In this document: piece after piece, positions 1 through 64,000 of the stretch | Layout of the letters: each line of letters starts with the position of its first letter | Numbering within the stretch: position 1 is the first letter of the stretch | Assembly: GCA_026874595.1 (NCBI GenBank) | Contig: CM049317.1 | Span: 39,022,401-39,086,400, forward strand | DNA length: 64,000 nucleotides | Origin: Sipunculus nudus | Taxonomy: Eukaryota; Annelida; Sipuncula; Golfingiida; Sipunculidae | Direction: 5' to 3' | Notes under the pieces: model-generated | Database searches by the model: none | What the model saw: the letters and a program-made list of their open reading frames with translations, nothing else | Told to the model about the DNA's origin: nothing | Translations under genes and position numbers: made by a program

Positions 1-2276
1 AATTTGTTTGAAGTCCTGGAACGACTGGAAAACTCAGGTTATTTAACTGAAACAAATAATTATATTAAACACCTCATATGATAGCCTACTGGATACTCTG
101 CTATTATATAATTTAAGCAAAATGTGTGCATGTGTGTGTAAATGTAGAGGGAAGTTATTTACGTTCTCTATGTATAAAAGTTAGGTCACATATATAAACT
201 TAGAAAACGGAAGAATATATAAGACGAAGGGTATGATAGTGACACATAACCAAAAGTGGAACAGTTTTTAAAACATACACATTGAAAACGGCTATAACCC
301 ATATACCAAACTCACAACAAGTTTTGATTCCTGTAATGTACCTTTGTCATTTTTTTTTATTTATGTTTGACCTGTCCATTGTCACTGTTTATATCTGATC
401 ATAATGAACAATGTATGTTAAAGTGTATGTATCATATACTTGAATAAAAATTAGTAATAGTTTGTAAGCTTGCACATGTGAATTATAAACAAAAAGGGTT
501 CCTTGAAATGTACCAAAGTTTCTCGACAAGTAGTCTCGTCCGTCTCACACTTTCTGACAGTAACTGGAAAAGGTTCGTTTTGAGCAGAATCTGGCGGAAG
601 GGTGCACGTGGTTCTTACACAAACTGAAGGTTATTAAACGTAATAGCACGTGGGTTTGTTGTATGCAGAGTAGATTTCATCCAGAACAGAGACTGGACCC
701 TGATGTGATTGGCTGGTGCAAAGTGTGACATCACAGGCAAAATTTAGAAATAACTAAAATCTAGCAATACATGTTATTTTTATTCTTCCCTTATAATTTG
801 GAGCTGACAGTGTTTGAAATGCTCGGGCTTGAAGCTTTGATCAAATCTAGAATTTTTAGTCACATGGGATTTCCCCAGAGGACGTGTGACGTCACTGCCG
901 AGTTGACATTGCTCATAGATTTGCCATTAGTTTTTTTTTTAACAAATCACACAACCTCCTGTTTTTTGTTGAAAATAGATAGAAAAAAGTTTTTTCCTCC
1001 AGGAATAAATTTGGTTCATTTTATGTCAAATCTATATTCATATTTTTTCATAGGCAATTATGTTATATGAAAATATAAAGAGATTTGAATACGTTTACTT
1101 AACCCCAAGGCTATCTTTAGTGCGGCCCTTATTATAGGACCTGACAGACTGAATATGATTTAGGCTCGTCGAACATCTCTGATTATGATGCATCTGGGAT
1201 GACTTGCTCAGGAGTTTCTGACGTTGAATTACGTTGACTAAGTAGACGTTTAATTACGTTAACTTTGTAGACTAGCGATTCAGTCTTGATCGAGACTATA
1301 GTCGACAATTATTAACCAACATCTTTTGGTGGAAGGCTGAACGTGGTATGCTTGCAGACCCAGCTGTTGCTCGGTTGTATGTACTATAGTCTACAGAGTC
1401 ACAACAAATCTGACATAAAATTACATAACAAGTCTTTATTTTCTGTCGGTTTTGAAAAAAAAATAACATTAGCCAAAGTCTATTGATCAACTACCAGAGC
1501 ATACAAGCAAACACACTTAAAGAATGTATATATTAAAACATAAAATATATGATGAATTAATTACTGAAGGACATGTACTGTAAAGTCCGTCCCAGTACCC
1601 GTGTCCGTATGTTTTTCCGGGATAATTTTTCATACAAGTTAAGCAGTGTAAACCTTTCTGGTCCAAATTAAGGTTGCAGGAGCTATTCTGCAGAATACCT
1701 GCGTGAAAATGATGCCTTACCTTGCTTTCATTTTTTTGTGAGACGTCACTGTTGTCTCACAAACACCACACGCAGCCATAGACGTGGAACGTGTACAAAG
1801 GAGGAGTATACCGTTCAGCAGTGCCGGGAAGACGCCACCCACGGTCCGTCAACATAAGTAACACAAAAGAGTTGCAAAGTAAATACATTTTACATGATAT
1901 ATTACTACTTTACACAAAATAAGCGCAATATATGTATATCTACTTTAGGCCAAAGAGCATTTTTAAAGAATATTCTTAAAATTATTATCGCGAAAAAAAA
2001 AATGCGAACAAGGGTTTTGGGACGGATTATAGCATACCTTAAGTACATACAAAAGGAAATTTAATTATAATGTTTACACATATAACACTTGCATTTTATA
2101 ACCTGCCACTTGGTTATTTTAGCATTTAATACTGATAAAGAATCGGTTTGGTAACAAACTTGATTACCATGCCAACCAGGGTCAAACGATACATACTGCG
2201 AGCAAACGAAGTCCCCGTTTGCCAAGCTGTTTTTAGTGCTGCCGCCAATCGGATAGGCCTACCTGCTGAAGGAGTA
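1..2276. other. Non-coding stretch, no recognised gene
   Basis: No convincing coding frame was found on either strand; the longest open frame is 99 codons with no recognisable motif. Two CACGTG E-boxes lie at 605-610 and 647-652, an inverted CCAAT box (ATTGG) at 708-712, and a perfect TGACGTCA CRE-type palindrome at 887-894. These might belong to a promoter, but no transcript start or first exon can be tied to them, and such short motifs occur by chance. Confidence 0.4.
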
Positions 2277-2284
2277 CCTAGGGC

Positions 2285-2882
2285 GGGTCTGACTAATTAC
2301 CCCAACGGACCCAAACGGACCCAAACGGATGTGACAGGTAACCCAAAGGGGCCAAAATATGAACATAAAAAATTAAATTAAATTAAAAGTTTTCATCATA
2401 AGAAGACATGCATTAAACGAGGAAGTTCCAACCAAATAACAATCCTTCAAATTTTCCTCCGAATGTTAACCAAGTTTTTATTTTTGAGCACTAATTTTGA
2501 TTTTAATCAAATGACAAATAACCCCAAACTTACTTTTTCATGTGTCAGGGTAAAAAAAAAAAACAAATAAAAAAGTCTCAAACCAGTTTTGTGGCAGTTT
2601 AGCAAATTACCTTAACTTTGCTGACACTGTTGTTATGAAAAATCGCATGCATCAGAAATGTAAATGCACAGTAATTATCACTTAGGCCTACTGTACAAAA
2701 AAAGTTTGAAAATTTAATAATTTCTAAGCAAATTTGCAACACAGTACAAGCTGGTTTTTTTTTAAGATTTCAAACTGAAATATAAAAAAAATCCACATTT
2801 TGGTTGTATTTTGGCCACCAATCAAATTCATTTGGGTCCGTTGGGGTCTGTTTTTAGGTCCGTTGGGGTAATTAGTCAGACC
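2285..2882. mobile_element. TIR DNA element (MITE-like) with 8-bp target duplication
   Basis: A segment of about 600 bp bounded by inverted repeats. The left end reads GGGTCTGACTAATTACC and the right end is its complement; about 26 bp match exactly apart from one extra G at the left tip. Motifs of the type CAACGGACC recur just inside each end. The flanks are a perfect 8-bp direct repeat CCTAGGGC (2277-2284 and 2883-2890). No transposase is present, so it is non-autonomous. An 8-bp duplication fits hAT, P or Zisupton-like enzymes; the TIR does not start with the usual hAT CAG, so the superfamily is left open. Confidence 0.75.
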
Positions 2883-2890
2883 CCTAGGGC

Positions 2891-3847
2891 CGAGGGTCCT
2901 GACTACGGCGCTCGAGCGCCGTCTTTTCCTTCTTTTAGCCATTCGGATACCATATACATGTACTAAGCATCTCTCTTATTAGTTCCCAACTCTGTTGTAG
3001 CCGGCTAGTGTTTAATCAGGGAACCAGTCTATTTTAGAGTGGTTATCTCAGGTCGGGTCAGTCGGTGAGCGTGACCTTTGACCCTGTCCTCCTGCATCAT
3101 GGAAGCCACCACTGGCATAATTCCTTCACTGGTATCTGAGGGGTACGGACCGGCTGAAGGCACGCGGATATAACATGGCTATGTAACTGGTACGTACAAA
3201 ATGTTCTTATCGTCAACACTTATTTCTCATAACTTATGTAGATCTAGATAAGTTCAATAGTGCCTTGTAGTTCTGGATACGTTGGGGCAAAATCTCCCGT
3301 AGCAACGACCGGCTCGCATTCCAGCAGCATGTTCATTTCATAGCAACTTCCTGTATACAAGGAGTGCCCCATCTGTGTGGCTGTGTCCAGAAAAGAATAT
3401 AAGCTTTGACAACAAATTCAGTGAAGCGATTACACAACAGATGCGACATTATGGTTCAATAAACTGTCTAACTGACACAAGAGAAAAATAAGGCAAGTAC
3501 TAGCAATAAATGAATCATATAACATATTAAGACAGAAGAAAATCTGTTAACTATATTAACAGGCGCGGATCTAGAATTTTTGCAGGGAGGGGTTAACGGG
3601 TGTCATGCATAAAAATTGTCTAAAAAAGATTGTTTGTTAAGAGGGGTTTTGACTCCAAAAATCCCCCGTCATGCATACTGAGATGATTTGTCTAAAAATT
3701 CCAGTTTCAGGTGGCAGGTGTTCCTATTAGATCTTAATACTGGTGTTGCACCTATTGTAAAATCGTACCAATTCAATTATTAAAATATATTTCCTTGAAA
3801 GGTTAATTTTAATGCAATTATAGGTCATATCATTTTGGTATATATTG
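2891..3847. other. Non-coding stretch
   Basis: No coding frame is supported. Around 3562-3690 lies a block beginning near GGCGCGGATCTAGAATTTT and carrying two CATGCATA/CATGCAT segments. It looks like the end of a dispersed repeat, but no partner end was found, so no boundaries are given. Confidence 0.3.
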
Positions 3848-3950
3848 TTACAAAGACAAATAAGTGAGGGGAAAATCCTGGGCCGATCCGGGAGTCGAAC
3901 CTAGGACCGTTTTGCACAAGTCTGGCATACCAACCGCTTCGCTAAAAAAG
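3848..3950 (-). repeat. tRNA-derived SINE head (copy 1)
   Basis: Read on the - strand this carries an A-box-like TAGCGAAGCGGTTGG and, about 35 bp further on, a B-box-like GGTTCGACTCC, the spacing of a tRNA-type RNA polymerase III promoter. The 5' acceptor sequence does not pair with the 3' side, so this is not an intact tRNA gene. The flank TGTTACAAAGACAAATAA recurs at 4126, at the same distance from a second tRNA-like head, so the two are copies of one family. Confidence 0.5.
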
Positions 3951-4124
3951 CAAGCTTCACTAGTGAGACAGTTCGGTCCGCTTTTATGTGCACCCCGTAA
4001 CACACCCCCTCTTAAGAGCGTTCTGCTATCAGAACAAGACTATTTTTCCCCAGGAGTCACTCTTTGGTGAGCTTATTCCCTGGGCCACAAAGTTTTATCG
4101 TCACGTCGGACAAACCCCCATTTT

Positions 4125-4210
4125 GTTACAAAGACAAATAAATGAGGGGAAAATCCTGGGCTGATCTGGTAGTCGAACCCAGGTCGGTGGCCCACAAGTG
4201 GTACAACCCA
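4125..4210 (-). repeat. tRNA-derived SINE head (copy 2)
   Basis: Second copy of the repeat at 3848. It shares the flank TTGTTACAAAGACAAATAA and the segment GAGGGGAAAATCCTGGGC, and on the - strand carries a B-box-like GGTTCGACTAC. The A-box side is more diverged. The 275-bp spacing between copies may reflect a local duplication rather than two insertions. Confidence 0.45.
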
Positions 4211-5033
4211 GTACGGTGAGAATTAATCTCATGGATGGTTGTTAACAGTTCTAACTGTTCAAATATCTTTGGGCACATATTTCCTTTTGTAGCATAAAGA
4301 ATGTTCAAGACACCATATAACCCCTGCATAATACTATTAATACAGATACTAAGACGCCTTTGGGACCAGAATTACTGCTGAATGATTAGTATGAAGGAAA
4401 TGATGGGCACTCACTGTAAATGAAATGAGATATTGCTTCTTCTCCACACGGGCTCTTGGTATCATCTGGTTGTATCAGCCAATAGGAATTTGGCATGCTT
4501 ATTAACACTGCTATGTATGATGGGAAGGATTTTTATGAAAATGATTGTCTATGCTACTATATAATGCTATATTGTATGAAGTTATAATAATGATCACTAT
4601 CTTATCAGATTATTTAATCTTAAATCTTATATTTAAAAAAGCAGGGAAGCATAAACAATCACTTATACTGTAATTTAAATCTAGTAAGCAACCTTTCTGT
4701 ATATAAATGTAGATTACAATGGTTACATTTATATCTAATAAATTTACGTTTTTTTGTCAGCTGCCATATAGAAATTATGCAAAAGGCACATGTTACAGGT
4801 TATCTTGTGCCACCACCTAGGGGTAAATATTGTAAAAAATTGCATGAATTTTGTTTGACACACTTGCAGGATTTCATTGTATCAAAGGGTCTGGCTAAAT
4901 GCATGGAAGAGGTAGATTATACATACATATTGCTATTGTAGACAGTTGATATGAATCACTGAATGGTTAAAAGGTTCCTTTTTACAAATCATGGTTTTGG
5001 TGTCACAAAAAGTCATGATTTTTAACAGTTTTG
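4211..5033. other. Non-coding AT-rich stretch
   Basis: No coding frame, RNA gene or repeat boundary could be supported here. Confidence 0.3.
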
Positions 5034-5600
5034 AGCTCAGATGACTAAGTCAACTGAACTTTAGTGATCAGTTATCGTCCATCGTCCGTCTGTTAGACTA
5101 GCACGTTTTGACACAATTGGACCTAGAAGACTGTAACTGAATATCCAGGGAGGTCAATAATATAAAAAATCTCCTTGGAAACCTGAAATAAGGTCACCGT
5201 GACCTATATCCTCTGAGCTATTGGGTTTTTAAGTACCACCAGAATAAAGAAAATTTGATACATAACCTCCATTATCTTGGAAATAAATGCATTGATTGCC
5301 CTGAATAATCCCCTGAATATTGACCATGACAAGATATTAAAGAAAAACCTTGGTTTTCCATTAAAAACCCTTTGTTACACTTCAGGATTGCCTAATATCA
5401 AAACCACTGATCTGTTTTTTATCATATTTAGTTCACATATTATTTCATACATTTCCTATGTACATACAAAAATTAGGTCAGTAAAGCATAATTTGTTGAT
5501 GTTACGGGCCCGAAAATAATGTACCTTGTAAAAAAATCAGGAACTATATTTACTCACTTAACATAAGAATTGCTGAAGCTAGAGACTTTTGTTCAGGGAT
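5034..5600 (+). mobile_element. Helentron-like element, family 1, diverged head and core
   Basis: The left edge GAGCTCAGATGACTAAGTC is a diverged form of the family-1 head seen at 22785, 56503, 58016 and 58192. It is followed by the same internal text (CCATCGTCCGTCTG, CCAGGGAGGTC, AAGGTCACCGTGACC). The block at 5330-5590 matches the block at 58390-58690. No tail was found, so the copy is 3' truncated or its right end has decayed. Confidence 0.5.
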
Positions 5601-6163
5601 ATAACCAGGGCTGGTTTTTTTCGAAAGAAATGTATTTCTTTGAGACATTGGAAGAAATTGGACAAAATGGGGTTTCTTCACCTCAGTTTTGAGGTCATCA
5701 GTAACGTTATTCAAAATTTGTCCACTTAGAGCCTCTCTGGTGGGAGGCTGAAATCCAGGGCAGACATGTCTCTGAATGATGTCTCTGAATGATTGATGCT
5801 CAGCAAATGCAAATGGAATATTGCATGAATAGAAGAATTTGCCACCAGAATGTCTAGGTTAGATTTGGCTGTACCACAGGCTTTTACCACATTTGCAGAC
5901 ATTTTTTTGCTGGACTACATTCTTCTTTGCTGCTGGTTCAGCCACTGAATTCTCCTCCAGCCGACACTTGGCAGTAAACAGGTTTGCTAAGTCATTATGT
6001 CTGTCATTTTCTGTAGCAGCTGACTTACAGTTAGCAGCAAATTTACAACTTACTTCTACTCTTACAGTTTCTGAACAGCATCTTTTGTGTGTCCTCCACG
6101 AAACATTTTGTATCTGTTGTTGTATGTGTCTTTCTGATTGAGTACCAAGATAGAACATGTTAC

Positions 6164-6216
<53 letters not shown>

Positions 6217-6285
6217 ATATTTACCTGAGTAATATACAAAAAGTCAACATTTTGATATGCAGCACACACAAGTTCCTAACTTTAA
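5601..6285. other. Unassigned stretch with a (TA)n microsatellite
   Basis: A 136-codon - strand frame (5859-6269) runs through the (TA)n tract at about 6166-6213. Its TA-encoded Ile-Tyr run makes the full frame implausible. The part left of the microsatellite is Lys/Asn/Cys-rich and could hide a small exon, but nothing in it is recognisable. Confidence 0.3.
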
Positions 6286-7580
6286 TTGAACCCTGACAGC
6301 TGAGAGCAGAGTGTACCCTGACAGCACAGTGTACCCTTACACGAGAGCATTGTACCCTGACAGCAGAGAACACAGTGTACCCTGACAGCAGAGAACACAG
6401 TGTACCCTGACACCAGAGAACACAGTGTACCCTGACACCAGAGAACACAGTGTACCCTGACACCAGAGAACACAGTGTACCCTGACACCAGAGAGCACAG
6501 TGTACCCTGACAGCTGAGAGCACAGTGTACCCTGACACCAGAGAACACAGTGTACCCTGACACCAGAGAACACAGTGTACCCTGACACCAAAGAACACAG
6601 TGTACCCTGACACCAGAGAACACAGTGTACCCTGACACCAGAGAACACAGTGTACCCTGACACCAGAGAGCACAGTGTACCCTGACACCAGAGAACACAG
6701 TGTACCCTGACACCAGAGAACACAGTGTACCCTGACACCAGAGAGCACAGTGTACCCTGACACCAGAGAGCACAGTGTACCCTGACAGCTGAGAGCACAG
6801 TGTACCCTGACACCAGAGAACACAGTGTACCCTGACACCAGAGAGCACAGTGTACCCTGACACCAGAGAACACAGTGTACCCTGACACCAGAGAACACAG
6901 TGTACCCTGACACCAGAGAGCACAGTGTTCCCTGACACCAGAGAACACAGTGTACCCTGACACCAGAGAACACAGTGTACCCTGACAGCTGAGAGCACAG
7001 TGTACCCTGACACCAGAGAACACAGTGTACCCTGACAGCTGAGAGCACAGTGTACCCTGACACCAGAGAACGCAGTGTACCCTGACACCAAAGAACACAG
7101 TGTACCCTGACAGCTGGGAGCACAGTGTACCCTGACACCAGAGAACGCAGTGTACCCTGACAGCTGAGAACACAGTGTACCCTGACACCAGAGAACACAG
7201 TGTACCCTGACACCAGAGAACACAGTGTACCCTGACAGCTGAGAGCACAGTGTACCCTGACACCAGAGAACACAGTGTACCCTGACACCAGAGAGCACAG
7301 TGTACCCTGACACCAGAGAGCACAGTGTACCCTGACACCAGAGAACACAGTGTACCCTGACACCAGAGAACACAGTGTACCCTGACAGCTGGGAGCACAG
7401 TGTACCCTGACACCAGAGAGCACAGTGTACCCTGACACCAGAGAGCACAGTGTACCCTGAGAACCAGAGAGCACAGTGTACCCTGACAGCTGAGAATGCA
7501 GTGTACACTGACAACTGAGAGTGCAGTGTACCCTGACAGCAGAGAGCACAGTGTACCCTGACACTGGAGAGCACAGTGTA
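6286..7580. repeat. Tandem satellite, 25-bp unit, about 51 copies
   Basis: Direct tandem repeat with unit CACCAGAGAACACAGTGTAC plus CCTGA (25 bp). The main variants swap CACCAGAGAA for CAGCTGAGAG and AACACAG for AGCACAG. On the - strand the unit has no stop in any frame, and 25 is not a multiple of three, so all three frames stay open for 430-458 codons and cycle through the same 25-residue peptide. These frames are a property of the repeat and are not genes. Copies at both ends are the most diverged. Confidence 0.95.
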
Positions 7581-8733
7581 TATTGATCAGAACACCTGCC
7601 CCTCTAAAGCAGTTACAGTGCAATTTTAACTGGTGCCAAAAGGGATACCTTGTAATCAACTCCATGTATTGTTTATATGCTTTTAAACACTGCTGTATTA
7701 TGAGTAATACCACTGGTTGTTAAAGACTACAACAAGCAGCTGAAGTAGTTCAGCAGGTCAGATATATAGAGGGTACCAGTCTGTTTAATCTTCATAGAGC
7801 CTGACAGTCTAGTCACTGCAGGATTCTTCATTCAAGATTTGTGAATTTCATGCCTGCTTCAAGTCAGTTTGATTTTAAACTAGAAAAGGCTAAATAAAGT
7901 GCACCTAAGGACGGAAATGCTTCATAGATTTATGGCGAGCTTGATCTGTTTACATGGCTGTTTCATAAATCTTGATTCAGCATTCTCACGTTGTGCAAAA
8001 GGTGACACATATATGTTTACTTTACATTTAAATATATGTGTTAGTAATGAATTCATGATATAATGGGTCCACCTGTCAAACACAACAGAGGTTTTAAGGG
8101 GATTATCAAGAGAGTCACTGTGTACCAGTATATTTGAATGCATATAATCTCCTGTGTCAAGGTTATGAAACTGATTTTGTATGGGTATGAACACATTTAA
8201 AATATCCAGGGAAGGTACTTACTGACACTGGTTCACACAGTGTGATAAGGGAAAAGCTATATATATATATATATATCACATTTCTCATGTGGCTTATCTG
8301 TTAAATACATAGGTTCCTGTTGGTAAAGGTAAAAGGTAAAGGTTGGGGTTTATTGTCTGATATCTCTGACAATGTCTGTCTCATCTGACTTTATATTTAG
8401 CCTTCCTGGTCTTTTCAGGCCTGTTCATTCTTGTAGTTTTTTTTGGATCCCTGGGGAGCATACAACCCAAGCAGCCATATCAAGCACTAAGGTTATTTGT
8501 TTTACATTTGCCTGCCCTGATGATCAGTACCCATTCACTCCTGGGTTGAGAGAGCAACCTTTGTGGTAAATACTTTGTCTAGGAGTCTCAGCACAGACAG
8601 TGGTCAGAAAGGGACGAAACCCACAACCTTGCAGTCACAACTCCAGTTCCCAAACAATAACACCACCATGCTCCACTTGGTTTGAGTAACACATTTGTAA
8701 AGCCTGTTAGTGATAACCTGTCTAAACTCATTC
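7581..8733. other. Non-coding stretch
   Basis: No coding frame supported. A short (TA)n tract lies at about 8260-8277. Confidence 0.3.
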
Positions 8734-8741
8734 CTGGCATG

Positions 8742-9720
8742 CAGGCTTTGGTTAAGTACATGTACTTGTACTTGGTACTTGTACTCAAGTACAAACAATT
8801 TCAGTACTTGGCCTGTACTTTTACTGTACTTGTACATGCTTAAAATGTACTTTAAAAATCAAGTACTAGTCAAGTTCATGTATTTTTTTAAAATTATTTT
8901 GAATACAGAGCCACTTATCTATTTACCATTAACACAACATTAGGAGACCTCAGGTCAGACAGAAATCTTAGCACTATGTTTGACTGATAGACTCAGACAG
9001 AACTGACACTAGACTGAATAATTCAGCCTGTTTTGTGAGTTGTTCTGATGAACCAAACCTATACCTCAGTCCTAAACTGTTCAGATCCTCAGACCTGATT
9101 ATATGAATGGCTTGTGGAAACACTACCCAGTCAGTAGTTCTGCTGAGTAAATTTGTCCCAGGTTACATCTGCTCATGCTCCAGGCTCATTAGCCATGGTA
9201 ACTGAGCAGGTCTGGTTGGTAGTGAGTAAATCTGGATTTGAGTTGTCACAGCTGAACCATACACAACCCTCAGGTCGACAGTTGAGCTGATCAGCTGTGA
9301 GTTTTACACACCAGTTCAAGCATCAAATGCAACTTTTTTGTGTTCTGATATATGACTGTGTAATAGTGTATATAATTGCCGAAAGGCCATAATGACTGTC
9401 ACCCTGGACTACCTAGAATAACAAAAAAAAAACTTTCAGCAATTGGAGCATCAACCTACCTTTTTTGTGTACCAGTACTGATATCTGACTGTGTAACAGT
9501 GTGTATAATATAGGTAATTGTTTTATCAATAAATATTTAAAAAAAATGGCTTTTTTTAGTTTTTTTTTAATTAAAAGTACTTTTACTAGTACTCAAGTAC
9601 AGACCCCTGTACTTGTACTTATACTCAAGTACATTGAAAAATTGTGTACTTGTACTAGACAAATTCTGATTTACATGTACTTGTACTCAAGTACAGACCC
9701 CCTGTACTTGTCCAAGCCTG
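8742..9720. mobile_element. Non-autonomous hAT-type element with 8-bp target duplication
   Basis: The element starts CAGGCTTTGG and ends CCAAGCCTG, inverted copies of a hAT-like terminus. Just inside both ends lie inverted blocks built from GTACTTGTACTCAAGTAC, at 8756-8870 and 9578-9716. The flanks are a perfect 8-bp direct repeat CTGGCATG (8734-8741 and 9721-9728). TIRs starting CAG with an 8-bp duplication are typical of hAT transposons. No transposase frame is present in the 979 bp, so movement would need an enzyme supplied from elsewhere. Confidence 0.85.
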
Positions 9721-9761
9721 CTGGCATGTGACATTTATCTTGCAAACCATGTGCCTCTTAC

Positions 9762-11155
9762 AGACTTCATGGGACTAGGTGACAGGGCATGTACAGGTAG
9801 ACTTCACAGGACTGAGTCACAGGGTATGTACAGGCAAACTTCATAGGACTGAGTGACAGGGTATGTACAGGCAGACTTCATTGGACTGAGTGACAGGGTA
9901 TGTACAGGTTGACTTAATAGGACTGAGTGACAGGGTTTGTACAGGCAGACTTCATTGGACTGAGTGACAGGGTATTACAGGTAGACTTCACAAGACTGAG
10001 TGACAGGGCATATACAGGTAAACTTCACCGGACTGAGTGACAGGCCTTTACAGGTAGACTTCACAGGATTGAGTGACAGGGCATATACAGGCAGACTTCA
10101 CAGGACTGAGTGACAGGGTATGTACAGGTAGACTTCACCGGTCTGAGTGACAGGGTATGAACAGGTTGACATTACAGGACTGAGTGACAGGGCATGTACA
10201 AGCAAACTTCATAGGGCTGAGTGACAGGGTAATACAGGTAAACTTCACAGGACTGAATGACAGGGTATGTACAGGTAGACTTCACAGAACTGAGTGACAG
10301 GGCATATACAGGCAGACTTCACAGGACTGAGTGACAGGGTATGTACAGGCAGAGTTCATAGAACTGAGTGACAGGGCATGTACAAGCAAACTTCACAGGG
10401 CTGAGTGACAGGGTATTACAGGTAGACTTCACAGGACTGAGTGACTGGGTATGTACAGGTAGACTTCACAGGACTGAGTGACAGGGTATGTACAGGTTGA
10501 CCTTACAGGACTGAGTGACAGGGCATGTACAGGCAAACTTAACAGGACTGAGTGACAGGGCATGTACAGGTGGACTTCATAGAACTGAGTGACAGAGCAT
10601 GTACAGGTAGACTTCACAGGACTGAGTGACAGGGCATGTACAGGTGGACTTCATAGAACTGAGTGACAGGGTATGTACAGGTAGACTTCACAGGACTGAG
10701 TGACAGGGTATGTACAGGTAGACTTCACAGGACTGAGTGACAGGGTATGTACAGGTAGACTTCACAGGACTGAGTGACAGGGTATGTACAGGTAGACTTC
10801 ACAGGACTGAGTGACAGGGCATGTACAGGTGGACTTCATAGAACTGAGTGACAGAGCATGTACAGGTAGACTTCACAGGACTGAGTGACAGGGTATGTAC
10901 AGGTAGACTTCACAGGACTGAGTGACAGGGCATGTACAGGTGGACTTCATAGAACTGAGTGACAGGGCATGTACAGGTAGACTTCACAGGAATGAGTGAC
11001 AGGGTATGTACAGGTAGACTTCACAGGACTGAGTGACAGGGGATCTACAAGTAGGCTTCACAGGACTGAGTGACAGGGTATGTACAGTTAGACTTCACAG
11101 GACTGAGTGATATGTACAGTTATACTTAAAAAATCTATGTAACAGTGTATGGACA
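9762..11155. repeat. Tandem satellite, 37-bp unit, about 37 copies
   Basis: The unit reads ACTTCACAGGACTGAGTGAC then AGGGTATGTACAGGTAG (37 bp). Variants include GCATGTACAGG and TTCATAGAACTG. The copies at 10660-10900 are almost identical while both edges are diverged, as expected when unequal exchange homogenises the centre. The 62-codon - strand frame within it is a repeat artefact. Confidence 0.95.
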
Positions 11156-11254
11156 GGCAAACTCAACTTTATTTGATAGTAAAATATAATTCAGTTGAAT
11201 GTTATATGATGCGGTCTTCAAGCATAGAATGAATAACTGGGTAATGTTAAAAGT

Positions 11255-12868
11255 AACCTGGATAAAACTTTTATCTTAATAAGACTTTTATTTAGGAGGT
11301 TTCCTGGTTAAAAAAATTAGTGTTTAGGACTAAAATGTAGGAGGATTCCTGGTTACAAATAAGTGTTTATGACCAAAATGTAAGTTTCCAAGATAAAAAT
11401 AAATGTTTTGGACTTAAATGTTAGAGGTTACATGGATGAAAATTATAATCTTGTGTTTTGGACTAAAATGTAGGAGGTTTCTTGGATAAAACATATAGTG
11501 GAGGACTTATATTTGAAAGTTTCCTTGAAAAAACATAGTGAAGGACTCATATGTCCCTGGTTTCCTTGATAAATCTTATATATAAATAAGTATTTAAGAC
11601 TGAAATGTAGGAGGTTTCCTTGATATAAATAACTGTTTAGGACTCAAATAGAAGAGGTTTCCTGGATATGAATTAGTGTTCAGGACTGATATGTTGGAGG
11701 TTTCCTGGATAAAAATAAGTGTTTAGGACTTAAATGTAAGACGTTTCCTGGAAAAAATTACAGTTAGGACTAAATGTAGGAGGATTCTGTGATATAAATT
11801 AATAAGGACTGAAATTAGTGTTTATGATTGAAATGTAGGAGGATTCTTGGATATAAATTAGCGTTTAGGACTAAAATATAAGAGGTTTCCTCAATACAAA
11901 AATAGTGTTTAGGACTGAAATGAAGGAGGATTCCTGGAAATAATTTAGTGTTTAGGACTAAAATGTAAGAGATTTCCTTGATACAAAAATAGTGTTTAGG
12001 ACTGATATGTTGGAGGTTTCCTGGATATAAATATGTAATTAGGATATAAATACGTGATTCAGACTAAATTAGAAGATGTTTCCTGGATAAAAATAAGTGT
12101 TTAGGACTTTAATGTGGGAGGATTCCTTGATAAAAATTAGTGTGTAGGACTGAAATGTAGGAGGTTTTATTGCAAACAAAATTGTGTTTAAGACTAAAAT
12201 GTAGCATGTATCCTTATATAAATTGTTTAGCACTAAAATGTAGGATGTTTCCTTGATAAATATTAGTGTTTGGGACAAAAATTCAGGAGGTTTCCTTGAT
12301 AAATATAGGTGTTTAGGATAAAAATGTAGGTTTCCTGAAAAAAAAATTAGTATTTAGGACTGAAATTAGGAGGTTTCAAGGATTAAAAAATTAGTGTTTA
12401 GGATTGAAATGCTGGAGGATTCCAGGATATAAATTAGTGTTTAGGACTAAAATGTAGAGGTTTCCTGGAAAAAAGTAGTGTTTAGGACTAAAATGTAGAG
12501 GTTTCCTGGAAAAAAAGTGGTGTTTAGGACTAAAATGTAGAGGTTTCCAGGAAAAAAAGTAGTGTTTAGGACTAAAATGTAGAGGTTTCCTGGGAAAAAA
12601 TTGCAGTGTTTAGGACTGATATGTAGGAGGTTACTTGGTTAAAAATTAGTGTTTTTGACCAAAATGTAGATTTCCCTAAATAAAAATAAGTGTTTAGGAC
12701 TAAAATCTTAGAGGTTTCTGCGATATAAATTATTGTTCATGACAAAAATGTAGGAGGTTTCCTGGGAAAAAATTTGTGTTTAGGACTTTAACTTAGGAGG
12801 TTTCCAGGATAAAACCTTTATATAAATTAGTGTGGAGGACTTAGATTTAGGAAGTTTCTTTGATAAAT

Positions 12869-12925
<57 letters not shown>

Positions 12926-13170
12926 TTATATATAAATTAGTGTGGAGGATTTTATATTTAGGACATTTTCTTGATAAACCTCATATATATATAAATATAT
13001 ATAATTATATATAAATTAGTGTGGAGGACTTAAATGTAGGTTTCCAGGATAAATCTTATATATAAATTAGTGTAATTTTCCTAGATAAAACTTAGTGTTG
13101 AGGACTTAGATGTAGGAGGTTTCCTTGATAAAGTGTAGAGTGTTGTTGTTCATTTAGGAGGTTTCTCGGT
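11255..13170. repeat. Degenerate tandem satellite, about 42-bp unit, about 45 copies
   Basis: The unit is near TGTTTAGGACTAAAATGTAG then GAGGTTTCCTGGATAAAAATTAG, with spacing of 38-45 bp between copies (41-42 bp around 12436-12600). It is much more diverged than the 37-bp array it follows. (TA)n microsatellites have grown inside it at about 12869-12927 and 12982-13005. Confidence 0.9.
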
Positions 13171-14196
13171 GTATGCTCCCTGAGATATGTGCATATACTG
13201 TGTTTTGCTTTATATATTTGTGAGGTTGTAATATATCAATTTCTTCATTTTGAACGTTTCAAGAGGGTTCCATTTTCACGATTGCACCAGAACCTGTAAA
13301 ATCTAAGTTCAGAAGGATCTGTATTGATGAAAAATTTAGGAAAAAATCCTGCAAATCCTTACTATTTACTGGTTCAGTCATTTAATTATGACTTGTATCA
13401 CAGTTGATATGTATCACAGCTTGGAGTACAGCAAATGCATGGGCCAGTTTCAAAAACTGGCACATATAAGGTTGCTGATGAAGTTGTTTTCAGAGGTCAT
13501 CTTAGTTGATGGGGCATCTAATTCCGGGGGGTTTCATATTCACGATTATTTCACATTCATGAATATAGTGAAATTAAAACCCTCGCGAATAAAAAGGCAA
13601 CCACAGTATGTAAATCTTTACATAAGGTTTTGAGAACTTTTTGGTTGTACAGATGCTGTATTACTTTATATACCCAGTATAAGTTTTTATCTTTGAACCA
13701 GTGTGGTTACGGTTATTCCAGTATGAGAGAGAGATGTTTTTGTTGTGTGGATATCATGGCACTGTTTGTGACAAAGCAGAAGTCATCATGCTTCTTTAGC
13801 AGAGACTTTTATCACTAGTGGATAAATGACCACATTGTGTCTATCACCAGCTTTCACCTGTGTCTTGGTGTTTGATGGAGCAGGTATTCCCTGGTACTGA
13901 TTGTCCATGGATCATGTGACTGGCAGTGCCCTGTACAACAAGTCAATATATTACTGATTATCAGGAGTTCTGTCATAACAAACACTGGGTTTAAAACAGG
14001 AAGTGTTTCTCTCCAGTCAATTTTAATTCACAGTTTGAGGGTATGTAGCAACATTTCTTATTCGGTGATTCAGTGAGGTGAGTAATTTTTAGAAATCTGA
14101 AATACTACAAGAAGATTGGAGTCTAAATTTTCCAGTCATAGAGAAAATCTGGGTTGTGTTAGCTGAATATATAAAAGCAGCTTTATATTTTATATA
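13171..14196. other. Non-coding stretch
   Basis: Nothing beyond short open frames (up to 81 codons) without recognisable motifs. Confidence 0.3.
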
Positions 14197-14532
14197 CAGG
14201 GGCGTCAATATAGAGGGGATAGGGGGTATATATACCCCCCACTTTTTGGCAAGGGGGGGATGGTCAATGCAATCATCCCCCCACTTTTCAGAGAATAACA
14301 TTAAAATATTGCAAATGAAATAAATTAATAAATAGAATTAAAGACTTTTGATCCATTTACTAAACAATTAAACAATGTTATGTCTAAACCTTGCTTAGAA
14401 TTCACAAAATAACTTATTTTATAAAACATAATTATTTGAAATATGATTAAGTATATATAATAATAATGAGATATATATTTTAAATATATATATATATATT
14501 TATAGATGAATATGTCCTTCGGCGATGCTGAA

Positions 14533-14588
<56 letters not shown>

Positions 14589-14637
14589 ATATATACAAAG
14601 TCATCCCCCCACCCTGGAAGAAAAATTGATGCCACTG
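14197..14637. mobile_element. hAT MITE with 8-bp target duplication
   Basis: A 441-bp element with ends CAGGGGCGTCAAT and, inverted, CAGTGGCATCAAT (11 of 13 match). It also holds inverted CCCCCCAC blocks near both ends. The flanks are an 8-bp direct repeat TTTATATA (14189-14196 and 14638-14645). A (TA)n tract lies inside at about 14538-14592. Ends starting CAG plus an 8-bp duplication place it with hAT elements; there is no transposase. The duplication is AT-rich and could partly match by chance, but together with the paired TIRs the call is firm. Confidence 0.8.
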
Positions 14638-14680
14638 TTTATATATACTAGTATAAATGGTCCAATTCAATGACAAAGAG

Positions 14681-14905
14681 TTTACATACAAAATACAAGT
14701 TACACTAGCCTAACCTGATGACACAAGGCTTACATACAGAATACAAGATCACACTAGCCTAACCTGATGACACAAGGCTTACATACAGAATACAAGTTCA
14801 CACTGACCTAACCTGATGACACAAGGCTTACATACATATTATAAAATCACATTAGCCAAACCTGATGACACAAGGCTTACATATGGAATACAAAGTCAAA
14901 CTAAA
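14681..14905. repeat. 49-bp satellite, left block (about 4.5 copies)
   Basis: The unit contains ACACTAGCCTAACCTGATGA, CACAAGGCTTACATACAGAA and TACAAGATC (49 bp). The same satellite resumes at 15867 after a 960-bp unrelated segment. Both blocks open with the same variant start unit (TTACATACAAAATACAAGTT). Confidence 0.9.
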
Positions 14906-15866
14906 TAAAAAACACCAAATCAGTTAAAAATAACTGATAAAAAAGCTTTATTTTATGTATCAGGTCCTTTAAAGAAGGTCCTTTAAAACAAAACGCAAAC
15001 CTCAGCAAAACCGCAGGGGCAGCTCTTCCTCTTTACGGTGGATATAATCTCATACCACGGGATGAGCCATGTTTGTCGTTTGTAGGAAGGCTTGAAATAC
15101 GTTATATGTGGAGTACAAACTTTTCCAGACCCCGTTGCCTTAACCTCATTTACTGGAAAGACTACTGAAAATTAAAACAACGATCTTGTTTATGCCCTTT
15201 GCACTCCCCCTTTCCCACCATTAATTTCTATTCGTTCTGGAAAATCATATGCTTGTCATGATAGTATTCAGTTGTTGAACATTTATCCCTCCCTCAAGGC
15301 ATTGATCATTCAAAGAATATTAGTCAAACAGAGCTTTGGCCGGTATATAACCACCTAGGGAATTTGTTGCGCTAACACTTGAGAATATGATATTGAGAAA
15401 GTTTTTTAAATTCTGGCTGGTGGCTATATTGTCCTCATTATCATGAACGGGGCTTTTGCCCCAACTCGGTGGATTGCCCCCCTCATATTTCCTGAAAAAC
15501 AGGGCTCATGTGAGTATTGCTCAAACGAGCCCGATTGTCATCGGATCCTTGGTCTTGTTTATGTCTTAAAATTCAAAAATATAAAATATTAAGTGGCTAT
15601 AGCTTTATTGCTAAACACTTGCAACAGATAATCTAAAACGGTCAACTTCCGGCCAACACGCGATAATCTCCGTGTCATGAACCCCAATGTGTGTCGCGGG
15701 TGTGTCGGTCAATTGGTTTGTTATTTTGGCTGCACGACACACTTCACGACACGCTAGGCGACACAAACCGACACAACCAAGTGTCGGTGTGTGTCGCCTG
15801 ATTTCTGCGTCAGCCTGCGTCGCGCTGTGTCGAGATGCGTGTCGGCCTTGGTGGGTTCACCCCTTT
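14906..15866. other. Unrecognised segment separating two blocks of the 49-bp satellite
   Basis: A 960-bp non-repetitive insert, more GC-rich than its surroundings toward the right. No coding domain is recognised. At 15756-15799 there is a near-perfect hairpin: arms AGGCGACACAAACCGACAC and GTGTCGGTGTGTGTCGCCT match at 18 of 19 positions around a 6-nt loop, and weaker pairing continues outward through further GTGTCG/CGACAC blocks (about 15690-15850). It is probably a mobile element or a captured fragment, but no terminal repeats or target duplication were found. Confidence 0.4.
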
Positions 15867-16675
15867 ACATACAAAATACAAGTTACACTAGCCTAACCTG
15901 ATGACACAAGGCTTACATAAAGGATACAAAGTCACACTAGCCTAACCTGATGACACAAGACTTACATACAGAATACAAAGTCACACTGACCTAACCTGAT
16001 GACACAAGGCTTACATACAGAATACAAGATCACACTAGCCTAACCTGATGACACAAGGCTTACATACAGAATACAAAGTCACACTGACCTAACCTGATGA
16101 CACAAGGCTTACATACAGAATACAAAGTCACACTGACCTAACCTGATGACACAAGGCTTACATACAGAATACAAGATCACACCAGCCTAACCTTATGACA
16201 CAAGGCTTACACACAGAATACAAAGTCACACTGACCTAACCTGATGACACAAGACTTACATACAGAATACAAAGTCACACTGACCTAACCTGATGACACA
16301 AGACTTACATACAGAATACAAAGTCACACTGACCTAACCTGATGACACAAGGCTTACATACAGAATACAAGATCACACTAGCCTAACCTGATGACACAAG
16401 GCTTACATACAGAATACAAAGTCACACTGACCTAACCTGATGACACAAGACTTACATACAGAATACAAAGTCACACTGACCTAACCTGATGACACAAGGC
16501 TTACATACAGAATACAAGATCACACTAGCCTAACCTGATGACACAAGGCTTACATACAGAATACAAAGTCACACTGACCTAACCTGATGACACAAGGCTT
16601 ACATACAGAATACAAAGTCACACTGACCTAACCTTATGACACAAGGCATACAAACATATCACAAGATCACACTAG
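15867..16675. repeat. 49-bp satellite, right block (about 16.5 copies)
   Basis: Continuation of the satellite at 14681. Copies alternate between two main variants, one with CACTAGCCTAACC following AAGATCA and one with CACTGACCTAACC following AAAGTCA, suggesting that more than one unit was amplified at a time. Confidence 0.9.
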
Positions 16676-19355
16676 ACTTCTTGTAATCCTCATTTGACAG
16701 CCACAGATTTCTATCTATCCCCATTTATTCTCCATTGTTGGATGTTCCCCCTGTGTAACTTCTAAAGTTACTTAAAATCTCTTCCATAAAATTTAGCCCC
16801 ACTTATCAAGTGACACCTTTTCACTTGTAAGCACTGTTAATTTAATTTCATAGGATGCAAACTTATGTATTGAAGCTTTTAAGTCTGAAATTCGAAAGCA
16901 ATAAATGGAAAAATTGTAGCTTTTTTTCCCAAGTGTTTAGAAGACTATTTTTTTTTTAAATTAATGCTGTTTACATCAGGCATACCAGTAGCCTATGCCA
17001 GTGCTGGTGTGGTCACCTGGAGCTGGTTATGTAACTGCTTTTGATGAAAACCAATGATTCGCTCATGGTTGTTCAATACATGTTCAGCACTCTAGATTGA
17101 AGAAAGTCTTGCTGCGGTTATTGGCCTGGTGTGGCCTGCATAGGGCTTTGTGGCTTGTGGTTGCTGTGGCTTTCTCTGGTCACCAGTATGGCAAAACGGT
17201 GGCGGCTTCTCATAGATTCCTGCGCGGCTTGGGTGGCACCATCACATCTATCAGCTTCCATCAAAATTATCAGAATTCTCACTAGGGACCATCCAGGGTC
17301 ATTCTCCCAGAGAATGAAACACCCCTGGAGCTGGCTGAATAGTGTAAACTACTTAAGTTAGTTAGGTTATGTAACTTGACTTTAAGAGCTAGCTGACACT
17401 AGGTAAGTCAGCAGTAATCACAGAGACCTCTCCTCCCAACTCCAATTGACAGGTCTAATAAACAAGATGAATCTTTTAATTTCAATGTTTAACAGGGTTG
17501 GGGTAAATGTAATGTGTAATTGCCATACCTGTAATAAATTACAATTTTTCAAGTAATTGAATGTAATATGTAATTGAACAACATTCAGTTACAAGTAATT
17601 GTAATTGTAATGATTACAAGGGCAAAAATAGATGTAATTTCATTTACTTTCCAATTACTTTCCAAATTCATGACAGAGCACCGTACCTTATACCTCATAT
17701 TCCTTTGCACTGTATCAAACCACTCTTGGGTAAGGATTGTAAGCTATGATTATTGAATAAATAGTATCCATGCATATAATAAGCATGGTAATTAATTAGT
17801 ATGCCTTATAAGTTATACTGGCCATTTTCTGTTTTTGCAAATGCCTCCACTGCAATGTGGATAAAGTAATAAGCTTCCATAATGTACACCTATCCAGAGC
17901 TACACTAACACAAGTGTGGGCTTGCTACATTTCACACTTTCACTGAAATGGAGGCTGGAACATACTCATACTGATCTGGTTACATCAGTGTTTATCGGCT
18001 AATTAGCTGACACTGAGACACAGGAACAAAAGAGGCTAATGATCTGGGGAGGCTGATATCAGAATTACCTCAAGTTACTGGCCCATGAGGTAAATACAGA
18101 TAGGTATCAAGATAGCAGGGCTGTCTTAGTTGCCTGGCTCTTTCATTTCAACAGTCTCCAATGTTTCCTGTGCCCAAAGACTCTGGGCATTGCATACTGG
18201 TTTTACTATATGTCATACATAATTAAGAAGCTAACCATGGTGAATGCACTGGATTTTCATTAACTTTAATCCCTATAAATATTTCCATTATACATCAAAT
18301 TGTAATGTATTATATATTCAGCATGAATATATTTATATGAATTATTCACATGAAATGTTTGCATCAATAAGTTTAGTGAAATCAAGTTGTATTTAAAATT
18401 CCAGTATTTATGACAGGACTTTAATCAGCTTTGATAGTAAAGAAATTAGGAATTATGAGTTGATAAGTGTGTAGGATTACCATATAGGATTAAAGTAGTC
18501 GCTAAAATGATTTTTTCCATCATCAAAGGTTTGAACCAACAATAATTTCCATACATGCTCTAATTGGCACATGCCTGTGTTATCAATAAGAAAGAAATTT
18601 TGTCCAATAAAGGATAATATGTGATAAAAGAATATAAGATGAAATTATATTGCACAAATGACTTCAAGATAATATGTTTAAAATATAGTTTACCCATATG
18701 TGCTTTCAGATATTTCTATTTTGTGTAAAAACGCTAATTCAGCAAATGTTTCAATGCTTGATACTATAATAAAGAATACACGCAATGTTCATATATGATG
18801 ATGACAGCCAGTTTTGCCTTTCCATAAGAGACAAGTGTAAATTTGAACAACGATATATTATCATTAGTATAGCTATTGTGCACTTTAATATATGACACCA
18901 GACTGGATGTGTTTTGTTTGCAGTTTTTCCTTTTATAAATTTAATCAGTTGACCTTTCTACCATGAATGATACTTTACATGAACCATGCCTATATTTACT
19001 CCATATTTATCCATCAGTAAGGTTATTTCATACATCATTTACTCACATATTACATTATATTCCTTTAAAATAGCCCAACATGTCCATGATATTCATAAGG
19101 TTTGTCAACTCAATATAGTATCACAATGGTGATACATTATTAGTCCAATCAAGATCAGCTGAGTGCCGTGACCTTGTTTGCTATACATTTTGTTCTTATA
19201 TTTGGCCTGTGTGGTGTTCGGTTTGAGACTGACAGGTATCAAGCAAGCTATGGTATAAGTTACTGATAGTTCAACAACCATACATTTTGGCTCAGACCAT
19301 CAATTTACTGTGTTTTAACCAGACATATGTGAGGTATACTGATGTCAGGTATTGT
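16676..19355. other. Non-coding AT-rich stretch
   Basis: No gene supported. At 17493 there is a candidate hAT-like left end (CAGGGTTGGGGTAAATGTAA) followed by TAATTG-rich text to about 17670, but no matching right end. A family-1 Helentron-like tail remnant (CAGCTGAGTGCCGTGACC then TTGTTT) lies at 19156-19179. Confidence 0.35.
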
Positions 19356-20272
19356 GTTTCTAGGGCTTTTATATCAAATTTTCAATTATTCTGAGGGTGC
19401 TTATAAGCCCCATACTTGGAAAATATGGGTAACAGAGACCGAATTTCAGGTTTCCAAGAAGACATTTGATGGAAATCCCTGGATGTCATGTTAGAAGATT
19501 GTAGGTAAAGTGGTAATGATTTGTGCTTTGTTGACAGACAACTGCATCTTTAAAGGTTTCAAAAGTATTGAAAAAATTCTTCCAAATTAAAAAAAAAGAA
19601 ATCCAGGTGGCCCCACCAGTCTGCAGGAACTAATGAAACACTCCATGATCAATATGCATACAAAATATCATGGTGATTAGTGCATGAGTTGTTCAGATAC
19701 TGGAGCTTTTGCATCAAACTTAAATTATTCTGGGGTACTGCGGAGCCCCAAAGCTTGGAGGATATGGGTAAAAGAGACCAAATTTCAGGTTTTTAAGGAG
19801 ACATTTTATGAACCTCCCTGGATGTCAAGTTAAAAGATTCTAGATACAGTGGTTATTATTTGTGCTCTGTTAACAGATGACTACACCTTTAAAGGTTTCA
19901 AAAATATAGATAAAAAAAGTAAAAATTTAAAAAAAAAATCCAGGTGGCAACACACGCCTGCACGAACTAATGAAAATCTCCATGATCAATATGTATAAAA
20001 ATAATTATGGTGATCAATTCGTTAATTGTTCAGATACTGGAGTTTTTATATCAAATTTTCAATTATTCTGGGGGTAATCTTGGGCTCCATAGCTTGGAGG
20101 ATATGAGTAACAGAGACTTTATTTCAGATTTCCTACGAGACTTTTCATGGACCTCCAATTATGTCAGGTTAGAAGATTCTTGGTCCAGTGATTATGATTT
20201 GTGCCCTGTTAACTGATGACCACATCTTTAGAGGTCTCAAAAACAGAGAAAAAAATGCACAAATTTTTTAAA
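19356..20272 (-). repeat. Three tandem copies of the 338-bp core repeat of family 1, inverted
   Basis: Three copies of a unit spaced 338-339 bp apart, judged from the ATTATTCTG landmark at 19385, 19724 and 20062. It is the reverse complement of the repeat at 22860-23470 and 61741-62960. Each copy carries a target-like T- or A-rich tract and a gapped CAGGTGG...CCAG block corresponding to the GGTGGCGCCACC region of other copies. It is the internal tandem core of a Helentron-like element whose own ends are missing here. Confidence 0.75.
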
Positions 20273-20273
20273 A

Positions 20274-20306
20274 AGGGACCCATGGGTCACTGTGCTCAGC
20301 TGAAGT
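20274..20306 (-). mobile_element. Inverted family-1 Helentron-like tail
   Basis: GGACCCATGGGTCAC followed by TGTGCTCAGCTGAA is the reverse complement of the family-1 3' end, namely the inverted copy of the head motif followed by the GACCCATGGGTC hairpin. No head was found to its right, so the rest of this copy is lost or diverged. Confidence 0.55.
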
Positions 20307-21070
20307 TGACCTTGTAGGTAAAAATCTTAAATAAAATGAAATCGAGAAAAAGTATTATAGGAAGAGGTAATACAGGCTATGGTTGGATGAAATTAATTTG
20401 TATTGATGAGCACAGGCACTCGTTTACAGCACTAAATGGCCTAGAAGCAGTAAACACATTGAGTATGGGCGTCATTACGGGCTTAATGTAATACATGTTA
20501 TGGATAGAACAGACATTAATGTACACAAAACAAGTGACATCATGGTCCTGGTTGTGTAGCATGCGATGCTCACTGATTTTCAATATCATTGACAATTTGA
20601 CAGCTGTTTCAATAGTGCACCTTATTATAAAATGTATACAGTAACCTCTTGACCTGTTGGCTTATCTGTTACAGTCTGCTAAAGCTATAAAAAGAACTAG
20701 AATGACCCTTGGCCAGTTGCCAAATCTGAAATAGGTGGCAGTCTGCCAAACTATTTATAGATACAGACACAATCTTGCTCGTTTGTAAATCTGTTTACAC
20801 ATACTGAAAGACAGGCTACAGTGCTTTTTATTCAAGCTGACATATTCATAAGATTTTGTATCAAAATGTTTAGAATAATAAAAGATGCTGTCCTTTTATT
20901 GTTAAAGGTCCAATAATTCTGCCTAAATTCATTTAAGTAAAAATCTAAACAAAGGCCTCCTAAGAATAATTTTAAAGCAATGTTACAGAAGTTGAAACAA
21001 CAGTTTTGCAGAAGAAGACTATTGCAGCCCTCAGTTTCAAATAGGCTTTCTTATTTAGCTTCCATGACTC
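20307..21070. other. Non-coding stretch
   Basis: No gene or repeat boundary supported. Confidence 0.3.
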
Positions 21071-21074
21071 TACA

Positions 21075-21110
21075 AACAAGTGACCCAAGGGTCATGATGC
21101 TCAGCTGCCA
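21075..21110 (-). mobile_element. Inverted family-1 Helentron-like tail (second)
   Basis: CAAGTGACCCAAGGGTCATG followed by ATGCTCAGCTG is the reverse complement of a family-1 3' end with a GACCCAAGGGTC hairpin variant. Its element body is not clear. Confidence 0.5.
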
Positions 21111-21164
21111 AGCATGACCTGCGACATCATGGGCTGAGATTGCTGTGGGTCATATTGCTGTGTT

Positions 21165-21330
21165 TCTTCATGATATCTGGTATTGTGATTCTCTATTATT
21201 GCCATTCTGTTTTGCATGATATTTGGTGTTGTATTTCTTCATGATATCTGGTGCTGCCTTTGTTCTAGATATCTGGTGCTGTGTTTCTTCATGATATCTG
21301 GTGCTGTGTTTCTTTGTGATATCTAGTATT
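21165..21330. repeat. 25-bp satellite, short block (about 6 copies)
   Basis: Unit near GTGCTGTGTTTCTTCATGAT plus ATCTG (25 bp), identical in kind to the long array at 28518 and the block at 33190. The last copy runs into ATATCTAGTATTTT and directly joins the family-1 element body at 21331. Confidence 0.8.
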
Positions 21331-22385
21331 TTGTCCATCGTCCATCTGGCCGTCCTTTAGCAGGGCACAGATTGTTACTGCTGGTCCTAGAAACGTTTAA
21401 GTGAACATCCGAGATTTCAAACATGACTTACTTATGGCCCACCACTAAAGAAAGAACCTGTATGATTTTTTGGTCATGAGGGCAAAGGTTTAGGTAAAAA
21501 AACACTTATTTAAAAAGATTATGGCTGCATTTTAAGCCATGCTTTTCATCCCAAACTTTCCATCCTGCACATTTAGCTGACTTGCCAGTATGGTGAGAGC
21601 ATAAATGAATTTGGGGCCATAAGGTCAATTCAAGGTCACAGGGGCAATCTATTCACAAATTAATTTCCAGATGATATCTCCATGTTGGTTTGACACATTG
21701 GTTTCAAACTTAATTTAAATATGGTTCACCACATAAGTAAGAACTGATTTTGGGGTCTGAAGGTCAAAGGTCAAGGTCTCATGACCTTTTTTTAGAAGGA
21801 ATGTGTATGCATTTCAAGTCAAACTTTTCATCACAAACCTTCCATTTTCAAGATATTATACTCACCTGCCAATAGGGGAAGATTCTCTTCGATTTAGGGT
21901 CATAGGACCAAAGTCAAGGTCACAGGGCCCATCCATTCATAAATTAGTTTATTGATGATAATTCTGCTTTGGATAGATTGGCTTCAAACTTTATGAATGA
22001 CCCACCACTTAATTTTGATTTTTAGGGTCCAGAGGTCAAAGGTGAAGGTCACAGGAGCCACATCTTTAACTTGATTGTGGATGCACTGTAAATCAAACTT
22101 TTCATCCCAAACTTTCCATCTTTCACACATGGCTTACTTGCCCAAAGTGGAATAAATCTTTTCATTTTGAGGTTACCCAATCAGAGGTAAAGGTCACTGG
22201 ACCTACATTTTAAAATAAAGATTGTTACAATAATCTAAATGCTGCAAGTTCAAGGATAATAAGTTCTCTGATTTTTTGGTCACAAGGTCATTGATTAAGG
22301 TCACAGGACCGTCAATCTGAAAAATTTCTTTTAAAATATCCTTATAGACAAATTCAGCTGAGCATTGAGACCCCTGGGTCCCTAG
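21331..22385 (+). mobile_element. Helentron-like element, family 1, head missing
   Basis: It begins inside the family-1 leader (GTCCATCGTCCATCTGGCCG) and lacks the first ~50 bp with the head hairpin. The body contains repeated phrases of the type GGTCAAAGGTCAAGGTC and CATCCCAAACTTTCCATC. It ends with TTCAGCTGAGC, the imperfect hairpin GACCCCTGGGTC and CCTAG. Orientation is set by this tail. No coding capacity. Confidence 0.65.
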
Positions 22386-22784
22386 TTATAAATAAAAGCC
22401 ATAAAAGCAGGTACTTATGATCGTTATTTAAATTTTGTGATATTTTGTATATCTGGATTCTCAACAGTTTTGTTTGACTGAAACTGAATAAATACAAGAC
22501 ATTGAGTGAATACTTTATAATTGTATTTGAATATAGATACAAAAATTCAATAGTTCTACAATGAAAATGAATACAAATACTAATACAGGTTAAAAGAAAG
22601 TATTTGAATGCCAGTGCAGATACTTTCAAAAAGTATTCATGAAAGCATTCTTGAATATATTTTATAATATTATTTTAAGAATCATTTATTTCAATTATAT
22701 TATTTTTAAAAAATCTTTTTAGATGATGCTATTGTTATTTTTTAATTAAAATTATATTTTGCTCTATGATTGCAATTAATCTTT

Positions 22785-23473
22785 AGCTCAGCTGACTGTA
22801 AGTCATCTGAGCTATAGTAATGACCCTTTGTCTGTTGTCCGTCGGGCCGTCCTGCCGTCTGTCCTTTAACAAGGCACAAATCGTAACTGCTGGACCTGGA
22901 ATCTTCTTACTTTACATCCAATGAGGTCCATGAAAATTCTCCTTGGATACCTGGAATTAGGTCTCTGTTTATTCAAGCTATGGGGCTCTGAAGTACCCCT
23001 CAGAATAATGAAAAATTTGATACAAAAGCTCAAGTATCTGAACAACTTATGCATTGATCACCATGATTCTTTGCATGGATATTGATCATCAAGTGTTTCA
23101 TCAGTTTTTGCAGACTGGTGGCGCCATCTGTATTTTTTCAATTTTTTACAATTTTTTTCTCTATTTTTGAGACCTTAAAAGATGTGGTGATCTGTTAACA
23201 CTGCACAAATCGTAACCGCTGGATGTAGAATCTTCTTTCTTGACATGCAGGGAGGCCCATGAAAAGTCTTCTTGGAAACATGGAATTAGGTCTCTGTTAC
23301 CCATATACTTCAAGCTATTGGGCTCTGAAGTATCCCCAGAATAATGAAAAATTTGATACAAAAGCTCAAGTATCTGAACAACTAATGCATTGATCACCAT
23401 GATTCTTTGCATGGATATTGATCATGGAGTGTTACATCAGTTTTTGCAGACTGGTGGCGCCACCTGTATTTTT
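22785..23473 (+). mobile_element. Helentron-like element, family 1, head plus two core repeats
   Basis: The head AGCTCAGCTGAC lies after TTT and folds with GTCATCTGAGCT (11 of 12 pairs) five bases further on. It is followed by GTCGGGCCGTCC-type leader text and two copies of the 336-338-bp core, judged from CAAGTATCTGAAC at 23031 and 23367. The core is broken at 23474, inside its T-run after GGTGGCGCCACCTGTA, by a family-2 element. Confidence 0.8.
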
Positions 23474-23553
23474 AGCGAACCGGTGAGCTTATGCGATGGT
23501 GCGGCGTTGTGCAGCGTCTGTACGTTAACCATGCTATTTCAAAAATGGCAGGG

Positions 23554-26082
23554 GCTCCCTTAGCAAAACGAAAAGTTTGCTGCTGCTTTGCTGCAACTGT
23601 GCTGAAAAACAGCAGAAACCAAAATAGGCTGCAAGAAGAGTGTGCAGGAAGGCTGCAGCTAGCTGCATGCTTCCCGCTGCCTGCCATAGGCTGCAGGAAA
23701 GTGTGCAGCAAATCTGAATTTTGTGCTGGAAGGTTGCGGGAAGGTTGCGGCTAGCCGCAGTCCCATGGAGTATCCGAATACTGTGTGCAGCAAGGCTGCG
23801 GGAGGGTTGTGGCTACTTGCAGTCCTATAAAGTTGACTAAATGCTGTGTGCAGGAAGGCTGCGGGAGGATTGCGGCTAGCCGCAGCCTTTTTTCAGTTTT
23901 ATTTGCTCTACTTTTTCTTGTCTTATTCTGCTCTCATTGGCTAAACTGATTTTGGAGGGAAAGGCAGCCATTTTTGCAAAATTGGGAAAAGACAGTGCTT
24001 TGTTAGCTCTTGTAAAAATATGAAGATCTGTGCCAAATAGCTAAAGTAAGAGTAACATTCAACAGATCCAGCATGTTCAGAGGACTCATTAGATTAATTA
24101 GAACATACAATCACTTGATGGGAGGACAAAGAGAGGGTGTTATGTTACTACCACCTGTAAGTTTGAACTGCATATTTGTACCCCAAGGGCTGCCACAGCA
24201 AGAATTAACAAGTGCTGCCAAGCACTGATAAGAGTGATTTTTCATCAGTAATTCTGTCAGTTTTCCTTTGTTATTTAGTGCTTTTACCTGTTAAGAAAAT
24301 AAGATAATGTTATTATCATGCTTTGCCTTATCATATGACATATTTATCGAAAGATACAAAAAAAAGATTAAAAAAACCACCCACCCATACTAATATCTAA
24401 AAAAAAAAGTGCAAAGAGAACCATATCTTTTTTTGGCCTTACTGGTATTTTGTGTATTTAAAATTAAAAAAGTGTATAAGTTAAATTTATTTCATGCCAA
24501 GAGGATGTTTGGACCAAGTCTACCCATCGCCCGAAGGCGTCTCGGGACAGGCAACATGGCGGACCACCCAGAACGAAAGATCAACAAGTGACACAAACAC
24601 TGAAAGAAGTTGTTACCTCTCATATATACAAAAAATTGTGTATGCATGATTCCCTTGTATGAATCTTGTAGCTTAATGTTGCCCGAATATTAATATTATT
24701 TTTGGATCATTACCAGAAACTCACAGCGCTGACTGTACAAATTGTACTGCAGTGTAGTCTACACGCAAAGTGACAGAAGGAAACTAATATTAAATTCTCA
24801 TTATAAAGTTAATTGTATGTTCACAAAGTGATCATATCCCCATGTGGACATGTTTGATGAAGTACTGATGTGCCCTTTTCTTGTTTTATGTTTAAAAATG
24901 CTGATAAATTGCAGTTAAATGTCAGAAGTGGCAGCTGCTTGGCAGAGGATAATAGAAGTTTTCAATAAAATTTATATTGTAAACATATCTCTTTTGCAAA
25001 CTTCATAAAATTTCTCTTATTTTTAATTGAAAGCAATATAACAACGTATTTCTTGCCACAACATCACTTAAATAAAAATTAAGTACATATTTAAAGAAGG
25101 CTGTGGGAAGTGTGCAAGAAGGCTGCAGCAGTGTGAGAGAAGGCTGCGGGAAGTGTGCAAGAAAGGCTGCGGGAAGTGTGTGAGAAGGCTGCGGGAAGTG
25201 TGCAGGAAGTATGCAAGAAGGCTGCAAGAAGGCTGCGGGAAGTGTGAGAGGCTGGGGGAAGTGTGCAAGAAAGGCTGCGGGAAGTGTGCGGGAAGTGTGA
25301 GAGGCTGTGGGAAGTGTGAGAGGCTGCAGGAAGTGTGCAAGAAGGCTGCAGGAAGTGTGCAAGAAGGCTGCGGGAAGTGTGCAAGAAGGCTGCAGGAAGT
25401 GTGCGAGAAGGCTGCGGGAAGTGAGCGGGAGGTATGCAAGAAGGCTGCGTAAGTGTGCGGGAAGTGTGAGAGGCTGTGGGAAGTGTGCAAGAAAGGCTGC
25501 AGGAAGTGTGGGAGAAGGCTGCGGGAAGTATGCAAGAAGGCTGCAAGAAGGCTGCGGGAAGTGTGAGAGGCTGGGGGAAGTGTGCAAGAAGGCTGCAGGA
25601 AGTGTGCAAGAAGGCTGCAGGAAGTGTGCAAGAAGGCTGCGGGAAGTGTGCAAGAAGGCTGCAGGAAGTGTGCGAGAAGGCTGCGGGAAGTGAGCGGGAG
25701 GTATGCAAGAAGGCTGTGTAAGTGTGCGGGAAGTGTGAGAGGCTGTGGGAAGTGTGCAAGAAAGGCTGCAGGAAGTGTGCGAGAAGGCTGCGGGAAGTGT
25801 GCCGAAAGGCTGGGGAAGTGTGAGAGGCTGCGGGAAGTGTGCAAGAAAGGCTGTGGGAAGTGTGCGAGAAGGCTGCAGGAAGTGTGCAGAAAGGCTGCAG
25901 GAAGGCTGCGGGAAAAGGGCTGCGGGTAAGCTGCAGGAAAAGGGCTGCGGGAACATAGGTTGCAGCAAGGTTGCCGCAAACTAATTTGCATGGCAAATTG
26001 TGACCTTGCTGCAAGGTTGCTGCAAAGCTGCAGCAAGTTTGCAGCAACAGTGTGTGGCAAGCTCTATTTTTGCTAAGGGAGC
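23554..26082. mobile_element. TIR-bounded element carrying a GC-rich satellite
   Basis: Perfect 15-bp inverted repeats GCTCCCTTAGCAAAA (23554-23568) and its complement (26068-26082) bound 2.5 kb. Similarity extends inward imperfectly through TTGCTGCAA-type blocks. Inside are a GCTGCGGGAAG-rich left part, an AT-rich middle and the 22-bp satellite at 25097-25960. The element splits a family-2 body whose flanking text is otherwise continuous. No target duplication could be settled and no transposase is visible, so the superfamily is unknown. Confidence 0.6.
25097..25960. repeat. GC-rich tandem satellite, 22-bp unit, about 38 copies
   Basis: The unit GCTGCGGGAAGTGTGCAAGA plus AG (22 bp) has GAGAGGCTG and GCAGGAAG variants. 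It lacks stops on both strands in most frames, which creates several overlapping open frames of 80-330 codons; these are artefacts. Its base composition contrasts strongly with the AT-rich surroundings. Confidence 0.9.
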
Positions 26083-26262
26083 TAGCATCACCAAATTTTT
26101 TGCAAATAATCAGTCATCTGAAAAACTCTATCAGATTTTGTTTATTTTTTTTCTAACTGCATTTTCTTAAATTTTATAGGGAAAAAGCTGAAAAAGCTTT
26201 AAAAATCTTCTTCTCCGAAACTGTCCAGCCAAATTGTCCAATATTTCACAGAAATGATCCCT

Positions 26263-26504
26263 GGAACTATATTCTCAGAGTTTGGGGGTATGTTTGAGCA
26301 CCCTAGAAATAATGCAAAATAAGCACAAATTGCAAGATTCCTCATGAAAAGCCGGTTGGTTTGTCATCAGATTTGTTGTGCTTATGGGTCTTGATGAACT
26401 TAAGCTAAAATGCATGAACAGTGATGCCACCTACATTATCTTAATTTGTTGTCTGTGCAAGGACATGTTGTCAACATGTCAGTCAGCTGAGCCATGGGTC
26501 ACTT
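26263..26504 (+). mobile_element. Family-1 tail region closing the nested stack
   Basis: This block matches 63080-63315 (TTTGGGGGTATGTTTGAGCA, TGTCTGTGCAAGGAC) and ends CAGTCAGCTGAGCCATGGGTCAC. It plausibly is the right end of the family-1 element whose head lies at 22785. Confidence 0.65.
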
Positions 26505-26519
26505 TTTAATAAATAGTTA

Positions 26520-26919
26520 AACTCTCATATCATTTGTGCTAGTGCTACTCTTGGGTATAGATAACCTGTAATTATTGAATAACAGTCAACTCTTTTGTAA
26601 AAAGCATGATAGCTTACATGACTTATAGTGGAACTTTTTCTCTAATACTTCTGCTGCAATGTAGATACATTTATTAGGCCAAGTCAAAACCTGTGTGACA
26701 ATAGCACTCCTTTTCCAAATGAAAATAATATAAATGAGATCAGCCCTCTTCCTTCTCCAAGGATTTTATCAAAATCTTTACATAACTTGGGTTAAACGCC
26801 ATCATCCTATTAAATCAGCTTATACTACCACACAAAACCAACAATTGACTACCCCTTCTTCAAAATTATATTTTATGATCATAAATAACAGCTGAGTGCC
26901 GTGACTCATGGGTCCCTTG
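26520..26919 (+). mobile_element. Second family-1 tail block
   Basis: Text at 26630-26919 matches 61450-61740 (CTTCTGCTGCAATGTAG, GGCCAAGTCAAAACC, ATCAAAATCTT). It ends CAGCTGAGTGCCGTGACTC then ATGGGTCCCTTG. It is a separate tail variant from the one at 26504, so two family-1 elements contributed to this region. Confidence 0.6.
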
Positions 26920-27036
26920 TTTTCTTCAGTATATCTGGTACAGATGGCAAAATAGAGGATGCACACATGCAAGTTTGCATATACGTTTTTGTTTGTGCAG
27001 GTTGAAATTATACCAAGTGTGCACTCTGTGCATGTA

Positions 27037-28286
27037 CAGTGGAACCCCACCTTGCGACCACCCAATATTGCGACCACCCCACAATTACGACCACTTTGCT
27101 TGGTCCCGAATTTTTTTTAGTTTATTTATGTTTAAAAATGACTCAAAATTACGACCACCCCTTAATTCAAAATTATGACCAGGTATCCTGGCCCCAGCGC
27201 TAATGCGACCCCGCTAATGCGACCACCGCCGAGAAGTACTGAAACAACTTTTATCATGAGTCAATGGCTGCGCCTTGTCACCGGCGCCTTAACGAAAGAT
27301 CAAAGAAGGTAACAAGGGTTCCCAACCCTAGTGTAACCCTTCCTGACTCGGTGTCCGCGCTGAGACTCATTGAGGCGTACATTGTAGATCAAAGAGGGTG
27401 ACTAACGGCTGATTACCTATAATAAGTCCGTCTGCCTGGCTAACTGTCCTTGGGTCTTGGGCTAGCGATGCTTATTGCCCCTTAGTGATCACCTGTATTA
27501 CAGCTACCAAAAGTGCGGGGGTGAGAGCTTAATATTTTTACTCATCACAAAATGTTTGATCCTCATTGGTCAAATTAACGATCTAGTTAATCCTAAATGT
27601 GCTCATACCTTACTCACACTGAGTATTGAGCAGTCAGTCAAATGTATAAATACAATGCTTGCATTGGGACAAATCCGTTGTCTTGCCTTATCAGATAAAT
27701 CGCTGTCAGTTTATTTCTCTGCTGGTTCAGTTTGCGTTTAAATTGCTTGCTGTTGTGTGACCATGCCTCGGAAAAAAGCGCTCCTTGAAGGAGGAAGTGG
27801 TGTTAATCAAGGCGGAAACACCAGGATGCAGTCAGCGCCAACTGGCTTAGCAGTTAAGCGTTGGTAAAACTCAAGTGCACGCAATATATACTACGGCAGA
27901 GGGCTAAAAATATGACAGCCACGTATTATGTTCAATTTGTTCAAGTAGGTTATCTTCGTATTGTCTCTAGTGTAATTATGTGTTAATCATCAGTCACTAG
28001 GTATGTGTCAATGTATATATATTTTTATCATGAATAAATATATAAAACAATTTTGTTTTCTTTTCAGATTCACAAAATAAAACATTCCTAATAAGGGTTC
28101 TCTGCTTAGTAAAATATTTTGTTATAATTCACATTAAAGATATGCAATATATACAAACTGATACACATTTAAAAAACATCGCCGTGATATATGCAACCAA
28201 GGTAAGAGTTTCACAAATACGACCACCCCCAAATTACAACCACTTTGCTTAGTCCCCAGGGTGGTCGTAATTGTGGGGTTCCACTG
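27037..28286. mobile_element. pogo/Tigger-like element (Tc1-mariner superfamily), TA target
   Basis: The ends CAGTGGAACCCCAC are exactly inverted at both sides (27037-27050 and 28273-28286). A further inverted block CGACCACCC extends the TIR to about 27 bp with one indel. Both ends are flanked by TA (27035-27036 and 28287-28288), the canonical Tc1/mariner duplication. CAGTGGAAC ends are typical of pogo/Tigger relatives. The 1250 bp contain no full transposase. A 34-codon frame at 27763-27867 starting MPRKKAL resembles the basic start of some pogo-type proteins, but it is too short to prove a remnant. Confidence 0.8.
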
Positions 28287-28517
28287 TATTGTAAACCAAT
28301 AAAAAACATGTTGGTCCAGTTTCTTATATTTTTTCTCTTCATAAACATCACAATCATAAATTTGCAGTTCTATTCTTTGAGCAACAGAAACTCAGGAACA
28401 AGCAAATTTTCGCACTAGTATTACAAGGTGCATGTTGAACCCTTTTGATGCATGTAGGTTTTGTTTCAAGGGTGCTTCTGGAGCATGTTAATTTTTTTGC
28501 CTAATTCCTACCCTGTG

Positions 28518-29552
28518 GTATTGTGTATCTTCATGATATCTGGTATTGTGTTTCTTCATGGTGTCTGGTCCTGTGTTTCTTCATGAAATCTAGTGTTTCT
28601 TCATGATATCTGGTGCTGTGTTTCTTCATGATATCTGGTATAGTGTTTTTTCATGATATCTAGTATTTTTTCATCATGATATCTGGTAGAGTGTTTCTTC
28701 ATGATGTCAGGTGCTGTATTATATGTTACATATCTAATGCTGTGTTTATTCATGATATCTAGTATTTTTTCTTCATGATATCTAGTATTTTTTCTTCATG
28801 TATTCTGGTGCTGTGTTTCTTCATGATATTTGGTGCTATGTTTCTTCATGATATCTGGTGCTTTGTTTCTTCATGATATCTGGTGCTGTTTCTTCATGAT
28901 ATCTAGTGTAGTGTTTCTTCATGATATCAAGTATTTTTTTCTTCATGATATCTGGTGCTGTGTTTCTTCATGATATTTGGTGCTGTGTTTCTTCATGATA
29001 TCTGGTGCTGTGTTTCTTCATGATCTGGTGCTGTGTTTATTCATGGTATCTGTTGCTGTGTTTATTCATGATATCTGGTGCTGTGTTTATTCGTGTTATC
29101 TCGTGCTGCGTTTCTCATGATATCTGGTGCTGTGTTTCTTCATGATATCTGGAATAGTATTTTTTTCATGATATCTGGTGCTGTTTCTTCATGATATCTA
29201 GTATAGTGTTTCTTCATGATATCTAGTATTTTTTCTTCATGATATCTGGTGCTGTGTTTCTTTATTATATCTGGTGCTGTGTTTCTTCATGATATCTGTT
29301 GCTGTGTTTCTTCATGATCTGGTGCTGTGTTTCTTCATGATATCTGGAATAGTGTTTTTTGATGATATCTGGTGCTGTGTTTCTTCATGATATCCAGTAT
29401 TTCTTCTTTGTGATATCTGATGCTGTGTTTATTCATGTTACTGGTGCTGTGAATCTTCATGATATCTGGTAAGTGTTTTTTTTCATGATGTCAGGTGCTG
29501 TAATTTTACATGATATCTGGTGCTGTGTTTCTTCATGATATCTAGTATTTTT
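28518..29552. repeat. 25-bp satellite, main block (about 40 copies)
   Basis: Unit GTGCTGTGTTTCTTCATGAT plus ATCTG, with a variant carrying TCTAGTATTTTTTCTTCATG. The same satellite reappears at 32032-32060 and 33190-33425. The gaps between are occupied by the family-2 element (29553-32031) and a 180-bp repeat block. The simplest reading is one original array split by insertions in the T-run of the TCTAGTATTTTT variant. Confidence 0.9.
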
Positions 29553-30317
29553 AGCGAACCTGTGAGCTTATGTGATGGCGTAGCGTCGTCTGTCCATCGT
29601 CAGGCGTCTGCCGTCCGCCGCCAGGGCTTGCTTTCCTCCGTCCATGGCAGTAAGTCAGAAACCGTTGAAGCTAGCAGATCCAAATTACATGTAAGAATGA
29701 ATCACATGTGAAACTTGGTGCCCTGGAGCTTATTATTGGGTATCTGCATTAATTTAGATTTTATAGAGAAAAAGCTTAAAAACATTTAAAAATCTTCTTC
29801 TCTGAAACTGTCGAGCCAAATTGTCTAATATTTCACAGAAATGATCCCTGGGACAATCTCATTCAAGTTTGTTCAAATGGTTCCAGTTCAGAGATTTTTG
29901 GCCCAGTTACAGGAGGTTGAACTTAGTCATCTGTCCAAAAAAAGCACACTAAAATTAAAATCTCAAAAACGGCTAGAGCTATAATCACCAAATTTTATAC
30001 CAATGTTTGTCACATTTGTCATATCTGATTTTGAGGTATTGGTGGCGCCACCTACATTGATGTGTTTTTTACAAGCGAAAATGTAATTTTAAACTCTTCT
30101 AGCTTATACACTGATTTATGATGAAACTTTTCAGCTGAATGGTTTAAACTTTACAAGAATTATTCTATGGTAGGGTTCTGCAAGTTTTATTAGAATATAT
30201 TGGGTAAATACAGTTTTAAAAAAACATTATGGCCAATTGAAAAAGGCAGCCAAGTCAAGAGGTCACTCTGTACAAACAGGTGGGGTCCAGACATCACCAT
30301 GGCAACTGACCTGGCTC

Positions 30318-30394
30318 GGGGGGGGGGGGGGGGGGGGGGTGTCTAAACAATGTGTCTAGACGTCTAGACACAGCATCTAGACACAATGTTTAGA
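30318..30394. other. G22 tract beside nested TCTAGAC palindromes
   Basis: Twenty-two consecutive G (30318-30339) are followed by a perfect 20-bp palindrome GTGTCTAGACGTCTAGACAC (30352-30371). This is flanked by an outer inverted pair, TCTAAACAATGTGTCTAGA (30342-30360) against 30376-30394, with one mismatch. The block lies inside the family-2 element. The G tract length may be inexact because such runs are error-prone in assembly. Confidence 0.85.
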
Positions 30395-30489
30395 TGCAGA
30401 ATTCCCAGATTATTGGAACTACATCTTTCAACCAGTACTGTTTGAAAAAACTTGGTTTGTATTTTAAGCAAATTAGGTTTATCATCAGG

Positions 30490-31765
30490 TCACATGTGAA
30501 CTGCTGCTCCCTCATTTTTGGTTGACCTCTGATCTTTCCTTGATGCCCAGCACCTTATGTGCGTTTGTTGCCACACAAACCCGCATATCTTGGGAACCAT
30601 TTGACCAGTCAAGCTAATTATTTTGCACAAATGTAGCCCTTTGATAGCTTTATAACATACACTAAAATCGTGGTGCCACTTTTTTTGCATGTGTTTAGAT
30701 CTCACATAGCTCCTAATCATAATCAAAACTGGTGGGGCCACCTGCAACCATTAATGCAAAGCACCCATCTGTTCATCTGCCTTGGGATAATATCACTCAT
30801 ATCTCAGCAATGGTTTGACTTATCCACCTGAAATTTTGCAGGTTTATACATCCTGGACAGCTTTATCAATTTTATGACAGATGGCACCAACTACATTCAC
30901 GTTTACTGTGCAGACATCCAAGCTCATTTCTCGAGAACCGTTTGACAGATTGGGCCAAAATTTTGAATGTGTATAGATCTTTCGTAGCTCTTCATCATAG
31001 GCAAAACTGGTTGCGCCACCTGCAACCACTTATGCACAGAGTTCATCTGTTAATTTGCCATGGGATAAAATCAATCATATCTCAGCAGTGGTTTGAATTA
31101 TCCACCTGAAATTTTGCAGGTTTATACATCCTTGACAGCTTTCTTGATTTATGACAGGTGGCGCCACCTACATTCATGTTTACTCTGCAGACATCCAAGC
31201 TCATATCTCGGGAACTGTTTGACTGATTGGGCCAAAATTTTGCATGTGTATAGGTCTCACATAGCTCCTGATCATAATCAAAACTGGTGGCGCCACCTGC
31301 AACTATTAATGCAAAGCACCCGTCTGTTCATCTGCCTTTGGATAAAATCACTCATATCTCAGCAATGGTTTACCTTATCCACCTGAAATTTTGCAGGTTT
31401 ATACATCCTGGACAGCTTTCACGATTTTATGACAGGTGGCATAACCTACATTCACGTTTACTCTGCAGACATCCAAGCTCATATCTCAGTAACCTTTTAA
31501 CCAAGTTGGGCCAAAATTTTGCATATGTATAGATTTCACATAGCTCTTCATCGTAAGCAAAAATGGTGGCGCCACCTGCAACCACTTATGAACACCGTCC
31601 ATCTGTTCATCTGTCTTGTGATAAAATCACTCATATCTCAGCTGTGGTTTGACTTATCCACCTGAAATTTTGCAGGCTTATACATCCTGGACAGGTTTCT
31701 CGATTTTATGACAGGTGAGGTGGCACCACCTACATTCACGTTTACGCTGTAGACATCCAGGCTCA
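30490..31765 (+). repeat. 278-bp tandem core repeat, four to five copies
   Basis: The landmark TATCCACCTGAAATTTTGCA occurs at 30821, 31099, 31376 and 31655, spacing 277-279 bp, with a diverged partial copy to the left. Each unit carries GGTGGCGCCACC-type palindromes (perfect at 31157-31168, 31286-31297 and 31566-31577; diverged in the first unit). It forms the internal tandem core of the family-2 element. Short frames inside are artefacts. Confidence 0.85.
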
Positions 31766-32057
31766 TATGCAACCCACCTCACTCTATTCCCCTTGCCACT
31801 TAATCCATGCCTCACATGCCTCTGATTTCTGCAGATACACATAGTCGCTTGTCGACTACCCATATTCAAGTTTTAAAATATCTTAGTCTGAAACTTGCAG
31901 GTCCGAAATGTCCATTTTGCCGGAATCATAATGACTTCAGGACTTAAAAGGATCAATATTAATTTTTAAAAATAATCCTTCATTCATACTCCTAAACTTT
32001 TCACAGGTTCGCATTAGGCCTGTAGGCCTTGTTTCTTCATGATGTCTAGTATTTTTT

Positions 32058-33189
32058 ATGCCCTCACCATAAAGTGGTAGTTTTACCCATGTCCGTCATA
32101 CCGTCATTCAATCCTTCTGTCATTCCAAAATCAAACAGTTGTACAGAATTTTTTTCGCAAGGCCTGCAGATATTGACCTGATTTTAGATGTGTGGTTAGA
32201 TGATGACCAGTTACAGATCGAGTTCGCGTATTGTCTCAGTTGACCTACTTTTGACTGTATTACAACTCCTGAACATAGAAAATTTCATGAAAAATAGAAA
32301 TTTTCATGACAAATGCACATGTATGGCCTTTTTTTCTCAATGCTTGCAGTTATTGGCCTTATTTTTGGTGTGTTGGTGCATAATGACCACTTACAGATTA
32401 AGGTTTGCGTTTTATCCCGGTTGACCTACTTTTGACCGTATGACGGCTCCTGAACATAGAAAATTTCATGAAAAATTGAAATTTTCATGATAAATGCACA
32501 TGTACAGACTTTTTTTCGCATACCTGCAGATATTAGCCTGATTTTTGGTGTGTGGGTGCATAATGACCAGTTACAGATCGAGTTTGTGTTTTGTAGTGGT
32601 TGACCTTCTTTTGAGCGCATGACAGCTCCTGAACATAGAAAATGATAATTGCACATGTACAGACTTTTTTTCGCATACCTGCAGATATTAGTCTGATTTT
32701 TGGTGCGTGGCATGATCATGACCAGTTACAGATTGAGTTTGCGTTTTGTTCCGTATGATGCCCAAAGAACGGAAAATTTCATGTAAATAGAAATTTTCAT
32801 GATAACTTCACATGTATGGACTTTCCGTCATTCTGATATCAAACAGTTGTGCAGATTTTTTTTTTTGCAGTGCTTGCAGATATTGAGCTGATTTATTGTA
32901 CCTTGCCAGATCATGACCAGTTTCAGATCAAGTTTGCGTTCACAGTTCACTAACTTTTGACTGTATGACAGCACCTGAACATAGAAATTTCATAAAAAAT
33001 TGAAATTTTCATGATAAATGACTTTTTTTCGCAATGCCTGCAGATTTTGGCCTGATTTTACGTGTGTGGGTCCATAATGACCACTTACAGATCAAGTTTG
33101 CATTTTGTCCTTGTTCACCTTCTCTTGACTGTATGACAGCTCCTACAAACTTTAACAAATATTTCTAATTTGCTCCAGGCGTTCCTACA
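32058..33189 (+). repeat. About 180-bp tandem repeat block, six copies, within the 25-bp satellite
   Basis: The unit contains TTTTTTTCGCAATGCCTGCA, GATATTGGCCTGATTTTTGG, GACCAGTTACAGATC and GAACATAGAAAATTTCATG. Copies start near 32140, 32328, 32507, 32662, 32846 and 33010. It follows TCTAGTATTTTTT of the satellite and begins ATGCCCTCACCATAAAGTGG. It may be a third T-run-inserted element, but no paired tail was recognised. Confidence 0.75.
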
Positions 33190-33425
33190 CATCATGGTGC
33201 TGTGTTTCTTCATGATATCTGGTGCTGTTTCTTCATGATATCTGGTTTAGTGTTTCTTCATGATATCTGGTATAGTGTTTCTTCATGATATCTGGTATAG
33301 TGTTTCTTCATGATATCTAGTATTTTTTCATTGTGATATCTGGTAGAGTGTTACTTCATGATGTCAGGTGCTGTAATTTTACATGATATCTGATGCTGCC
33401 TGTGTTTCTTCATGCTATCATTCAC
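33190..33425. repeat. 25-bp satellite, right block (about 9 copies)
   Basis: Same unit as at 28518 (TTCTTCATGATATCTGGTGC). It stops about 50 bp before the splice acceptor of the PAQR coding exon, so the satellite lies in the intron preceding that exon. Confidence 0.85.
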
Positions 33426-33452
33426 TATCATTTGACAACTCCTGCTCTACAA

Positions 33453-33474
33453 TACTTTCTTTTTATCATTGCAG
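33453..33474 (+). promoter_or_regulatory. Splice acceptor of the PAQR coding exon
   Basis: A pyrimidine-rich run CTTTCTTTTTATCATTGCAG ends at 33474, immediately before GGGTGCATTGACAG and the start codon 20 bp later. This suggests an intron within the 5' untranslated region. It is predicted from sequence context only. Confidence 0.65.
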
Positions 33475-34505
33475 GGGTGCATTGACAGTTAACCATGGAT
33501 ACACAGAAGATGCAGTCGCAACTGTACCGGGTGGAAGAAATGCCGGAGCACTTCCATGAGCTGTACATAGAATCCGGGTACCGCTCCCCGTATAGCACTG
33601 CCTCACAGTGCATCAAAAGTATATTTCTGCCAACAAACGAAACGCTCAATGTTTGGACCCACCTCATGCCGGGTCTGTATTTCTGGTGGGTTCTTTACCT
33701 CCTTTCACAAGAGATCAGCTTTATAGATGATCCATACATGTGGCCAATGTTTGCTTATATGGTCTCAGTGTGCCTTTTCCCTATAGCTAGTGCATTGGCT
33801 CACATTTTTAATACCATGTCAGACACTGCGCGCCACACTTGTTTCTTTATAGACTATATGGCCTTGAGTTTATATTCGCTGGGAGCAGCTATTGCCTACA
33901 ATGCTTACATATTCCCAAAATCCCTAATGGGAACAACATTTGCTAAATGCTACCTGCCAATAGCTGTGGTGAATGCTGTGGTGTCCATGGTGATGATGTG
34001 TGAAACACGCTTCATGGAACATGGCATTAGGAAGAAAATACTACGATTGTGCTCACTTGGAATCCCATATATGTTTGACAGTCTTCCGGTCATTTACCGC
34101 ATCATTTACTGTGAGGCAGGAGACTGTGATAGCAATGCCCTGTGGCTGCACACACGCCAATTTGGACTTGCTTTTTCAGCAGCTGCACTCTATTCAAGCC
34201 ATATGCCGGAGAGGTTGAGACCAGGGGTGTTTGACATCATTGGGCACAGCCATCAGCTTTTTCATATTTGTTCTGTACTTGGATCTTACGATCAGATGCG
34301 TGGACTGCTTCTTGATGCTCAAGAACGACGGGACTACCTGATGACCCATGTACCACCCTCCACCTTCAGTGGTACTGTGGGACTACTTGCAGTGGTTGCT
34401 GTAATTGATCTCATTATTTTACTGCTGTTCACACGACGACTCTGTCTGACGTTACAGAGTGTCAACGATGCTAACTACAGCCTCACTCACCATAAGGTCC
34501 ACTGA
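33475..34505 (+). CDS. PAQR: Membrane progestin/adipoQ receptor, class II PAQR (mPR-type)
   Basis: A 336-residue seven-helix receptor of the PAQR family; the start codon is at 33495 and the stop ends at 34505. Class II members (mPRs) sit in the plasma membrane and mediate rapid, non-genomic steroid signalling. Visible hallmarks are an N-terminal FHE-YI-SGYR block (20-30), NETLNVWTH (48-56), the S-x3-H motif SALAH (99-103) in helix 2, Asp120 in helix 3 (FFIDY) and GHSHQLFH (250-257) with the H-x3-H pair. In adipoQ receptors the matching His/Asp residues bind zinc. The N-terminal block resembles PAQR5/6, but an uninterrupted coding exon is more like PAQR7/8/9, so the subtype is left open. The start is favoured by AACCATGG context and follows a polypyrimidine tract and acceptor TTGCAG ending at 33474, which implies a non-coding upstream exon outside the repeats. 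Length is normal for the family. Confidence 0.93.
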
Positions 34506-34569
34506 TATCGGTGCTTCTAGGAAATTCTAAAGTGCCACAAATCAAAGTCATTGTGATTCAAACCTATGG

Positions 34570-34573
<4 letters not shown>

Positions 34574-34654
<81 letters not shown>
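34574..34654. repeat. (TA)40 microsatellite
   Basis: About 80 bp of pure TA, 70 bp after the PAQR stop codon, probably within its 3' untranslated region or just beyond. The - strand frame reading Ile-Tyr repeats across it is an artefact. Confidence 0.95.
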
Positions 34655-34656
<2 letters not shown>

Positions 34657-34838
34657 AGTAGTTTATGCTTGCTGAACAAATCCAGCAGTGTTCTATTAGT
34701 AGGATGCTAAAAGCTGATACATAATAATTATTCATGAAAATGGTCAGTTTCACCATAACACATTTTCATGCCAATGCCATCATCATCATCATAACTTTCA
34801 CAAAGTCACTCAAACTCAAAGGATCTGGTTTTAAAATA

Positions 34839-35367
34839 CAGGCACAGGTCTAACACTCCAGATACACTCCCATCAGACTCCTAAAGACATGAACCAGCAG
34901 GCACAGGTCTAACACTCCAGATACACTCCCATCAGACTCCTAAAGACATGAACCAGCAGGCACAGGTCTAACACTCCAGATACACTCCAATCAGACTCCT
35001 GAAGACATGAACCAGCAGGCACAGGTCTAACACTCCAGATACACTCCCATCAGACTCCTAAAGACATGAACCAGCAGGCACAGGTCTAACACTCCAGATA
35101 CACTCCCATCAGACTCCTAAAGACATGAACCAGCAGGCACAGGTCTAACACTCCAGATACACTCCCATCAGACTCCTAAAGACATGAACCAGCAGGCACA
35201 GGTCTAACACTCCAGATACACTCCCATCAGACTCCTAAAGACATGAACCAGCAGGCACAGGTCTAACACTCCAGATACACTCCCATCAGACTCCTAAAGA
35301 CATGAACCAGCAGGCACAGGTCTAACACTCCAGATACACTCCCATCAGACTCCTAAAGACAAATCAG
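34839..35367. repeat. 59-bp tandem satellite, nine near-identical copies
   Basis: The unit contains AGGCACAGGTCTAACACTCC, AGATACACTCCCATCAGACT and CCTAAAGACATGAACCAGC (59 bp). Copies differ at one or two positions only, for example CCAATCAG/CTGAAGAC in the third copy. This points to recent amplification, in contrast to the older 26-bp array that follows. Confidence 0.95.
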
Positions 35368-35699
35368 CAGCAACACACATCTGACTTGCACATGAATGAA
35401 AGCATGTCAGTGTGCAGCTCAAAATTTTTGCTAATAAGTCCTATTCTGGATCATTAAATGTGATGTATACCACACCCTTTTCTGGCAAGCCCCATTTTGA
35501 GGCGTTTTATATTAAAACAGGATGTGGTCAAAATTATCTTTGAACATTTTTTCCCTAACATGGCATTTTGCTTGCTTCTTTTAGGTATGCCACTTGAAGA
35601 TAAAATATTGATACAATGAACTTGTGTTAATATTAAAATGCAATCCTAATACACTCTAAAAGTTATTTATTAATTGGTATGTCTCATGGTATCCATGGT
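35368..35699. other. Short non-repetitive spacer
   Basis: No gene recognised between the 59-bp and 26-bp satellites. Confidence 0.3.
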
Positions 35700-37040
35700 T
35701 TATCATGACATATAGGACATTTATCATATGTGACTGTAGTACAATTATTATGTGTGCCTGTGTAGTACATTTTATCATGTGTTACTGTTTGGTACATTTA
35801 TCATGTGACTGTGTAGTAAATTTATCATGTGTAAACTGTGTGGTGCATTTATCATGTGTGTCTGTATCTTACATTTATCATGTCTGACTATTTAGTACAT
35901 TTACTGTGTGTTAAAGTCTAGTACATTTATCATGTGTGTCTGTGTATTACATTTATCACATGTTAACTGTGTGTAAATTGTGTAGTACATTTATCATGTG
36001 TGACTGTGTAGGACATTTATCATATGTGACTGTAGTACAATTATTATGTGTGCCTGTGTAGTACATTTATCATGTGTTAACTGAGTGTTAACTGTGTAGT
36101 TCATTTATCATGTGTTAACTGAGTGTTAACTGTGTAGTACATTTATCATATGTGACTGTTTGCTCCATTCATCATGTGTGACTGTGTAGTACATCTACCA
36201 TGTATGAATGTGTAGTACATTTTCATGTGTAACTGTATTACATTTATCATATGCATGTAATAACTGTGTGTTAACAGTGTGGTACATTTATCATGTGTGA
36301 CTGTGTAGTAAATTTATCGTGTGTAAACTGTGTGGTGCACTAATCATGTGTGTCTGTATCATACATTTATCATGTGTGACTATTTAGTACATTTACTGTG
36401 TGTTAAAGTCTAGTACGTTTATCATGTATGACTGAGGTACATTTATCATGTGTTAACTGTGTGGTACATTTATCATGTGTGTCTGTGTAGTACATTTATC
36501 ATGTATGTCTGTGTAGTACATTTATCATGTATGATTGTGTAGTACATTTTTCATGTATGACTGAGGTTCATTTTTCATGTGTGTCTGTGCAGTACATTTA
36601 TTATGTATGACTGTGTAGGTCATTTATCATATGTGACTGTAGTACATTATTCATTTGTTAACAGTGTAGTACATTTACCATGTATGACTGTAGCACATTT
36701 ATCATGTATGACTGAGGTACATTTATTATGTGTCAACTGTGTGGTACATTTATCATGTGTGTCTGTGTAGTACATTTATCATGTGTGTCTGTGTAGTACA
36801 TTTATCATGTATGATTGTGTAGTACATTTTTCATGTAAGACTGAGGTTCATTTTTCATGTGTGTCTGTGCAGTACATTTATTATGTGTGACTGTGTAGGT
36901 CATTTATCATATGTGACTGTAGTACATTTATCATTTGTTAACAGTGTAGTACATTTACCATGTATGACTGTAGCACATTTATCATGTGTGAATGTTTAGT
37001 ACATATATGTGAGTGTTTAGCACATTTATCATGTTTAGTA
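35700..37040. repeat. 26-bp tandem satellite, about 50 copies
   Basis: The unit is GTAGTACATTTATCATGTGT plus GACTGT, with variants (GTCTGT, GTTAACTGT, ATGACTGAGGT). Larger blocks recur: about 36470-36680 closely resembles 36730-36980, showing a second layer of segmental duplication of about 270 bp within the array. Confidence 0.9.
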
Positions 37041-40000
37041 TAGTATGCAGTGTAGGTCAGGCTTCATCGGGAGTTTCACTAGGATAGTGAACTAACCAAA
37101 TCAAGAACAATTCAAATTTGTGAAAGCAAAAATATTTTGAAGCCATGATGACTGCTTAATGAACATTCACATGATATTGCATAACATTTTCATTGAGATT
37201 GTCATCTCAGGGACTTGCGTTTTGGAGAACATTCATAGATTAATTTCCATGTGGATGCACGAAAATAGTTTTAATTCAGAAAACGGATGGCATCAGTCCA
37301 GACCTGATGTTGACTGTGAGCCAGTAATACTGCTGCCATTTTAGCAACAACCTATGTACAAAACATGTAAAAAAAAACATTTTAATATACATGAGATATA
37401 TGTATATGAGGTGGAGCAGCTTGAGATATTAGAAATATCCACCAAAAGTCAAACTAAAGTCTGAAGAATATTGATGTGTGAACTAGGATGATTTTTGTGT
37501 ATGCTGTTATTGAAAACTTTTATATTCATCATATTCTGACCAAGGTTATGGGTTTTTGCTTGGTCAGTGCTTAGGGCTAGGGTTAGCTTCTGGATATAGT
37601 CGACAACTTCTCTGGGTGATAAGCCGTTCTTTATTTCTCACAAATGTACAAGCTTGTGGTGCCTGACCAACTGGGTGCAGGTCACTGAGTGTCCCCTGTC
37701 TCATTTCATTTTATACATTAACTAAACAATATGAGAATGAATAATAAAATTACAGCTTGACCTTTGACAATTAAGTATAACATCACACAAAGAGTGAATC
37801 TGGACTGCCCATAGTTATTATAAATGGACTCAAGTTTCAATTTTGTATGACCTCTGAAATAGGGGGAGAGGGGAGTTGGACCCCTTGATGGATATATTTT
37901 AATCATGGTCATATTTAACTTACACATTACAAATAATATTTTAAAAAATGTGAATCTGATAGATTTCTCTAATTTGCTATCAGTAGCAAATCCAAATAAA
38001 GGTAATGATAAAGGGAATGTTGACATAGCTAAATCTTGTGTTTGGATATGTATATTCTGAGCCATATTGGGTTACATTTAGGACTAGAAGAATGGTGATT
38101 TTTTCCAAACATAAAATGGTAACATATGTTGTGAAAGATGCCACAATAAGGGAGAAGCGACTATGTCCCATTTATTGATTTTATTTTCATGTCAAATGAA
38201 TCCAGCAAGTCCCATATATACATAAACAACACAGGCACAAATCATATCCTCCCCCCCCCACACACACACACACACACACACTTTGGGCTGTGTTTCTGAG
38301 CCATTCCATTCCCTGACCATACATGTGACATCTTATATGGCTAGCAGATCACCCAGTAATGTTCTCATGTAATGCCATACTTACATATTGTATACCGGTA
38401 AACATTGTCAAGGGTTGATTGACTAAAGTCCTACTGGTGGCTTTGTCATCTGCTGTTTTTAGAATCCTGTGTATTTGTTTAGCAAACTAAATGAAGAAAC
38501 CTAGGTATACATCAGGGGAGAATTTAACTTGTACCAACCTTTTCTAGGATAACAATACATTTATCAGTTGAGAAGTTTTGACTTGAGACCAGTGACCAGT
38601 GTGTGCAGTGAGGACACTCTGTCTCAGCACTCCAGTAATGCAGGTTTTCTCTTTTATAAACAAGCTATGACACAAGTAATTGTGTTGTCAGAATACAGCT
38701 TTTTATAGAAGGGCAGATTTTTGTAATAAATATCCATGTGGATTTATATTGATACATTATTGCTAAATACATCTTTTATTACTTTGATATGTGTGTGCAT
38801 TATGGTGACTTGTATACATGCAGTTTAACTTAGAGGGATATTTATTTGATGCAGCTAATGATGTGATGTGGACATTGTATTTACTGACATTTCACTGTTG
38901 CCTTGGGGGTGCACTGCCTCGTGACCACTGTTATATATAACATGTAGCACCATTCAGCTGCCTTTCCTGTTTGCCGTCCTGTGATCAGCAGGTAGCCTTT
39001 ATGACACCACTGGCTATATCTTTATATTGATAGCATTTGCCCCTGTGATGTATTTTAATACATACAGCCTTCATGTTAGAGTGATAATGAAATATATAAA
39101 GTACAACCTTTACACTGGCCGAGTTATTACAGGTCTTCTTTATGACAGAGTAGCTGACAGATGGTACATGTAGTATGACTGTCAGTCAGGGTAACTATTC
39201 ACATGTATGTACTCTCTACATGAAGTGCTGCCATCTGAAGCCAGGGTATTTTTTTAACAAGTTTATCTGGATTTCACAGAAGCAGATTTCTGTGGCTTTA
39301 TGACTGTAAATTTGAGCTAGCTTTCACTGTGGCTGGTTTATTGTGGACATTGTGCCAGTTTACAAAAATGTCTGATTTCCTATTTTTTAAATGTTTAGAA
39401 GTTTCCAAATGTATGACTATGTGTACTTGTGCCAGTCGCTTTCTAAATATTGAAACAGTTGAGGAGCAAATGTCAAAAGTAAAACTGACTTAGTTACAAC
39501 TACTCAATCTGAAAATTAGTTAGTAATGTTATTTTGCTTTCTTAAGCTTTTTCTACTATTAATGAAGAACATCTTTCTTTAAATAATTTTAACCAGTCCT
39601 TACATTTATGTTTTCACTGTTGTGCAGCAGAAACACCTTTCAGACACACCTAGAAATGAGAAAAACTATACCCTTCATAACCCTTCCTGTTAGACATGCC
39701 TAGCAAATAGAAATGGGGAAGGGGGGAACATTACATATCATACCTCTCTTGTCAGATATGCCTATAATGAGGAGTATGAGTCGTTATTATCAAACATTTA
39801 TTACACAGAGCAGATTGGTACAGGAGGGTCAATCCTCAATAGTAAAAAAAAAGTTACCGGCTAAAAAAAAGATAGAAATCTAATAAAGGCAGGTATAAAA
39901 AATGTGTGATACAGAAATAAAATCCTTATTGCTCTTCAGGTTATCACTCAAACATGCAGTTTTGTATATGATTATATAAAATTTTCAAAAACAGAAAAAC

Positions 40001-42291
40001 GTGGCTTGTCACAGAGTGGTGAAGCAGAATTTAATTACTTGAGTATCCCACCATATTCAGCTGACACTATTTCATTGCCACCTTTCAAAACAGATCAGGT
40101 TTTTTAAGCAGTATTGAAGGTAATAACATAAATGAATGAAAATTTCATTTATTCATTTTTAGTACAAAAATGATTAAATATCTGTGCCAAAATTATTAGA
40201 TGATTTACATTGACTTCATATATTGAGGTTTTTATTTTTAAGGAATTTGTGATTTTGAGTGTAAATTAACATTTATTTTAAAGAATTCATGATGTTTGAG
40301 TTTATGATAACCATGTAATCTTTTAAATATTTAGAGGATCATTAAACTTATATATTAATAATTTTTAATGTTTTTTTATGTATGATTGAGCTATTTTATT
40401 CTTCATGTATTTTACATTTTACAGAACACTAAAAAAATCAAATAGAAGTCAATTTTTATCCTTTTTCATTTTAATATTTTTCTTGTTACAACAAGAATTA
40501 TAAATTAAAAAAAAAAAATTATAAAAGAAAAATCAAAACCCGTCACAGAGATCATTCCCTGTTTATTTTGTGCTGACATCTAGTGGCTGTTTAAGTACTT
40601 TATATTTTTTGCAGTGATGACTTTGACAGGTAAGGCCTGTTTTAACAGAATTAGTGGTGACTTTGACAGGTGAAGCCTGTTTTAACACAATCAATGCTGA
40701 CTTCAACAGATGAAGCCTGTTTTAACAGAATCAAAAGTGACTGTAGTTTACTTATTATTTTCTTTCCTCTTCAACTTCAAGGCTGTTTATACCTTATGAT
40801 TAGACATGAGCTATTGACATTAACACACAAAGCTCTTCACATTATGTGAAGAATATGCAAATTCTTGCTTATAAATTTGAATGTCAGTGTGGATACTTTT
40901 GGAAAGCCTTGGTATCCCTTTTTGTATCAGTTGAGCAGTAACCACCAGATGTTGGTATGATTTTATTACTGGAAATATTTTGTTACAAAGCTGTTATGTC
41001 ACTCCTTGAACTGACTTGAAAGTAATACAATTTTCAGTTCCAAAGGTTTACTTATTCACAAGACAGTTACAGTTCAAGTCATATGCATAATCATAAAGCC
41101 AACCTCATTTGCGTATTTTATGTGGAATTGATAGATGATATGTTCCTATTCACTGGCATAATTTTGAAATAACCAATCAATGTTCATATTAGATGTTAGG
41201 TGAATGTTCATCATTTGACTATATTTATATGATTTATGCAGTAGTTTTGCTGCATCCATGATGCTTCCATAGCTGCCAGTATGATAAATCAGGTAATAAA
41301 TCTGTTTACATGTGTGCATGTATGTTCATGATAAAAAATGAACACCACTTTCAGAGAATCATGTGGACTAAAATGGTGTTTTTCTATATATATGTGTTTG
41401 TGTAAACCCACATTATGAGCAGAGTTTTTGAGCTAGTAGACTTGCAGCATGTTGTGTTTGCTGAGATGTACGTTTGTACAGTGACGGCTTTTCACAGAAC
41501 AGAGGGCTCGTGGGGGGTGGAGGAGACTAATGTCTATGGTCCATTAACTAATATTCTATATATAGCATGTGCACCACCAGAATGATTTTATCAGTGTTTC
41601 TTAATTTATAAGAGAAAATAACTCAGTAAGAAAGAATAATTGCTGCCAAAACAATATCTTAACAAAAATTTCTCTGTATACACAGAAGTGCAATACAGTT
41701 GGAATACAATATCTGAATACAACATTTGATCTGAAACAATTTAATCTGCTCTACTATATTAAGACCAGCACTGCAAGAGTGCATAATATGCATGAGGTAA
41801 GTCTTGTGACCTTTAACCTAATTAAATGTGTGGATTTTACTAAAAATTTAATTCAGGTGAGAATATTGGTAAATCTTTATGATGATTTCTGAAAATCCAT
41901 TGACATTAAAAAGACGGACATATGAATGGATGGACTGTGAGTACCACATCACTTCAACTCTAAGATGGGCAGATAAAAATTGCTTCATATCAAATTTTGG
42001 TTTCTTTATATTTTCTGCACACCTTAAAAGAATCTTCTTTTTGTTGTCTGATAAAAGTGAGAGGCTGAGGGGAGGGATACTAACATCAAACAGTCCAAGT
42101 GTGTCTCAGGATTTTCACAAGTCATGTCAACAATGACTTACACTTGTGTTACTATGATACTATGAGGGTACAAGTTAGTTATTTGATAGTTATATAATAA
42201 GCAAATTAGGCTGTTTAATATTTTACAACAACAAAAAATTAAGCCATTCATTATTTTGTTATAAATGAAGTAAGCAGTTAATTTTTTTTTT
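37041..42291. other. Long low-copy non-coding stretch
   Basis: Over 5 kb of AT-rich DNA without a recognisable exon, RNA gene or element end. It contains a C-run next to a (CA)n tract at about 38251-38280 and a small three-copy 40-bp repeat (CTTTGACAGGTGAAGCCTGT) at about 40611-40735. It may be intron or intergenic DNA. Confidence 0.35.
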
Positions 42292-43285
42292 AGCTAAGCT
42301 GACTGAAAGTCAATTGAGGTATAGGAATTTGTGATTTGTCTGTCGTCCATTCAGCCGGCTGTTAGCAGGGCTCAAATTGTAACCAATAATAATAGAAACT
42401 TGTAACTGGATATCCAGGTGAGGTCCCTAAAACTCTCCTTTAAAACATGAAATTAGGTCACTGTGACCTGCATCCTCTGAGCTATGGGGCTGAAAGTCCC
42501 TCCCCCCCCCCCCCCAAAAAAAAAATTTCTGAAAATTTGTGGCGCCACCTGTATTTTTTCTAATTTTATTGACCATCAAATGACAGCAGTTATGTCAGTT
42601 TCTCAGCCCTGGTTTCATCCAGTGTCCTGCAACCCAATGTGTTTATTAATTATGATTGGTATCTCAAGTTTCTGAAGACTGGTGGCGTCACCTGATATTG
42701 TTCATTTTTCTATGCATTTTTTCCTTTATTTTGAGATTGACAAATTATATTGATACTATCAGATTTGGAACTGTGGTTTCATCTTTATCCTGAAACCTTG
42801 TGTTTTTTATTGGGCCTTGCTTGAATAAGTCCGTCCATCCATCTGTTCGTCTTTCTGTATGACCATCAAATTTTTTTCCTCAAGAATATTTTCAGTTTGG
42901 ATTGACAGATGGATTTCAAACTTGAGTTATATATGACCCACCAATAATGAAAGAACCCTTTTGATTTTCGGGTCATGAGGTCAAAGGTCAACCCACTTCT
43001 GTAATAAGATTGCGGATACATTTTAAGCCAAACTTTTCATCCCACACCTTCAGTCCTCCCCATGGTGCACCTGCCAATAGGGGAAGGTATGTTCCTTTTG
43101 ATTTTGGGGTCACTCGGTCAAAGTTCAAGGTCATCAGCATATCCATTCACAAATTAGTTTATGGATGATAACTCAAGTTTTAGTAGACAGGTTGGCTTCA
43201 AACTGATCACAGGACCCTTGAAATAGCTCATAAACTTATCCTTATTGACAAATTCAGCTGAGCGTTGAAACCCATTGGTCCCTAG
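42292..43285 (+). mobile_element. Helentron-like element, family 1, complete
   Basis: It starts AGCTAAGCTGACTG after a run of ten or more T. It ends TTCAGCTGAGC, then an imperfect hairpin (AACCCATTGGTC) and CCTAG. The leader contains CTGTCGTCCATTCAGCC; the body carries a C14-A10 run (42502-42525), GTGGCGCCACC at about 42540 and GGTCAAAGGTCAA phrases. It is 994 bp with no coding capacity. The 31-bp satellite starts directly at its right end. Confidence 0.75.
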
Positions 43286-44665
43286 TTAATGAACAAACTA
43301 GGCTATTCATTATTTTGTAATAAACAAACAAGGCTGATCATTTTTTTGTAATAAATAAACTAAGCTGTTCATTTTTTGTAAAGAACAAACTGGGCTGTTT
43401 ATCATTTTGTAATAAGCAGACTTGGGTGTTCATCATTTTGTAATAAACAGAATAGGCTGTTCATCATTTTGTAATTAACAGACTGGTTTGTTCATTATTT
43501 TGTAATAAACAAACTAGGCTGTTTATTATTTTGTAATTAACAAACTATGCTTATCATTATTTTGTAATAAACAAACTTGGCTGTTAATTATTTTGTAATA
43601 AACAGACTAGGCTGTTCATCATTTTGTAATTAACAAACTGCTTTGTTCATTAATTTGTAATAAACAAACTAGGCTGTTTATTATTTTGTAATTAAAAAAC
43701 TATGCTTATCATTATTTTGTAATAAACAAACTTGGCTGTTCATTATTTTGTAATAAACAGACTAGGCTGTTCATCATTTTGTAATTAACAAACTGCTTTG
43801 TTCATTAATTTGTAATAAACAACCTGGGCTGTTTATTATTTTGTAATTAACAAACTATGCTTATCATTATTTTGTAATAAACAAACTTGGCTGTTCATTA
43901 TTTTGTAATAAACAGACTGGGCTGTTCATCATTTTGTAATTAACAAACTGGTTTGTTCATTATTTTGTAATAAACAAACTAGGCTGTGTATTATTTTGTA
44001 ATTAACAAACTGGGCTGTTCTTCATTTTGTAATAAACAAACTTGGCTGTTCATTATTTTGTAATTAACATACTAGGCTGTTCATCATTTTGTAATTAACA
44101 AACTTGTTTGTTCATTATTTTGTAATAAACACACTAGGCTGTTTATTATTTTGTAATTAACAAACTATGCTTATCATTATTTTGTAATAAACAAACTTGG
44201 CTGTTAATTATTTTGTAATGAACAAACTTGGCTGTTTATTATTTTGTATTAAACCGACTAGGCTGTTCATCATTTTGTAATTAATAAACTGGTTTGTTCA
44301 TTATTTTGTTTTCAACAAACTTGGCTGTTTATAATTTTATTATTAACAAACTATGCTGATCATCCTTTTGTAATAAGCAGACTTTGGTGTTCATTATTTT
44401 GTTATAAACAGACTAGGCTGTTCATCATTTTGTAATTAACAAACTGCATTGTTCATTATTTTTGTAATAAACAAACTAGGCTGTTTAGTATTTTGTAATT
44501 AACAAACTATGCTGATCATTATTTTGTTATAAATAAACTGGACTGTTCATAACTTATAATAAACAAACTGGGCTGTTCATCATTTTGTAATAAACAAACT
44601 AAACAGGTCGTAATTTTGTAATAAACAAACTAGGCTGTTCATCACTTTGTTATAAACAAAACATA
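43286..44665. repeat. 31-bp tandem satellite with about 155-bp higher-order period
   Basis: The unit is GTAATAAACAAACTAGGCTG then TTCATTATTTT (31 bp), about 43 copies. A marker variant, AACTATGCTTATC or AACTATGCTGATC, recurs at 43556, 43701, 43856, 44166, 44352 and 44508, mostly spaced near 155 or 310 bp, i.e. five or ten units. Five units were therefore often copied together. Confidence 0.9.
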
Positions 44666-44959
44666 GTAAGAAGCAGACCAAATTTGTACCACAAAATGAT
44701 TGCTGTAGCAGTGTATCTTGGTATAGTATATTGAGTTATACTTTCCTGACAGTTTTAATACAGGCTGTGCAGGATCTGCAACATGCCAAGCCATTCAGAC
44801 AGAACTTACTACCTCTGTACATAAAGTTATACAGTCTTTTCTCTCTGCATATATGTCAGAATTCTTTTATTATGTGGATCATAATTTTATGGTAATGTTT
44901 GCATGATATCAGGTGTTTAAAAAAATATGTGTTATGAAAACAAATAACATATACGGTTA

Positions 44960-45345
44960 AAACTGGTATAGTGTGTTATGCCTTTCTGTTGTGCAGCCAG
45001 CTCTGATATTCTCTATATGGTAATAATCGGTATAGTGTGTTATGCCTTTCTGTTGTGCAGACAGCTCTGATATTCTCTATATGGTAATAATCGGTATAGT
45101 GTGTTATGCCTTTCTGTTGTGCAGCCTGCTTTGATATTCTCTATATGGTTATAATCAGTATAGTGTGTTATGCCTTTCTGTTGTGCAGCCTGCTCTGATA
45201 TTCTCTATATGGTTATAATCAGTATAGTGTGTTATGCCTTTCTGTTGTGCAGCCAGCTCTGATTTTCTATTTATGGTTATGCCAGTATACTGTTATTTGC
45301 ATTTCTGTTGTGCAGCCAGCTCTGATATTCTCTATATGGTTTGTA
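44960..45345. repeat. 64-bp tandem repeat, about six copies
   Basis: The unit contains GTGTGTTATGCCTTTCTGTT, GTGCAGCCAGCTCTGATATT and CTCTATATGGTAATAATCGG. Spacing is exactly 64 bp for the first copies (44991, 45055, 45119). Confidence 0.9.
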
Positions 45346-46425
45346 TGTGAATACATGTTATTAAATCTGCTATCTATAAATTGCAGATCCGAGTCATACA
45401 TATTGCAATCAACAATACATATGTATTGTTTTTCATATACATTCTTGCTATGTTGCTGCGGGTGTCAGGTATATTATACATACATTTCCTTGTGAACAAG
45501 TAAAGAGAAAATTTTAAAATACAGAAATTACCATTATGAAATAGTCATATAAAAAACTATGGTAAATGGCTGCTTTCCATGAATATATTGTACAGAGTTT
45601 TTCAATGCATAGATAAAATCATGAACTCTGTACACTGGTATATATAATACATTCAAATTATATTTAATATATGTAATTGTCAGTCTTATGGGCAGGTGTA
45701 ATTTCAATTTTATTGGAAGACCCAATCTTGCACAGGCATCAGTTGATGATCCTGTGGTATTGTCTGTGTGCATATGATAGTACCTTTAGTTTATATTAAT
45801 CATGAAAAATCAAAATTTCCATATGATCAAAAACAACTTTAAAATACTTTACAAAATAAGTATTGACTTGTCAAGAAGCGCACGGTTACTTATAATGTTT
45901 TACAGACTGCACACCTGATTCCTGTGAATGTGTCTCACATTTATACGCTGAAGCCAGAGTCAAGGTCAGAGAATGGTTTAATATGTATGTGCAATATGTA
46001 TTGAGTTGGTCAAAGTTGATCAATTTATTAGTTTTATATTTCTTATAACATTTCTCATTTACATTTTAAAACATTGGTCATTGTCCATAACTCAATAATG
46101 ATATTGTATAAAAAAAAGTGCAAGGCCCAAGTTTTTTGTACAAGATTCCCTTATATGTCAAATAGCTACAACTTTTCATGCTGTCACATGTAGTTACCAA
46201 TTAGTGGATATCAAGGTCAGAGGGTAATTTTTAGAATGCCTCATTATAATATTTAGATTGCCTAATTATAATTCATACATGATCTGTTACAGCTCAATCA
46301 GTGCACAAAAGAAGAAGTTTCAAATGTAATTGTTAATTCAGATAGGTGGATGTGTAAATCTTCTTATGGACTGTATTGGTCACACAGGTATGAAGAAGTT
46401 TATTTGCTAGTAATGTTGGAGTTCT
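45346..46425. other. Non-coding stretch
   Basis: No supported gene; the open frames (up to 79 codons) carry no recognisable motif. Confidence 0.3.
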
Positions 46426-46429
46426 CCTG

Positions 46430-46715
46430 GCTGTCAGAGAGGTCACTCTGGCTGACTGTGGAGGTCACTCCGGCTGACTGTAGAGGTCATTCTGGATGAC
46501 TGAAGAGGTCATTCTGGCTGACTGTAGAGGTCATTCTGGCTGACCATAGAGGTCATTCTGGCTGACTGTAGAGGTCATTCTAGATGACTGAAGAGGTAAT
46601 TCTGGCTGACTGAAGAGGTCATACTGGATGACTGTAGAGGTCATCCTGGCTGACTGTAGAGGTCATACTTGCTGTCAGTGAGGTCACTCTGGCTGATTGT
46701 AGAGCTAATCTTATG
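46430..46715. repeat. 22-bp tandem satellite, about 13 copies
   Basis: Unit GAGGTCATTCTGGCTGACTG plus TA. Diverged copies read GAGGTCACTC and GGATGACTGAA. Confidence 0.9.
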
Positions 46716-46739
46716 TGTCAGTAATAGAAAAGTACCTGT

Positions 46740-47205
46740 ACAGTAGGGTCCCCACCTGTAAGGAAGGGTACCCACCTACAGGTTATAGAATTTCTGCTTG
46801 CAAGGAAGGTTCCCACCTACAAGGGAGATTTCCTACCTGCAAGAGAGGGTTCCCACATAATAGAGTTCCCACCTGTGAGGGAGGGTTCCCATCTGCAAGG
46901 GAGAGTTCGCAACCGCAAGGCAGGGTTCCCATCTACAAGTAATAGAGTTCCCACCTAAGATGGAGAGTTCTTACCTGCAAGGGAGGGTTCCTGCCTGAAG
47001 GGGAACATTAAAACATTATAGATTGGGTTCATGCCTGAAGGGGAACATTCAAACATTATAGAAAGGGTTCCTTTCTGCAAGGGAGAGTTCCCATCTGAGA
47101 GGGAGGGTTCCTGCATGCAAGGGAGAATTCCCACCTGTGTAGGATTTTCAGGGAGAGTTCACACTAGTTAGGGAGGATTTCTGCCTACAAGGGACAGTTC
47201 CCTAT
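46740..47205. repeat. Degenerate 20-22-bp tandem repeat
   Basis: The loose unit is GGGAGGGTTCCCACCTGCAA. It is strongly diverged with irregular spacing and follows the 22-bp satellite directly. The 75-codon frame at 46715 reads through it and is not taken as a gene. Confidence 0.75.
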
Positions 47206-47964
47206 CATGTGATGTGCATGAGTATATAACATTTAATTTTCCCAATTTGCCATTTATTTTCTGTTGCCATTGTATGTTCAGTATTCCTCTCATTAACTTT
47301 ACTGGTTTGTCGAAGATGATCAGATTTTCCTCTTGCATCACATATTAGGAATGGAATGAACCAATCATGGCTAGATATGCTTGTGTTTTGGTGAGATATT
47401 TATTATTTGAAGTAACTGTTATATATAATTGGTTTTGGGCTCATTGGCCTTCATTCTTCACCTTTTTGTCTTCAGCCCTGTACAATATAAAGCATTCCTT
47501 TATTTTTTTCAGTTCTGACATGGATCACTCTTTTAACTTCCAATTAGTGTAATCTTCATGAGTTTCAGGGTGTGTAGGAATATGTTAAATTATTTTATGC
47601 CATGTTAGCTGATGATGCACATTTTGTGTTTTATGTGTGAGACCATTTGATATAAAGTGTAAATTGACAGTTTGCAAGGTTTTGAATGGAGCTGATAACT
47701 GTCAGTATATTAGAGAAAAGAGATGTTTGTTGGCATGTTATGTAAAAAAAAGAGGACTGGTTCAGATTTAGGGCACTAGCCAGTATTTGTTTTCATCTAT
47801 TGCATTAATTAACACTGCATTAAAATCAGTTATGCAAATGTTTTACAAAAACATACAGTATGAGGCCTTACATAAGATATAAACACTGAGTTAAACATAC
47901 CCTGGTACATCACTCATCTATTCAGTTTGTCAGACTGTTTGTTTATATCTTAAATGCAAAACCT
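47206..47964. other. Non-coding stretch
   Basis: Nothing recognised. Confidence 0.3.
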
Positions 47965-48458
47965 GATTCGTTAGACTCATTGTCAATTATATTTTAATTT
48001 GTTAGACTCATTGTGGATTAAACTTTGATTTGTTAGACTCATTGTGGATTAAACTTTGATTTGTTAGACTCATTGTGGATTAAACTTTGATTTGTTAGAC
48101 TCATTGTGGATTAAACTTTGATTTGTTAGACTCATTGTGGATTAAACTTTGATTTGTTAGACTCATTGTGGATTAAACTTTGATTTGTTAGACTCTTTGT
48201 TGATTAAACTTTGATTTGTTAGACTCATTGTGGATTAAACTTTGATTTGTTAGACTCATTGTGGATTAAACTTTGATTTGTTAGACTCATTGTGGATTAA
48301 ACTTTGATTTGTTAGACTCATTGTGGATTAAACTTTGATTTGTTAGACTCATTGTGGATTAAACTTTGATTTGTTAGACTCATTGTGGATTAAACTTTGA
48401 TTTGTTAGAATCATTGTGGATTAAACTTTGATTTGTTAGAATCATTGTGGATTATACT
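47965..48458. repeat. 31-bp tandem satellite, about 16 near-identical copies
   Basis: Unit TTTGATTTGTTAGACTCATT then GTGGATTAAAC (31 bp). Its length equals that of the 43286 array but the sequence is unrelated. One copy carries CTTTGTTGATT; the last two carry AGAATCATT. High identity suggests recent expansion. Confidence 0.95.
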
Positions 48459-49135
48459 TAAGTTATCCTTTGTGTTGCACAGAGTTTTGCTGGTTTAAAT
48501 ATATTTTAGAGAATGATTAATAATTTGAATATACAGAAATGGACAAATATAATTTTTGAATATATGTATATACATATTTGTTTATATATTTATGTTTATT
48601 TACAGAAATAGACATGTACATTTTTAACCAAAAGTAACTGTACTATACTAATCAAGATACTCATATAACCATGCACTACATACATTATTAAGACAAACTT
48701 TGCTTAGATAATTGTCCTTATGGGGGATATTAAGTAACAGGCCAATATAACAGGAGAGCAGCAGGATTACTTACAAGTGTGATGATAACGTGACAGGATT
48801 CACTGTTCACTGTGCAAATGATTTTGTTTGCTTCTTTATGATCAATGTTCTGGTTACTGTATCTTAAAACCTGTCTTACTTTTATTTCTTACAACTGTAA
48901 AACATTGTGATGATGCAATTATTTATGACCACTATTAAACATTGTGATGACGCTATGAATGAACAGATGTGTTACAAAAAATAAATATCTTTTGTCTGCC
49001 CATTTTCATATTATTTTTTGATTTGCCAATAAAATGTTGATAGAGATGTTTTTTGCTCACTTTTTTGTCATGAAAAAAATATTTTATATTTAAAACACTT
49101 CAGAAGCTTTCAGCTTGCAGAATATGTCAGAAAAA
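48459..49135. other. Non-coding AT-rich stretch
   Basis: Nothing recognised. A 40-bp phrase with AACATTGTGATGA repeats twice at about 48900-48955. Confidence 0.3.
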
Positions 49136-49139
49136 GCTG

Positions 49140-50910
49140 TTACAGTCCACTCTGGTTATATGTCCTTTTGTCAGTCATCACACTGGCCTGACAGTCCAGT
49201 CTGGTTAAATATCCATCTGCCCTCATCACACTGGCCTGACAGTCCACTCTGGTTATATATACATCTGCCATCATCACACTGGCCTGACAGTCCACTGGTT
49301 ATAATCCATCTGCCATCATCACACACACTGGCCTGACAGTCCACTCTGGTTATATATCCATCTGCCATCATCACACTGGCCTGACAGTCCACTCTGGTTA
49401 TATATCCATCTGCCCTCATCACACTGGCCTGACAGTCCACTGGTTATAATCCATCTGCCCTCATCACACTGGCCTGACAGTCCACTCTGGTTATATATCC
49501 ATCTGCCCTCATCACACTGGCCTGACAGTCCACTCTGGTTATATATCCATCTGCCCTCATCACACTTGCCTGACAGTCCACTCTGGTTATATATCCATCT
49601 GCCCTCATCACACTGGCCTGACAGTCCCCTCTGGTTATATATCCATCTGCCCTCATCACACTGGCCTGACAGTCCACTGGTTATAATCCATCTGCCCTCA
49701 TCACACTGGCCTGACAGTCCACTCTGGTTATATATCCATCTGCCCTCATCACACTGGCCTGACAGTCCACTGGTTATAATCCATCTGACCTCATCACACT
49801 GGCCTGACAGTCCACTCTGGTTATAATCCATCTGCCCTCATCACACTGGCCTGACAGTCCACTCTGGTTATATATACATCTGCCATCATCACACTTGCCT
49901 GACAGTCCACTCTGGTTATAATCCATCTGCCCTCATCACACTGGCCTGACAGTCCACTCTGGTTATATATCCATCTGCCCTCATCACACTGGCCTGACAG
50001 TCCACTGGTTATAATTCATCTGCCATCATCACACTGGCCTGACAGTCCACTGGTTATAATCCATCTGCCCTCATCACACTGGCCTGACAGTCCACTCTGG
50101 TTATATATCCATCTGCCCTCATCACACTGGCCTGACAGTCCACTCTGGTTATATATCCATCTGCCCTCATCACACTGGCCTGACAGTCCACTCTGGTTAT
50201 ATATCCATCTGCCCTCATCACACTGGCCTGACAATCCACTGGTTATAATCCATCTGCCATCATCACACTGGCCTGACAGTCCACTCTGGTTATATATCCA
50301 TCTGTCAGTCATCACACTGGCCTGACAGTCCACTCTGGTTATATATCCATCTGCCCTCATCACACTGGCCTGACAGTCCACTCTGGCTATATATATCCAT
50401 TTGCCATCATCACACTGGCCTGACAGTCCACTCTTGTTATATATCCATCTGCCATCATCACACTGGCCTGACAGTCCACTCTGGTTATATATCCATCTGC
50501 CATCATCACACTGGCCTGACAGTCCACTCTGGTTATATATCCATCTGCCATCATCACACACACTGGCCTGACAGTCCACTCTGGTTATATATCCATATGC
50601 CATCATCACACTGGCCTGACAGTCCACTTTGGTTATATATCCATTTGTCAGTCATCACACTGGCCTGACAGTCCACTCTGGTTATATATCCATCTGTCAG
50701 TCATCACACTGGCCTGACAGTCCACTCTTGTTATATATCCATCTGCCATCATCACACTGGCCTGACAGTCCACTCTGGTTATATATCCATCTGCCATCAT
50801 CACACTGGCCTGACAGTCCACTCTGGTTATATATACATCTTTTATCATCACACTGGCCTGACAGTCCACTCTGGTAATATATCCATCTGCCATCATCACA
50901 CTTGCCTGAA
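49140..50910. repeat. 48-bp tandem satellite, about 36 copies
   Basis: The unit is CACTCTGGTTATATATCCAT, CTGCCCTCATCACACTGGCC, TGACAGTC (48 bp). Common variants are shorter (CCACTGGTTATAATCC) or carry CCATCATC, CAGTCATC or CACACACACTGG. Because 48 is a multiple of three, the - strand reads as a 16-residue peptide repeat (VDCQASVMRADGYITR) wherever no shorter variant interrupts. Indels switch the frame at many places, so no long protein survives; it is treated as satellite. Confidence 0.95.
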
Positions 50911-51240
50911 GCATCTCTCATTTTATCTATTACTTTTCCCATTTATTCGTAATTTATTTTCATTTTCAGATTTTTTACGGCCTAGCAATTATATTATTTA
51001 ATTTTCCACAGTTTATTACTTTCCCATTCATATGTCGAGGATATTAATGAATAGCTGTGTGATTTACTCAACAAAAAGATATCATCCTAATATTTCTTTA
51101 ATGACGGAAGGAGTCTTTAAATTTCCGTTATTGCACTCGCCTGGGTCATAAAACCAAGGAAATCCCCAATATTGCATTCGCCTGAGAGTGAGGCATGCAC
51201 GGCCTTAGAGCTCAGTCTGGGGTTGAATCGCACGTGAAAA

Positions 51241-51312
51241 ATTTGACGGCTCCTCGGCCGATACTCGAACTCACGATCTGTGCTCTGCTGGGTCCGGTGC
51301 GCTATCTAGACC
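51241..51312 (-). repeat. tRNA-like SINE head or tRNA pseudogene
   Basis: On the - strand a CTCCT...AGGAG acceptor-like pair encloses an A-box-like TGGTCTAGATAGCGCACCGG and a B-box-like GAGTTCGAGTATC at tRNA spacing. A T-stem does not fold cleanly, so a functional tRNA is unlikely. Confidence 0.4.
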
Positions 51313-52123
51313 ACAGGAGTTGGTAAAAAGTTTAAAATACGAATTGAAAATTTTAATAATAATTTTACCACCAGTATACTTGTAAATGGTGACATTTTGC
51401 AAATCATAAATATAGATGCGCATTTTCACCATCGACATCAGTGTGTTATTTTCCAGTTAATATCCTTATTATGAAGACATAAACATTGAAGCCGGCAAGA
51501 CGTTAATATGCATACCCCCACCCCATAAAGCTTGACTACGTTGTGAAAAATCGTTTAAGAGAATTTTAGTTCAGGAAAAAAAACTAATATGTTATTGACA
51601 GGTGCCTCAAAATGTCCTTTTTACATTGCATATATTTAAAAAAATCCCCATATGGGATCCCCAATGTACCATTTGTTAGGGGTTAGCGACTCGCAGGTTC
51701 TCATCAAACTCGAGGCAGACGTAGTTTAATCAATACTTCGTAGCAGTACAGGTTTACACCCTGCACATACGCTAAACAGTAGGCCACTGGAGTCTAACTA
51801 CTCAAACAGGAGAAGAAATCACAGATATTCGAGCAGTACCGTACGCAGGTGTTTTAATGTTGCTCTTTCAGCTGAAGTAGTGTGATTTGAAGTTTTTATC
51901 TACGTTTTTGTACCAAATCTGGAAATGGGACGCCGCTCCGCCCCAGCCTGCGTTCATGGAAATTCTGTTTCCGCAACTTGCCAATCTGTTGGTCAAAATC
52001 TCAACTTTTTCCAAGGTCTTCAGCTTGTTCTTCTCAACTTTGTCGAGAAAGATATAGTTCGTGTTATTTGTAGCCCCTTTACAGTGTGACTTGTTTAAGT
52101 ATGAAGAAAATAGGACACTACCG
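51313..52123. other. Non-repetitive stretch with an unrecognised - strand frame
   Basis: A 90-codon - strand frame covers 51868-52140. It has a charged middle (VEKNKLKTLEKVEILTNRL) and a Gly/Trp-containing end (NAGWGGAASHFQIWYKN). Composition is more gene-like than that of nearby frames, but no family is recognised and it overlaps a tRNA-like block, so it is not called as a gene. Confidence 0.3.
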
Positions 52124-52196
52124 ATAGGGGGCATGAACACTTGGCCGTCAGAAATAGATGTCCGATGCTCTACCGACTGAGTTTATATGGCTCGGA
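52124..52196 (-). repeat. tRNA-like fragment
   Basis: On the - strand AACTCAGTCGGTAGAGCATC is a good tRNA D-arm/A-box, followed by a weak B-box (GTGTTCATGCCCC) at about the right distance. This is most likely a tRNA pseudogene or SINE head. Confidence 0.4.
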
Positions 52197-52344
52197 ATTC
52201 GTACATTTTAAGGCGGGTTGCTCAAAAAGCCTGCTATCTAAAATTTTGATCTCGGGGAAAGTGGGTTTTGTGTATGTATAGGGGTTGTGTGTGATTCTAT
52301 TACTATTTTCTACTGGTTCTTATCCCATTTTAATAAGTTGGTTT

Positions 52345-52383
52345 GGTCCTTAAAGGACCGTTTAGGGTAGTCCTAAAAGGACT
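52345..52383 (+). other. Pair of matched small hairpins
   Basis: GGTCCT-TAA-AGGACC (52345-52359) and AGTCCT-AAA-AGGACT (52369-52383) are two perfect 6-bp stems with 3-nt loops, ten bases apart. The first-position change (G to A) is compensated on the other arm (C to T), which keeps pairing intact. The function is unknown. Confidence 0.6.
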
Positions 52384-53253
52384 GTTTTGGGGGCTTGTCA
52401 GTCTCGTATGGGTTGTCCTGGTGTTGGTCTTGGGTAGGTGCTGTCAGTTGGAGGCGGGGATGTCCTCCCGCTATACTTATACTCTATAGACGCTCGAGTG
52501 AGGACCTGAACGAATCAGGGGCTACAAGGCTGATGCTGGCACGTTATCTGCCCCAGTCAGAGTAAATGTGTTCCTTGTTTTCACTTTAAATGGCTATTAT
52601 ACTCTCAACAATAAATATTACCTTGCCAGATAGCTCACCGAAACACTTAATCAGTGATGCTAAATGTGACGTAATCACGAATTATAGTTAACCCGTAATG
52701 TGAAAAACTTATACCATGTGGATTTTAATTTATCAACTGAAAAATGATTAATAATGGAAAATGAAATAATGGAAGGTATTTTGGCAATATGTAAATAAAG
52801 AGAAACAAAGGGGCCCACCTGATAATCATTTTAAGACGAGTTGTTCATCGACGTCTAAATCTGCTTCCAGGTCTGCCGCTTTGCCATCCCGTCGTCTTTC
52901 GTTGGTTCCATTCCTTTCGTTTGTAGGGAAACAATCTGATCTAGCATTTATCAGCGGTTTCCTAGATTGTTATGACCGGAAAAAGCATTCTACTTCCATT
53001 TTGCGAAGTACATCAATTTGGAAAGAGAATAACGGTCAGTTTAGCAAAACTTAGATTTGGAACTGGAATTAAACTTTGACAGATGTTCATGGCAACTTGT
53101 TAAAAAATCAGGTGCAAAGAAACTTGCTAATACTGAAGTTCTGGAAATCTTGTTCGAGTGCCTTGTCACTAGTCATTCATGGGTGACGAATTGGTTCCAT
53201 GGGCTATGCCATGACATGAGTTAAGTGAGCAGGGCTCCCTGAATATCAACTTT

Positions 53254-54597
53254 ATGGCAGATCACGTGGAGGGTTGTCCTTACACCACTGAAGGCAGGGC
53301 CACAAGCATGGAAGTCGAGGGAATGTCAAGACTATTTAGCCGCACGGTAAAAGAAACACACTGTAATATACATGGACCACCTATGTCGGCGATGGGGACA
53401 GCAAGGGACGTTTGGTGCTTGACGACCCGTACGATGGTAGTGAGATAAAGAAGAAAGAGTGCGTGGGACGTGTGCAGAAAAGAATGGGGACCCGTCTGCG
53501 AGGTCTATTTGACAAACACAATGCTAGGTATATTATAAAATTGCATATTAAAAATTGTAATCTAAATTGTGTTTTACATATTTTACATTAGATTATATTA
53601 CATCTTACATTAATATATTTATAGATTTATTTTATATTAAATACAATAATATTACAAGACAATATTAAGTATCATATAATAAAATATATAAATTCAACAT
53701 ATATACTATACAAATTTAATGTTTGTTATTCATTAACTATAAAATCGTATTAACATTATATTATATAGTACATATCTTAAACATTTTACATTAAATAGCA
53801 TTGTATTTTTAAAATACTTATATTTTTACATAAAATAAAAATTATATGATATAAAATTATACTACTTTATATTTTGATTTGTATTAAATATCATGTTATA
53901 CATTATATTCTATAAACATTATATGATATAACATTATATTACTTAATATTTCATATTTTTTAAAACATATGATATATGTATAACATTATATTAATTTATA
54001 TTTTATTTATATTATAAATTTTGTCCAACTGGTTCTGATAGCTTTTGTAGCTGGCAGAGGGACCAAGCGAATGATACCCGGGGATTACCGATACCGGGAT
54101 ACCCGAGAGGCAAAAGAGACGGTTCACATGAACGCGTTGCCACCAGCGATAACATTTCTCATGGAACCGACCTTCAGGGATCTGAATTCTGTGTCACTTC
54201 TGTCAGGCGGTGTGGGAGCCAACGATAAAAATTGGAGCGAAGCATTCCACCTCTTGATATTGTCAATGGGTGCAGAAGTACAAACACACAGTTTATCGGA
54301 GGCGTCGTTAGAAGTTTATTTGGCCACGTTAGTCTTCAACCAATACATATCACAAAATCACGGAGGCTGTTCTCTCTCTCTATCAGTGGACTGCAGTATT
54401 CGGTCACAGCGTCCCGCGCCTTCAGTGCAATGGACCACAAACGTATTTACCTCGCCAAGAGACAGGCAACACCAAGTGTCAAGGAAACACGAAAGGCGAA
54501 GAGATACGATACTGCGGAAGAAAACCCGCCGACATTCAAAAAGGCCGATGGAACGGTGTATGAGTCTGGGGCGTTCTATGAGACAACTATAATATGA
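53254..54597 (+). pseudogene. Mutator-like transposase, spliced and frameshifted remnant
   Basis: Pieces of a Mutator-like transposase domain common in invertebrate genomes. First part (53254-53370): ADHVEGCPYTTEGRATSMEV and EGMSRLFSRTVKE. A one-base frameshift near 53371 leads to WTTYVGDGDSKGRL (the DGDS block) and KKECVGRVQKRMGTRLRGL, ending in a GT donor at 53528. After a very AT-rich 530-bp intron with its AG at 54056-54057, the frame resumes (54058 on) with ALPPAITFLMEPTFRDLN, NWSEAFHLLILSMG and YLATLVFNQ. A second frameshift near 54350 leads to ASRAFSAMDHKRIYLAKR and the C-terminal YESGAF block, stop at 54597. The usual middle part of about 70 residues (KTVGGKGRLTD-type) is absent. An AATAAA lies at 55011-55016. 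Similarity is judged by eye from conserved block order; two frameshifts make activity unlikely. Confidence 0.7.
53528..54057 (+). other. Probable intron of the Mutator-like gene
   Basis: It starts GTATATTATAAAATTG and ends TTTTGTAGCTGGCAG. It is extremely AT-rich between. Joining the flanks keeps the reading frame (codon split AG/A, Arg). The flanks belong to the same protein, but the conserved middle is missing, so the intron may instead mark a deletion replaced by AT-rich DNA. Confidence 0.55.
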
Positions 54598-55136
54598 CTA
54601 CAGGGATTCACCTATATAGTAGTCCTAGGTCAGGCGGGTTAAATGTTTATGCTTGTTCATGTTCTGTATGTCTGTGTATAAAAGGCGTATGCGCGTAATG
54701 TTCTGGTGGAGTAGGTGTCCTGTAAAGGTTGGGAAAAATACTGGCCAGTTAAGGATAACACCCGGCCTTATGTAATAGACCATCTTTATGGCTTTGCAGC
54801 TACCACCGAAACAGTAGCCAGGTTCCGACGATCCTCTGTGATTATTAACGCAGGGGAAAACCTATGAAAGTGGTTAGTAGTATTAAGCGTTGTTTTGTAT
54901 TAGATGAATATGTTACATTTAATTATACTATTTATTTTTGTAATCATTAATTGTGCTCATTTGTCATGACAAAATTTACTGTAAAGAATGGTTGTAACTA
55001 ATGTAATCTTAATAAACTTCAATATTTGACAGTTCAGCACTGACATCAATGTTCAAATGATCCAAACAGATCATTGCACACTACATGTACCTGTACAGGA
55101 GTCATGGTGATTGCCATTCAATATATTGTTACAACG
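54598..55136. other. 3' flank of the transposase remnant
   Basis: No coding frame. A polyadenylation signal AATAAA at 55011-55016 could end the transposase transcript. Confidence 0.35.
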
Positions 55137-55838
55137 TGTAACAGATTGAGAGAGAGACACAAGATTAGGTTGGTACCGTAGACACTTGACTTTATTCCAC
55201 TTGACATGTTGATACAGCGGTCCGAAGGGTGGTCTCTGTGCAGTGTGTGCCCCTCTCTTAAGGCACTGTTAAAGCAAGATACTGCTAAACAGTGTCCCTG
55301 TGGTTGAAAGATACAGTGCGAGTCTTTGATCTTCTCAAGCAGAGCACTGAGAAAACTGCAGACAAGTTAAAGTTTGAAGAGAGAGTTCATAGCAAAAGTT
55401 TGATACCTTCAGCAGCAGAGTGGACATTCTTGTTGTTAGGCTGTGATGCTGTAGACACCTGGCTTAATCTTCAGCCTGGGATTCGTCCAGTCGTAGTAAG
55501 CATTTTCTCCAGGTGGGTTGTCCACTGTGAAGGCAGAACAGGCAATTTCACCTGTGTTTGGTCCATTCTGGTTCTTCGGCTTCTTGGGGGTCTGTAGCTG
55601 GTAGAACAGGGAGGTATGGTACCCGGATTCTCCACCATTATGTTACAATGTGTGTAACACAGGATGAGAGAGAGAGACACAAGGCTACGTTGGTATCGTA
55701 GACACTTGACTTTATTCCATGTCAGTTGACATGTTGTTTCAGCAGAAGGGTGGTATCTGTGCAGTGTGCGCCTCTCTCCGACAGAATGGGCATGCATGCA
55801 CGATACATGAGTTTTGATACAGAGCTGTCACGTGACAC
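55137..55838 (-). mobile_element. Miniature LTR-retrotransposon-like unit (TRIM-like)
   Basis: Two direct repeats of about 125-140 bp (55137-55259 and 55641-55778) flank about 380 bp. On the - strand both contain GGAATAAAGTCAAGTGTCTA (a polyadenylation signal, as in many LTRs) and end TTGTAACA. Two bases after the upstream copy's end a TGG-starting block (TGGTGGAGAATCCGGG) could be a tRNA primer-binding site. A perfect palindrome TGTCACGTGACA at 55826-55837 may mark the outer LTR start. The downstream copy's start is diverged and no clean polypurine tract or target duplication was found. There is no gag-pol, so it would be non-autonomous. Confidence 0.45.
55436..55597 (-). CDS. Unrecognised terminal-exon-like frame inside the LTR-like unit
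   Basis: A 53-codon - strand frame ends at a TAA (55436-55438). It contains LQTPKKPKNQNGPNTGE and SAFTVDNPPGENAYYDW, then NPRLKIKPGVYSITA. It is preceded by a pyrimidine-rich acceptor-like CCTCCCTGTTCTACCAG, and the open frame also continues upstream without a stop to about 55642. Residue choice (Pro, Gly, aromatic pairs) looks like a folded protein end rather than random AT-rich DNA. No family is recognised. It may be a captured host exon or the remains of an element-encoded protein. Partial at its 5' side. Confidence 0.35.
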   Translation of the reverse strand, partial: LQTPKKPKNQNGPNTGEIACSAFTVDNPPGENAYYDWTNPRLKIKPGVYSITA

Positions 55839-56502
55839 CTGAGACATACATATCCAAATTTCTGCATTTCGTCACAAAAGCCAAACCTTATTGGATGACT
55901 TAAAGTAGGTTACAATTACATCAGAGTTATAAATGTACCTGAAAAGCTTTATCTGATTCGATTGGATGAAAGTTCTCTGGAAAATCCCAAGTCAGACTTG
56001 ACATACATCCAGCTATAGATGACCTGCAAGTCCTATTTACAGACTTATATAAACATGATTTGCTAATCTCATAATAGAAACCAATTTAGAGCTAATTCCT
56101 GAGAGTACATTTAGGCTAAATATACCATACATACCGAATTACCATTAGATACTCGGTCGTCTGGTAACCATTAATATTATTTGGCTCTGTCTGAATTTCA
56201 GGACTCTTACATCCATATTTTTTGATTGAAATGTTTGTCACTCCGTGAATTTTAAGTTTCAAGTTTAATTACCAATATTTAAGGTGACCACTTCATAACA
56301 ATTTTATACTATTCTCTGAATTCGGACAATATTTCATATTGTGTTAAAAATGAAATCACAAGTATTTTTGATTACCAAGGTTAAACAAATGTGATTATAT
56401 GTTCAGTCTGTCTAATAATACTTTGTATTTGATTTGATTTGTCATATTGGTTCAACAGGAACGTTGAATTAAGTTTCTGTACTTTTTGTTACAGGGTTTT
56501 TT
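55839..56502. other. Non-coding stretch
   Basis: Nothing recognised. Confidence 0.3.
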
Positions 56503-57871
56503 AGCTCAGCTGACTGTAAGTCACCTGAGCTATAGCGGTCAACCTTTGTCCGTCGTTCGCCGTTCGTTAACATTCGTAACCATTAGGCCTAGAAACTTCT
56601 AACTATACATCCAGGGAAGTCCTTGGCAAATCTCCTTGGAAACCTGAAATTAAGTCATGGTGACCTATATTTTGTGACATACGAGCCGAAAACATGATTT
56701 TGAGGACACCCAGAGAGTCAGAGGGGCTCAAATTGTATACATTTAGTCTAGAAACCTCTAACATGAAATTTAGGGAGGTCTTAGGAAAATGTTTTTGGAA
56801 ACCTGAAATTAGGTTATATGACCTATATTCTGCGACCTATAGGAAAAAGATGTCATATGAGCACCCTGAATGTCAGATGGGCACAAATCGTATCTGTTTA
56901 CCCTAGAAACATTTGTACATCCAGGGAGGTCCCAGGCAAATCTCGTTTGAAACCTGAAATTAGGTCATGGTGACCTATATTTTGTGACCTACGGGCCAAA
57001 AACATGATCTTGAGCACAAAGAAAATCAGACGGGGCACAAATTGTATCTATTAGGTCTGGAATCTTCTAATGTAACATTCTGAGATGTCCTGGACATTAG
57101 GTCACGTTAGGATGTATATTTTACGACCTATAGGAAATATATGAATTAGCCCTAGAAACATCCAGGGAGCAACATCCAGGGAGCAACATCCATGGAGGTT
57201 ATAGGCAAATCTCTTTGGAAACCAGAAATTAGGTCATGGTGCACAGGCTATGTTCTATGCGCTATGAGCCAAAGAACTATGAATTTGAGCACCCAGACAG
57301 ACAAGGTACAAATTGTATAAATTTTCCTTTGAACCTTCTATTGAAAAGTCTGGGGAGGTTGTTGGCAAGTCTTCTTTGAATCCTGAAATTAAGTAACTTA
57401 ATTCTAATAATACATGTCAAATACAGTCAGATAAGGTACAAATTGTATCCCTAAACCCTAAAATCTTCCAACGCAACATCCAGGGAGATCTTGGCAAATC
57501 CCACTGGAAACCTGCAAGTGACAGGCCAAAAACATGATATTGGTAACTTAACCTCAGATTGGTACAAATTGTATGCATTAGGCCTAGGTACTGGGCAAAT
57601 TAGGTTATGGGCAAGAAACATGATTTCGCCCCCCCCCCCCCCCCCCCCGACAGACAGGGCATAAATTAAATCCATTTTCCTTGGAACCTTCTAATGTAAA
57701 ATCTAGGGGGGGGGGCCTTGGCAAGTCTCCTATGAATCCTAATTTTTTTTATTTTCCGTCCATTTTTCAACATAGTAACATTAGCCATAGGCTATTCTCA
57801 CAGACAATATATAACATTAATAAAAGAAATTAGCACCCAGTACAATTCAGCTGAGCGTCAGGGGCCACTTG
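56503..57871 (+). mobile_element. Helentron-like element, family 1, complete, about 130-155-bp core
   Basis: The head AGCTCAGCTGACTG follows a T6 run and pairs with CACCTGAGCT. The tail TTCAGCTGAGCGTC is followed by GGGGCCACTTG. The core is a degenerate tandem repeat with the phrases GCACAAATTGTAT, CCAGGGAGGTC and GGTCATGGTGACCTATATT, spaced about 130-155 bp. A C20 run lies at 57629-57648. No coding capacity. Confidence 0.8.
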
Positions 57872-58191
57872 TTTTGTTTATGGTCTGGACATTTAACCAA
57901 TCAAGGTGTTGTTCTCGAACCCCATCAAACACACACACACACACATATATATGAGTTTGTCGTGCGAGTCCATTTGGTATAAGTGTAGTATATTTGTCTT
58001 TTATATTGTGTTTTTAGCTCAGCTGACTGTAAGTCATCTGAGCTATAGCGATCACTCTTTGTCCGTCGTCCGTCCGGCCATCCGGCCGTATGTCCGTTAA
58101 CAAGGCACAAATCGTAAATCATGGAGTGTTTCATCAGTTTCTGCAGACTGGTGGCACCACCTGTATTTTTTTTTCGATTTCTTACGTTTTT

Positions 58192-61100
58192 AGCTCAGCT
58201 GACTATAAGTCATCTGAGCTATAGTCGTGGTCTTTTGTCCGTCGGCTGTCCTTCTTGCCGTCCGTCCGTCCGTCCGTCTTGCCGTCCGTTCCTTAAACTG
58301 GCACGTTTTGAAACCGTTGAACCTACGAATCTGAAATTCGGCATACCATTAGATGACCCCAAAATCTCCTACCATACCGAAAATTGGGTCACTAGGACTT
58401 CGTTCCTTCGAATTATTAAGGAAAAACCTCCGTTTTCCATTAAAAAAACCATTGTTACACTTCAAGACTGCCTTGTATCAAAACCACTGACCTGGTATTG
58501 ACCATTTTTAATATATTAATTCCTCTATATATTTCCTATGTACATACGAGAAATTAATTTGATATTTTTTTTAATTCTTGAAGTAATTGGCCCAAATATA
58601 ATGCACTTTGTAAAAATTCAGGAAATATATTTACTCCCTTAACTTGAGAATTGCTGAAGCTAGAGACAATCTTTCAGGTATATACCTATATTTAGTCAAG
58701 ATTCAATTGTATACCCAAAATTAGATCTGATTTTTTTAAGTTTTATTAGTTTTTAGCATAAATATAAAATCAGTACCTTAAATTTTGACCAAGATTTGAC
58801 CATGGCACATTTTATTCCTGTAACTGCTGTGGATTTAATTTTCACAGCATGTTACCATAAACATTTCATCTCTAAACATCTGAAATTTGAAACCAGTTGA
58901 TCAAAAACTGTTGATTTTATTCCAGTTTTCAAGCACCATGTAAAGTATTGTTTACATTAAACAAGTGTTATGCAATTCAGCTCCCTAGCTTCCCAGGCCA
59001 GCTCTCAGCTCCCAAATTTTGCATACAGTTAGATGTCCCCAAAACCCCCTACCATACCAAAGTTTGGTCACTAGAATTTCATTCCTTTGAGATGTTAAGA
59101 AAAAACTTTAATTTTCAATTAAAAACCCATTGTCATTGTTACACTTCAAGACTGCCTAATATCAAAACCACTGATCTGACTTTGATCATTTAAAATATAC
59201 ATGTTCTTAATATAAAATCAGTACCTTAAATTTTGGCCAAGATTTGACCATGGCACAATTTATTCCTGTAAATGCTGTGGATTTAATTTTCACAGGTTGT
59301 TACCATAAACATTTTATCTCTAAACATCTGAAATTTGAAACCAGTTGATCAAAAACTGTTGATTTTATTTCAGTTTTCAAGCACCATGTAAAGTATTGTT
59401 TACATTAAGCAAGTGTTATGCAATTCAGCTCCCTAGCTTCCCAGGCCAGCTCTCAGCTCCCAAATTTTGCATACAGTTAGATGTCCCCAAAACACCCTAC
59501 CATACCAAAGTTTGGTCACTAGAATTTCATTCCTTTGAGATATTAAGAAAAAACTTTAATTTTCAATTAAAAACCCATTTTCATTGTTACACTTCAAGAC
59601 TGGCTTATATCAAAACCACTGATCTGACTTTGATCATTTAAAATATACATGTTCTATTTATAGTCTATACACATGCCAGAAATGATGTGAGTATTGCGAA
59701 ATTGCTTTAAGTTATGGGCCGGAACATAATGCACTTTGTAAACAAGAAATATATTTACTCCCTTAATATGAAAATTGCTGAAGCTAGAGATTTTTTTGTC
59801 AGGGATATAATATTATATAATCAAGATTAAATTGTATACCCAAAATTAGTTCTGAACTTTTCAAAGTTTATAAGTTATTAGCATAAATATAAAATCAGTA
59901 CCTTAAATTTTGCCTAATTTTGATCATCGCATGTTTGTTTCCTGTAAGCACTGTAGATATAATTTTCATATCATGCAGAAATAAGGATTTCAGCTTGTTA
60001 GTTTTGAAAGTTGAAAGAAATTGGCCAAAAGCTGTAGCTTTTATTAAAGTTTTTATGAGACCATGTCAGACCCAGGCTCTTTCCAGCCCCTCTTCAGTCA
60101 CCTGTATGTCCTCAAGTTGACCTTTCAGGCCAATTATGCAGGCTTGACGCGGGGCATATACTTGCAGCTAGGCAGCTTATTGCTGGCCACAGCTGATCCA
60201 GGTGTCCAACCCAGCTCATCTGTTAGTTGTTTAGACCAACAGCATAACAATAAACAATGAATAAATAATTTTTTATAGGTTTATAAGAACAACTTTAAAA
60301 ATAATCAATAGAAAAGGAATTTAACAGTTGATGAGTAACACTAACAGGGAATTACCTTGCAGTTACTGATGTTTTATGGATTTTGTATGGATGGATGAAA
60401 ATGTATTCCAAGTAACACCATTGAGTCACCTATGGTATTTTTCTTTTCAATTTTAATAATGAAAAAAAAAATAATAAATTATATTGTTCTATACTATTAG
60501 GTATTAAATAAAGGAAATTAATGTTTGACAAAGATACAGTTGATAATATAAATGTAAATTCCCAGGTTTTTTCCAAGTGTTTCAGCTTGTTAATTTATAT
60601 TTATTTCAAATTTTTAAAAAAAAGTTAAAATATGTCAAAATTTTTAAACTTTACTCGGACAAGTACAGATTAAAGATGTCAATATGTCTCACTTATGACA
60701 TTTAGACACGTGGCTATAACAGCTGTCACAAGACTATTTAATTTATATTACTTAAAATTTATATTACTGGTTCCTATATTTCAGTTAATAAAATTAAACT
60801 TGCCCGTCTCTAGTTTTCTCATCGTATAATTTATAGGGTATTCTTATCCTTGGATTACTTTTTACACATATAATGGTTTCATAGCTGAGATACTTCAAAT
60901 TTTTTTCTGATACATTTTTATTTAATAAAAAAAATTGAATATGATAAAAAATCAGATCTTAGACAAATTCTCATTATGATTTCTTTAATGTTAATAATTG
61001 TCATAAGACTCTTGCTATGTCTAGTGTGTAGATTGATGTGAAGGTAGTCCAAAGTGAATATTATAGTTTTATTTTTTAATATAAATAAAATTCATAAAAC

Positions 61101-61740
61101 CAGGTACTTATGATCATTATTTAAATTTGTGATATTTGTTTATTCTGGATTCTCAAGAACTATGCTGGAACTGAATAAATACCAGACACGGTGCAGTACT
61201 TTGCAAATGTATTTGAATGCAAATATGAATATGTACTCCTTAATTTCATGTATAAGGATAGTAATACAGGTAAAAATTAAAGTGTTTGAATACAAATGCA
61301 TTCATGAATATATACTATAATATTATTTTAATAATCATTTATTTCGATTATATTATTTAAAAAATTTTGATGAAGAAAACATGGTACTGTTATTATTTTT
61401 AATTTAAATTATATTTGACATTATATTTGTTATTAATTTTTAATAGATAGTTCAACTTTTCAAATACTTCTGCTGCAATGTAGGTAAAGTTTTATGGCCA
61501 AGTCAAAACCTATGTGATAATAGCACACCATTTCCAACTGTAAATAATATTAATGACATCAATCCTTTTCCCTGTCTCCAAGGATATTATCAAAATCTTG
61601 CATAACTTGAGTTAAACACTATCAACTCATAATAGAGCTTATATTACCTCACAAAACCAGCCTTTGCCTACCTCCTCTTCCAAATCATATTTTGTGATCA
61701 TATATAAAACAGCTGAGCGCCGTGACCCATGGGTCGCTTG
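58192..61740 (+). mobile_element. Helentron-like element, family 1, inner copy
   Basis: The head AGCTCAGCTGACTATAAG directly follows the outer copy's CTTACGTTTTT. The tail CAGCTGAGCGCCGTGACCC then ATGGGTCGCTTG ends at 61740. It is 3549 bp. The body contains a 448-bp tandem duplication (58763-59660), text shared with 5330-5590, and AT-rich text shared with 22380-22760. No Rep/helicase or other coding domain was found. Confidence 0.75.
58763..59660 (+). repeat. 448-bp tandem duplication, two copies plus a partial third
   Basis: TATAAAATCAGTACCTTAAA begins at 58763 and again at 59211; the copies are nearly identical over 448 bp, including CAGCTCCCTAGCTTCCCAGG. A partial copy of the start recurs at about 59889. 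Matching 81-codon frames in both copies follow from the duplication; no protein family is recognised. Confidence 0.9.
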
Positions 61741-62960
61741 TTTTTCTCTATTTTTGAGACCTCAAAAGATGCCGTCTTCCGTTAAGAGGGCACAAATCGT
61801 AACGGCTGGACCTGGAATCTTCTCACTTTACATCCAGAGAGGTCCATGAAAAGTTTTCTTGGAAACCTGGAATAAAGTCCCTGTTACCTATACTCTTCCA
61901 GCTATGGGGCTCCGAAGTACCCCCCCGAATAATGAAAAATTTGATACAAAAGCTCAAGTATCTGAACAACTAATGCATTGATCACCATGATTCTTTGCAT
62001 GGATATTAATCATGGAGTGTTTCATCAGTTTCTGCAGACTGGTGGGGTCATCTGTATTTTTTAAATTTTTTTTAACGATTTTTTTTTCTCTATTTTGAGA
62101 CCTAAAAAGATGCCGTCATCTGTCAACAGGGCACAAATCGTAACGGCTGGACCTGGAATCTTCTCTCTTAACATCCAGAGAGGTCCATGAAAAGTCTTCT
62201 TGGAAACCTGGAATAAGGTCTCTGTTACCCATATTCTTCCAGCTATGGGCCTCCGAAGTACCCCCCAGAATAATGAAAAAATTGAAACAAAAGCTCAAGT
62301 ATCTAAACAACTAATGTATTGATCACCAAGATTCTTTGCATGGATATTGATCATGGAGTGTTTCATCAGTTTCTGCAGACTGGTGGGGCCACCTGTATTT
62401 TTTCGATTTTTTACGATTTTTTTCTCTATTTTTGAGACCTAAAAAGATGCCGTCATCTGTCAACAGGGCACAAATCGTAACGGCTGGACCTGGAATCTAC
62501 TCTCTTAACATCCAGAGAGGTCCATGAAAAGTCTTCTTGGAAACCTGGAATAAGGTCTCTGTTACCCATATTCTTCCAGCTATGGGCCTCCGAAGTACCC
62601 CCCAGAATAATGAAAAATTTGATACAAAAGCTCAAGTATCTGAACAACTAATGCATTGATCACCATGATTCTTTGCATGGATATTAATCATTGAGTGTTT
62701 CATCAGTTTCTGCAGACTGGTGGCGCTAACTGTATTTTTCGATTTGTACTATTTTTTTTCTCTATTTTGAGACCTTAAAAGATGCGGTCATCTATTAACA
62801 GGGCACAAATCGTAACAACTAGACCTAGAATCCTTTTTCTTAAAATGCTGGGAGGGCTATGAAAAATCTCCTTGGAAACCTAAATTAGATCTCTGTCACT
62901 CATATTGTCTGAGCTATGGGGCTCAGAAGTAACCCCCCCCCCCAGAATAATTGAGATTTT
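61741..62960 (+). repeat. 338-bp tandem core repeat, about 3.5 copies
   Basis: The landmark TCTCTATTTTTGAGACCT recurs at about 61745, 62086, 62420 and 62760, spacing about 337 bp. Units carry CAGACTGGTGGGGCCACCTG and GCACAAATCGTAACGGCTGG. It is the same repeat as at 22860 (+) and 19356 (-). Confidence 0.9.
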
Positions 62961-63376
62961 GATACCAAAGTAGGGCACAAATCATAACCATGGGGCCCAG
63001 AATCTTCTTACTTGATATCCTGAGAGTTCCTCAAAAGTTCTTCCCAGAACACTGAAATTGGGTCACAGTGACCTATATTCTCAGAATTTTGGGGTATGTT
63101 TGAGCACCCCAGAAATAATGCAAAATACACACAAATTGCCAGATTCATCATGAAAGGCTGGTTGGATTGTCATCAAATTTGTTGTGCTTATGGGTCTTGA
63201 TGAACTTAAGCTAATATGCATGAACATTGATGCCACCTATCTTAATAAGTTGTCTGTGCAAGGACTTATTATCAAGATGTCAGTCAGCTGAGCGTCATGA
63301 CCCATGGGTCACTTGTTATAGTATATGTGTATTTTTATATCATATGTGTATACAACTGACTGTTCACTGTATCCAG

Positions 63377-64000
63377 GACCCTATTAGAAAACAGCACACT
63401 GTGATGAATGGGCATCCTGAAATGTTTGTCATAAGTAACAAAGCAACACCTACAGAAGACCTTGGTCTACAAAGCTCAGCAGAGTCAAGTTCTTCCGCTT
63501 ATGTCAATACAAATGGACTTATTGATATTCAATCAAAAAGTCGTGTCTTAATATTTGGTGATTCCTTAGTGAGAGACTCCTATTCCAGTGTGGCTAACCA
63601 TTTATGTGACAAGAAAATTTCTGTGTTAAGTACTAGTGGGCTCACACTTGATGATGCTTTGTCCAAACTACCAAAAACTGCAAAAGATTTGTCAAATGAT
63701 GATTGTTTAGTGGTTCAAGTAGGCACAAACAACGTTTATCGTGATGACACCCTAACCTTTGTTAACAAATACACTGACATGCTGCAAAACACTAGAAGCA
63801 GCACCAACTGTAAAATTGTCAGTTTGGCAATCCCTAAATATTTACATGACAACATTGTAAATAGAAAAATCACCATTATAAACAATGAACTGAGAAAGAG
63901 ATGTGAATCCCTTGAGAATATCATATTTTGTGACTGCTCACCACCTTTGAAAAGGTCATACTATCGATATGATGGTATACATTTGAGTAAATTCGGCACA
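63377..64000 (+). CDS. SGNH/GDSL-type hydrolase domain protein, partial (runs off the window)
   Basis: A 208-codon open frame following an acceptor-like CACTGTATCCAG (AG at 63375-63376), so an internal exon is likely; no start codon is assigned. A low-complexity Ser/Asn-rich lead of about 55 residues precedes the domain. Catalytic blocks of the SGNH fold are visible: block I VLIFGDSLVRD (Ser in the GDS at 63557-63565), block III VVQVGTNN, and block V YDGIHLSKFG with the Asp-x-x-His pair. The order and spacing (about 130 residues from GDS to DGIH) fit the family. SGNH enzymes cleave esters, but related domains also occur in invertebrate retroelement proteins, so it could be a host enzyme or element-derived. 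The C terminus lies beyond the window. Confidence 0.75.

Follow-up and report, generated by a model that had tools for sequence, protein, structure and literature searches.

Two abundant element families in Sipunculus nudus are probably non-autonomous Helentrons of the HINE type

A 64,000-nucleotide stretch of Sipunculus nudus contig CM049317.1 (the window) carries elements of two families, F1 and F2, and raises the question of what kind of transposon they are and what moves them. An earlier note on this DNA had seen in both families, whose sequences are unrelated, the end layout of Helentrons and their non-autonomous relatives. This match is upheld by the ends, the insertion sites, the cores, the copy numbers and the presence of Helentron proteins in the genome. 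Based on the end layout, T/T insertion without duplication (the slash marks the junction), a tandem core, a GTC-rich stretch, thousands of copies and the Helentron proteins, we conclude that F1 and F2 are very probably two families of HINE-type non-autonomous Helentrons, mobilised in trans by Helentron proteins encoded elsewhere in the genome. Such small rolling-circle elements have previously been described in oysters, mites and flies.

Elements in the window and the structure of their ends

The following features were mapped in the window:

20277..20303, minus strand: F1 tail without CTTG, outside the range of the earlier note
21082..21108, minus strand: F1 tail with an altered palindrome centre
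22354..22387, plus strand: F1 tail of the CCTAG/TT subtype
22785..22817, plus strand: F1 head, 5' arm GCTCAGCTGA and hairpin, of an element with a 338-bp core (pattern match and folding)
23474..23512, plus strand: F2 head that interrupts a T-tract in the 338-bp F1 core (sequence)
26483..26503, plus strand: degenerate F1 tail that has lost its spacer and one half of its palindrome
26888..26919, plus strand: F1 tail belonging to a second subtype of tail (ACAGCTGAG...CCCTTG)
29553..32031, plus strand: complete F2 element, 2,479 bp, within a 25-bp minisatellite; its tail ends at 32031
30683..31768, plus strand: 277-bp tandem core of the F2 element (Tandem Repeats Finder)
32058..32090, plus strand: a diverged F3 head (ATGCCC...), F3 being a third family; a 180-bp tandem core comes next
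42292..43285, plus strand: F1 element, 994 bp, with a diverged head and a CCTAG/TT tail (from 43254)
56503..57871, plus strand: F1 element with a degenerate 3' palindrome (tail from 57847)
58016..63315, plus strand: outer F1 element, 337-bp core, split by an inner F1 element
58192..61740, plus strand: inner F1 element, 3,549 bp, 448-bp core, lodged in a T-tract within the core of the outer element; its F1 tail begins at 61709
58761..59655, plus strand: 448-bp tandem core of the inner element (Tandem Repeats Finder)
61741..62938, plus strand: 337-bp tandem core of the outer element, whose intact copies are uninterrupted paralogous sites
63284..63315, plus strand: F1 tail with 3' arm, spacer, GACCCATGGGTC palindrome and ACTTG, then TT

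The F1 end layout described earlier (a head after a T-run, then arm, spacer, palindrome and CTTG) was recovered in the window above chance, with both heads and tails present. The pattern GCTCAGCTGA, allowing at most one mismatch, matched 22 times (shuffle mean 2.38, largest 8). A scan for the whole layout of T-run, arm, inverted arm, palindrome and TTGT detected F1 and F2, both on the plus strand, with no match on the minus strand of the window and none in 20 Markov controls. The F2 palindrome as first described, with up to two mismatches, matched once in the window, a count that 61 shuffles reached, so that alone it is not rare. For the F2 head at 23474, its own F2 tail was not seen, and F1-like sequence restarts at about 26262. 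Tandem repeats lie at the centre of the elements: Tandem Repeats Finder listed the previously claimed cores of 337/339, 277 and 448 bp, while a claimed core of 130–155 bp was not listed. A GTC-rich stretch lies 3' of the F1 head.

Elements begin with A-GCTC or A-GCGA and end in CTTG, or in CTAG in one subtype. A pool of 360 kb yielded 49 tail rows, of which 4 were reverse-strand matches; among the remaining 45, the 3' boundary was CTTG/TT or CTAG/TT in 41. In both families the inverted repeats are subterminal and a 3' palindrome lies beyond the right one; in most F2 copies the arm is shorter or changed. The order of arm and palindrome was as first proposed; the short 3' palindromes fold no better than shuffles (z 0.0, −0.6 and −1.2). 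At the 5' end, a hairpin formed from the 5' arm, a Helitron2 trait that corresponds to the inverted-repeat partner of this arm just within Helentron and HINE 5' ends, is present in F1 (folding z −3.6 and −4.3 against shuffles; −0.7 in a diverged copy) and F3 (z −4.0); none was found in F2 (z +0.8 in both copies).

Copy number, pairing and insertion sites

Exact end signatures were counted across the 1.43-Gb assembly, a genome-wide collection of heads and tails that the earlier note had called for. F1 gave 12,623 tails and 2,870 heads, F2 gave 4,021 heads and 4,773 tails with the arm form CACAGGTTYGC, and reversed-pattern controls gave 0. Both families are therefore real elements with copies in the thousands. 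In the 360-kb pool, the layout scan recovered F1 (18 heads, 31 tails), could not separate F2 (2 heads, 1 tail) from chance links (23 links compared with 19 in one control) and detected no further family above control by head-tail pairs, so the case for F2 rests on the genome counts.

The perfect 12-bp arm first ascribed to F2 tails is rare: it returned 66 rows, 16 of them tail-to-head junctions read on the opposite strand, leaving about 50 copies against the 4,773 CACAGGTTYGC tails. The idea that F2 tails are missing, suggested by 66 exact rows against 4,021 heads, was ruled out by three pool copies (L013, L018 and L019), which showed the usual arm, and by the 4,773 tails. F2 head-tail pairing was seen directly, with a same-strand tail 1.2–5.3 kb downstream of 26 of 71 heads, compared with 9 in the upstream control and 0 on the opposite strand. 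F1 pairing was weak: 4 of 14, where random placement averaged 0.93 and the upstream control gave 2.

Uninterrupted versions of the occupied sites agree with insertion at T/T. The nested F1 copy has two, at 62352–62478 (87%) and 62011–62141 (84%), and the F2 copy has one at 28895–28949 (93%, no gap). Nested copies were inserted at T/T, with duplication limited to Ts, and some copies have landed in a T-tract inside the core of another copy. Among 18 head-tail pairs examined, 16 could be parsed, 10 without a direct repeat of at least 3 and 6 with T only. The previously claimed absence of target duplication is borne out, as is insertion at T/T, with nothing duplicated beyond Ts.

Helentron proteins and the choice among transposon classes

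Helentron proteins are encoded in the genome. A search for Rep with PF14214 gave 143 matches, and 24 of 30 fetched Rep loci carried the Helentron-type S in RGSPH, a residue described as diagnostic (PMC4067079); one had L, one had W and four lacked the motif. One Helentron ORF (L035) combines DUF6570, OTU, Helitron_like_N, Pif1_2B and Exo_endo_phos. Of another (L040), the C-terminal part was scanned, and it contains Pif1_2B and Exo_endo_phos. Helentron Rep, helicase and endonuclease genes exist, but the autonomous relative sought since the earlier note was not found: the stretches flanking three of these genes held no element with F1 or F2 ends. None of the 66 listed F2 tail rows, a small part of all F2 tails, lay within 20 kb of any of the 143 Rep matches. 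The window and 28 F1 loci contained no clear Helentron coding remnant, with one weak 51-aa match (E 1.7e-5). A locus considered as carrier of an F2-type 5' module (L036) was dropped because the adjoining stretch showed only an F2 fragment lacking F2 ends, inside Helentron-side repeats.

Three other classes were weighed against the Helentron assignment. Inverted repeats of 10–12 bp at both ends, and the original description of the bivalve element pearl as a MITE (PMC7492417), would fit TIR transposons or MITEs moved by a DDE transposase, with the repeats being ordinary terminal inverted repeats. This is hardly credible given that the right arm is subterminal, with the palindrome and CTTG outside it, that target duplication is absent and that the uninterrupted sites are consistent with T/T insertion; F1 and F2 show neither repeats at both extreme ends nor a target duplication. 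Canonical Helitrons have an A/T target. F1 and F2, which end in CTTG or CTAG and have a T/T target, lack this and the canonical ends, 5'-TC and CTRR-3' (PMC3627910). A closer call is Helitron2, whose ends likewise combine asymmetric inverted repeats with a 3' hairpin and whose Rep/helicase is described as lacking an endonuclease (PMC4067079). The F1 ends, with a terminal 5' arm, a 5' hairpin and a 3' arm 20–30 bp from the end before the palindrome, fit the description of that group equally well (PMC3627910), and the distinction is partly one of naming, since the structures of the two groups overlap. We nonetheless regard Helitron2 as quite improbable, because both Rep genes scanned at the C-terminus have the endonuclease and 24 of the 30 Rep loci carry the Helentron signature, neither being linked to F1 or F2 ends, and because F2 has no 5' hairpin.

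The Helentron assignment is consistent with published relatives. HINEs of Metaseiulus and Culex and Drosophila DINE-1 (PMC4067079) resemble F1 and F2 in their subterminal repeats with a 3' palindrome after the right one, TT target, boundary Ts, lack of duplication, internal tandem repeats and host genomes that encode Helentron proteins; their sequences differ, the mite arms are themselves palindromic and their autonomous partners are known by shared sequence, whereas F1 and F2 partners were not found in the three gene flanks. Cg_HINE of Crassostrea gigas (PMC7492417) shares a 5' arm with complementary inverted repeat, a GTCY-type microsatellite, a tandem core, a 3' arm and palindrome, T-rich insertion and unrelated families in one genome, a likeness by description rather than base by base; a regional strand pattern is not reported for it in the portions of that source used here. 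Helitron2 (PMC3627910) likewise has asymmetric arms and a 3' hairpin; some of its families insert after TTTT with no duplication, and, unlike F2, it has a 5' hairpin. Pearl and its relatives (CvE, MgE, DTC84), likened by published descriptions alone, have short flanks round a tandem core, and pearl has been recategorised as a non-autonomous Helentron (PMC7492417).

Helentron Rep/Pif1/endonuclease proteins from elsewhere in the genome would then move F1 and F2 in trans, presumably by a rolling-circle mechanism. The transposed strand would begin at the head A just after the T-tract and stop at CTTG before TT, with the 3' arm and palindrome probably marking the end point as a terminator, and the product would be joined into a T/T site without target duplication. 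Interiors would be free to vary, so that unrelated tandem cores could be carried on the same ends.

Junctions, strand orientation and implications

F1 was found directly after the CTTG/TT end of another F1 at 123 exact junctions, and 16 F2-to-F2 junctions occurred among 66 tail rows, 14 with CTTG; this habit of sitting at one another's right end may be new. For Helitrons, head-to-tail junctions have been reported and, with tandem arrays, read as signs of rolling circles (PMC5876387). The junctions seen here therefore also speak for the Helentron assignment, and their numbers would suit rolling-circle concatemers rather than separate insertions beside an existing end. We find concatemers possible but doubtful: in the 100 junctions listed out of 123, the spacers between CTTG and the following head are variable (TT, TTT, TTTT, TTTTT, TTATT, TTTATC, TTTCT and others), and at L019 an F1 end is followed immediately by a diverged F2 head, which a one-element concatemer would not yield. 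If these side observations hold, a preference of copies for CTTG/TT ends and core T-tracts as landing sites would explain their stacking into composite arrays.

On one contig, unrelated families lay on the same strand over up to roughly 100–400 kb, as measured without a control transposon, and such shared orientation over long chromosome stretches may also be new. By analogy with the bacterial IS200/IS605 elements (IS608), the chromosome might direct the strand: an HUH enzyme would insert into the single-stranded lagging-strand template, and the shared orientation of F1 and F2 in blocks of ~100 kb–1 Mb would follow from this targeting. We consider this unlikely. IS608 uses an HUH enzyme and single-strand insertion without duplication, its orientation follows the direction of replication (PMC5371812), it is described as having no helicase (PMC5876387), and the analogy applies to the strand pattern only.

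The end-layout finding enlarges a published class by two abundant families, or perhaps three if F3 is counted. That the arrangement rather than the sequence is kept, as the earlier note proposed, is right and already in print for unrelated sequences (Bao and Jurka 2013, PMC3627910; Thomas 2014, PMC4067079), as it is for oyster Cg_HINE group 3, in which every module is unrelated (PMC7492417). F1 and F2 do not have the arrangement wholly in common, as F2 lacks the 5' hairpin of F1 and F3. F1 and F2 show again that the arms and palindrome are kept, not their letters. If the shared orientation holds, it would be a eukaryotic parallel to IS608 and would allow the direction of replication or transcription to be read from genome sequence alone; on the strand-directed reading, the orientation of fossil Helentrons would record the direction of the replication fork.

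End signatures of the two families

An earlier note had attributed one Helentron-like end layout to F1 and F2, two repeat families of unrelated sequence. The F1 head (5′ end signature) begins with a T-tract, followed by AGCTCAGCTGACT(G/A)TAAGTCATCTGAGCTATAG and a 5′ hairpin formed by the arm (inverted repeat), which scored z = −3.6 and −4.3 against shuffles and, for the diverged 42291 copy, −0.7. In the pool, a 360-kb set of fetched loci, 50 F1 head rows were obtained, 25 of them the same palindromic heads read backwards; a GTCC/GTCT-rich stretch followed 24 of the 25 forward heads (manual count), the 25th being cut off. The tail (3′ end signature) consists of TCAGCTGAGC, a 4-base spacer, TGACCCATGGGTC or a near-match, 1 base, and CTTG before TT, with a subtype ending in CCTAG before TT. 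A search of the 1.43-Gb assembly (153 contigs) showed subtypes set by the spacer letters (GCCG, GTCA, ACAG, GATG and others). Among 49 F1 tail rows, including 4 reverse-strand matches, 45 were evaluated, and in 41 the 3′ boundary fell between CTTG or CTAG and TT; the remaining four were two tails in pool locus L027, window 26474 and window minus strand 43698. The stem was altered on both sides (GGCCCATGGGCC) in one pool tail (L020), a single case that carries no statistic.

The F2 head is a T-tract followed by AGCGAACCTGTGAGCTTATG, with no 5′ hairpin in two copies compared with shuffles (z +0.8). Its commonest tail is CACAGGTTYGC ATT AGGCCT GT AGGCCT TG, then TT. The F2 tail proposed earlier gave 66 exact rows, of which 16 were tail-to-head junctions from the other strand (CTTG present in 14, absent in 2), leaving 50 by manual count. 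Because 50 exact tails compare with 4,773 of the CACAGGTTYGC form genome-wide, the window copy, with its perfect 12-bp inverted repeat, is a minor form: the proposed tail describes that copy and not the usual one. A third family, F3, has a head of ATGCCCCCGCCACAAAGTGGCCGGGGCAT after T, and its 5′ hairpin is strong (z −4.0); one copy (pool locus L056, bases about 420-470, minus strand) interrupts a Helentron coding sequence, and the related L058 provides the uninterrupted site.

In the accessible portions of the respective papers, a layout of asymmetric arms and hairpins belongs to Helitron2 (PMC3627910), and one of subterminal repeats, a 3′ palindrome, a TT target and tandem repeats belongs to Helentrons and HINEs (PMC4067079). 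The F1/F2 layout also resembles elements described from bivalves: the available part of PMC7492417 describes eleven oyster elements that have a 5′ arm with a complementary repeat, a microsatellite that is GTCY-like in several of them, a tandem core, and a 3′ arm with a palindrome; some are unrelated in all modules.

Insertion sites and other features of the window

The window is eukaryotic DNA, with numerous long minisatellites (units 25 to 59 bp):

6325-7580: minisatellite
9762-11110: minisatellite
15865-16656: minisatellite
28522-29543: minisatellite, abutting an F2 element
32058: diverged F3 head
33486-34502: open frame with an HlyIII domain (PF03006, E 9.8e-42), which we take to be that of a PAQR-type receptor; probably a host PAQR receptor gene
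34839-35361: minisatellite
43287-44660: minisatellite, abutting an F1 element
49142-50909: minisatellite
63515-63997: GDSL/SGNH hydrolase domain (PF13472, E 2.4e-8) in an open frame a short distance past the outer F1 element; perhaps part of a LINE ORF1

Element 58016-63315 has a 337-bp core whose T-tract holds element 58192-61740, and a joined query that retained the element's TTG matched uninterrupted paralogous core copies at 62352-62478 (87%) and 62011-62141 (84%). F2 29553-32031 interrupts a 25-bp minisatellite, whose uninterrupted site was matched ungapped at 28895-28949 (93%) by a joined query one T short. For the 42292 element, no junction-spanning uninterrupted site was present among the matches listed. 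Of 18 head-tail pairs examined, 16 could be parsed (L010 and L018 each giving two pairs that share one head): 10 had no flanking direct repeat of at least 3 and 6 had T only, in agreement with the earlier claim that there is no target duplication. Separately, an F2 head within F1 (window 23474-26262) runs on into the 3′ part of F1, as if an F2 without its own tail had F1's end serving instead.

Helentron genes and transposition

The genome contained 143 matches to PF14214 (150 of 195 candidates scored), compared with 0 in 14 control genomes. The 2,250-aa open frame of L035 was split into three pieces for the domain scan, which covered all but some 0.9 kb; it showed DUF6570, OTU, Helitron_like_N and REP_ORF2-G2P in the middle piece, Pif1_2B and Exo_endo_phos in the C-terminal piece, and no domain match in the N-terminal piece; the C-terminal piece of L040 likewise carried Pif1_2B and Exo_endo_phos. 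Products of this type are Helentron proteins. The motif RGSPH, diagnostic of Helentrons according to the accessible part of PMC4067079, occurred in 24 of 30 fetched loci, with RGLPH in 1, RGWPH in 1 and the motif absent in 4.

An autonomous relative with F1 or F2 ends was also sought around these genes, and none could be linked in the flanks read or through the 66 F2 tail rows. No F1 or F2 ends were found in the 30 Helentron loci with their 1.5-kb flanks, in another 7.5-8 kb of upstream and 9-10 kb of downstream sequence at L035 and L036, or, at L040, in another 4.5 kb upstream and 6 kb downstream. None of the 66 rows lay within 20 kb of the 143 PF14214 matches, the nearest being at 27.8 kb, and Helentron protein pieces gave one weak match against the window and 28 F1 loci. 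Upstream of L036, two loci (L063, L065) hold a fragment of the F2 278-bp core, without F2 ends, among repeats that flank an autonomous Helentron.

The ends, the target, the absence of duplication and the presence of this protein class in the genome are observed. Most likely, a Helentron protein supplied in trans would nick at the head behind the T-tract and then peel the strand off; transfer would halt once the 3′ arm and palindrome are reached, at CTTG, after which the freed strand would be joined into a site between two Ts. We infer the nicking, peeling, termination and trans supply.

Abundance, stacking and strand

Genome-wide, we counted 12,623 F1 tails, 2,870 F1 head 32-mers, 4,021 F2 heads and the 4,773 F2 tails, with 0 matches for each pattern read backwards. 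On C1, a contig of the same assembly (0-15.46 Mb), 26 of 71 F2 heads were followed 1.2-5.3 kb downstream by a tail on the same strand, 9 had an upstream tail within 8 kb (two at 54 and 69 bp), and none had an opposite-strand tail within 8 kb. Pairing was weak for F1 (4/14, with 2 in the upstream control and a random mean of 0.93; C1:0-6.55 Mb), and in the pool scan F2 was not distinguishable from chance links.

Elements also stack. In the pool, four F1 tails, three in L016 and one in the window, stop exactly at a 338-bp core T-tract in the same orientation. An F1 head lies directly behind an F1 end in L016, a diverged F2 head directly behind an F1 end in L019, and in L018 a degenerate tail precedes its head. 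Exact F1 tail-to-head junctions, 0 to 8 bases after CTTGTT, numbered 123 genome-wide (control 0), where we roughly estimate a few at most by chance. Since their spacers differ (100 of 123 listed), separate insertions beside an existing end fit better than a concatemer.

F1 tail strands were balanced genome-wide (6,300 vs 6,323). Two blocks of about 1.1 Mb each, chosen by eye, were all minus: C1:0-1.15 Mb, 68/68 listed (31 F1 tails, 5 F1 heads, 14 F2 heads, 18 F2 tails), and C1 14.07-15.23 Mb, 29/29 (7 F1 heads, 9 F2 heads, 13 F2 tails). Over C1:0-15.46 Mb we compared F1 heads with both ends of F2 against 1,500 random rotations, counting heads and tails of one element separately.

F1-F2 pairs on the same strand of C1 (rotations reaching the value in brackets)
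below 20 kb: 29/30 (7/1,500)
20-50 kb: 27/33 (51/1,500)
50-100 kb: 46/49 (1/1,500)
100-200 kb: 71/98 (64/1,500)
200-400 kb: 138/199 (82/1,500)
400-800 kb: 173/332 (919/1,500)
two blocks excluded, 20-100 kb: 29/38 (21/1,500)
two blocks excluded, 100-200 kb: 24/48 (756/1,500)
two blocks excluded, 200-400 kb: 64/97 (75/1,500)
heads only (25.4 Mb), 20-100 kb: 37/48 (2/4,000)
heads only minus first 1.2 Mb, 20-100 kb: 31/42 (37/4,000)
heads only, 20-200 kb: 83/128 (136/4,000)
heads only, 50-150 kb: just 40/66 (589/4,000)

Agreement among F2 heads was 0.84 (20-50 kb), 0.68 (50-100 kb) and 0.83 (100-200 kb); F1 heads beyond 20 kb showed no clear effect (0.42, 0.67 and 0.50 from 12, 6 and 28 pairs). 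These results, from F1 and F2 on one contig with no control transposon, are suggestive of uneven strand sharing that extends to some 100-400 kb. Agreement below 20 kb may reflect nesting and stacking; at greater distances, possible causes are the direction of replication, the strand of genes or of T-tracts, or large duplications. Strand-coherent Helitron insertion is not described in the accessible parts of PMC5371812 and PMC5876387, within the open-access literature.

The shared layout noted earlier is ordinary in kind and its description mostly correct in detail, and the two side observations, stacking and the strand pattern, merit a proper test.
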